44,322 nucleotides of DNA from positions 1 through 44,322 of the forward strand of contig JAJSDS010000004.1 of the NCBI GenBank assembly GCA_028580875.1. The letters run 5' to 3'. This DNA comes from Nitrosotalea sp. (GTDB taxonomy: Archaea; Thermoproteota; Nitrososphaeria; Nitrososphaerales; Nitrosopumilaceae). The translations under genes were made by a program, and so were the position numbers. This document shows positions 1-44,322 of this stretch, in pieces (position 1 is the stretch's first letter; every line of letters begins with the position of its first letter). A model generated the notes under the pieces. It did no database searches and was not told where the DNA came from. It was given only the letters and a program-made list of their open reading frames with translations.

Positions 1-2
1 CA

Positions 3-734
3 ATCAATTCCGTAGGTAACAGCTCTCCATCAAATACTGCTTCTGCGACAACCTCATCAGGTACTGTAGCAACTGCACCGCAGCCACCAACTGGACTGAC
101 AGCCACTGTGGCATCATCATCTGAGATTGACTTGTCATGGACTGCACCTGCAAATAACGGAGGTGCAGCAATCACTGGATACATGATTGAAAGATCACAA
201 GATGCTGGCAGCACTTGGTCTACTGTATCATCCAACACTGGCAGCACATCTACAACATACTCTGATACCGGACTAGCTTCTAGTACTAGCTACACATACC
301 GAGTATCTGCGATAAACTCAGTAGGTACCAGCTCTCCATCAAATGTGGCATCTGCAACCACTAGTGTGGCAATAACTGCACCACTGCCTCCTACAGGTCT
401 TACCGCTTCGGCCGTTTCATCATCTACAATTAATCTGTCTTGGAATGCTCCTGGAAATGATGGCGGCTCGGCAATTATTGGCTACAAAATTGAACGTGCA
501 ACCATGGGGGGAACTTGGTCTGTTATTGTATCCAACACTGGCAGTACATCTACAACGTACTCTGACACAGGACTGCTTCCTCTTTTGAATTATACCTACA
601 GGGTATCTGCAATCAACTCTGTAGGAACTAGTTTACCGTCAAACACAGCCTCTGCTACAACTCATCTTGTGGGACCAGTACCAATTCCAGGGAATTTGGT
701 TGGATCATTGGGTATAGTTTCAAATCTTTCCTGA
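3..734 (+). CDS. FN3-repeat secreted protein, C-terminal part (5' end outside window), proline-rich PVPIPGNL tail
   Basis: Open from base 3 in frame with the 108..734 ORF; repeated FN3 signatures (PPTGLTA...[20 protein letters not shown]...Y.YRVSAINSVGTSSPSN). Confidence 0.9.
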   Translation: MNSVGNSSPSNTASATTSSGTVATAPQPPTGLTATVASSSEIDLSWTAPANNGGAAITGYMIERSQDAGSTWSTVSSNTGSTSTTYSDTGLASSTSYTYRVSAINSVGTSSPSNVASATTSVAITAPLPPTGLTASAVSSSTINLSWNAPGNDGGSAIIGYKIERATMGGTWSVIVSNTGSTSTTYSDTGLLPLLNYTYRVSAINSVGTSLPSNTASATTHLVGPVPIPGNLVGSLGIVSNLS

Positions 735-775
735 TGAAAAATCATACCTGAACAAAAATATCTAGTTAACACTGC

Positions 776-970
776 TCAGCAAATTCTCTCAAGAAGAGAT
801 TTCTCACTCTCATAATAAAGTCGTAGAACTGGATTTTCATCAAGTAGTTTTAACAAGTATAGTGTTCCTCCTTTGCTGTATTTCTTGATGTTTTTTATGA
901 TGTATACACTGTCTGAATTTTTTTCTGATTCTACTATGCGGACTCTCTCACCTTTTGAAAAAACTGACAT
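776..970 (-). CDS. Small basic hypothetical protein (64 aa, SH3/KOW-like appearance)
   Basis: ORF with ATG and plausible composition in the gap between neighbouring genes. Confidence 0.55.
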   Translation of the reverse strand: MSVFSKGERVRIVESEKNSDSVYIIKNIKKYSKGGTLYLLKLLDENPVLRLYYESEKSLLERIC

Positions 971-1100
971 GTTTTTTTACAAAAAATATTGATACATTAA
1001 TCTTGCTCACAAATTCGCAGTAACAATGTTCTGTATCAAAAATGTTTCAATGTATAAAAAATGTTTAGTGTATTAAAAATAAAATACAGTAACAAAAGAT

Positions 1101-1352
1101 CTATTGTGAATATTCTAGTATGATTCCTGTCATTATGTCTATCCGTACTTGGACAATTTTCTCATATGCAAGGCCGATATCCATGGCGATCTCACATGTA
1201 GTACCACTGAGGCTGGCAGACTTGAACACTACTGGAGAGTTGTATTGCTCTAGAAATTTTCTTGCTACCTGTATTGCATTACGGACTTTGATGTCTGCAT
1301 TCATTGCTAGAAAATCTCCTCTATCTATATTGTCCTGTACAAAATTCTGCAT
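1101..1352 (-). CDS. Stand-alone PepSY-like small protein
   Basis: ARKFLEQYNSPVVFKSASL...VQVRIDIMTGIILEYS, matching three other ORFs in the window (3413, 32948, 33202). Confidence 0.7.
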   Translation of the reverse strand: MQNFVQDNIDRGDFLAMNADIKVRNAIQVARKFLEQYNSPVVFKSASLSGTTCEIAMDIGLAYEKIVQVRIDIMTGIILEYSQ

Positions 1353-1565
1353 ACTTACAAATACGATCTGTATGATTTAACCATTAGGCGTGTAGACTCT
1401 GTAAAAATTTCTAGTAAAATCGATCCATAACATTTTTGTGAATTAGACAGTGCACTGGATGAAACCGTGCAGAGTGCAGTGCCTCACGTCTCTAGTACAA
1501 GGTTTATGATTGTTCTAGTAATTTTTTAGCATATCAAGATATCTTTTGAACCGTGTACATGTCTG

Positions 1566-2705
1566 ATGAAAAATACCTATTTTGCTATCAGTGTAGCAAT
1601 AATTGCAATTATGTTTGTTGCAATTGGTATACAAAACGTACATGCTCAAGTAAACCCGTCACTGAGCAACTCGACTGTAACTGCGATATTAAACCAGTTC
1701 AACCCTGCAAACCAGGCAATTCCTACAACATCATATGTTCCTCCAAGTGGATGTCCTATGCCTCAATCTAGTAATGCAACAGGCACAATCAACAAAATCC
1801 AATGTGGTCTGTATGCGTCTGATCCACTGAACAATGATACCAAAACACAGGAACAACTAGGTGCAAACTCGACATATTGGGTGTATGGTGGAGACGCACC
1901 TGCTGAAAATGCTACATACTCGTATTATCAGGACACTCAAGGCCTACACATTGGAGTGCAAGCTCCTGCAAATGGAACTTATGCAGGATATTATGCTGTG
2001 ACACCAAACAGCAATGCAATGCTGTTCCATGCAGTACTGACATCTCCTGTGAGAACTGTACCATACGGTGACTTTCAAAATGGATTGTATGTACAGACAA
2101 CCCAAGCACCTGTAAACTATGTCACCTGTGTTTCAATAACTGATAATATCGGAACTGTATGGGCGCTGGTTCACACATATGGCAGTCCATATGGATCACT
2201 TGTGTTTGATACATTGTGGGTTGATACTAGTGCAGACCAACCGCTTACAAGAGACTGCACCATCATAACAAATGGACATAACTATCTCAAGTTGTATGTG
2301 GACAATGCACTTGTTTATTCAAGTAACACTTTGGCATTGGGTATGCCGGCACCATTTAACGCATTCTTGGAACCGCAGACATCATATGATGGCGCACAAT
2401 TGTTTGGAACATACAATGACTTTTACTCTGCATTGGATGAAAATGTCAAGGTAATCAACAATCCATCAAATGCTGCAGTAGCTCAAATAGTTGATAGCTC
2501 TGGAAATCTATTGGCAAGTGCACCTGTAATACTTGGAAATGCAACAATTGATATTGGAAGATATCACTTGCCTGCAACTGCAAACATCCAAGTTCTTGAC
2601 TCTGGCAATGTATCGCTTGCATCAAGTCCAGCTGTTCAAAGTGTCTATGGTGGGGATGTATACTCTGTTGTAACAAATAATGGAAACACTATACCATTAC
2701 ACTAA
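1566..2705 (+). CDS. Secreted protein with ConA-like (inferred) domain, paralogue of 5772 and 33655 products
   Basis: Signal peptide; DPLNN.TKTQEQL...GLHIGVQAP...QPLTRDCTIITNG.NYLK.Y.D shared by three ORFs. Confidence 0.85.
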   Translation: MKNTYFAISVAIIAIMFVAIGIQNVHAQVNPSLSNSTVTAILNQFNPANQAIPTTSYVPPSGCPMPQSSNATGTINKIQCGLYASDPLNNDTKTQEQLGANSTYWVYGGDAPAENATYSYYQDTQGLHIGVQAPANGTYAGYYAVTPNSNAMLFHAVLTSPVRTVPYGDFQNGLYVQTTQAPVNYVTCVSITDNIGTVWALVHTYGSPYGSLVFDTLWVDTSADQPLTRDCTIITNGHNYLKLYVDNALVYSSNTLALGMPAPFNAFLEPQTSYDGAQLFGTYNDFYSALDENVKVINNPSNAAVAQIVDSSGNLLASAPVILGNATIDIGRYHLPATANIQVLDSGNVSLASSPAVQSVYGGDVYSVVTNNGNTIPLH

Positions 2706-2957
2706 GTTACAGCAGACACTCTAATTTTTTAGAAACTTGAATTTGTATTGATGTGATAGAAGAATCTTACCATGTCTTTATCTGTGTTAAATAAAATTTC
2801 ATTGTGGATGGATTGGGACTTCCAATGGTTTGTATCATCCCATAAAAATTGCATTTGCCTCCTCATCTGATACAAGCCGATATTTTTTCACATGTGTTAT
2901 CTAGAATAATTTTTTACATGCTTGAATTGATTTCATGAAAATATGTCTAGTGTAAGA

Positions 2958-3326
2958 TTAGAGGTTTGTCAGATATGTGTTAAGTGGTTCTATTGGTGTA
3001 TCATTTTCTATGGGTTTGTCATTGTGGATTCCAGTTGAGGTTACGTGGCATTCTATCGTTCCGTCGTCTCTATGTACAGTATTTTCCCATTGTACGGGGC
3101 GCAGATTTGAAATGGTGTCCACATCATCTGAGAGGGGATTTATGCGGTCAATTACCCATCCATACTCTGAATCTATTCTCTGGTAATGACTACGAAAGAT
3201 CCAAGCACCGCACACATCTCGTCTCCAAAGGACTGGATCGTTTCCTGCAAAAATCTCACCTTTTGCCCATATGTCCCAAACCATGTCTTGTGGCAATTGG
3301 ATATCGTTGGGTCCTGGTTTTTGCAC
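2958..3326 (-). CDS. HNH-endonuclease-like protein with altered HNH motif
   Basis: RRDVCGAWIFRSHYQ..DSEYGWVIDRINPLSDDVDTISNLRPVQWENT resembles HNH family (GWEIDHI.P.S.GG.D..SNLQPLHWENN), with DH->DR. Confidence 0.6.
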   Translation of the reverse strand: MQKPGPNDIQLPQDMVWDIWAKGEIFAGNDPVLWRRDVCGAWIFRSHYQRIDSEYGWVIDRINPLSDDVDTISNLRPVQWENTVHRDDGTIECHVTSTGIHNDKPIENDTPIEPLNTYLTNL

Positions 3327-3412
3327 GTCTGGTGTACGGGGCTAATTTATTTAAGTCACCATGAAATAATCTTCTAGATCTTTGTTTCTAGATTGACTGT
3401 TTTTCAGATATC

Positions 3413-3637
3413 TCATGAGTAATCTAGTATCTTTCCGGTGTTTGCATCAATGCGTACTTGTCTTGTGTCGCTTTTTGACATGCCTACACACATTGTGACA
3501 AACCATTTTCCTTCTCTTAGAACTGCATTGGCACTACTTACACTGTGGTGTTGTTCAAGGAATTTTCTTGTTATATCTATTGCTTGCTGTTTTGTAATCT
3601 TTGAAGTAGACTCATCGAGTCGATGTATTTTTCTCAC
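3413..3637 (-). CDS. Stand-alone PepSY-like small protein
   Basis: DITRKFLEQHHSVSSANAVLREGKWFVTMCVG...RQVRIDANTGKILDYS. Confidence 0.7.
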   Translation of the reverse strand: MRKIHRLDESTSKITKQQAIDITRKFLEQHHSVSSANAVLREGKWFVTMCVGMSKSDTRQVRIDANTGKILDYS

Positions 3638-3774
3638 CTTGTTTTTTGCAAATATGTTTTATCTTTTTTTCATTGACCATTTCGCTTTCATCTTGTTTGA
3701 TGTTGTATTTAATAAGCATCACTTACTCCTGCGGTATGACACGATATATCATGTAATGATTCTAGAAGATCAAT

Positions 3775-4077
3775 CTAGCCTAGCTGATCTGAGAATTCTC
3801 CTAGGGAATCAAAATCAGAAAATATTGGATCTAGCTTGTGTAAAAATTCATTTAGATTGCTTGATTCATCAAGTATCTCAAATCCCTTCTCTGTAGTGTG
3901 GTATAGTTTGTTGCCCATCTCACATCTTACTAGTTTGTGTTCCTCTAGGAACTTGAGATAGACACCTGTTTTTTCTGATGAAAGGTATGTGTCATGCATT
4001 ATTCTTGATTTTGTTGCTCCATGTCGAGCTGATTCCAGTATCATTCTTACCATGCTCCATCCGCTACGGCTCTTCAA
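3775..4077 (-). CDS. Winged-helix transcriptional regulator (HTH_45/ArnR-like)
   Basis: M..ILESARHGATKSRIMHDTYLSSEKTGVYLKFLEEHKLV...Y.TTEKGFEIL; same pattern as 7731, 29595, 31519 ORFs. Confidence 0.75.
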   Translation of the reverse strand: MKSRSGWSMVRMILESARHGATKSRIMHDTYLSSEKTGVYLKFLEEHKLVRCEMGNKLYHTTEKGFEILDESSNLNEFLHKLDPIFSDFDSLGEFSDQLG

Positions 4078-4199
4078 TATTGTTTGTCTTGAATTTTTTT
4101 ATTAAAATAAATCGTAGAAATTACATGTACTTGTCTTCTAGTTTCATTATTCCTGAATATTTTGTTACGTGTGATAATTTTCCAAGTTTCGGTCTTGAA

Positions 4200-4652
4200 C
4201 TATTTTGGGATTGCGTTATCTATCTGTACTGTACATGAGGAAAAGTTACCGCTAAACCTTGTTATTGCATCAAATGTCTTTGTCTCATGTGCACCTATGT
4301 CTGGTATGTTTCCATTGCCAGTTGCTATGGTGTGCCCGTTTTCGTCAAGTAAAAACATCTTCAAAAAAATCACCCTGTAAGGTGTATCTCCGTTTGTATA
4401 TTGTCCTGTAAGCATTACATTGCCTATTCCTTTGGCACATGTAAAATTGCTGAAACTCTGTATGGTGGAGTTTGTGGTTCCTGTTGAATCTGCATGAATC
4501 CATGGAATTGATTCCATATATGATGAAAATAATACCAGCAAGACAAGACTGGTAGTTGAAAAATTTTGTATCTTGATTTTTTTATGTATATATTTGATGC
4601 TGCAGACACTAGATGTCATAGATCTCCGGATTCGGATTGACACTTGGAACAA
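4200..4652 (-). CDS. Secreted small protein, FxLYD-like domain
   Basis: Hydrophobic N-terminus then NVMLTGQYTNGDTPYRVIFLKMFLLDENGHTIATGNGNI... Confidence 0.55.
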   Translation of the reverse strand: MFQVSIRIRRSMTSSVCSIKYIHKKIKIQNFSTTSLVLLVLFSSYMESIPWIHADSTGTTNSTIQSFSNFTCAKGIGNVMLTGQYTNGDTPYRVIFLKMFLLDENGHTIATGNGNIPDIGAHETKTFDAITRFSGNFSSCTVQIDNAIPK

Positions 4653-4735
4653 ATGGTACTATCATTTGAACCAAATTCAATATCCATATCTACATCCTCT
4701 ATGTCTTCCCAACAAATATCACAACTTGGATTCAT
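4616..4735 (-). CDS. 39-aa CxxC...CxxC microprotein (putative zinc ribbon)
   Basis: Below ORF-track cutoff: MNPSCDICWEDIEDVDMDIEFGSNDSTICSKCQSESGDL*. Confidence 0.5.
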   Translation of the reverse strand: MNPSCDICWEDIEDVDMDIEFGSNDSTICSKCQSESGDL

Positions 4736-4878
4736 TGTCCTTTGATGTATCTCAAGTGTTATCTGAATTTGCTTAGAAATTCCTGAACATTTTTTCTGTA
4801 ATTTTGTTCTGAATTGATCGTATCTTGACTTGAAAAAAACATTGTTCTCTAAATGTGATATGGCAAAGTTTTTTGAAA

Positions 4879-5193
4879 CTAGGAACTAATAGCCTGCAAA
4901 AACCTTGCAATGGGTTTTTCATGAGAGAACATTTCTAGTTGTTTGTTAATTGCACCTGTAACAAGATCATACATTTCACGGTGTTTGTTTTCTAGTATGG
5001 AACTGAAATATTCTGGATGTTCATAACAATCATACAGACTACAGTTGTATGTTCTCTCAATCTCTGATGTTATGGTCTGGTAAATTCCTGCACTATGCAG
5101 AGTTTTTTCAAGGACTGTGTGCACTAGTGCCTCTCTTACCTTGTCATATGTATGCAGTTTTTGTGATTTGACAAATTGTTGTGTATCTGACAT
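4879..5193 (-). CDS. Conserved archaeal small protein (NC..YDCY-HPEYF motif), paralogue of 35867 ORF
   Basis: YNCSLYDCYEHPEYFSSIL vs YGCLVYDCYDHPDYLNEIL. Confidence 0.7.
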   Translation of the reverse strand: MSDTQQFVKSQKLHTYDKVREALVHTVLEKTLHSAGIYQTITSEIERTYNCSLYDCYEHPEYFSSILENKHREMYDLVTGAINKQLEMFSHEKPIARFLQAISS

Positions 5194-5404
5194 TATGATG
5201 TATGATGGTCTTCATTTGCTTAATGTGTCATGTAATATTTTTCTAGAAAATTGTATCTTTGCATATCATATGACATGGTGTGATTTGATTGTATTTTAGA
5301 AACATTTGAGTTTAATTGTGGTGTTGTAATAATTCATCTTGTCAGAAGATTGTTATGGTAACTTTATTGCAAAGTCAAATAACAATCACGTCATATCTTG
5401 GTAT

Positions 5405-5602
5405 ATGAACAAACAACACATGCTTGTTTTTTGCATGGTAATATTTCTAGTACTAATGGTGCCTCTGATGATAAATGACGCACTGGCCTTCAACAAGCAT
5501 GGTCCAAGCCCAATACCTGGAAATCTAATTCCATTTCCAACAAAAATGCATGACAAACACGATTCAACAATTCCGCCTGTAATGCCGCCTGCCAAAAAGT
5601 AG
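5405..5602 (+). CDS. Small secreted protein with PIPGNL motif
   Basis: In-frame ATG inside ORF 5339..5602 gives MNKQHMLVFCMVIFLVLMVPLMINDALA signal, then GPSPIPGNLIPFPTKM. Confidence 0.55.
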   Translation: MNKQHMLVFCMVIFLVLMVPLMINDALAFNKHGPSPIPGNLIPFPTKMHDKHDSTIPPVMPPAKK

Positions 5603-5771
5603 AATAAACTTGCGTGCTGGAAAAAACTCTTATTTTTTCACTATATAGTTCCTTTTTGTATTATGCTGTGATTTGTATTGCAAATATTTTGTTACTTGAT
5701 TATTATGTAACGAAAACATGTAATGTCCTTCTAGTATTTTTTATGCATACTGGGATAACTCATTAAATTAC

Positions 5772-7682
5772 TTGAAACATATGAAAAGAAAATATGCGAT
5801 ATTTTATAGTATAATGTTTTCTTCGTTATTGATGTTTTCTTCTCTAGGTTCTGTTGCAAACGCCCTGTCATTGCCAATCATATTGCAACCTCCGACAAAT
5901 CTTTCTGCATTTGCAGTATCAACTTCACAAATTAACCTGTACTGGAATGCTCCGTCTGACTTGGGCGGTCTTGTTGTAACTGGATATGAGATTCAGCGTT
6001 CTACAAACGGGGGATCTTGGAGCATCATTGTACCAAATACGGGCTCTGCATCTACTGTATACTCTGATACTGGACTGTCTCCAAGTACAAGCTATGCATA
6101 TCGAGTATATGCAATCACAATTCTTGTAACCAGTCCTCCTTCAAACACTGCTACTGCTACTACATTAACGCCAGTAACTGTACCACAACCCCCTACTGGA
6201 CTTGGTGCTACTGCTGATTCGTCTTCACAAATAACTCTGAATTGGAATGCTCCAAGCAATAACGGTGGTTCTGCAATAACAGGATACAAAATAGAAAGAT
6301 CAACTAATGCTGGTTCTACGTGGAGCGTTTTAGTGTCTAACACTGGTAGTACTGCAACAACTTATTCTAATACCGGACTTGCTCCAAGCACTACCTACAC
6401 ATACCGAGTATCTGCAATCAATTCCGTAGGTAACAGCTCTCCATCAAATATCGCGTCTGCTACAACTAGTGTGGCAATAACTGCACCACAACCTCCTACA
6501 GGTCTTGCTGCAACTGCAACATCGTCATCTCAAATCAATCTATCTTGGACTGCACCTGCAAATAACGGAGGTTCTGCAATAACAGGGTATACAATTGAGA
6601 GATCATCAGACAGTGGAACTACATGGAGTACAATATCATCCAACACTGGGTCTACTGCAACAACATTTTCTGACACCAGTCTTGTTTCAAATACAACGTA
6701 CACATACCGAGTATCTGCGATAAACTCTGTTGGCACTAGCTCCCCATCTAACACTTCAACAGCCACAACATTTGTCCAGGTACATTCTGTAACACTTGTA
6801 CAGCCAGGTCTTGTGGTGTCAGACTCGTTGATAAATGAGACCATGACAAAGGATCAGCTTCTTGCAAACCAACAATTCTGGCACTATGGTGGAAGCGCCA
6901 CAGTCAACAACACGCCATATGACATATCGCGTGATCCTCAAGGGTTCCACATTGGTGTCCAAGCTGCTAACGACGGAAACTGGACTGGATTTTATGGCGT
7001 GGCACCAAGCTCAAATGCCGTTCTGTTCCATGCAGTTGTGACCACTCCTGTAGAATCAGTACCTACCACTAATGATTTTTATGAAAACGGACTGTATATC
7101 CAAACCTCGACTCAGAATGTTAACTATGTGACATGCTTTGCAGATACAGGCACTGCAGGTACTGAATGGGCAATAGTATCTGCAACTGGAGGTGTCAACG
7201 GAGCTACAAATTTTAATCTATTATGGTACGACCCAAGTCCAAACCAACCACTAACGCGAGACTGTACCATAATAACAAATGGCAGCAACTATCTCAAGGT
7301 CTATCTGGACGGTGTAAAGGTGTATGAGAATAGCACTCTAAACCTCCAGATGCCAGGACCATTCATTGCATTTCTTGAACCACAGACATCATATGCAGGA
7401 CAGATGCTCTATGGCACCTACAAGGACTATTACTCCACAACTGATGAGAACATCAAGGTTACAAACAATCCTGCAAATGCTGCACGAGTGGATCTAGTCA
7501 GTCCGGCTGGAACTGTAATTGCATCAGGTGCAGTAAATTCAGGGACTGCGACCATATCGGTTGGACAGTACCACTATCCGTTGGCTGCAAACATAAAGGT
7601 GTATGACTCGGCAAATAATGTGATAGCATCCACTGCAAACGTGGTCAACATGTTTGGTGGAGACGTATATTCGTATAATTAA
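5772..7682 (+). CDS. Secreted protein: three FN3 repeats + ConA-like (inferred) C-terminal domain
   Basis: Signal peptide, three FN3 units, then domain homologous to the 1566 and 33655 products; ATG at 5781 is an alternative start. Confidence 0.9.
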   Translation: MKHMKRKYAIFYSIMFSSLLMFSSLGSVANALSLPIILQPPTNLSAFAVSTSQINLYWNAPSDLGGLVVTGYEIQRSTNGGSWSIIVPNTGSASTVYSDTGLSPSTSYAYRVYAITILVTSPPSNTATATTLTPVTVPQPPTGLGATADSSSQITLNWNAPSNNGGSAITGYKIERSTNAGSTWSVLVSNTGSTATTYSNTGLAPSTTYTYRVSAINSVGNSSPSNIASATTSVAITAPQPPTGLAATATSSSQINLSWTAPANNGGSAITGYTIERSSDSGTTWSTISSNTGSTATTFSDTSLVSNTTYTYRVSAINSVGTSSPSNTSTATTFVQVHSVTLVQPGLVVSDSLINETMTKDQLLANQQFWHYGGSATVNNTPYDISRDPQGFHIGVQAANDGNWTGFYGVAPSSNAVLFHAVVTTPVESVPTTNDFYENGLYIQTSTQNVNYVTCFADTGTAGTEWAIVSATGGVNGATNFNLLWYDPSPNQPLTRDCTIITNGSNYLKVYLDGVKVYENSTLNLQMPGPFIAFLEPQTSYAGQMLYGTYKDYYSTTDENIKVTNNPANAARVDLVSPAGTVIASGAVNSGTATISVGQYHYPLAANIKVYDSANNVIASTANVVNMFGGDVYSYN

Positions 7683-7730
7683 TTTTAAAATAATATGTCA
7701 TCTGTGAAAAATTAAATATAAAAAAATATT

Positions 7731-8009
7731 TTAGATTGTTATTTCTGCCAAAGTCTCTTCTGGTTTGGATGAGACCATGTCATCAATCTCAATGGATAAT
7801 TTCAGGAATTTTCTGCCCTTGTCTGTTATTCTGTATATCTGAGTTCCTTCCTCATATCCTATCATACCACTTCCTTCTAAGAGTGAAAGATATTCTTTCA
7901 ATTGGGTGTATGAAAGGTATGCCTTGTACATTATCTTGGTTTTTGTAGTGCCTACTGTAACTGAATCAAGAATCATTGAAATTATCTCTGTACGGCTACG
8001 ATACTTCAT
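7731..8009 (-). CDS. Winged-helix regulator (HTH_45-like)
   Basis: MKYRSRTEIISMILDSVTVGTTKTKIMYKAYLSYTQLKEYLSLLEGSGMI...YRITDKGRKFL. Confidence 0.85.
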   Translation of the reverse strand: MKYRSRTEIISMILDSVTVGTTKTKIMYKAYLSYTQLKEYLSLLEGSGMIGYEEGTQIYRITDKGRKFLKLSIEIDDMVSSKPEETLAEITI

Positions 8010-8053
8010 GTCAACACTGAGGAGTATTCTTATAAAAGCAATTGGATGAAATC

Positions 8054-8129
8054 TTCTAGAACATTGTTACATTTTCACACAGGATGATTGTTCTAGAAAT
8101 TTTTGTGCATATGATGATATCTTGTAAAC
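8054..8129. promoter_or_regulatory. Divergent promoter region with two outward-facing TTCTAGAA palindromes
   Basis: CTTCTAGAACATTG at ~8053 and GATTGTTCTAGAA at ~8086 between wHTH (minus) and Spherulin-4 gene (plus). Confidence 0.5.
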
Positions 8130-8179
8130 TTGAATATTTTCTATGCATGTGATGATAATTCTTTTTGCGACGCTAAAGT

Positions 8180-10243
8180 ATGGGACACAAGAAACTTGGA
8201 ACCCCATTAATTTGGGAGTGTAAATGTACCTTGAATGATTCTATGTTCAGCAAGAAAACCTCATTTTTTGTCCTAACTGTGCTTGTTTCTGTACTGTGCT
8301 GGTCACTTGGCTCATCACATGATGTGTATGGCCTGTCAAAAACCGGGTTGATTGTTCCACTTTACAGCTATCCTGGAAGTTATTGGGATGCCCTTGTAAA
8401 AGAAAAAACAAGTCATCCATCGGTTCCAATTGTTGCAATCATAAACCCTGATAGCGGCCCCGGGACAAAGGATACAAACTATCTATACGGCGTGCAAAAA
8501 CTCCAGTCTTCTGGAATCAAGGTGATTGGATATATCTATACTGCAAATATTGGATATGGTGCCATTACAAGCTATATTGATGATTACAAAAATTGGTACC
8601 ATGTAGACGGTATATTTTTTGATCAAATGTCAAACGTAAAGGGAAACGAGACGTTTTACGCAAGTCTGACAAACTATTCCAAGTCTGTTGGACTAAACTA
8701 TACTGTTGGAAATCCTGGAGTGGATACCTTACCTTCATACATTGGAACTGTAAATAATTTGGTACTCTATGACAATCCGTCACTTCCACCCGTGTCATCG
8801 TTTGAAGGCTGGCACAAAAACTTTACCAAGTCAAATTTTTCCTTTATTGCATATGGTGTAAATGCCACTGATGCAACCTATATCAAAAACATGACAAATC
8901 TTGTGCAATACATGTACATCTCAAACTCTACACTTCCTAATCCGTTCAACTCTCTTCCAGGACACATTGATTCTGTGATGCAAATACTTGATGAGCAAAA
9001 AATCAACACTTCCTTTGTAACTGTGAATGCAACAACTGTTACAGGTAAACCACTAGTTGGACTTTGGACTGTGGTTACATTTGGAAAAAATACTAGTTCT
9101 GGATTCACACCATTTACGTTTGATGCTATTCCTGGAAATAATTATACTGTAACCGTGTCAAACTTTCAGAATTATACCCTAGATCACTGGGATGATGGAA
9201 CAAAAAGTAATACAAGAACAATTGTTCCCACTGGGAATCTTACTCTTACTGCATACTATGGAACAAATCAAACAATATCTGTGAACAAAACTTTGACTGG
9301 AGCACAAAAACCTGTATCGCAGAACTATACCTATCCTGCATCAAAACCAAATGTGCTGTCTAACACTGGTTCTGTCTCTGCCACTGTCTCTTATGCTACT
9401 GGGGATAGGGCATACACCTATGGTGTGTCCCTGAAGATTTACCAAGATGCAAACCAGCTAGTTTACAGAAATATAGATTCCATATCTGACAATCCATTTG
9501 ATATTGATTCTCTACCTCTTGGACACACATACAAAATCGAAGTCTATGCAAATGGTATGTGTGCTGATATTGAATATGTAAGACTTGATCAGACTGGACA
9601 AAATCCGGTTCACAAGAATTTGATTCTTCATCTGTCTCCTCCTGGAGGCATGCGTCCTAACGTGTTTTACAATGATGGTGTAACTCCTATTGACAATTCC
9701 ATTGTATACATAAAAGATCAGAATAACAAGACCTGGGGCATGGACTTTACTGACATTCATGGGCAAACATTGCGTTTCTGGCTAGAGCCTACTATCATGA
9801 ATAATGACCATTATACCGTAGATGTAAAAATTGGTCAACACATGTCATATTCTTACTGGCCAGTATTTCTGTATCCTGGCGTTGGAAGGGAAATAAAGAT
9901 AATCACACCATGGCCGCCAATGGTGGACAGCCTCGTTACGGTAAAAGCATACGATGAGAAATCAAAGCTCTTGTCTGCAAGAAATAGTAGCTTTGCAGTA
10001 GATCTTTTGGATAATAATAACAACCTGATATCTGAATCAAAAATTGATTATCATGGAGAGGCAAATTTCTCAAACCTCAAGGTGGGTGATTATGTACTCC
10101 GGCTAGTGGATCCTGATACTGGACAAAAATGGGGTGAGTCAAAAGTTACAATTGATGGAACAAAGACAAGTTTCTCAATATCTAAAAGTCACACACCTCT
10201 TGGAGTCTCTGCAGGTCCAACTTCTGGAACTAGTACAAGCTAG
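8180..10243 (+). CDS. Secreted Spherulin-4 (GH135-like) protein with repeated beta-domains
   Basis: GLIVPLYSYPGSYWDALVKEKTSHPSVPIVAIINPDSGPG...GIKVIGYIYT...VDGIFFDQM; ATG at 8243 gives a better signal peptide. Confidence 0.85.
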   Translation: MGHKKLGTPLIWECKCTLNDSMFSKKTSFFVLTVLVSVLCWSLGSSHDVYGLSKTGLIVPLYSYPGSYWDALVKEKTSHPSVPIVAIINPDSGPGTKDTNYLYGVQKLQSSGIKVIGYIYTANIGYGAITSYIDDYKNWYHVDGIFFDQMSNVKGNETFYASLTNYSKSVGLNYTVGNPGVDTLPSYIGTVNNLVLYDNPSLPPVSSFEGWHKNFTKSNFSFIAYGVNATDATYIKNMTNLVQYMYISNSTLPNPFNSLPGHIDSVMQILDEQKINTSFVTVNATTVTGKPLVGLWTVVTFGKNTSSGFTPFTFDAIPGNNYTVTVSNFQNYTLDHWDDGTKSNTRTIVPTGNLTLTAYYGTNQTISVNKTLTGAQKPVSQNYTYPASKPNVLSNTGSVSATVSYATGDRAYTYGVSLKIYQDANQLVYRNIDSISDNPFDIDSLPLGHTYKIEVYANGMCADIEYVRLDQTGQNPVHKNLILHLSPPGGMRPNVFYNDGVTPIDNSIVYIKDQNNKTWGMDFTDIHGQTLRFWLEPTIMNNDHYTVDVKIGQHMSYSYWPVFLYPGVGREIKIITPWPPMVDSLVTVKAYDEKSKLLSARNSSFAVDLLDNNNNLISESKIDYHGEANFSNLKVGDYVLRLVDPDTGQKWGESKVTIDGTKTSFSISKSHTPLGVSAGPTSGTSTS

Positions 10244-10316
10244 GCAAATGTTTTCAAACGTAATATGTACAGAATTTTAATTTCTGGTGATGTACATGAT
10301 TTACTTAGTTGGGAAA

Positions 10317-11408
10317 CTATTTTTTTATTGGCAGGCTGAATGAAAAAATGGCACCAGTTCCATCTGGACTGTTTTCAGCACCAATCTCTCCATCATGAGA
10401 TTCTATGATGTTTTTGCAAATGTATAGCCCCAATCCTGTTCCTCTGTCAGACTTTGTGACAAATTTTGTAAATAGCAACGGCATTATCTGATGATCTATG
10501 CCTGGACCATTGTCTTTTATATCTATTATGACATTTGTGCCCTTGACTCGTGATGACACTTCTATTGTGCCGGCTTTTGTAAACTTGATTGCATTGTGCA
10601 CTAAATTGGATACCACTTGGGCAATTCTGTCGCGATCTGCTTCTACCTCGATTGGCTGACTGTTTTTTTTGATGCTGATGTTTACACCTTTGTTTTCTAT
10701 GTGCGCTTCCTCATCTTTTACAACATTTTCGATGAGTGAATTGATGTCAAACACTTCTTTTTTTAGGGTAAGTGACTTGCTTTCTATTCTTGTCACACTT
10801 AGAATGTTGTCAGTGAGGCGGTGCAGTCTTTTTGCGTTTCGTACAATTATTTTGATTTCATCATTGTCACTACCAAGTTTCTCTGTGAGTAGTTCGACAT
10901 TTACCAATATTGGCATGATTGGTGTACGAAGCTCATGTGCTGCAATGTTGATAAACTCTGTTTGCATAACTAGCTGTTTTTGAACTGATTTGAAAAACTC
11001 TGAAGTAATGATCTTTCTTGCCTCTGACTTGGCAGTACTTGATATTATAGGATCGCGAATTGCTTTTTTGAGCATCTCATCTTCCATTTCAGTGTCACGA
11101 AGAATCTGGATGAATTTTTCCAGCGCTTCAAGCCCCCTATTTACACGGATGTTTGCTTCCCTGAATACTGCCTCTTGATTTAGCCTGTCTTTTATCAACT
11201 CGTGCTTTTTGACTATGGACAATGTTGTATCGTTTAGCTTTTGTCTTACCTGCTCTATTTTTTCGGCTCTCTTTTGTATGAGTTCTTCACGCGCAGTAAA
11301 TGCATCCATCTTTACCTTTTCTACTTGTTCTTTTATGTGACTCTGGATTTTTTTTACCTGAAGTGCATGCATTATAGCTCTGTCGTTTTCATCATAAGGA
11401 CTGCTCAT
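10317..11408 (-). CDS. Soluble sensor histidine kinase, coiled-coil N-terminus, last gene of gvp cluster
   Basis: H-box AAHELRTPIMPIL, N-box HNAIKFT, G-boxes DNGPGI / GTGLGLYICKNII; start overlaps stop of 11405..11629 ORF. Confidence 0.9.
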   Translation of the reverse strand: MSSPYDENDRAIMHALQVKKIQSHIKEQVEKVKMDAFTAREELIQKRAEKIEQVRQKLNDTTLSIVKKHELIKDRLNQEAVFREANIRVNRGLEALEKFIQILRDTEMEDEMLKKAIRDPIISSTAKSEARKIITSEFFKSVQKQLVMQTEFINIAAHELRTPIMPILVNVELLTEKLGSDNDEIKIIVRNAKRLHRLTDNILSVTRIESKSLTLKKEVFDINSLIENVVKDEEAHIENKGVNISIKKNSQPIEVEADRDRIAQVVSNLVHNAIKFTKAGTIEVSSRVKGTNVIIDIKDNGPGIDHQIMPLLFTKFVTKSDRGTGLGLYICKNIIESHDGEIGAENSPDGTGAIFSFSLPIKK

Positions 11409-11629
11409 GTCTTGTTAGCTCCATTGCGCAAATCTTTTAGAATTTCTTCCTCGCCTGCCGCATATGCCTTCTCGTCGATGATCCCTTTTTCATAATCAGT
11501 TCGCAGCCTTATCAATCTCGTCTTTATCCATCTTGAGCGCTCTGCCTTGTCTGCTTCTAATGCCATGCGGTTACATTCGTTCAAAATTGCACCAAACGTC
11601 AATTTCATTATCAAAAACGTTATCAACAT
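11405..11629 (-). CDS. gvpG: GvpG-like gas vesicle protein
   Basis: C-terminal ...IRLRTDYEKGIIDEKAYAAGEEEILKDLRN resembles GvpG; located between gvpF/L and the kinase; ATG at 11608 alternative. Confidence 0.55.
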   Translation of the reverse strand: MLITFLIMKLTFGAILNECNRMALEADKAERSRWIKTRLIRLRTDYEKGIIDEKAYAAGEEEILKDLRNGANKT

Positions 11630-11639
11630 GCCATATGCC

Positions 11640-12380
11640 TCAACAAAATGAGTATGGTGCCCATGGTCCGCTCTGGTGAATTACTAGTCCGTGTTTTTTG
11701 TATCGGGTCTTGATTTTTTCTATGCTTTGATTGAATTTTGTTATGTTGTTTTTATCTACAAGGTATGCTGTATTGAGGACAATCTCCTGCAGGTCTGATT
11801 TTAGAATTGCACTCTCATGAACAATATCTGCAATCTCGCTGTGAATCTGACTTGTTATTTCATTTATTTTCTGAAGTGTTTCATTTTTAATTGACTCATC
11901 CATTCTCATTTTTATAAAATATGACTCACCCTTGCCAGACTTGGAAATTTCTTTTTTCATTTTCTTGACATCCTTTGAATTCTCAATTATTGTACTCTTG
12001 ATCTTCTCCATGCCTTCTTTTTCTATAATTACCTTGATTCCAAACTCTTCTTTTCCATGCAACTTGTTCATCTTTGATCTAAAATCATTATACGATTTGA
12101 CTAGGAGCTGCTTTACACCCTCATCTGTCTTGAACATTATGCCAAATCTTACTGGGAGTGTAGTACCAATGCTTCTAGAATTTTCTACAACCTTTTGGTG
12201 TGTTATAATGCTGTCAACGTCTGGCTGCATTTCCTTGAATGTAATCTTGCTTACAACTGCGCTAATATCTCTATGGAATATGGTGTACACTTCGTTGTTC
12301 TCAAGGCCAATTTTTCCAAAATTCTGACTTTTTCCGCCTCCGTCCATTATGCAATAAACATACTTGCCTACAGTCTTCAT
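11640..12380 (-). CDS. gvpF: Gas vesicle protein GvpF/GvpL
   Basis: GKYVYCIMDG...TIFHRDISAVVSKI...HQKVVE.....TTLPVRFGIMFKT...NAAYLVDK...W.PYSF. Confidence 0.85.
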   Translation of the reverse strand: MKTVGKYVYCIMDGGGKSQNFGKIGLENNEVYTIFHRDISAVVSKITFKEMQPDVDSIITHQKVVENSRSIGTTLPVRFGIMFKTDEGVKQLLVKSYNDFRSKMNKLHGKEEFGIKVIIEKEGMEKIKSTIIENSKDVKKMKKEISKSGKGESYFIKMRMDESIKNETLQKINEITSQIHSEIADIVHESAILKSDLQEIVLNTAYLVDKNNITKFNQSIEKIKTRYKKHGLVIHQSGPWAPYSFC

Positions 12381-12859
12381 TTTGAAATGTTTCTCCTCTT
12401 GGTTGCCTTGACGCCATGTACTGCAGACAAGACTCCAAGAAGGTCAAGTATGACCAAGTCAATGTCTGCAACAGAAATTTTTACCTGGCCTCCAAGCAAA
12501 ACTCCTTTGTTTAACAGGTGGTCAACTACATCTACAAGTGTTGCACTTGATGATGTTCCTGTTAACTTGTTATGTGTCTGGTTTAGTCTAATGTCAAACT
12601 CTTGGGGTGCGAATCCAAACTGCTCTGATATGTCAGTTATTGTCTGCTTTATCTGCATGAAAGCAAGTCCAAGTCTTTCTACCTCTTCTCTGGTAAGTGT
12701 ACCTGATGAGATTCTTCTCTGTGCTTGTCTTTCTAAAACTTGCCTGAGCAATTCAATTACAACTAGTACAAGCTTTGCAAGTCCCTTCTGCAGGTTCTTG
12801 CCGTCTAGATTTATCTGCTGAACAGTTACCTTTTTTGATCTGCTGATCTTTTGTTTCAT
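12377..12859 (-). CDS. gvpK: GvpK fused to a C-terminal GvpA/J/S-like domain
   Basis: GvpK part INLDGKNLQKGLAKLVLVVIELLRQVLERQAQRRI..G.LT.EEVERLGLAFMQIKQTI; then LVDVVDHLLNKGVLLGGQVKISVADIDLVILDLLGVLSAV. Start taken at internal ATG 12859 after gvpJ stop. Confidence 0.85.
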   Translation of the reverse strand: MKQKISRSKKVTVQQINLDGKNLQKGLAKLVLVVIELLRQVLERQAQRRISSGTLTREEVERLGLAFMQIKQTITDISEQFGFAPQEFDIRLNQTHNKLTGTSSSATLVDVVDHLLNKGVLLGGQVKISVADIDLVILDLLGVLSAVHGVKATKRRNISK

Positions 12860-12867
12860 TATAATGC

Positions 12868-13134
12868 CTACCTCTTGACGCTTTTTTGCGGCGTAATCTT
12901 TTGAGGTATGCGTTTTTGTTCTTTCTCCCATTTCTCCCATGGCAGCTTTATGCCGTATCGTTTTGCTGTCTCAAGGGATGCTATTACTAGATTTATCTTC
13001 AAGGAAAGCAAATCTACACCGACAATTGAAATTGTAATGTCACCTGTGATTACTACACCTTTGTCCAAAATTCTGTCTACCAGGTCTACTATGGTAAGCT
13101 GTCCTGGTGTGAACTGGCGCTGACTAAGCGACAT
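12868..13134 (-). CDS. gvpJ: Gas vesicle GvpJ-like protein
   Basis: TIVDLVDRILDKGVVITGDITISIVGVDLLSLKINLVIASLETAKRYG; internal ATG 13134 preferred. Confidence 0.8.
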   Translation of the reverse strand: MSLSQRQFTPGQLTIVDLVDRILDKGVVITGDITISIVGVDLLSLKINLVIASLETAKRYGIKLPWEKWEKEQKRIPQKITPQKSVKR

Positions 13135-13375
13135 CCTCGTGTACGCCTTCTCTTCTAATCTTGCAATAACCGCATATTCCACTATCTTTGAACCAGTGAC
13201 GCGGACAGAATCCATCGATGTATTGCTCTGTGATGGTTTTTGCCAGGTGTGCCATGATTATGTCCAACGGTGTGCCCCTGTGACACTCTGGACATCTCAT
13301 AAAGACCCAGCCTCCGCTCATTGCTTTCTTAAGATCTACATCATCAAATTTACCGCATACTAGACATACTGCCAA
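13124..13375 (-). CDS. Zinc-ribbon protein embedded in gvp cluster
   Basis: CLVCG...MRCPECH...CPRHW...CGYCK; start ATG; overlaps gvpJ start. Confidence 0.75.
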   Translation of the reverse strand: MAVCLVCGKFDDVDLKKAMSGGWVFMRCPECHRGTPLDIIMAHLAKTITEQYIDGFCPRHWFKDSGICGYCKIRREGVHEDVA

Positions 13376-13390
13376 TTTAGATCAGTTCTC

Positions 13391-13612
13391 TTATTTTTGA
13401 GGCAATCCAGGTGGTGCAGCAAGTCCCAGTGCAGATGCATATCTTAGGAATGTATCAATACCTGATACTACTATTCTTGCCCTTATAACCAGAATCTCTA
13501 TGCCTACTAGTGAAACTGAAAGGTTTGCATCAATAACCAGGCCTTTGTCTAAGACACGATCAACTAGATCATAGATGTTTAGCATTGGTCTGTACATTTG
13601 TTGTTGTGACAT
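13391..13612 (-). CDS. gvpA: Gas vesicle structural protein GvpA
   Basis: NIYDLVDRVLDKGLVIDANLSVSLVGIEILVIRARIVVSGIDTFLRYASALGL. Confidence 0.9.
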   Translation of the reverse strand: MSQQQMYRPMLNIYDLVDRVLDKGLVIDANLSVSLVGIEILVIRARIVVSGIDTFLRYASALGLAAPPGLPQK

Positions 13613-13639
13613 ACTCTAGACTACTGTACTGTTGAATTC

Positions 13640-13671
13640 TTATATATAAAATAGTATGATACATTGTTCTA
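13640..13671 (-). promoter_or_regulatory. gvpA promoter: TATA box (TTTTATATATAA) plus upstream TAGAACAATG element
   Basis: Plus-strand ttatatataaaa 13640-13651 and cattgttcta ending 13671. Confidence 0.55.
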
Positions 13672-13781
13672 TTTTACAAACGTATTTTCCTAAATGATGA
13701 TTTTTACAAGAAAACAAATCTTGTTTTATGGCAAAATGTTAGTTATCGTTATTTAAAATACCAAAATAACTATTCATGTGA

Positions 13782-14576
13782 TTGAAAAAAGTTTTTGCTG
13801 CAGTATTTATTGTATCTATCTTGTCCCTTGTCTTGCTTTTTTCTATATTGGCTCAGGGAAATAATATGCATGAAAATGCCATGGCAAACATGACAGAAAA
13901 CCAGACTGTAAAGATGATTGTTGTTCCATATTTTGATCCTTATGATTCTCAATGGAACAAGATCTATGAAGCAGCTGATAAGTATCCTGATACAATAAAG
14001 TATGTGATAATCAATCCGTGTAGTGGTCCGTGTGGTGACTCGTTATCAGAAGACTGGCAGAGAATAATTTCAAATCTAAAACACCGGGGAATCAAGACAC
14101 TAGGGTATGTCTTCAATACTTCAGAGAGTATTGCAAACATTGACTATTACATGAAGTCTCCAGTGCCTACTGATGGAATATTTTTTGATAATGAAAGCAG
14201 TACTGACAACCTGAAGAACTTTAAGCAATTCTCAGATCATGTGCACAGTATGGGCGGTATTGTCTACATAAATCCTGGATACAACTTTCCACAAGTTGAT
14301 AGATACATAACAAGCGGCAGTACTGATATTGCAAATATCCATGAAATCGAATCTGACAAGTCACCACATATTTTAATAAACGAAGAACTTCCTCCTGCAA
14401 AATTAAGTGTCATACTTGGAAATGTCACATCACATGATGAGATGGTGTCAAAATTAACAGAGGTGGCGTCAAAAGGAATCGGGACTGTATATGTTTATGG
14501 TGATTCCTACAGCACTTTACCGCCATTTTTTGCAGACGAAGTAAAACAGGCCTCCATTACTCCAATAAAACAATGA
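13782..14576 (+). CDS. Secreted short Spherulin-4 (GH135-like) protein
   Basis: Signal peptide; MIVVPYFDPYDSQWNKIYEAADKYPDTIKYVIINPCSGPC...GIKTLGYVFNT...TDGIFFDNES; TTG start. Confidence 0.75.
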   Translation: MKKVFAAVFIVSILSLVLLFSILAQGNNMHENAMANMTENQTVKMIVVPYFDPYDSQWNKIYEAADKYPDTIKYVIINPCSGPCGDSLSEDWQRIISNLKHRGIKTLGYVFNTSESIANIDYYMKSPVPTDGIFFDNESSTDNLKNFKQFSDHVHSMGGIVYINPGYNFPQVDRYITSGSTDIANIHEIESDKSPHILINEELPPAKLSVILGNVTSHDEMVSKLTEVASKGIGTVYVYGDSYSTLPPFFADEVKQASITPIKQ

Positions 14577-14591
14577 TTCGTATGCCCTGAA

Positions 14592-14957
14592 TTATTTTTC
14601 CAGTTCAGAATTTATGTGAGTCACTAGATCATTGATAGTAATTGGTTTTCTGATGAAGCATTTGACTTCAAGATTTGGAAACATCTTTCTGAATTCATCA
14701 TAATAAACTTCAAAGGCTGTGAAAAAACAGATTCTGACGTCATTGCTCTTCTTTTTTACTTCGCGATACAGCTCAAAGCCGTTCATCTTTGGCATCCTGA
14801 TGTCAATCAGGAGTAAATCGTAGGTGTTTGGTTTGAAGTTTGACAATGCATCTGTTGGGTCATTGTATACGTCGACATCAAACCCCTTTCTTTGCAATCC
14901 ATTTTTTATAGATGCTGTAATATCTGGTTCATCATCCACGACTAAAATTTTCTTCAT
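14592..14957 (-). CDS. Receiver-only response regulator
   Basis: KILVVDDEPDI...DLLLIDIRMPKMNGFEL...CFFTAF...FIRKPI. Confidence 0.9.
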   Translation of the reverse strand: MKKILVVDDEPDITASIKNGLQRKGFDVDVYNDPTDALSNFKPNTYDLLLIDIRMPKMNGFELYREVKKKSNDVRICFFTAFEVYYDEFRKMFPNLEVKCFIRKPITINDLVTHINSELEK

Positions 14958-14961
14958 TATC

Positions 14962-15762
14962 TTACACCTTTATTCTTGAATTTAAAAATTTAGTAGAATA
15001 TAGATTGTAATGCGTCTGGTGTGATGGAATGATAAAACTGAACGTTGCTCCATTTTTGCACTTGTTATTTTTTGCCCAGATCCTCCCACCATGAGCCTCT
15101 ATGATATTTTTGCAAATGTATAGCCCTAATCCTGTGCCACTGCACGATGATGTGGTAAATTTATTAAATAAATCCAGTTTTATTTTGTCGTCTATTCCGG
15201 ATCCTGTGTCAGTCATTGTTACCTGTACATAATTTTCATCTTGCTCTAATTTGATTGATATCTTACCGTGTGATGTACACTTGACTGCGTTATCTAATAG
15301 ATTCAAAATGATTTGAGTGATCTTTTGTGCGTCTGCATTGACAAAAACTTGCTTTAGCGGCTGGACTGTAATCTTGATCTTTGATTCATTGTATTTGTTC
15401 ATCCTCTCAAAGTCTTTGACCAAAGTTACAACTAGTGCAGCGATATCGAATTGTTCTTTTTTTAGTTTCATCATGTGTGAATCAATTTTGGCAAAATCTG
15501 TAAGGTTGTCTGAGAGCATCTTGAGTCGTTGTGCGTTTCTCAATATTGCCTTGATGTATTCTTCTCTTGATTTATCATGCTTGTTTTGCAAAAGCTCAGA
15601 GTATGTCAATATTGCTTGTATCGAAGTCTTCATTTCGTGGCCTGCCATGCTTGTAAACTCTGTTTGGGTCTGCACTGTGAAATATTTTTCAAGTTCTTCA
15701 CGTTGCATGTCTTGATTTTTTTGTCCAATGTTGTGATCTGTGTTATATTTTTCCACTTGCAA
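14962..15762 (-). CDS. Soluble histidine kinase
   Basis: AGHEMKTSIQAIL H-box, NLLDNAVKCT N-box, GTGLGLYICKNIIEAHGG. Confidence 0.9.
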   Translation of the reverse strand: MQVEKYNTDHNIGQKNQDMQREELEKYFTVQTQTEFTSMAGHEMKTSIQAILTYSELLQNKHDKSREEYIKAILRNAQRLKMLSDNLTDFAKIDSHMMKLKKEQFDIAALVVTLVKDFERMNKYNESKIKITVQPLKQVFVNADAQKITQIILNLLDNAVKCTSHGKISIKLEQDENYVQVTMTDTGSGIDDKIKLDLFNKFTTSSCSGTGLGLYICKNIIEAHGGRIWAKNNKCKNGATFSFIIPSHQTHYNLYSTKFLNSRIKV

Positions 15763-15855
15763 GTAAGGTTGATTCTTCTATAGTTGATTTAAGGAGTATG
15801 GAAGATTCTTCTATTTTTTCCAGTGTATAAAATCGGGCAAAATGTTCCGTATCTG

Positions 15856-17304
15856 TTACACTATGGGTTCTATTGAGATTTCATTATGTGTTGTATAGTT
15901 TCTTGAAACAATTGCATAAAGATGTGACCATGGCATCTCTGATTGCAAAAACAAGGAACCATTTATTTCAAGTATCTTCAAATGTATGTCTGAAATTTCG
16001 GACAGGTATTCTAACAAGTCATCTTTTGACTGTCGGAGAACAAATATTGACAGTGTGGAATTTGCTTTTATAAAAGAAACAAGACTCTCAATTCCATGTC
16101 TTCCATTTTCTACATTTGATAGCCCCTGTGCCATGTCAGAGCCTATTATGCTCAACAATCCTTTCTTATGTCTAGTTTTGAGCCTGTTTACTGTATTCTG
16201 AAAGTGTTGTAGTTTTTTCTTATTTTCATTGTATTTGGGACTGGTCAGGTATTCTGCAATTCTTGCCTTGTTTTTGTTTGATAGTATCTCAATTGAGCCC
16301 TTTGATTTTAGCCCTGGCTGTGGCTTTAGAAATTGGTTTATGTGCTCTGACTCGACTCCTTCAAATGGCTGGAACAGGACTGGATTGCCTCGGTGCATGA
16401 ATCCTGCAATTATCTTATTGAGAAATGCCATTGCAACCCTGGTGTTTACATGTGTATCAAGTTCTAGCGTGATTATCCCGTTAGTTGGAAATCCTCCCCC
16501 ACACAACTTGTCTAATTCTTCATATCCTGATGGAATGTGGGAATTATCTGGACTCGTATTTTGATCTATTGATCTGGCATGCTCTTTTGAAATTGCAATA
16601 TTTGTAAAGTTTTTTGGATCATAATGCTCATAGCTTCGAAATATTCCATCATTTAACGAGAAAATGCATGATGGCGAGTTTATTCTGGATCCGCGCAATT
16701 TTGACAAAAATATTTCCCTTACTTTTCTATTGTTGTGGTATGTTTGTTTTAATTCTATTACGCCGTCTGCAAGAAAATCAAATGTAGTGTCTTCTGGAGA
16801 TTCGGTAACAAAAATTATTTTTGCACCAGCTCTCTCCCTCCATGTTTGCAAAACCCTTGCGTTATTCATCAATGCTTCTTTATCCATGAAAAATCCTATT
16901 GCGTCCCATGTGTCAATAATAATTGTTGGTGCCTTGACATCCATTAACTCATTTGTAATACGCTCAAAAAGAGAACCAGGTTCATCAAGTCTTGCATCAA
17001 CAAAGACAAGAGAACCATCTCCGCTTTCTGCAATCTCTGTTAGTTTTGTTTTCCTTGAACCGCCAAATGATTCTTCAAGCCATGGATAGTACAAGAAGAG
17101 TTGATCAGGAGATATCCTGGTAGAGATGTACAGGCAGTTTGCCTTTATCTGCATTTCATTTAAGATTGTAAGTGCCAGAGTAGTCTTGCCTGTTCCAGCA
17201 TATCCCTTTATTATTAATGAATATGTGTCCTGCCTGAGAAAATTTACCAGATCAGCAGGTATATTTCCGTTTGTGAAATTTTGATTATTTGCTAAATTCC
17301 GCAT
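15856..17304 (-). CDS. GvpD-like / KaiC-RAD55-type P-loop ATPase
   Basis: DTYSLIIKGYAGTGKTTLALTIL Walker A; DARLDEPGSLFERITNELMDVKAPTIIIDTWDAIGFFMDKEALMNNARVLQTWRERAGAKIIFVTE resembles GvpD family P-loop region. Confidence 0.65.
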   Translation of the reverse strand: MRNLANNQNFTNGNIPADLVNFLRQDTYSLIIKGYAGTGKTTLALTILNEMQIKANCLYISTRISPDQLFLYYPWLEESFGGSRKTKLTEIAESGDGSLVFVDARLDEPGSLFERITNELMDVKAPTIIIDTWDAIGFFMDKEALMNNARVLQTWRERAGAKIIFVTESPEDTTFDFLADGVIELKQTYHNNRKVREIFLSKLRGSRINSPSCIFSLNDGIFRSYEHYDPKNFTNIAISKEHARSIDQNTSPDNSHIPSGYEELDKLCGGGFPTNGIITLELDTHVNTRVAMAFLNKIIAGFMHRGNPVLFQPFEGVESEHINQFLKPQPGLKSKGSIEILSNKNKARIAEYLTSPKYNENKKKLQHFQNTVNRLKTRHKKGLLSIIGSDMAQGLSNVENGRHGIESLVSFIKANSTLSIFVLRQSKDDLLEYLSEISDIHLKILEINGSLFLQSEMPWSHLYAIVSRNYTTHNEISIEPIV

Positions 17305-17384
17305 TTATTGATATTTGACTTGGCTGATATATGATAATATCGGCCAAGCTGAATTATGTGAGACAAAATGTCTGAAATTACAGA

Positions 17385-17540
17385 TTAGTTCTGGCAGAGA
17401 ATCTGTTGTTTCTTTTCTGATATATTCCAGCAGGCACTGTGATACCACTTGCTGCCATTGATTATGTCACCTGTGTCAAAATGTATTGCCTTTTTACATT
17501 CTGTACATGTTGGAGTGTGAAAATTGACATGCTCTGCCAT
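17385..17540 (-). CDS. 51-aa putative zinc-binding microprotein
   Basis: Below ORF-track cutoff: MAEHVNFHTPTCTECKKAIHFDTGDIINGSKWYHSACWNISEKKQQILCQN*. Confidence 0.55.
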   Translation of the reverse strand: MAEHVNFHTPTCTECKKAIHFDTGDIINGSKWYHSACWNISEKKQQILCQN

Positions 17541-17731
17541 GGAAGGCTCAATTGTATGAATACTTTACACCTCCTTTGAAATCCGATGCGGTTAATTTCT
17601 TTGATGTTATCTTTGATTTTTCTGAAATTAGTTCTATCTTGAACATCATATCTAACTTGCCTGTTCTGTGTTATCTTGATTTGCTCAAAATGTTCTATAA
17701 GATTTGTTTATTGCTTGTAGGTGGGCTAGTT

Positions 17732-19492
17732 TTACTTGACTGTTACTGATTTTGCCAAGTTTCTTGGATAGTCAGGGTCTGTTTCATTTTCTAGCGCTGC
17801 ATAATATGCAAGAAGCTGTATTGGAACAATCTCGACAAATGGATATGTGGATTCGTTGATACTTGGTATCTCAATCCAGTGATCATACACATCACTTGAA
17901 ATGTCTGAGATGCCAATTATCCTGGCACCCCTTGCCTTTATTTCTCTTGCAGAAGTTAGTGTGTCGCCATACGTTGAATCATTGGGATTTATTACAATTA
18001 CAAAAGAATTTGAATCCATCAGGGCAAGCGGCCCATGTTTTAGTTCCCCCCCTGGCAGGCCCTCTGCATGTATGTATGTCAATTCTTTTAATTTCAGTGC
18101 TGCCTCTAGCGCAATTGGATAATGTATGCCCCTTCCAATTATGTAAATGTCAGATGCATGTTTGAGTACACGCGCAACCTTTTGAATTCTTGATCTAGAC
18201 TCTAATGTTTTTTTCATGGCAGAAGATGTTTTTTCTGGGTCAAATCTTAGCTGTTCGTTGCACACCATGTCTGCAATTTTATAGATGACTGACAGCTGGG
18301 AAGTAAAACTCTTGGTTGCAGCAACCCCTATCTCTGGACCGCAGTTCAAGCCAACTGTAATGGATGAAATTTGTGCAAGTGACGAGGTCATTGTATTTAC
18401 AATTGAAAATATCTCTCCTCCGTTACCCTTTGCGATCTTTACTGCCTCCATTACATCTGCACTCTCGCCGCTTTGGGATAGTGCTATGAGGATAGACTGC
18501 GCGTCAAAATAATCTGGATAAAACCTTGCCTCGCTTGAAATTATTGTCTCTATCTTTTTTTTGCCATATTTTAGGAACAAATGCTTTGCAACAAGTGCTG
18601 CGTTATAGCTTGTGCCACTGCCTGTGATGTACAATTGTCTTGCATTCTTTATGGTGTTTGCAAATGATTCCATCTCTTGTCTTGTATTTTCCCCTGCCTT
18701 CAATATTGCAAGGGGTTGCTCAAAGATCTCTTTTAATGTAAAATGTGCGTAATCACCCTTGTATGCATCTGCAAACTCTTTTGATATTTTTGTAACTTGG
18801 TGCATTACTGGGCCACCTGTAAAATCAAACAATTCAATTCCCGCAAAATTGATTATTACGATCTCTCCGTTGTCCGGGTATATTGCCTCATCTGTGTGCT
18901 CTATGAATCCCAAGACATCGCTTGAAATAAAATATCCACTTTTTCCAACCCCTATTATGAGAGGTTCATGAAACCTGGCTGCAGCAAGTGTACCATCTGA
19001 AAATACTGCAACAAATGAGTAATCTCCTTTCAATTCGTTTACAGTTTTGATCATTGATGTCTTGACATCTTGTGTGATATCAAAATGGTACTGCAAAAGA
19101 TTTGCAATGATTTCACTGTCAGTTTCGCTCTTGAAAAAATATTTCCTGTCTTGGAGAATTTCTTTTAGTTCCTTGTAATTGTCAATTATCCCATTGTGTA
19201 CGATTGCAATTTTTCCAGAACTGGATAGATGTGGATGAGCATTGACTTCGTTTACTCCTCCATGTGTTGCCCATCGTGTGTGTCCTATTCCTATGTTGCC
19301 TGGAAGTGTCTGCAAGTTTGCTCTGTTGTTTACTTGCTCTACCCTTCCCACTCCTTTTTTTATGCTGATCTGACTGTCTGCAAAAGTCGCAACACCAACA
19401 CTGTCATACCCCCTGTACTCCATGCGCTTTAATCCACTTACAAGAATCTTTGTTGCAGAAATGTCACCGCGGTAACCTATGATGGAACACAT
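17732..19492 (-). CDS. glmS: Glutamine--fructose-6-phosphate aminotransferase (isomerizing)
   Basis: MCSIIGYRG N-terminal Cys amidotransferase; GHTRWATHGG; SIS domains; C-terminal PRNLAKSVTVK. Confidence 0.97.
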   Translation of the reverse strand: MCSIIGYRGDISATKILVSGLKRMEYRGYDSVGVATFADSQISIKKGVGRVEQVNNRANLQTLPGNIGIGHTRWATHGGVNEVNAHPHLSSSGKIAIVHNGIIDNYKELKEILQDRKYFFKSETDSEIIANLLQYHFDITQDVKTSMIKTVNELKGDYSFVAVFSDGTLAAARFHEPLIIGVGKSGYFISSDVLGFIEHTDEAIYPDNGEIVIINFAGIELFDFTGGPVMHQVTKISKEFADAYKGDYAHFTLKEIFEQPLAILKAGENTRQEMESFANTIKNARQLYITGSGTSYNAALVAKHLFLKYGKKKIETIISSEARFYPDYFDAQSILIALSQSGESADVMEAVKIAKGNGGEIFSIVNTMTSSLAQISSITVGLNCGPEIGVAATKSFTSQLSVIYKIADMVCNEQLRFDPEKTSSAMKKTLESRSRIQKVARVLKHASDIYIIGRGIHYPIALEAALKLKELTYIHAEGLPGGELKHGPLALMDSNSFVIVINPNDSTYGDTLTSAREIKARGARIIGISDISSDVYDHWIEIPSINESTYPFVEIVPIQLLAYYAALENETDPDYPRNLAKSVTVK

Positions 19493-19551
19493 TCCAATTA
19501 TGACTCTCTTTATGTGTTAAATACATTGACGAAAACTTTCTCATCATGTCA

Positions 19552-19560
19552 TTCTAGAAC
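19552..19560. promoter_or_regulatory. TTCTAGAAC element in the glmS / EPS operon divergent promoter
   Basis: attctagaac at 19551-19560 in the 140-bp intergenic region. Confidence 0.4.
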
Positions 19561-19632
19561 TTTTCACTACAAGATTTTACCTGTAAAAAATTACTTCTAT
19601 CTTAAAAAATACGATATTGAAGTTTCAATGGA

Positions 19633-20253
19633 TTGAAAAAACTTGAGACATGGATGGATAGGATTACAAATGAATCTAATCTGTGGCTCAATGCCATAAA
19701 AATGGAGGATGAGGGAGACTATCTCAAGGCGTTTATCTTTTATCTAAAAGACTCGTCAGAGTGCATAAAGCAGAATTCTTTTGTGAGGGCTGCACTTAGC
19801 TGCTCCTGTGCTGCAGATTGCCTTGCAATGGATGGCAACTTGGCAGGAGCACGACAACTATACTTACAGACTGCTGCTTTGTACGAGGACAATGCAGTTC
19901 ATGTGATAGGAAACTCTGTCAGAGAGGCACTATGGTCATACCAGGAGGCCTATGAGTTCTATAATCTGGCATGCGAGAACAACAAGGCACAAAGCATATA
20001 TGAAAAATATGTCTCCCTCTCAAGAAAGATAAACCCATTTTTTGGCGAGGAGCAAGCCATGGAGTCTCTGAGGATAAGAAAATCAGACAAGGCACCACAG
20101 TCTGGTGTGCATACCTCTAACATGCAGGTCTCTGCAGACGTTGACAATGCAATCAAGAATTTCCTACATGATCTTGCATCGACATCCGATGAGAAATCAA
20201 ACCCGCATATCTTTCAGAGAATTTTGAATAAAATTTCAGAGGAGCGCAAATGA
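19633..20253 (+). CDS. Alpha-helical (TPR/SNAP-like) repeat protein, first gene of EPS operon
   Basis: Helical repeat pattern (A..Y...A.EFY..A); overlaps start of the glycosyltransferase gene. Confidence 0.6.
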   Translation: MKKLETWMDRITNESNLWLNAIKMEDEGDYLKAFIFYLKDSSECIKQNSFVRAALSCSCAADCLAMDGNLAGARQLYLQTAALYEDNAVHVIGNSVREALWSYQEAYEFYNLACENNKAQSIYEKYVSLSRKINPFFGEEQAMESLRIRKSDKAPQSGVHTSNMQVSADVDNAIKNFLHDLASTSDEKSNPHIFQRILNKISEERK

Positions 20254-21740
20254 AAAAAGTTTTGATAATAAACTGGGACTGTTACCCAAACTTTGCAACA
20301 GGTGGAGTTTACACATGGACAAAGACACTCATTGATTCTATGCAAGATTATGAATTTGTAGTCATAAACCAACTTTCAAACCCTAACAGCAATGGTGTCT
20401 ATGCCATTCCAAAAAATGTAACAACGGTAATTGAAGTTCCAATCTTTGGAGCTACACGCTATGAAGAATTTTGTAAACGAGACAATCTCTTGCAAGCAAG
20501 AATTCTTAAAACTACACAACATGTTATCCAAGAAAAATTCATGCCTCTTTATCGTGAATTTATGAAGTCTGTACTATCTGATCGTTGCAATACTCAGGTG
20601 CTTGCAGATCTTGTCATCAAACTGCATGACTTACTTGTACAGTATGATGCAAAAAAATGTCTTGAAGATCCACTGACATGGGATATCTTCATCGAACTGC
20701 TTGACGCAGATCCCATGTACCGCAGTATGACATTCAAGGAAGCATTAACAGCTTTTCAATTGATCCAGAGAAACATACAACTACTTTCAATTGAAGTGCC
20801 CAAAGTCGATGTCATCCATTGCTCGCTTGCGTGGCTACCGTCACTTGTTGCAGTGTATGCAAAAAAGGAGAGCAACTGTCCTGTGATAATAACAGAACAT
20901 GGTGTTGCGTTTCGAGAATTGCTCTTGTATTATAACGCATATCTGTTTGACGAGCCGTCAAAAATATTCTGGAAGGTCTTTTCTCATAACATTGTACGTG
21001 TTGTGTATTCGATTGCAGACGTCATCACCCCTGTATGTGAGGCAAACAAAAACTGGGAGAAAAGCCTGGGGGCTGACCCGTCCAAAATAAAGGTAATCTA
21101 CAATGGGGTAAACACAACACGGTTCAAGCCAATGCAAGTTACACGGGAAAACAATAGGCCAACGGTTGTTACTGTTGCACGCGTTGATGTCTTCAAGGAT
21201 ATTGTATGCCTAATCCAGGCCATAAACTATGCAAGAGAAAAAATTCCTGATATCTTGTGCCTGATTTATGGCACATCAAGTGATCTTGACTATTCACTTC
21301 GGTGCTTGAAAACTGTACAAGATCTGAAACTAGAAGACAATGTAAAATTCATGGGCGGCACAAAAGAACCAGAAAAAGTGTACAATGCTGCAGATATCAT
21401 TGCAATCAGCAGCATCACTGAAGGATTTCCGTTTACAATTATTGAGGCAATGGCATGCGGAAAGGCAGTAATCGCATCTGATGTGGGAGGAGTGCGCGAA
21501 GCGCTAGATGGTTGTGGATTACTTGTAAGAAGCAGAAGGCCACACGATCTTGCTCAAGGAATGGTAAAATTATTGACAGACGATAACCTGCGGCATCAAT
21601 TTGAAAAAGCAGCAATAAAAAAAGTACATGATAACTTTACACTAGAAAAATGTGTGGAGAGCTTTAAAAAAGAATATGAAAATCTTACACACGCCAAGAA
21701 AAATTGTAACGCTCAATCCTGTGGGGTAATTCTACAATGA
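20250..21740 (+). CDS. GT4 glycosyltransferase, PelF-like
   Basis: NWDCYPNFATGGVYTWTKTLI N-terminus, ITEHGVAFRE, VIYNGVNTTRFKP, E-x7-E motif EGFPFTIIEAMACGKAVIASDVGGVREAL. Confidence 0.85.
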   Translation: MKKVLIINWDCYPNFATGGVYTWTKTLIDSMQDYEFVVINQLSNPNSNGVYAIPKNVTTVIEVPIFGATRYEEFCKRDNLLQARILKTTQHVIQEKFMPLYREFMKSVLSDRCNTQVLADLVIKLHDLLVQYDAKKCLEDPLTWDIFIELLDADPMYRSMTFKEALTAFQLIQRNIQLLSIEVPKVDVIHCSLAWLPSLVAVYAKKESNCPVIITEHGVAFRELLLYYNAYLFDEPSKIFWKVFSHNIVRVVYSIADVITPVCEANKNWEKSLGADPSKIKVIYNGVNTTRFKPMQVTRENNRPTVVTVARVDVFKDIVCLIQAINYAREKIPDILCLIYGTSSDLDYSLRCLKTVQDLKLEDNVKFMGGTKEPEKVYNAADIIAISSITEGFPFTIIEAMACGKAVIASDVGGVREALDGCGLLVRSRRPHDLAQGMVKLLTDDNLRHQFEKAAIKKVHDNFTLEKCVESFKKEYENLTHAKKNCNAQSCGVILQ

Positions 21741-22702
21741 CAGATCCAAAAAAAGTATTGGTTACTGGTGGTGCGGGATTTATTGGGAGCCACATTGTAG
21801 ACGAACTGCTAAAAAGAAAAATTGAGACATATGTAATTGACAACCTCAGTACTGGCTCGATTGAAAATCTAAAACATCATGACGGAAATGAACTTCTGCA
21901 TGTTACAATAGGAGACGCAAAAAACATCGGAAAAGTGATGGAAGGTATTTCTGGAATCGACGTTGTATTTCACGAGGCTGCAATTGCAAGCATAACGCGC
22001 TCTATTACTGAACCAATGGTAGTCCATGATGTCAATGTAAACATGTCACTTGAGATAATGAATTTCTGTGTGGAGCACAAAATTCCAAGATTGGTCTTTG
22101 CATCATCTGCTGCAGTGTATGGTATCCTCAAGGGCAAGGCCTCTGAGCAACAGGTCTGCAGGCCATACTCGCCATATGGTGCGACAAAGCTTGCAGTTGA
22201 GGACTATCTCTCTGCGTATTATCATACTTATGGACTTGAAACTGTGGCATTACGATACTTTAACGTCTTTGGGGCGCGACAGAAACTAAATGACTATAGC
22301 GGAGTGATTACAATTTTTGTAAATCAACTGATGAACAGGCAAATTCCTACAATATTTGGAGATGGTTTGCAGACAAGGGATTTCATACATGTAAAAGATA
22401 TCGTGCAGGCAAACATGCTTGCAATGCAATCCAAAAATGCTGCAGGTGAAATGTTCAATGTGGCAACAGGTCGTGCAACAAGTATACTGGATCTACTCAT
22501 GACTGTAAAATCTGTCACAGGTACAATGGATGTTGAACACAAATTTGGCCCTCCAAGGCCAGGTGATGTCAAGTTTGGCTTGGCAAATGCCCAAAAAATT
22601 GTAGATTCTATTGGGTTTGCACCAAAGATTACGCTCTCTGAGGGCCTGTCAGATGTTGTACAACACATCAGATCAAAACTTGCACCGGAAATTGTCACAT
22701 AA
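21737..22702 (+). CDS. NAD-dependent UDP-sugar 4-epimerase (GalE/PelX/WbpP-like)
   Basis: VTGGAGFIGSHIVDELL; YSPYGATKLAVEDYL; LRYFNVFGARQ; overlaps previous gene by ATGA. Confidence 0.9.
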   Translation: MTDPKKVLVTGGAGFIGSHIVDELLKRKIETYVIDNLSTGSIENLKHHDGNELLHVTIGDAKNIGKVMEGISGIDVVFHEAAIASITRSITEPMVVHDVNVNMSLEIMNFCVEHKIPRLVFASSAAVYGILKGKASEQQVCRPYSPYGATKLAVEDYLSAYYHTYGLETVALRYFNVFGARQKLNDYSGVITIFVNQLMNRQIPTIFGDGLQTRDFIHVKDIVQANMLAMQSKNAAGEMFNVATGRATSILDLLMTVKSVTGTMDVEHKFGPPRPGDVKFGLANAQKIVDSIGFAPKITLSEGLSDVVQHIRSKLAPEIVT

Positions 22703-22720
22703 AATTTGAGGTAAAAGAGA

Positions 22721-24364
22721 TTGCTTTCAACAGAACTAGAAAACACATCGCGTGAATCAAGAATATTTGCACAAAAGGTAGCACGGTCTATAATAGAGGT
22801 ACAACCAAACGTCAACAATACTGCAGATATCGTGGTACTACTAGAATGTCTTGGTTATAGGAAAGAGACACTGATGCATTATGGGTTTGCAGACTTTCAT
22901 GCACTTGCAAACTACATCTATGATTCTCTTGACATGTATGAGACAAGGGGAAAAAGCAAGGATCTATTCATAGAATCATTTACTATGAAGATCCCAAGTC
23001 TGAAAAAACGATTGGTAGAGGGAATTGGAATGATCTTTCCATGGCTTGGCTCGCTTGCATTATTGTTTATCACTGGTGTATCATTATGGATGGCATGGGG
23101 ACTGCCTATACAAATCACAACTGCATTTGTAAGTGGAGTCTTTCTTGGTCTTGTCATAACAGAGGGAACACTTCAGGTCTTCAACAGACTGTTTTTATTT
23201 TATAATGCACAGACAAACATAGGCGAAGTAAAAAGACTGCAAAAACGCAGTTACTGTCTTGTGGGAGCTGTCCTGTCTGTGACAGTATGTGCATTATTTG
23301 CAATTGGGTATGTGGAAAATATTCCAGTAAATCTTGTATCGATTGTTGCAATAAGTACAGTTACAATATCATTGCATCGTGCAAGCTACATGATAATATA
23401 TGCGCTAAAGAAACTGGCACATCTGATTGTTGCATACTCTGCTGCATTTGCGTCATTGCTTTGTGTATATTATTTTGGGAATCCCATAATCTCTGATAAT
23501 ATAACAAGATATTTTGCAGGACTTGTTGTTGCTTTTGTTGCACTGTCAATTTTTTCAATATACCAGCACTACAAGTTGCTCAAGGCCAACACTATAACAA
23601 TTTCTGCAGATATGCCACATTTTTACAATCCGATTAGCAGAACTGATAAAACAATAAAATCAAGATTTGCAGTCCAGCTATGGGAGGTCACATCCTACTC
23701 ACTTTATGGGACCTTTTACCTTGTAACCATGTTTGCAGACCGAATTTTGTCCTGGATTTATAATCCACTGGTGGTAAGGGAGGGGTTTGGACTGCCAATG
23801 GCCTTTAATTCTGTATACCATGCGGGTGCCGACCTTGCACTAGTTGTGTTACTTCCTGCCTCTATAATCCAGTATGTGATGATGGAGCCAATCCACATGC
23901 ACATGAATAATGTCAGTATCAAGATCAAAGTCTCTCAAGCAAGAGTGCTTTCCAAGTATATACAAAATACGTACAAAAAACTGCTCTTGGTTACCATGTT
24001 TTCATCTATTGTCACAGCCGCAGTTCTAAATGTTGCAGCACCATATGTGATGGCTCATGTGGAATTTTCGCCAACCAGCATGCATGTTCTTCAGGTGGCA
24101 TCGGTTGCAAACGTGTTTCTTTCTCTTTTTACTGCAAATGGTCTGCTTTTGATGCTGACAAATAAAATAAAATTACTTGCAATCATTGTCATGATATCTG
24201 CATCAATTGTAATAACTGGTGGTATGATGCTTGCAAGCTCTGGATTTGAAAACTTGGTGTATGCATATCTTGGTGCTACAATATTTGCTGGGATGATATC
24301 TACAATCTATGCAAATAAGGTAATGAAAAATGCAAGCAGCATAATATTTGCAAGATTAATGTGA
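22721..24364 (+). CDS. Polytopic membrane protein, PelG-like exporter candidate
   Basis: About 12 hydrophobic segments after ~100-aa cytosolic N-terminus; TTG start; directly follows PelF-like and epimerase. Confidence 0.7.
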   Translation: MLSTELENTSRESRIFAQKVARSIIEVQPNVNNTADIVVLLECLGYRKETLMHYGFADFHALANYIYDSLDMYETRGKSKDLFIESFTMKIPSLKKRLVEGIGMIFPWLGSLALLFITGVSLWMAWGLPIQITTAFVSGVFLGLVITEGTLQVFNRLFLFYNAQTNIGEVKRLQKRSYCLVGAVLSVTVCALFAIGYVENIPVNLVSIVAISTVTISLHRASYMIIYALKKLAHLIVAYSAAFASLLCVYYFGNPIISDNITRYFAGLVVAFVALSIFSIYQHYKLLKANTITISADMPHFYNPISRTDKTIKSRFAVQLWEVTSYSLYGTFYLVTMFADRILSWIYNPLVVREGFGLPMAFNSVYHAGADLALVVLLPASIIQYVMMEPIHMHMNNVSIKIKVSQARVLSKYIQNTYKKLLLVTMFSSIVTAAVLNVAAPYVMAHVEFSPTSMHVLQVASVANVFLSLFTANGLLLMLTNKIKLLAIIVMISASIVITGGMMLASSGFENLVYAYLGATIFAGMISTIYANKVMKNASSIIFARLM

Positions 24365-24374
24365 CAAGATAAAC

Positions 24375-25436
24375 CTAAAAATAATCTGGAATAAATGAAT
24401 CTGAATGTTCTACTTTTCTGTCATGCTCGACTTTTTTATATGTAGAATATGGCACATACACTTCATTCCAATATCTCATGCATACTAGTTTTTTGTATTC
24501 TCTTGTTTTGATATTCTCACCTAGTATGAGATTACGAAATACAATGTCTGGTTCATTTATTCCTGCAACTGCCCTAAGGGGAGATGTTGCGGAAAATCTT
24601 GCATTGATTTCAAATATCTTTGGTTTACCGTTTATCATTTTTGACTGGATGTTTATTGCACCTACTGCTCCAATCTTTACTGCAACTTGCTCTGCAGATT
24701 TTCGTACACTCTTGTAGTTGTCTATGAAAGCCTTGTAGGTCTGTCCGCTCTTTAGAGTCTTATTCATTGCAATTGATGACATTACTTTTCCATCATGGCT
24801 TATTGTTACACCTGTTGTAAATTCCGAATCATCACCTTTGAGATATTCTTGCAGTAAAGGTCTCCATCCTGCATTTCGAATTGCATTTTCTGCACTGTCA
24901 AGCTCGTTGATGTTGTGTACGATATAGAAATGAAGAGAACCGTGACCCTCTCTTGGCTTGACTATTATTGGAAAACCGTGCTCTCTGAGGAACCTGTCCT
25001 GGTCTTGTGGGAGTACTGAATCTGCACAGGGAAGACCATTTTCCTTTAAATACTCAAATGTCTTCCACTTGTCTCCTGCCTTTGATATTACATCTATGGG
25101 GTTTGAGAGTACGATTGCTCCCGTCTTTCTTTCTATCTCTTGGCTTGCCCTAGTTAAGGGCAAGAGTTCCTCGTCAGATCCTATGAAGATTGCCTTGATC
25201 TTTTTTTCAATACATGTTTTTATTATATATTTAAGATAATTTGCAGCAGTAACTGGTGGAACAAGTACTCCCTCATCTGCCCGGTACAAGCCAGGTGCCT
25301 TGGCATTAATGTCTGTTGCAATTATCTTGTATGTCGTATCTGATTTTTTTTGTTTATTTGCAATGTTAAGACATTTTATTATTCCTTGTGCCACTATTCC
25401 ACCTGACGCAGTGACAAGTACATTTGATTTTTTCAT
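24375..25436 (-). CDS. ATP-grasp protein (CarB/PylC-like)
   Basis: NVLVTASGGIVAQGIIKCL; IFIGSDEELLPL; FPIIVKPREGHGS; KIFEINARFSATSPL. Confidence 0.85.
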   Translation of the reverse strand: MKKSNVLVTASGGIVAQGIIKCLNIANKQKKSDTTYKIIATDINAKAPGLYRADEGVLVPPVTAANYLKYIIKTCIEKKIKAIFIGSDEELLPLTRASQEIERKTGAIVLSNPIDVISKAGDKWKTFEYLKENGLPCADSVLPQDQDRFLREHGFPIIVKPREGHGSLHFYIVHNINELDSAENAIRNAGWRPLLQEYLKGDDSEFTTGVTISHDGKVMSSIAMNKTLKSGQTYKAFIDNYKSVRKSAEQVAVKIGAVGAINIQSKMINGKPKIFEINARFSATSPLRAVAGINEPDIVFRNLILGENIKTREYKKLVCMRYWNEVYVPYSTYKKVEHDRKVEHSDSFIPDYF

Positions 25437-25497
25437 GATTGAATCTATGATTCTTAATTTATTTGCTTTAGCATAGATGAACAGTAACTATGTTATG

Positions 25498-25539
25498 GTG
25501 TAATATTATGTTACACTGTTCTAAAATAGAACCTGCATA
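25498..25539 (+). promoter_or_regulatory. Two adjacent inverted repeats plus TGCATA upstream of Spherulin-4 gene
   Basis: GTGTAA-N7-TTACAC (25498-25516), GTTCTA-AAA-TAGAAC (25518-25532), TGCATA (25534-25539). Confidence 0.5.
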
Positions 25540-25592
25540 CATATTGTTTCTACCAATTTTTTTTATACTATAGAGGATTTATACCGTACAAC

Positions 25593-27524
25593 ATGACCGA
25601 ACAATCTTCTAGAAAAATCATCGGGCTCTTGGCAATTTTATTTGTAATCACATCTCCATTTACTATTCTACCACACCAAGCACATGCTGCAACACAAACA
25701 GGTGTGATGATTGCATTGTACACATATCCTGGCAGCACATGGGATGTTGTGGCACAAGCAAAGATTGCACATCCATCAGTACCTATAGTTGCAATCATAA
25801 ACCCAAACAATGGTCCTGGCAGCTCACGTGATTCAAACTATGTGTCCGGGATACAAGAACTCCACAATGCTGGAGTTGTGGTGCTTGGATATGATGCAAC
25901 AGGATATGCGTCAAACTCTGCAAGCTCTGTAAAATCCGTAATGGATACCTGGAAGAGCCTCTACAGTATTGATGGAATCTTCTTTGATGAAATGGCAAAC
26001 TGGTCAGGCCCAGAAAGCTACTATTCTGACTTAACAAATTATGCAAAATCACTTGGATATACAATGACAGTTGGAAATCCAGGCACAGATACACTTCCAA
26101 GCTATATTGGAACTGTGGATAACCTCATGATTTATGAAGACGCTGGACTTCCTCTACTATCTGCACTACAGGGCTGGCACACAAGCTATGACAAGAGCAA
26201 CTTTTCCATGATAGCATTTGGCGTAAATTCAGTATCTGCATCATTTTTATCAAGTGCTTCAAACTATGTTGGGTACATTTACCTTACAAACGACGTGTTG
26301 CCTAACCCATATGATACAGTTCCATCATACTTTGGCACTTTGGTAGCAGATCTTGACACTGGTTCTTCCAGTCCTACTGCACCGTCCCAACCAACTGGAT
26401 TGACTGCAACTTCGATATCATCATCGCAGATCAATCTATCCTGGACTGCTGCAAATAACGGTGGCTCTGCAATCACTGGATACAAAATCGAACAATCAAC
26501 CAATGCAGGCACTACTTGGTCTACGTTAGTTGCAAACACTGCATCTTCATCTACAACTTATTCAAACACTGGACTTGCTTCCAGTACGCTATACTCGTAC
26601 AGAGTGTCTGCAATAAACTCTGTTGGCACAAGTCCTGTATCCAACACTGCATCTGCAACAACTGGTACTATAGCAACTGCACCACAAGCACCAACAGGAC
26701 TTGCAGCAAGTGTCGTCTCTTCATCACAAATCAATCTATCCTGGACTGCTCCTGCAAATAACGGTGGCTCTGCAATCACTGGCTATGAAATTGAGAGATC
26801 CTCTGATGCGGGAACTACTTGGTCTACGTTAGTTGCAAACACTGCATCCTTCTCCACGACATATTCTAACACCGGGCTTGCAGCAAGTACATCGTACACT
26901 TATCGCGTCTCTGCAATCAATTCTGTAGGAACTGGTTCTGCATCCAATATAGTATCTGCAACAACATCTGCTGCATCAAATACCAGTCAACTATCAATCA
27001 CTGTAAACTCTGTAGACCTTACTGGAACTGCATTTAGCGGAATGTATGTTGAGCTTCATACATCAAACGGAACCACTCTTGCAACTGGATACACCCCAAT
27101 GACATTCACGATTCCTTCTGGAAGTGCTTATACGGTAGTGTCATCTAACTATCAAAACTATGTCTTTAACCACTGGGGTGATGGAACAACCAACTCCTCT
27201 ATTACAATATCTCCAACACAGAACACTACTCTGACAGAATACTATTCAACAGCACCTACAACCGTAACACTCAAAGTAAAATCAGTAGATTTGTCAGGAA
27301 ATCCAATCACTGGACTTTGGACTGTAATAAAATCAAATGGTGTCATAGTTGCAAAGGGATATACAACATTGACATTTACTGCAACACCTGGCACAACATA
27401 TACAATTACAATGTCAAACTATCAAAACTATGTCTTTGACCACTGGGGAAATGGCAACACCAATCCAACAAAGACAGTAACACCAACACAGAATCTTACT
27501 GTTGTGGCATACTATAACAGCTAG
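25593..27524 (+). CDS. Secreted Spherulin-4 (GH135-like) + two FN3 + two HWGDGT-type beta-repeats
   Basis: GVMIALYTYPGSTWDVVAQAKIAHPSVPIVAIINPNNGPG...SIDGIFFDEMANW; FN3 units; NYQNYVF(N/D)HWG(D/N)G repeats. Confidence 0.9.
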   Translation: MTEQSSRKIIGLLAILFVITSPFTILPHQAHAATQTGVMIALYTYPGSTWDVVAQAKIAHPSVPIVAIINPNNGPGSSRDSNYVSGIQELHNAGVVVLGYDATGYASNSASSVKSVMDTWKSLYSIDGIFFDEMANWSGPESYYSDLTNYAKSLGYTMTVGNPGTDTLPSYIGTVDNLMIYEDAGLPLLSALQGWHTSYDKSNFSMIAFGVNSVSASFLSSASNYVGYIYLTNDVLPNPYDTVPSYFGTLVADLDTGSSSPTAPSQPTGLTATSISSSQINLSWTAANNGGSAITGYKIEQSTNAGTTWSTLVANTASSSTTYSNTGLASSTLYSYRVSAINSVGTSPVSNTASATTGTIATAPQAPTGLAASVVSSSQINLSWTAPANNGGSAITGYEIERSSDAGTTWSTLVANTASFSTTYSNTGLAASTSYTYRVSAINSVGTGSASNIVSATTSAASNTSQLSITVNSVDLTGTAFSGMYVELHTSNGTTLATGYTPMTFTIPSGSAYTVVSSNYQNYVFNHWGDGTTNSSITISPTQNTTLTEYYSTAPTTVTLKVKSVDLSGNPITGLWTVIKSNGVIVAKGYTTLTFTATPGTTYTITMSNYQNYVFDHWGNGNTNPTKTVTPTQNLTVVAYYNS

Positions 27525-28462
27525 ACAAGCCTTATGTGACACGCCAAGTCATCGGCATTCTGAATTGATGATATATCTTTATTTTTTATCTTCAAGTATC
27601 CTGCCTCAAATTTTGGATATGACTCCTTGCATGAAAATAATGTGAGAATCCTTCCGTCATGGTCTATCCTGTATCCCTTGCATGGCTCATGTCCTCTGAC
27701 CAGAGCCTTTGTGCGCGTAATTTCTAGCCATTTTTGCGTAATGGTCATACCAAAATGCTTTCCATAAGGTCGCCTTGATCTTTCCCATGTTGTGTTATCA
27801 AGCATTCGTGGATCATTCCACAGCATGTCTTCTAGCAAAAGTAGGGTATTGTTTGTGTTTGTGGGATAGCACATCTCTTTTATTGGCTCACTCACATGTA
27901 CTGGCAATCCGCCATGGACTAGCAATATCTTATCCTCTACAAGCGTCATGACTGTTAATAATCTGAAAAATGATAGCACCAAAGAATACATCTTGTCAGT
28001 TCCAAAATATTCATTGATCTTTTCTGGAAGATCATGGGACTTGAAGGGAAACTCTTCTGAAGCCTCATGATTTCCTCGCATCAAAATGACAGAATCTGAG
28101 AATGTCTGCTTTAGCATGCATATTGTATATAGCACTGCAACAGAGTTTGATCCCCTATCAATGTAATCTCCAAGAAATATCATTTTATTATTTTTGTTTG
28201 CCAAAAATGTTTCAAAATTTATTTCGTCTAGAATTTTGTAGAGTGACTCTAGATCTCCATGTATGTCTCCTACAACTACCAGATTATCTGGTGTCTTTAA
28301 CCATGTGCAATTGCCTTTGATGGTACCATTGTACATCTTGCCGTTTTTTCTTTCTTTTTTTAGAATATCTATTGTTTCAACAAGTATTGATGCAAATTCA
28401 TACGGGTTGATTTTATCTGCAAAGTGGATGAGATCTGAACACAATTTGGAATCACTATGCAT
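27521..28462 (-). CDS. PPP-family serine/threonine protein phosphatase
   Basis: VVGDIHGDLESL, IFLGDYIDRGSNSV, LMRGNHE, LLVHGGLP; start ATG 28462 overlaps TFB stop. Confidence 0.92.
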   Translation of the reverse strand: MHSDSKLCSDLIHFADKINPYEFASILVETIDILKKERKNGKMYNGTIKGNCTWLKTPDNLVVVGDIHGDLESLYKILDEINFETFLANKNNKMIFLGDYIDRGSNSVAVLYTICMLKQTFSDSVILMRGNHEASEEFPFKSHDLPEKINEYFGTDKMYSLVLSFFRLLTVMTLVEDKILLVHGGLPVHVSEPIKEMCYPTNTNNTLLLLEDMLWNDPRMLDNTTWERSRRPYGKHFGMTITQKWLEITRTKALVRGHEPCKGYRIDHDGRILTLFSCKESYPKFEAGYLKIKNKDISSIQNADDLACHIRLV

Positions 28463-29444
28463 GACTTGGTGTCTGCACAACCTGCAATATCTCGCCTGGA
28501 ATAATTTCTTCTTCCAAATCATCTTGTATAACTTGGTCTTGCACCAGAAGAGATTTTTCTTTTAATATCTGTACAATCTCCAAGTATCTTTTTCGTATGG
28601 TTATTGTAGTAAGCTCTGCTGCCACTGCCAATCTTAATTGAGTGGTGTATTCTTTTGTCTCAAGTGCTGCCATGTATAGTGCAGCTGCTGCTATGGATAT
28701 TGGCTTTTTACCAATAACTGTAGGGTCGTCTGCCACTTTGGATAAAATCTCTAATGCTCTTCTCTGAGTCCTTCCACCAAGTTTTGCTCTTGCTGCAATC
28801 TTTGATATATTCTGTGAAGGTTCTGGTATACTCACACTCATCTTCATTTGTCTGAGCAAAAATTTGTAATAGTGAACCGTAGTTTTTTTGTTGATGTTTT
28901 CTACATACTCGTCAATTTTGTCTATTGGAAATGAGACTCCAAGGTCTTTGCATGCAATATAGATTGTAGCAACTGATATCCCTGTAATGGAGCGACCCCT
29001 GATAAGGTCCTTGTTTAATGCCTTGCGATAAATGTATGATGCCCTTTCTGCAATTAAATTTCCAAATCCAAGTATTCCAGTTATCCTGCGAATGTCTGCC
29101 ATTGCTTTATTTAAATTTCTAATCTTGGCATCATTTGAAATTGTAAACTTGTTGAGCCTTCGCAGTTTTTCCATCTCAAATCCTCCATGGATCAGTTTTC
29201 CGCTTGCATCAACATTTTTTTTATCAATAACTGTGGAAAGTGAAATATCATACATCATTGATGATGTCGGATTGCTGTTGCTTGAATGCTCCAAATCATA
29301 TCCTTGATGGTGGGAATCGTATTCTGTTACTATGCCACAGTTAGTGCATATTTTTTCATTTTTTTCAAGATCAAAAATTAATTTTCCCATGCATGAAAGA
29401 CATGTGTTTGAGTTTGGTTCTGTTGTATTATTTTGTATCGACAT
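28455..29444 (-). CDS. tfb: Transcription initiation factor B (TFB)
   Basis: N-terminal CLSC...CTNCG zinc ribbon, two cyclin-like repeats (GRSITGISVATIYIACKDLGV; GKKPISIAAAALYMAAL). Confidence 0.95.
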   Translation of the reverse strand: MSIQNNTTEPNSNTCLSCMGKLIFDLEKNEKICTNCGIVTEYDSHHQGYDLEHSSNSNPTSSMMYDISLSTVIDKKNVDASGKLIHGGFEMEKLRRLNKFTISNDAKIRNLNKAMADIRRITGILGFGNLIAERASYIYRKALNKDLIRGRSITGISVATIYIACKDLGVSFPIDKIDEYVENINKKTTVHYYKFLLRQMKMSVSIPEPSQNISKIAARAKLGGRTQRRALEILSKVADDPTVIGKKPISIAAAALYMAALETKEYTTQLRLAVAAELTTITIRKRYLEIVQILKEKSLLVQDQVIQDDLEEEIIPGEILQVVQTPSHA

Positions 29445-29594
29445 TAGCGCTGATCAACGAGTCATGGTTTTAAAGCTCTTTGCAAGATTGATAGCTAAGT
29501 TTGAACAAGAATAATGTTTAGAAGAAAATTACACTAGAAAATACTGTCAAAATAATTCTCTTGTAAATATGATGAAAATAATTTCAAGATGAAA

Positions 29595-29867
29595 TTACAT
29601 TCTAAGTATCTTATCGTCTACCTTGGTAGTTATTAGATCATTTATCTTGTCGTATGCATCTAAAAAGTCTCTTCCTTTGTCTGTTATTCGGTATATCTGG
29701 TTTCCCTCCTCGTACTTGATCAGGTTATTGTCTTGGAGAAACGCCAAGTATTCTTTTACTTGAGTGTATGACAAGTACGCCTTGTACATTATCTTGGTCT
29801 TTGTGACACCATTGTGAGCCGATTGCAGTATCATTGCCACTATGTCTGTCCTACTACGGTACTTCAA
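29595..29867 (-). CDS. Winged-helix regulator (HTH_45-like)
   Basis: MKYRSRTDIVAMILQSAHNGVTKTKIMYKAYLSYTQVKEYLAFL...YRITDKGRDFL, near-duplicate of 7731 ORF. Confidence 0.85.
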   Translation of the reverse strand: MKYRSRTDIVAMILQSAHNGVTKTKIMYKAYLSYTQVKEYLAFLQDNNLIKYEEGNQIYRITDKGRDFLDAYDKINDLITTKVDDKILRM

Positions 29868-30030
29868 CTGGCCTTTTTACAAGACCATGTTATAAAAATA
29901 ATTGGTCTTATTATTGTAGAAGATTGTTCTATTTGTAGTAAGAAATACTGTTTTGAAATCATATTTTTGTGATATATTGCATATTTTCTAGTTCATAAGA
30001 GAACTACATACTGAACATGCGTAATGCTTT

Positions 30031-30381
30031 TTGCTGTTCACAGAAAATGCGATCATATCAGTCATGACAACAAAAAATGGCAAACCTATACCTGTGTCCA
30101 AAATTAAAAACGAGATTCAAAGAATTGACTGGAAGATAATTGAAAGGCTTGTCAGATTGTTATACTATCACAGCAAGTTGAAGAAGACGCACATCTCTAC
30201 CAAGTGTAACCTAAGCTATGACAAGTGTTGTCGCTACTTGGACTGGATGGAAATAATGGATCTCATAAAAAAAGAAGACAATGAAGAAGGATTTGAAATA
30301 GTGTTATTGACAGAGCGTGGAAGTACGCTGTATAACAAAAAATTCCGTGACTTGAAAAAGGAACTATCATACTTAACCTGA
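30031..30381 (+). CDS. Winged-helix-like DNA-binding protein
   Basis: VRLLYYHSKLKKTHISTKCNLSYDKCCRYLDWMEIMDLIKKE...LTERG; ATG at 30064 alternative start. Confidence 0.6.
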   Translation: MLFTENAIISVMTTKNGKPIPVSKIKNEIQRIDWKIIERLVRLLYYHSKLKKTHISTKCNLSYDKCCRYLDWMEIMDLIKKEDNEEGFEIVLLTERGSTLYNKKFRDLKKELSYLT

Positions 30382-30449
30382 TTATCTACGAATTTTACTT
30401 GCTATGGTAGTGAGAGTCTATTATTAATCATGACAAGGCACTTGATCAA

Positions 30450-30677
30450 ATGCGCGATGAATTGTGTAGATTCTGTGGTGCTGACCTGACAAACTTCTCA
30501 ATATGTCCAGAATGTCGAAAACCAATTAGACGAATATGTACAAGGTGCACAAGAAAAACTGAGGAACACTTACATCTTTCATGTCTATCTGGAATTGACT
30601 TTATGCAGACACAACGCCTGCCTGAAAATAATCTTGCATCAGACGATGTAAGGTTTCCAATTGCTGAAATTGCATGA
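30450..30677 (+). CDS. Zinc-ribbon/treble-clef small protein
   Basis: CRFCGADLTNFSICPECRKPIRRICTRC...HLSC. Confidence 0.6.
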   Translation: MRDELCRFCGADLTNFSICPECRKPIRRICTRCTRKTEEHLHLSCLSGIDFMQTQRLPENNLASDDVRFPIAEIA

Positions 30678-30762
30678 ATCTAGTGAAAATGAGAAAATCT
30701 TGGTGAAAAATCCCTTATTTTTTTACATTGATAGAATATTTTTCGTGTGGGTAGAGAGAAAA

Positions 30763-30772
30763 GTTCTAGAAC
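30763..30772. promoter_or_regulatory. Perfect palindrome GTTCTAGAAC upstream of WbqC-like gene
   Basis: aagttctagaacaatatacc; a GTTATAAC TATA-like box follows. Confidence 0.5.
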
Positions 30773-30818
30773 AATATACCACTTCTGTTATAACTTGATT
30801 TTCACATGATCTATCAGG

Positions 30819-31526
30819 TTGAAAGTCACTATTCACCAACCACAATACTTTCCATATCCTGGGTTTTTCCATAAACTATGCCTCTCTGACGTCTTTGTCA
30901 TAATGGATGATGTTCAATACGACAAGAGGTTCACAAATAGGAACAAAATAATGGCTACAAATGGGTGGACATGGTTAAGCGTTCCAATAAATAAGGACCA
31001 CAAGTTTTTGGCAAACTCCCAGGTGGAAATCAACAATGAGTTATCTTGGAGAGATGAGCATTGGAAGAAAATTTACCACTCGTATGCAAATGCCATGTAT
31101 TTTAAAAAATATGAGAGCTTTTTTAAAAACGTCTATGACATAAAATGGACATCACTTTTTGAATTAAATTTTGAGACGATGAAAAAAGTAATAAACCTTC
31201 TTGGAATTAAAACAACAATACTAAAAAGTTCAGAATTAAATGCGCCTGGGACATCAACTCAAAGGTTAGTGAATTTGTGCAAGGCTGTTGGTGCAGATAC
31301 ATATGTTTCAGGAATTGGAGGGAGAAACTATATGGATGAAAAATTGTTTGCAAAAAACAGCCTCAAGCTAGAATACCAAAATTATGCTGCAAAACCATAT
31401 CCACAACGTCTGTCTGATTCATTTGTACCAGATCTTTCAATAATTGACATGCTGGTAAATGTCGGCCCTGAATCCATCAAGATTATTTCAGAAAGCGATG
31501 TATCGCTTGCACCAATTGCTAGTTGA
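30819..31526 (+). CDS. WbqC-like family protein
   Basis: IHQPQYFPYPGFFHKLCLSDVFVIMDDVQYDKRFTNRNKI...GW.WL.VP; TTG start. Confidence 0.85.
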   Translation: MKVTIHQPQYFPYPGFFHKLCLSDVFVIMDDVQYDKRFTNRNKIMATNGWTWLSVPINKDHKFLANSQVEINNELSWRDEHWKKIYHSYANAMYFKKYESFFKNVYDIKWTSLFELNFETMKKVINLLGIKTTILKSSELNAPGTSTQRLVNLCKAVGADTYVSGIGGRNYMDEKLFAKNSLKLEYQNYAAKPYPQRLSDSFVPDLSIIDMLVNVGPESIKIISESDVSLAPIAS

Positions 31527-31818
31527 ATATGTCGTAAAGCTGTTTGTATGCACTGATGTATTTTTTTCCAAGTTCTGTAGTTTTGTACATGTGCCGCTTT
31601 GACCTGCGAGATTCTGGTTTGCCCTCTAACAGTTTGCAACCAATTAGAAAATCTACATACTGTGTTATCTGTTTTGAATTCAGGTTGCACTTGTACATGA
31701 TGTGAGTTTTTAGTGCACCATGGATACATGTCTCAAGTATGAACTCGATTATCTCTACCCATCCACGGTTTCCCCATCCCATTACGCTGCGTTCAATTGC
31801 GCCTGTAGGTTCAAACAT
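31519..31818 (-). CDS. Winged-helix regulator (HTH_45-like)
   Basis: EIIEFILETCIHGALKTHIMYKCNLNSKQITQYVDFLIGCKLLEG...YKTTELGKKY. Confidence 0.75.
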   Translation of the reverse strand: MFEPTGAIERSVMGWGNRGWVEIIEFILETCIHGALKTHIMYKCNLNSKQITQYVDFLIGCKLLEGKPESRRSKRHMYKTTELGKKYISAYKQLYDIFN

Positions 31819-31839
31819 TCTTCACAACTCATGAAGAAT

Positions 31840-32538
31840 CTAAGCGAGTTCCAGAATTTCATTTAGATTGGCAACAGCTTTCTCGTTTGTTACTTTTTCA
31901 TATGGGACTGTCAATAGCTTGAAATCGTTGGCAAGGCAGATCTTTAACACCTCGAAAGCCTCGACATATTTTATTCCTGTATTCAACCTGCTCTGGAGTG
32001 CCCGGTACTCTGCCAATCCCTTGATTGCATTGGCCTTGAGATACAACTTGCTTTGCTGAGACCAAAAGATCTCGATTAGCTCCACCTTTTCGTTTACGAC
32101 ATCAGAAATATCGACAAATACTTTTGGATCAAAGTTTCTGCTAAGTGGAATCTCGTAAGACAAGACATTGGAATTAAACCTGGCGGCTTCAAGCGTGGCA
32201 AGTGCTATTGCCCTGTGGTCATGGTGCACGTCTCCGTGTGAATGAGTCAAAATAAGGTCTGGATTGGCCTTGTGGATAAAATATTCTATGTGGTTTATCA
32301 ATTCATTGTTTACCGTTAGCTTGGAATCCTCGAAATTATCAATCCATAACTGTTTTGCCTTTATGAATCGCGCTGATCTTGCAAGCTCTAACGCTCTCTC
32401 TCTTGCATCTCCTCCTGCCCCTCCTCTTGTAAGGGAATACATGAAGACATTGTGGCCTTGTCTTGCTGACTTGATGAGCAAACCTCCGCATCCAAGTTCA
32501 ATATCGTCTGGGTGTGCACCTATTGCAAGAATGTTCAT
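31840..32538 (-). CDS. PIG-L/LmbE family deacetylase
   Basis: ILAIGAHPDDIELGCGG; ILTHSHGDVHHDHRAIALAT. Confidence 0.9.
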   Translation of the reverse strand: MNILAIGAHPDDIELGCGGLLIKSARQGHNVFMYSLTRGGAGGDARERALELARSARFIKAKQLWIDNFEDSKLTVNNELINHIEYFIHKANPDLILTHSHGDVHHDHRAIALATLEAARFNSNVLSYEIPLSRNFDPKVFVDISDVVNEKVELIEIFWSQQSKLYLKANAIKGLAEYRALQSRLNTGIKYVEAFEVLKICLANDFKLLTVPYEKVTNEKAVANLNEILELA

Positions 32539-32717
32539 ATGTAAATTTTCTTTTGGTTTTATTTATCATTCTTCTAATATTGTTCTATAGTATTTTTAAT
32601 AGTGATTCTTCTCAAGTCATCATACCAATAAACCAATTCAAGTGATTTTTGGTTATAGACAAAATTTAGCTAAGATTATCAAGCTAATTGTATAACGGTA
32701 CGCTGTAATACAATTAC

Positions 32718-32861
32718 ATGGAAAAAATTACACAAAACGTAAATCTACCATACGTTTGGGATGTAAACGGAGAAGATTATTGGATAATGGATGAAATTGT
32801 ACCGGTTCAGCTAAGAAATGAACCTGATGTCAAAAAAGATACTTCTTGTAATATAGTATGA
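32718..32861 (+). CDS. 47-aa hypothetical acidic protein
   Basis: MEKITQNVNLPYVWDVNGEDYWIMDEIVPVQLRNEPDVKKDTSCNIV*; in a gap with no other call. Confidence 0.35.
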   Translation: MEKITQNVNLPYVWDVNGEDYWIMDEIVPVQLRNEPDVKKDTSCNIV

Positions 32862-32947
32862 TGAGGTATCTCTGAGAAAACAATGGGTTTAAAATAGAAC
32901 ATTTTTACTGCATGTTTAAAAAATTGTGAATCCATTAATGTTGTTGT

Positions 32948-33154
32948 GTGAAGGTTGAGAATCCACTCCAGGCAAAGATAATAGCGATAAAATTTCTTGA
33001 ACAATACAATTCTTCTATTACTTTTAGATCTGCGACACTAGAAGGTGAAGTATGGGTAGTCATCTTGGATGTTGGAATGATGAACACACAAACTAGAAAA
33101 GTGCTAGTTGATAGGTCGACTGGAAATATTCTAAGCTATACTTCTAAAAACTAG
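32948..33154 (+). CDS. Stand-alone PepSY-like small protein
   Basis: AIKFLEQYNSSITFRSATLEGEVWVVILDVG...RKVLVDRSTGNILSY. Confidence 0.7.
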   Translation: MKVENPLQAKIIAIKFLEQYNSSITFRSATLEGEVWVVILDVGMMNTQTRKVLVDRSTGNILSYTSKN

Positions 33155-33201
33155 CTACTACGTCTGAAATTGCATTCTTTTATATGGTTATTTTGAAAAC
33201 T

Positions 33202-33435
33202 TTAGGAATAGCCTAGTATCTTACCAGAGTTTACGTCTATTCTAACCTTTTTGGTCTGAGTGTTTGCAAAGCCAAGATATGCAGTTACAATCCATACGTC
33301 ATCTTCCAAAACTGCCTTTGTCTCAATGACGCTATGGTATTGGCTAAGAAATCGCCTTGCCACTTCTTGGGCCCTTGAGGAATCTATGCCATCGTCTACC
33401 ATGTTGCCGTCATAATATTCAGTAAAGTTTTCCAC
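33202..33435 (-). CDS. Stand-alone PepSY-like small protein
   Basis: ARRFLSQYHSVIETKAVLEDDVWIVTAYLG...KKVRIDVNSGKILGYS. Confidence 0.75.
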   Translation of the reverse strand: MENFTEYYDGNMVDDGIDSSRAQEVARRFLSQYHSVIETKAVLEDDVWIVTAYLGFANTQTKKVRIDVNSGKILGYS

Positions 33436-33654
33436 ATCCCGAAAATGTACCGTCCGTATTACATGATTCCATATTTTCCTTATTCATTATGGTACTATAA
33501 AACAAATCCGACACTTGATTTCAGTATTTTGCCGTGTTTTATGTACGTCTTGTATGTGTATCGAAAACATCATTTCATTATATTTTACTAGATTATTTTA
33601 CTAGTAATTTGGTTGTATAGTGAGATAAGCATTAGAGATATCATATGATTACAA

Positions 33655-34791
33655 ATGATGAAAACTAGTCTATTTCTTGGTTTGATTGTCATGTCTATTG
33701 TGTTTGCACCATTAACTACAAATCCGTCTGCACAGGCTGATACTATAAGCAGTCCTGTTCCTGTTCCAGGTAATCTCTTTCCTATTCCTATTCCTGGAAC
33801 TGTAGAGCCGATTCCAAGCATTCCAAACTTGGGTACTGTTCCAATCCCGCCTCCTCTGGGAGCTCTTTATTCTATAGATAAAACACAATCAGGTTTGGTG
33901 GCATATGATCCATTGAACAATGAAACTAAAACTCAACAAGAACTTTTGGCTAATCAACAATATTGGAAATACGGCGGAGATGCAATAACACGTAATGCAC
34001 CTTATGCATTTTCAAAGGACAATCAAGGCTTGCACATTGGTGTACAAGCTCCAGTAGATGGGTCTTGGGCTGGAGTTTATGCAGTTACTCCAAACACTAA
34101 CGCAATGCTATTCCACACAGTTGTAACAACACCACTTAGAGTACTACCGACATTGGCACAACCACAGTGGTATGAAAATGGAATGTATGTACAAACAGCA
34201 GGATCTCAAAATGTAAACTATATCACTTGCACCTCAGCAACAAGTCAGTGGGGAACCACTTGGGGGATAATTTCAACAATAGGAAATGTAAATCAGGCAA
34301 ATACATTCACTACGTTGTATCTTGATACCAGTGCAAACCAACCGCTCACACGAGACTGCACTATAATTACAAATGGTAGTAACTATCTCAAAGTATACTT
34401 AGATGGTGTAAAGGTGTATGAGAATAGTACGCTAAACCTACAGATGCCTGGTCCGTTCAATGTATTTGAGGAACCCCAGTCGTCTTATGCCGGTCAACTA
34501 CTGAACGGAACCTATGCTGATTATTATGCTACAACTAGTGAAAACGTCAAAGTAACTAACGCTCCTCTACTTGCTGCTACGGTAAAACTCGTGGACTCTA
34601 CCGGCAGGGTTCTTGCTAGTTCTCCAGTGGTATCTGGAACTGCAACCCTCCCTGTTGGACAGTATCACATGCCGCTTGCTGCATACGTCAAGGTGTATGA
34701 CTCAAACAACATACAACTTGCATCTACCTCAAGCCCTGTGAACATATTTGGAGGAGACGTCTACAAGGTCAACTCTATCCTAGGGCTGTAA
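33655..34791 (+). CDS. Secreted protein with PVPGNL proline-rich linker and ConA-like (inferred) domain
   Basis: Signal peptide; SPVPVPGNLFPIPIPGTVEPIP; domain shared with 1566 and 5772 products. Confidence 0.88.
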   Translation: MMKTSLFLGLIVMSIVFAPLTTNPSAQADTISSPVPVPGNLFPIPIPGTVEPIPSIPNLGTVPIPPPLGALYSIDKTQSGLVAYDPLNNETKTQQELLANQQYWKYGGDAITRNAPYAFSKDNQGLHIGVQAPVDGSWAGVYAVTPNTNAMLFHTVVTTPLRVLPTLAQPQWYENGMYVQTAGSQNVNYITCTSATSQWGTTWGIISTIGNVNQANTFTTLYLDTSANQPLTRDCTIITNGSNYLKVYLDGVKVYENSTLNLQMPGPFNVFEEPQSSYAGQLLNGTYADYYATTSENVKVTNAPLLAATVKLVDSTGRVLASSPVVSGTATLPVGQYHMPLAAYVKVYDSNNIQLASTSSPVNIFGGDVYKVNSILGL

Positions 34792-34814
34792 TACTGTGAC
34801 AAACTGGTGGTATC

Positions 34815-35744
34815 ATGCTAAAAAATGAAACCATCAACAACCTTCACACAAGAAAGAAACAAACACTGGTTGTAGAAAACAGCACAAATTGGCTTGACAA
34901 TATCTTCTATGAAAAAGACGATTCTAAAATATCTCTGTTGAAAATAATGGGAAAACCATTGATTGTATATAATATTGAAAAATTACTCTTACAGTATGAC
35001 ATTGATCATATTGCACTACCTACAAACTTTTCTGGTATGTCTGACATGATACAAGATAATTTTCCCTTTATACAAATTGACGAAATACTGGATTATGATA
35101 AAACAAATTCATCTGATTCTGTTAAGATGCCGATAAACTCTGTTGTTACAAAACCAAAGGGGGCTGATAATTATACGATACAAAAAATTGTCTATCCTTG
35201 GGACATTCTAAAAATTATGCACAATGTTCTCAATGCAGATGTTACATCAACTAGTGTCTCAAATAACTCGTCTATTGCCGAGTCTGCAATAGTAAAAGGT
35301 CCATGTGTCATAGAAGATGGTGTATCAGTAGATGACTTTGTAAAGATAATTGGCCCAATATACATAGGAAAAAACGCAAAAATCGGCACAGGAAGCCTTG
35401 TTAGGCACTCTATGATGGGCAGTGATACTACAATTGGCTTTAACTGCGAGATTGCCAGGTCCTTTTTCATGGGGGATACCAGGGTTGCACACCTTGATGT
35501 TGTTCTTGATAGTGTGATTGGCCAGAATTGCTGGCTTGGGGGCTTTGTGGGAACAACAAATGTGCTGCTCAACAAGGAAATAATTCGGTACAAACTAGAC
35601 GGTGTGCTTGTTTCAACTGCATTAGATCAACTTGGTTCTGTGATTGGGTATAATTGCGCCATTGGTGCAGGAACCGTGATTCTTCCTGGACGTTTTGTGC
35701 CTCCAAACTCTACGGTACAAGCAGGAACCGTATTCTCAAAATAA
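34815..35744 (+). CDS. GlmU-C-terminal-like left-handed beta-helix (acetyl)transferase with degenerate N-terminal domain
   Basis: Hexapeptide pattern IIGPIYIGKNAKIGTGSLVRHSMMGSDTTIGFNCEIARSFFMGDTRVAHLDVVLDSVIGQNCWLGGFV; no GGxGTR nucleotidyltransferase signature. Confidence 0.75.
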   Translation: MLKNETINNLHTRKKQTLVVENSTNWLDNIFYEKDDSKISLLKIMGKPLIVYNIEKLLLQYDIDHIALPTNFSGMSDMIQDNFPFIQIDEILDYDKTNSSDSVKMPINSVVTKPKGADNYTIQKIVYPWDILKIMHNVLNADVTSTSVSNNSSIAESAIVKGPCVIEDGVSVDDFVKIIGPIYIGKNAKIGTGSLVRHSMMGSDTTIGFNCEIARSFFMGDTRVAHLDVVLDSVIGQNCWLGGFVGTTNVLLNKEIIRYKLDGVLVSTALDQLGSVIGYNCAIGAGTVILPGRFVPPNSTVQAGTVFSK

Positions 35745-35866
35745 CACTTTTTGTACCGGATTTTCTCTCATGTTAATTGTTATAAAATGTGATCCAATAA
35801 ACAGCGATCTACTAGAAGAATCTTCCATGGTAACTTAAGTAAATCAATGTAGTATGTACCGTAACG

Positions 35867-36187
35867 ATGCAATCGCAGAAAAATATTTTATTTTCTCAAG
35901 GCAATTGTGACAATGATGCTGCAAAGCTTGCACTGGTGTCAGTATCTATAGAAAGCTCACTTCTTGGACATGATATACAATCCTATGAAAAAGTTACCAA
36001 GATGTTAGAAACAAAGTATGGATGTCTTGTCTATGACTGCTACGACCATCCGGATTATCTAAACGAGATACTAAAGACATTGCCTAATGACTCGTATTAC
36101 CATATAGTTGAATCAATAAAAAAGGGACTAGGTGAGTTTGCCTACCTTGATGGTATATCTGAATTTCTCGGTGAGCTGAGAAAATAA
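35867..36187 (+). CDS. Conserved small protein, paralogue of 4879 ORF
   Basis: YGCLVYDCYDHPDYLNEIL. Confidence 0.75.
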   Translation: MQSQKNILFSQGNCDNDAAKLALVSVSIESSLLGHDIQSYEKVTKMLETKYGCLVYDCYDHPDYLNEILKTLPNDSYYHIVESIKKGLGEFAYLDGISEFLGELRK

Positions 36188-36273
36188 GGCAAAAAATGTT
36201 TTACTGGTTCTGTAATGATAAACCAGATTAATTTTATCTCTAAAATGATGAGTTTGATAAAAGGAAAAATGTA

Positions 36274-36296
36274 GGACTGTTAGTCCAATTTTTTAT
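36274..36296. terminator. Hairpin terminator between convergent genes
   Basis: GGACT-gtt-AGTCC followed by AATTTTTT (plus) and, on minus, by TACATTTTT. Confidence 0.5.
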
Positions 36297-37153
36297 TTAC
36301 GTCTTGCTGTAGACCAGATTCCAACACCACTCATGATTGCAACTATGACAATTCCTGCAATCCATGCAGATGTTTGAGCATCAGATGGTGCGGGTGTGGT
36401 ATTTACCACCGGTGCGCTGACATATTGCGTATTGGTTGGTGTCGTTGGTTGAGCGCTTGTTTCTGTTGGGCTGTTATTTGATTGACTTTGAGCTACACTA
36501 GCTGATCCAGTGTTTGCTGTTGTATTGCTTGGTTGACCTACAGTCATATTCTCTACTCCGGTGTGCATTGCATTATCACTTGACTGACTTACTGTCACAT
36601 TCATTGAACCAGTTTGCACTGGAGTGTTGGTTGACTGGGTCATATTCATTGATCCAGTCTGAGACATGTTACCTGATTGACCTGTAGTCATGTTCATTGA
36701 TCCTGCTTGCATTGAACCGCTTGACTGGGTGCTAGATGCAGCAGTACCTGCAACAATCACTTGGCCTGTCATCCATGGGTGGACAGAGCAAAAGTAATCG
36801 AATGTTCCGGCATTTGCAAAAGTAAATTGGTAAGTACTACCGGGCTTGATCAAGTTTCCACTATCAAATACCGTTCCGGTTGTTTCATCTGATGCTTTAC
36901 CGCTTGTCACATAATGACTTACAGTATCAGTATTCTTCCAAGTTACTGTTGTTCCTGGTGCAACAGTCAATGGATTTGGAGCAAAGCAATTGTTTGTTGT
37001 AACACAGGCTGCGCTTGCGCTTGCGCCTGCACCTGATGTCATATCAATTTCATTTGCTGTTTGTCCAAATGCTGGTGCTACACTCAAGATAGCAACTAGA
37101 GCCAAGAGACCAAATAATGCGCCAAATGGTTTTGACTTCATCATCTGACCCAC
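36293..37153 (-). CDS. Secreted cupredoxin (plastocyanin-like) with Ser/Thr/Asn-rich repeats and C-terminal TM
   Basis: VTWKNTDTVSHYVTS...FDYFCSVHPWMTGQVIV copper-ligand pattern; (G/S)NMT-rich linker; AWIAGIVIVAIMSGVGIW. Confidence 0.9.
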   Translation of the reverse strand: MGQMMKSKPFGALFGLLALVAILSVAPAFGQTANEIDMTSGAGASASAACVTTNNCFAPNPLTVAPGTTVTWKNTDTVSHYVTSGKASDETTGTVFDSGNLIKPGSTYQFTFANAGTFDYFCSVHPWMTGQVIVAGTAASSTQSSGSMQAGSMNMTTGQSGNMSQTGSMNMTQSTNTPVQTGSMNVTVSQSSDNAMHTGVENMTVGQPSNTTANTGSASVAQSQSNNSPTETSAQPTTPTNTQYVSAPVVNTTPAPSDAQTSAWIAGIVIVAIMSGVGIWSTARRK

Positions 37154-37250
37154 TTTGAATCTGTTAATAAACCATAATTCCCAAGACTGTGACCATTGTG
37201 GGAATCAAAAATGTCTTCTAGATGTATATAAAAATTGGAAAAACAATCTG

Positions 37251-37272
37251 CCAGTGCAAATTATGGCACTGG
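37251..37272 (-). terminator. Hairpin overlapping stop of FN3 gene
   Basis: CCAGTGC-aaattatg-GCACTGG followed on minus by T-rich AGATTGTTTTTCC. Confidence 0.35.
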
Positions 37273-38142
37273 TAGTTTTATTGTAGTGGGAGAGATCACA
37301 ATGGGCCCTATCTTTATTGAATCAAACAGAGGTGTGGTGGCAGTTGCTGTGTCTGACGGAGCACTAGTTCCAATTGCATTAATTGCTGACACACGATAAG
37401 TGTAGGTTGTATCTGGAGCAAGTCTTGTGTTAGAATAAGTTGTTGCAGCGCTGCCTGTGTTTGCTGATATGGTACTCCATGTAGAGCCACCATCAGTTGA
37501 TCTTTCAATCTTGTATCCTGTTATTGCAGAGCCACCATCATTTCCTGCAGTCCAGGATAAGTTGATTCTTGAATGTGACATTGCTGTTGCAAAAAGACCT
37601 GTTGGTGCACTTGGCACACTGGGGCCACTTGCGGGGTTGGTCCACTGGACAAAATATGATCCACCTCCTGCTACAAGTGTACTCCATGTTACTGTCTGTG
37701 TAACCTCTGGTGCAATATTTGCTGGATGTCCCTCTGTTAATGTCACCGTGATGTCTTTGTCCGGTCCTGCTCCGTCAACACATGTGCCTAACTGATATCC
37801 TGGAGCGCTTGTATCGTACCATGTGGTTCCATCAAGTGTATTATTTTGGGAGCTTGTACTTGGTGTATGAATTGTCAGCGTTACATCATATGTCTTGTCA
37901 TTGTCCATCTGAATTGTAAGACCAGGATTTGCTATTGGATCATATGTATTTCCTCCAACTGTTACCTGAATTGAAGTGATAGCACCATCGTATCTGTTGT
38001 TACATGTACTTGGTGCCTGTCCCATGGCAAATGCTTCGTTTACTAGAACTCCTGTGGATGCTAGTAAAATCAAAGCAAAAACTGTGGAAAAAAAATACGT
38101 TCCACGGCCATTTGTGATATTTTTTCCAATTTTATTTGTCAT
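37261..38142 (-). CDS. Secreted protein with one FN3 domain
   Basis: Signal [33 protein letters not shown]3 [39 protein letters not shown]...; internal ATG 38142 preferred. Confidence 0.85.
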
Positions 38143-38273
38143 TAAAATTTTTAGTACTACATTACATATCTGGATATGCACCCAATCTTCTATATGATAA
38201 ATACATGCAAGATCCTGAATTTTTTTAAATCGTACCGATGAATAAAATACTGGCAAGATTATGTCTGTAATAT

Positions 38274-38507
38274 ATGGGCATCAGAACTGTCTCTGACTAT
38301 GTGAAATTCTATGTGGGCTTGAATATGCAGGACAGCATTAGCCTCTCAAATTTTGCGTACAATGAGAAACTGGTGCTAAAAAACAAGACTGCTGCTGGAA
38401 AGATGACAAAAGAATTGATCCAGCAAAGCCTGGCTCTACTTGATGAACTCCTAGGAGAAATACACAATATTGGTGAGCAGGCTGTTATGGAAAAATATGC
38501 AAAGTGA
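38274..38507 (+). CDS. Small conserved helical protein
   Basis: 77-aa ORF, coherent composition. Confidence 0.5.
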
Positions 38508-38594
38508 GAGTTTTCCTATAAATTTTATATCATATTCTGTTGCTAGCAACGCTCAACAGATATCCGTATATCTAAGATTCACGTATTATACCCC

Positions 38595-38825
38595 ATGTCT
38601 TCATACACAGGTTCGTATGAGAAAACAAGAAAACGACATGATGAATATCTGCCCATCGCAGTAGCATTGATGCTTGCATCCTGCCTGGTGACAATATTTG
38701 TAATCAGTCCACAAAGTGGAGGATATGGTGGAGGTACAAACCAACTGGCATTTTGGGAAGCAGCTGGCGTGATATGGGCTGGAGTGCTAATAGGATACAT
38801 AGCACTAATCTTCAGAGCAGTGTAA
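38595..38825 (+). CDS. Small two-TM membrane protein
   Basis: YLPIAVALMLASCLVTIFVIS and AGVIWAGVLIGYIALIF. Confidence 0.6.
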   Translation: MSSYTGSYEKTRKRHDEYLPIAVALMLASCLVTIFVISPQSGGYGGGTNQLAFWEAAGVIWAGVLIGYIALIFRAV

Positions 38826-38929
38826 AATAACAACCAGTGACCAAAGTAATACTGCCAGTGAGGACTGTACATTTTTTGAAAACAAGTTGCATATGCATAA
38901 AACTATTTTTTAAAAAAATTAAAAAAAAT

Positions 38930-39061
38930 TTACGATACGAGCTGTCTTCCACACTTGGAACATTTTACATGAAACATTTCCATGTACACTTGTTGCTTTG
39001 TGTCAACTTCGATACATTGTTTCCCACCTTCTTTGCATAGGTGACAAAATTCTTGTTTCAT
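38930..39061 (-). CDS. 43-aa CxxC...CxxC zinc-ribbon microprotein
   Basis: Below ORF-track cutoff: MKQEFCHLCKEGGKQCIEVDTKQQVYMEMFHVKCSKCGRQLVS*. Confidence 0.6.
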   Translation of the reverse strand: MKQEFCHLCKEGGKQCIEVDTKQQVYMEMFHVKCSKCGRQLVS

Positions 39062-39227
39062 GCAATATTATGGCATTTCAAAGATATAAGATTGGAGCAA
39101 AAAAGTTTAGTACTGGAGGTTTTTGCAAGATGGAATTTCATTGGCAAAAAACCATGAAATGATGTTTCTGACAAGTAAAACATTTATCAATAAAAACATG
39201 TGACTAGAATCAAGAGAACTGGAAACC

Positions 39228-39506
39228 TTGTGGAAACCGCATAATTCACTTAAAATCAAAACCGTGATTCTCATAGCCCTGTCCGTATCGTTTGTACCTA
39301 TATCGTATTTTTGGTATGATGCATTGTCTGGGCTTGATTGCAAGCAATATGACCAAAACCATATCATAGACCCCGGCAAGCACAGTGCGTGTATGTCTAC
39401 TAATGACACACACTGGATGATATTTTTTGGTGTCAACGCCATGGTGTATGGAATGCCGCTGGCATTGATTCTAAAGTCTGCCAGAAATAGATCAGAATAC
39501 CTTTGA
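39228..39506 (+). CDS. Small membrane protein
   Basis: TVILIALSVSFVPISYFWY and MIFFGVNAMVYGMPLALIL. Confidence 0.5.
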   Translation: MWKPHNSLKIKTVILIALSVSFVPISYFWYDALSGLDCKQYDQNHIIDPGKHSACMSTNDTHWMIFFGVNAMVYGMPLALILKSARNRSEYL

Positions 39507-39575
39507 TTGATGATTAATTATTGGTAAGCTCTGGTTAAACCAATTCTGTTAAATCAATAACACGAAGATTGCCTC

Positions 39576-39776
39576 ATGTTGTCTCCTAGGATAATTATCA
39601 ATATCAGCGGCAATGACTATTCTGATTTTCTAGCCGAGTGTGATTTACAGAATCTCACCCCCGAAGAAAAAATCCGTGAGATAATCACTTGCTATGTAAT
39701 ATTGAGGAGAAATAGGCGAAAACTCCCTCAAAAGATCCTGGATCCATTCCTAGATGCAAAAAAGAAAAATGCCTGA
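39576..39776 (+). CDS. Small hypothetical protein
   Basis: 66-aa ORF with ATG, charged helical composition. Confidence 0.5.
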   Translation: MLSPRIIINISGNDYSDFLAECDLQNLTPEEKIREIITCYVILRRNRRKLPQKILDPFLDAKKKNA

Positions 39777-39819
39777 ATACTAGCTGGAATCCAATTTCTA
39801 ACAGATCAGTCTGTATTGT

Positions 39820-40128
39820 TTATAGTTTGTCGCTAAAGTGTCCTGTGAACTTGTCAACATTGTCTTGGACCGATGTTGATTTTTTGTCCTGTTTGTTTCC
39901 AGACTTGTGAATGCGATTGAACATCTTTTTTTCGTGTTCTTTTCTTGCATGGTGTAACCTGTCTGCCTCATGGATGAACTCCTTTCCACATTCTGTGCAT
40001 TTGACTATTTCATGATGATGTTCATGACGTGCATGGCTTATCAGATCTTCATATTTTGGAAACTTTGACTCACACTTGTCACATTTGAATTTTTTTGAAA
40101 AAAGATTCATGTTAGTTTTGGGTTGCAT
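39820..40128 (-). CDS. Double C2H2 zinc-finger protein
   Basis: FKCDKCESKFPKYEDLISHARHEHHHEIVKCTECGKEFIHEADRLHHARKEHE; internal ATG 40128 preferred. Confidence 0.75.
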   Translation of the reverse strand: MQPKTNMNLFSKKFKCDKCESKFPKYEDLISHARHEHHHEIVKCTECGKEFIHEADRLHHARKEHEKKMFNRIHKSGNKQDKKSTSVQDNVDKFTGHFSDKL

Positions 40129-40198
40129 TGCAGAGATAAGAATGTTCCATATCTTGAGAAAAAAATAATTTATAGTTACCACTGTCGGTAGGTGAATT

Positions 40199-40317
40199 AA
40201 AAAAAGTGTCTCTATGCCTATTTGTAAATGATAAACATAGAGGGAGCGATGATATTGTTTAGCCGATTAAATTGGGCTAGGTCCTGCAATCGCTCGGGAG
40301 TAATCTCTGACACTTGA
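40199..40317 (-). ncRNA. Candidate structured ncRNA (three-stem junction) with T7 end and upstream TATA-like box
   Basis: AAGTGTC(40204-40210)/GACACTT(40309-40315); TCTATG(40211-40216)/CATAGA(40236-40241); GAGCGAT(40244-40250)/ATCGCTC(40289-40295); TAGCC/GGCTA inside; minus-strand TTTAAAA at 40346-40340. Confidence 0.45.
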
Positions 40318-40500
40318 TTTTCGTGTATGTCATAATCAGTTTTAAAGATTGAATCCAAATTATTCTAGCAATTGATCAATTATAGTTTAACATTGTTTGA
40401 TGGTGGATCTACTATGATGCTTATGTGATCTATAGATTCTATTCATTAAATGATCGGAATCTGGAATTAGTACTCTTTTGTTGTACCATGTGTTTTTGCT

Positions 40501-40749
40501 CTAATTGCCTAATGCTCTTTCGTAACATTGTGACGCTTCGGCATGTCTTTTTAGCTTGAACAAGGCTAATCCCTTGTAGCCTTCTGCTCTTTTTGATGTT
40601 GGGGATATCTCCAAAATCCTGTCATAGCACTGTAACGCCTCTTCATATCTTCCCATACACAAGAGAAGCTTACCCTCGTCGTACAATGCATTAATTGCTT
40701 CAGCAGAGACATTTGGTAGTTTTTTTGTCTCATGACTAGTGTCTTGCAA
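40501..40749 (-). CDS. TPR-repeat protein
   Basis: ALYDEGKLLLCMGRYEEALQCYDRILEISPTSKRAEGYKGLALFKLKRHAEASQCYERAL. Confidence 0.8.
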   Translation of the reverse strand: MQDTSHETKKLPNVSAEAINALYDEGKLLLCMGRYEEALQCYDRILEISPTSKRAEGYKGLALFKLKRHAEASQCYERALGN

Positions 40750-40898
40750 ATCAGCTGTATATTGTCTGGATTATTTTTAAAGTCGTGGTAAGTTTCTTCT
40801 GGAACAATCTTGCACTTTTTTTTGCATTAAATGATTTGCGTGATTATGCCTGAATAGTCTTAGACATAGAACATTTTTCCAAACTGTTTTTATAGTAA

Positions 40899-42068
40899 AT
40901 GATTCTATTGCTGACAATGCAATGCTTTGACAAAAAACATGTCACAAACACATTGCAAAATAAAACAAGTAAAATTATTCTAATCGTGGGCCTTTTTGCA
41001 GGATTGGTTGGAGTGGTACATGATATACCATTTGCATCTGCCGATTATGGTGATGTGAAATCATCATCTGATCTTTCTGCAAAAATACATGTAGGAAAAT
41101 CTGACATTGGAGAGAATGCTTCATCTGATGTACACATGTCAGGTCAAATCGGCTCCAACATGAGCATGTCAGGACAGTCTGATTCTAGCACAAATGCATC
41201 AGTTACTACAAAATCTCAAGATGACTCTCATGAAAATAGTCATGCAAGCTCAAATGAGTCTGAACCACATGGACATTACAAAAATAATTATGAAAAAATT
41301 TCTGCAAACTCTGATGATGAATTTACAGTCCAGCCGCAAAAACATCTCTACAAACCTGGAGATAACGTGACAATACAAGGATCTATTTGGTCTGACCTGA
41401 TGACATCACTTGGTAATGTCAATACCGTATCAATCCAGGTGAAAGACAATGATGGAAATGTGGTTTATGATGGCAAAGGACAAGTTGATGCAAGTGGTGA
41501 TTATATTGCACAATTCCAACTTCCCTCTGATGCCAAAAAGGGTGCTTACACAGCAGATGTAAATGCCGATGTCAATGCTGACGTGCTTGGTAATCTTACA
41601 CTCAAGACAAAAGCCGCGTTGGATAGTTCTACAAAATTTGTAGTTGTCTCTCCAAATTCGATGAGTGTAAAAGCCGAGGGACATGATTTTGATGTGCAGG
41701 TTGCAAGCAATTCTACAACTGTGAGTAATCTTAACTTTGATGAGCAAAACAAGAAACTATCATTTACCGTACAGGGTGACACGGGAACAAAAGGTGTAAC
41801 AGAGATAACTATTCCAAAATCTTTGCTTAGTGGGGACCTGACTGTTATGATTGATGGACAAGCTATGGCTCAAAGCGATGTTGTAGAAACTGCTAGCACC
41901 GATACTGAGACTACACTTGAGCTCAACTATCACCACAGCACACACCAAATTGATATTGTTGGAACAAATGCAGTTCCAGAGTTTAGCTCTGTTGCATCCT
42001 TGGTGCTTGTTGCCTCTGTCTTGGCTGTAGTTGTGCTATCGTCTCGCGTCAGACGTATTCACCTGTAG
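40899..42068 (+). CDS. Surface protein with PEFG-CTERM-like sorting tail
   Basis: Signal peptide; C-term VPEFSSVASLVLVASVLAVVVLSSRVRR. Confidence 0.8.
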   Translation: MILLLTMQCFDKKHVTNTLQNKTSKIILIVGLFAGLVGVVHDIPFASADYGDVKSSSDLSAKIHVGKSDIGENASSDVHMSGQIGSNMSMSGQSDSSTNASVTTKSQDDSHENSHASSNESEPHGHYKNNYEKISANSDDEFTVQPQKHLYKPGDNVTIQGSIWSDLMTSLGNVNTVSIQVKDNDGNVVYDGKGQVDASGDYIAQFQLPSDAKKGAYTADVNADVNADVLGNLTLKTKAALDSSTKFVVVSPNSMSVKAEGHDFDVQVASNSTTVSNLNFDEQNKKLSFTVQGDTGTKGVTEITIPKSLLSGDLTVMIDGQAMAQSDVVETASTDTETTLELNYHHSTHQIDIVGTNAVPEFSSVASLVLVASVLAVVVLSSRVRRIHL

Positions 42069-42114
42069 AATGGTTTTTAAAAATTTAGCAGGTTGCATTA
42101 TACACTAGTATTGA

Positions 42115-42609
42115 TCAACTACTAATCCTTCTTGAAATTACTATGGCACCAATTATTGATATTACAACAATCATGCCAGCAATTGTCCCAAATTCTGGAA
42201 CTGGAACATACTGTGAAAAACTTGGGGCAATTTGTGCAAATTTTTCAGGGTTTTGCTCTTTTGCCAAATTCAATCCGTCAAGCAGATATGGAGGAATCTT
42301 TGCAACCGAGTCTGGGTCTATGTTGTTCTCCTTGAGGCACTGGTATGACTTGCCAAGATTGTCAAGCATTGTACTACTGTAGTTTGTTTTGAGTATGGTT
42401 GCAGCAATGTCCTGTGGTCTCTCGCCGCCCCAGTACCTGTCTTCCTGATAAATGAAATACGAATACCCTGATTTCTCAACGCTTAGATCTTGGACATTGC
42501 AAAAATACATGCCAGTTGTTGCATTGAAATCTGCAAAGGCAGTTGAGGATATGACAAGAGGGGAAACTCCAAGTGCCAGTGCTGAGAAAAAAAGTATCCT
42601 CTTTAACAT
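42115..42609 (-). CDS. PEFG-CTERM surface protein
   Basis: Signal peptide; C-term VPEFGTIAGMIVVISIIGAIVISRR. Confidence 0.85.
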   Translation of the reverse strand: MLKRILFFSALALGVSPLVISSTAFADFNATTGMYFCNVQDLSVEKSGYSYFIYQEDRYWGGERPQDIAATILKTNYSSTMLDNLGKSYQCLKENNIDPDSVAKIPPYLLDGLNLAKEQNPEKFAQIAPSFSQYVPVPEFGTIAGMIVVISIIGAIVISRRISS

Positions 42610-42652
42610 ATTGGTAAAATAAAACTTGGAGAGATTAACCTTTCACATGACA

Positions 42653-43258
42653 TCACTTTGCCTCAAGTGAATCTAGGCTAAATGCAGGTTTGCCGTCTGT
42701 GACAATTACAATGTTGAGTGTCTGGTCCTGTGTAAGTGATGATTTTGATGTGTCAAAACTTGTCTTGTATAATGCAATGCTCGAGTCCCATTGGGGGCTA
42801 ATCCATGCCTTGAGTGTCTTGACATCTGGATTTGTCTGGGATATTACAATGTGATTTACACCAAGGGGGCCATTGTTTGTCACAGATACAAATGAAGTGT
42901 ATTGTCCGTCTCCCATGCTAAATGTGCTAATTCTGGTTATGTCGCCACTTGATGTATCTAGTAAATTGCTTGTATCATATGCTGCATTTTTGACTGTATT
43001 TGGTTGAGGATTTTTTATTCCTATCATGGTGTTGAATTTTTTGATTTGGCTTGATATCAGATTGGTTATCCACGTGTTCCACTCTCCTGGTTTGCAGAGG
43101 TGATCTCCACATACTTTGCTACCAAATAACCTGTATGTACTAACATTATCACCAAAGTCTGATCTAGGTGTTAGTGCATTTGCTACTGGCAACAACAATA
43201 CAATTGATACGACACCAACAAGTGTTGCAGCAAATATTGATCTCATGTTACCTCGCAA
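42653..43258 (-). CDS. Secreted hypothetical protein
   Basis: Signal MRSIFAATLVGVVSIVLLLPVANA; coherent 201-aa ORF. Confidence 0.75.
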   Translation of the reverse strand: MRGNMRSIFAATLVGVVSIVLLLPVANALTPRSDFGDNVSTYRLFGSKVCGDHLCKPGEWNTWITNLISSQIKKFNTMIGIKNPQPNTVKNAAYDTSNLLDTSSGDITRISTFSMGDGQYTSFVSVTNNGPLGVNHIVISQTNPDVKTLKAWISPQWDSSIALYKTSFDTSKSSLTQDQTLNIVIVTDGKPAFSLDSLEAK

Positions 43259-43467
43259 TGTGTTTTGTATACTAAATCAATTACTAAGCAAAACTGCGCA
43301 AGTGTTTTATCTTACAACTCCTCATTTCCAAAAAATTATTTTGTAATACACGTCAAATTATGGACATGTTGCATTGTAAAAAAACCATCACGCCTGCAAT
43401 TATTTTTGGTGTCCAATAGTAGAAATCATAAGTAAGCCTAAAATAAAAAAAATTGACATATGTTGCA

Positions 43468-44322
43468 TTGAAATCTTTTAGGCTCTTGTTACTTTTCATC
43501 TTGCCACTTGCATGTATAACATGCTCTGCTTCTTTTGCCGAAGTCCAGGTGACTATACCGCTTGGTGCGTCAAACCCGAACACTCCATTTTCCTTGTCTC
43601 CATCTGATCTTGATATTTCAGTAAATGATACTGTAACATGGAAAAACAATGATGCTGCAGTTCATACGGTAACCACCGGCAAGCCCGGACTTGGGTTTGA
43701 CGGCAGAGTGGACAGCGGCGTCATAGCGCAGGGCGGCACATTTTCTTATACGTTTGACAAGAGCGGAGTTTACGAATATTACTGCCTGTTTCATCCATGG
43801 ATGACTGGATTTGTGAGCGTGGGAACAAGTACACCTGTGCCTCCTACTGGAATCTCGATTTCCACTGACAAATCTGTGTATCAAAATGGCGATACCATAC
43901 ATGTCACAGGACAGGTGTCAAAGTTTGTTCAAAACAAGGAGGTCACTGTCTGGATAACTGACTCTAAAGGAACCGGAATATCTGCAAGTCACACGGAGAC
44001 AAGAACTGGAAGTGACTTTGCCATCGACGATGTTGCGACTGGCAAATTATGGATTCCTGGAAATAATTATACGATATATGCCCAGTATGGTGCTGGAAGC
44101 TCTGTTGCAACTGCCGTAATCCAGTATGAGCCACAGGCACCTGTAGAAAAAACCAACGTGACAGATGCTGTAGTATTGACACCGACATCGTACATGACAT
44201 CTTACCAGAAACTAGATGCCGATTCTAACAATTACATCACTGCGCAAACAGAGCACAAGATCTACATGCCCGATGATCCAGTCAAAGTATATGGTTCTAT
44301 CTGGAATGGATTGCTCAATGCG
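43468..44322 (+). CDS. Secreted cupredoxin-domain protein (3' end outside window)
   Basis: Not in ORF track; TTG start, LKSFRLLLLFILPLACITCSASFAEVQVTIPLGA...DTVTWKNNDAAVHTVTTG...YEYYCLFHPWMTGFVSV, open to window end. Confidence 0.85.
   Translation, partial: MKSFRLLLLFILPLACITCSASFAEVQVTIPLGASNPNTPFSLSPSDLDISVNDTVTWKNNDAAVHTVTTGKPGLGFDGRVDSGVIAQGGTFSYTFDKSGVYEYYCLFHPWMTGFVSVGTSTPVPPTGISISTDKSVYQNGDTIHVTGQVSKFVQNKEVTVWITDSKGTGISASHTETRTGSDFAIDDVATGKLWIPGNNYTIYAQYGAGSSVATAVIQYEPQAPVEKTNVTDAVVLTPTSYMTSYQKLDADSNNYITAQTEHKIYMPDDPVKVYGSIWNGLLNA

Follow-up and report, generated by a model that had tools for sequence, protein, structure and literature searches.

A locus in the archaeon Ca. Nitrosotalea quite probably encodes an exopolysaccharide system of the Pel type, and its product is likely to be a slime polymer of galactosamine type, akin to bacterial Pel; in the literature that we searched, we found no description of Pel in any archaeon. 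The core of the locus is a four-gene operon: the genes for a TPR protein, a PelF-family glycosyltransferase and an epimerase come first, with 4-base overlaps between them, and that for a PelG-like membrane protein starts 18 bases farther on (Table 1).

An earlier note had described a Pel or galactosaminogalactan-like system in the window (the whole stretch of Nitrosotalea sp. DNA analysed here, 44,322 nucleotides), and ORF and profile scans found every gene that it named in its place. As a system, the proposal holds for PelF, PelG, the epimerase, the GH135 hydrolase, GlmS and the synteny of the core, but with N-deacetylation uncertain, and not for WbqC, a neighbour in the close clade only (by BLAST), or for the GlmU-like protein, whose membership is not supported. 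A metallophosphatase and a TFB-like gene, absent from that note, sit between the Spherulin-4 gene at 25593 and WbqC; a secreted protein encoded at 33655-34791 gave no match in Pfam and PDB searches and a poor predicted model (pLDDT 42).

Table 1. Features of the Nitrosotalea sp. window, with profile evidence
Product	Coordinates	Strand	Evidence and remarks
Spherulin-4 paralogue, secreted (predicted)	8180-10243	+	PF12138 1.9e-32; degenerate active site FFDQ...YD
Spherulin-4 paralogue	13782-14576	+	PF12138 2.6e-26; altered active site FFDN
GlmS	17732-19492	-	TIGR01135 617.5 bits, cut-off 418; divergent from operon
TPR/SNAP-like helical-repeat protein, 206 aa	19633-20253	+	PF14938 E 1.9e-5; operon gene 1
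PelF-family GT4 glycosyltransferase, putative polymerase	20250-21740	+	NF038011 148.8 bits, cut-off 100
GalE-like UDP-sugar 4-epimerase	21737-22702	+	GalE profile 209.5 bits, below equivalog cut-off
PelG-like polytopic MOP-superfamily exporter (predicted), 547 aa	22721-24364	+	PF16933 in orthologues; hhalign
ATP-grasp (CarB/PylC-like) ligase	24375-25436	-	NF009402 322 bits, above 218
Spherulin-4 (GH135-type) hydrolase, fn3 domains, secreted (predicted)	25593-27524	+	PF12138 9.7e-40
WbqC	30819-31526	+	Profile scan
PIG-L family N-deacetylase	31840-32538	-	PF02585 3.2e-23; AHPDD motif
Hexapeptide-repeat (GlmU-like) protein	34815-35744	+	

The glycosyltransferase and the putative exporter

The GT4 enzyme had been called PelF-like, and this assignment is upheld: the protein passes the curated cut-off of the PelF profile and carries DUF3492, the PelF N-terminal domain (4.4e-35 in Pfam), all 16 orthologues match the family, and the residues of the EX7E and R/K motifs are invariant in the alignment. 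Identity to bacterial PelF is only about 22-32%, and in our tree the archaeal clade, sister to PelF of Deinococcota/Actinomycetota (support 100/100), forms a long branch far from the experimentally studied Pel systems; for these reasons its sugar could differ from the UDP-GalNAc used by PelF in Gram-positive Pel (PMC7112168).

We regard as extremely improbable a bacillithiol/mycothiol-like pathway, in which the GT4 enzyme (BshA/MshA-like), PIG-L (BshB-like) and the ATP-grasp ligase would make a low-molecular-weight aminosugar and the remaining genes would be mere neighbours. The GT4 protein does score against BshA (97.9 bits) and the PIG-L protein against BshB1 (96.9 bits), with the ATP-grasp gene close by, but every thiol-family score falls far under its cut-off whereas PelF is above its own; moreover, the N-terminal domain is of the PelF type, and PelG shares the operon in 16/16 genomes, with PIG-L outside it.

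The case for PelG draws on the family scan and on profile-profile comparison. Fifteen of the 16 orthologues of the 22721-24364 product match PF16933 (best E 1.4e-8), and a Pfam scan of all 16 matched no other transporter family; the window protein itself, at 13.3 bits, lies below the Pfam gathering score of 29, which its relative in genome G057 reaches. Aligned by hhalign, the archaeal and bacterial PelG profiles gave an E of 3.9e-9, and of 1e-12 over 416 columns once three more archaeal sequences were added, with MFS and Wzx controls both negative. The MFS control consisted of weak matches to the PelG query in PelF-negative genomes, which by eye have the look of MFS-type transporters and were rejected as PelG; a PelG match in one further genome (G247, E 9e-5) has no PelF neighbour and was left out of the counts.

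A direct sequence search of the PDB with the 22721 product returned no match, and the fold of its predicted model, which includes an N-terminal cytosolic extension of about 95 residues, resembles MATE, WzxE and MurJ in structure comparison. PelG is itself counted within the MOP/MATE superfamily, so that, with such a model, only sequence can decide between PelG and a flippase. The earlier note had treated a match to a flippase as fatal to the PelG assignment, an opposition that is ill-posed, as the model is indeed flippase-like but sequence favours PelG; the predicted fold is no refutation, and, judged by sequence, the protein is a true, if remote, PelG homologue.

It is also conceivable, albeit unlikely, that a Pel-like synthase/exporter pair here makes a non-GalNAc glycan (capsule or S-layer-linked), with the PelG-like protein acting as a flippase for lipid-linked glycans. 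The divergence of both PelF and PelG, the fold common to WzxE and MurJ, and the presence of other surface-glycosylation clusters in N. devanaterra (PMC4836417) would all suit such an arrangement. Against this, it is PelG and not other MOP families that is matched, with the Wzx control negative; the operon includes an epimerase; Spherulin-4 accompanies PelF in 16/16 genomes, and the PelG-adjacent copies examined keep their active site; and no oligosaccharyltransferase or initiating transferase was recognised among the locus genes scanned.

Conservation of the core

Sixteen of the 61 genomes searched are PelF-positive, with 15 positive and 22 negative within the genus. Synteny in relatives, proposed as a check in the earlier note, was found: genes for TPR protein, PelF, epimerase and PelG form a tight operon in all 16 (gene order altered in two), and the 4-base PelF/epimerase overlap is kept in 14/14 loci sharing the order seen here. 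Since all four genes stay together in each of these 16 genomes, one of them being Ca. Nitrosotalea devanaterra with its closed chromosome (LN890280), the arrangement is not due to chance. The scan that returned this chromosome gave no match from N. sinensis, which may nonetheless have the locus. PelF and PelG coincide exactly in their presence across genomes; within the genus, Fisher tests gave 1e-10 for PelG, 1e-8 for Spherulin-4, 2e-7 for PIG-L and 3e-4 for a double GlmS, values that are inflated because the genomes, treated as independent, are related.

Directly 5' of PelF, or of epimerase-PelF, the TPR gene is found in 16/16 loci; TPR-PelF-PelG also occurs in three other Thermoproteota lineages, where the ORF before PelF matches a TPR profile (E 7e-19 to 1e-5). 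The TPR protein occupies the position of PelE, yet homology to PelE is not supported: profile comparison with bacterial PelE detected none, and no transmembrane segment is evident, whereas the PelE scaffold comprises two such segments plus TPRs. PelD and outer-membrane parts are lacking, just as the earlier note said, with no GAF/GGDEF-like gene among the Pfam-scanned window ORFs and no PelD in the relatives' operons, which comprise just the four core genes.

Candidate genes for precursor supply, trimming and deacetylation

The GalE/PelX-like protein stands as a UDP-sugar 4-epimerase: it has the SDR motifs YGATK and GGAGFIG, WbpP and WbgU are among the solved structures closest to it, and its gate position is Gly or another small residue. 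A small gate residue in these enzymes admits N-acetyl groups, compatible with UDP-GlcNAc/UDP-GalNAc as the probable substrate. The place of GlmS in the system is likewise supported, as a dedicated second copy tracking PelF. Another copy, at G000:C253, is 71% identical to it, and two GlmS loci occur in 9/15 PelF-positive but 1/22 PelF-negative genomes of the genus; GlmS lies next to the operon in one clade only, and genomes lacking this adjacency can have the extra copy too.

Aligned to Sph3 (5C5G), the Spherulin-4 protein encoded at 25593 keeps FFDE and the later E, i.e. an intact active-site DE...E, and a signal peptide was seen by eye; we predict that it is a hydrolase of the endo-alpha-1,4-galactosaminidase type (GH166/GH114/GH135). 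Its location beside PelG recurs in most relatives, directly 3' of PelG in three (G006, G030, G036). The window also holds two further Spherulin-4 genes, overlooked in the earlier note, whose products lack the aligned catalytic acids; the one at 8180 is possibly a polymer-binding protein.

As for the PIG-L protein, the earlier note's deacetylase tracks PelF (12/15 PelF-positive versus 0/22 PelF-negative genomes of the genus), but its part in N-deacetylation is less secure. It has no signal peptide, hence is cytoplasmic, and no extracytoplasmic deacetylase of the PelA/Agd3 type was recognised at the locus among the Pfam-scanned window ORFs; N-deacetylation is therefore uncertain, with PIG-L, the sole co-occurring deacetylase, as its candidate. 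PF01522 deacetylases, which roughly half the genomes encode at other sites, were rejected for this role, as their presence does not track PelF. The ATP-grasp gene, also included previously, may be an optional part: the close clade, G027 and G057 retain it next to PelG, but other relatives do not.

Might only the four core genes be linked, and Spherulin-4, GlmS and PIG-L belong to a genomic island of surface metabolism that has nothing to do with them? We consider this very unlikely. Unrelated genes (phosphatase, TFB, WbqC) do intervene, the GlmS adjacency is confined to one clade, and the inflation of the co-occurrence tests applies here too; the placement of Spherulin-4 directly after PelG in three relatives, the PIG-L gene, outside the operon in the window, adjoining the operon's TPR gene in the distant G057, the extra GlmS where adjacency is lost, and the same hydrolase types in bacterial loci all argue the other way.

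Comparison with known systems

Gram-positive pelDEA(DA)FG loci (Bacillus cereus, Streptococcus) likewise have PelF and PelG, GalE and a hydrolase as accessory genes, and no outer-membrane parts (PMC7112168). The archaeal locus differs in having neither PelD, the c-di-GMP receptor, nor a PelA deacetylase, in its TPR protein without detectable PelE homology, in its N-terminally extended PelG and in its host. With pelABCDEFG of Pseudomonas/Paraburkholderia it has PelF and PelG homologues in common but not PelA, PelB, PelC or PelD; a Paraburkholderia locus combines pelDEFG with GH114, galE and glmS, and Streptomyces and Deinococcus loci combine pelF with a membrane protein, an epimerase and Spherulin-4/GH114.

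The nearest PelF clade belongs to plasmid loci of Deinococcota/Actinomycetota (L102-L108). Here too, the gene after PelF encodes a PelG-like membrane protein, which has a similar motif at its N-terminus and matches no Pfam family; most of the loci also have an epimerase, and Spherulin-4 and/or GH114 hydrolases are present. Unlike the archaeal locus, most have a sugar nucleotidyltransferase and GH114, and no TPR gene was seen; some encode a protein of ~700 aa with a weak match to the Agd3 deacetylase. The fungal galactosaminogalactan cluster shares a UDP-Glc/GlcNAc 4-epimerase and a GH135 Spherulin-4 with the archaeal locus, but has no PelG, and its synthase is a different glycosyltransferase. 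The fungal deacetylase is Agd3/CE18 (PMC7229062).

A model for the archaeal system

Drawing these strands together, we suggest that the extra GlmS, along with the housekeeping route, would feed UDP-GlcNAc to the epimerase for conversion to UDP-GalNAc, which PelF would polymerise at the membrane, assisted by the TPR protein; PelG would then export the chain across the single membrane, for trimming by the secreted Spherulin-4/GH135 enzyme, whilst its catalytically degenerate paralogues may bind the polymer. PIG-L may deacetylate the sugar or chain in the cytoplasm, giving a cationic product. More tentatively, and on balance somewhat doubtfully, we speculate that Archaea, Deinococcota and Actinomycetota have in common a c-di-GMP-independent Pel branch, and that in Nitrosotalea PIG-L exposes amino groups prior to export, creating a cationic coat that repels protons and metals; in the archaeal form of such a branch, the TPR protein would replace PelD/E and PelG is N-terminally extended.

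Should a galactosamine polymer be the product, a major biofilm polysaccharide would be extended to a second domain of life, and Pel could run without PelA and without PelD, the c-di-GMP receptor. The hypothetical proteins encoded 3' of PelF in Deinococcota/Actinomycetota are likewise marked out as likely exporters, and acidophilic ammonia oxidation by Nitrosotalea in acid soils gains a concrete and testable surface-polymer hypothesis.

Results

All of the genes that the earlier note had read as a Pel or galactosaminogalactan-like system were recovered in place by open reading frames and family scans (see table). The window makes up one contig of a draft genome, for which completeness is 86% and contamination 6.7%. 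The gene order is not an assembly artefact, as it is also found in the closed 1,805,304-base chromosome LN890280 of Ca. Nitrosotalea devanaterra.

Features of the window and of related loci
Feature	Locus	Position (strand)	Context
TPR protein, PelF, GalE-like epimerase, polytopic PelG-like protein	window	19633-24364	core operon; two 4-base overlaps, 18-base gap
GlmS	window		upstream of core operon, divergent
ATP-grasp, secreted Spherulin-4, phosphatase, TFB-like gene, WbqC, PIG-L, hexapeptide protein	window		downstream of core operon
Two extra Spherulin-4 genes	window	8180; 13782	upstream of operon, either side of gas-vesicle genes
GvpF/L, GvpK, GvpA-like	window	11640-13215 (-)	between two Spherulin-4 genes
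KaiC/GvpD-like P-loop ATPase	window	15856-17304 (-)	adjoins GlmS
Histidine kinases	window	14962; 10317	accompany KaiC/GvpD-like ATPase
Secreted paralogues (50% identical)	window	1566-2705; 33655-34791 (+)	near Spherulin-4 genes
TFB-family transcription factor	window	28455-29444 (-)	same conserved neighbourhood
Hypothetical membrane proteins (Deinococcota/Actinomycetota)	L102; L103; L105; L107; L108	10455-12005; 10485-11891; 10005-11267; 9428-10870; 9481-10875	after PelF
Second PelF (other Thermoproteota)	L138; L139	6459-7817; 183-1535	near TPR-PelF-PelG operon
Duplicated TPR and epimerase genes	L068; L080	13293-14960; 5384-7059	downstream

The identity of PelF is borne out by a score of 148.8 bits against an equivalog cut-off of 100 and by the DUF3492 N-terminal domain; all 16 orthologues match the family, and the EX7E motif and R/K pair are invariant. 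In a maximum-likelihood tree the Nitrosotalea-type proteins form one group (support 100/100), which clusters first with the PelF from three further Thermoproteota lineages (97/90) and then joins that of Deinococcota and Actinomycetota (100/100), separate from canonical bacterial PelF; finer placement is unsure because several bacterial branches are long. The second PelF of L138 and L139 sits on a long branch and scores best with the canonical bacterial profile.

Alone, the PelG-like protein of the window matches PelG weakly, its 13.3 bits (E 0.04) falling short of the gathering score, 29, while 15 of 16 orthologues match it (best E 1.4e-8) and none matches another transporter family. Compared as profiles, it aligns with eight annotated bacterial PelG over 403 columns (E 3.9e-9), or over 416 (E 1e-12) once three archaeal relatives are added, with MFS and Wzx controls at a probability of <=2%, the Wzx control being weaker as a single sequence. 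The earlier note had named a flippase match as grounds for rejection, and the AlphaFold model (pLDDT 75.6) does indeed match MATE, WzxE and MurJ structures; PelG itself belongs to that superfamily, so such a match does not discriminate, and the sequence favours PelG.

At its N-terminus the archaeal protein is extended by a cytosolic segment, and the motif in this segment is similar to the start of the membrane protein encoded after PelF in Deinococcota and Actinomycetota; the similarity is weak in direct comparison (E 0.002) and clearer via the other Thermoproteota (E 5e-7). The five such proteins tabulated share this N-terminal motif and match no Pfam family; they are probably unannotated exporters.

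The operon epimerase has the SDR motifs, and the solved structures closest to it include those of WbpP and WbgU. Substrate choice in GalE-type epimerases follows a gate residue: bulky Tyr in E. coli GalE, here Gly in most orthologues and Cys in one, a small residue that would be compatible with UDP-GlcNAc/UDP-GalNAc. In the Spherulin-4 next to PelG, the DE...E residues are retained in alignment with Sph3 (5C5G), and this protein is a probable hydrolase, whereas its paralogues at 8180 (FFDQ/YD) and 13782 (FFDN) are altered and probably bind without catalysis. Although the AHPDD motif is present in PIG-L, the protein lacks a signal peptide and so cannot be taken as the counterpart of PelA.

Of 61 genomes searched in the order, 16 encode a PelF that scores above cut-off, and exactly these 16 encode the PelG homologue (E below 1e-130); 15 of them fall within the genus, where 22 further genomes lack both. 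Spherulin-4 is present in all 16 and in two others, a PIG-L orthologue in 13 of 16 against 2 of the remaining 45, and two GlmS loci in 10 against 3, although Fisher tests of co-occurrence overstate significance by ignoring relatedness. Across a phylum sample of 398, five genomes match PelG at E<=1e-4; three of these, from outside the order, have a TPR-PelF-PelG operon, two with a second PelF nearby. L068 and L080 are the two genomes with the order TPR-epimerase-PelF-PelG.

The gas-vesicle/Spherulin-4 neighbourhood recurs in L071 and L074, and L067, L078 and L069 likewise have a TFB-family gene close to the pel operon. The KaiC/GvpD-like ATPase and histidine kinases, possible regulators of the pel/gas-vesicle region, are kept in the close clade and in a distant PelF-positive genome (G057). 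The secreted paralogues have no Pfam match and a poor predicted structure; in L081 a homologue adjoins Spherulin-4.

Discussion

The Gram-positive Pel paper (PMC7112168) does not mention Archaea; the paper on the N. devanaterra genome (PMC4836417) describes other surface clusters and makes no mention of polysaccharide, and a 2025 study of biofilms of ammonia-oxidizing archaea does not mention Pel. This silence is no proof of novelty, since the search covered open-licence papers only.

In Paraburkholderia, pelDEFG is adjoined by GH114, galE and glmS, and plasmids of Streptomyces, Deinococcus, Kocuria and Thermus combine PelF with a membrane protein that is uncharacterized, in most cases an epimerase, and one or both of Spherulin-4 and GH114; a large protein upstream in the Streptomyces locus weakly resembles the Agd3 deacetylase (E 0.028). 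That these enzyme kinds recur together is the strongest argument for a galactosamine-type polymer as the product. The locus is real and conserved, an archaeal form of Pel-type system in which homology of the synthesis and export parts to Pel is well supported, and the predicted polymer is likely to be of GalNAc nature.
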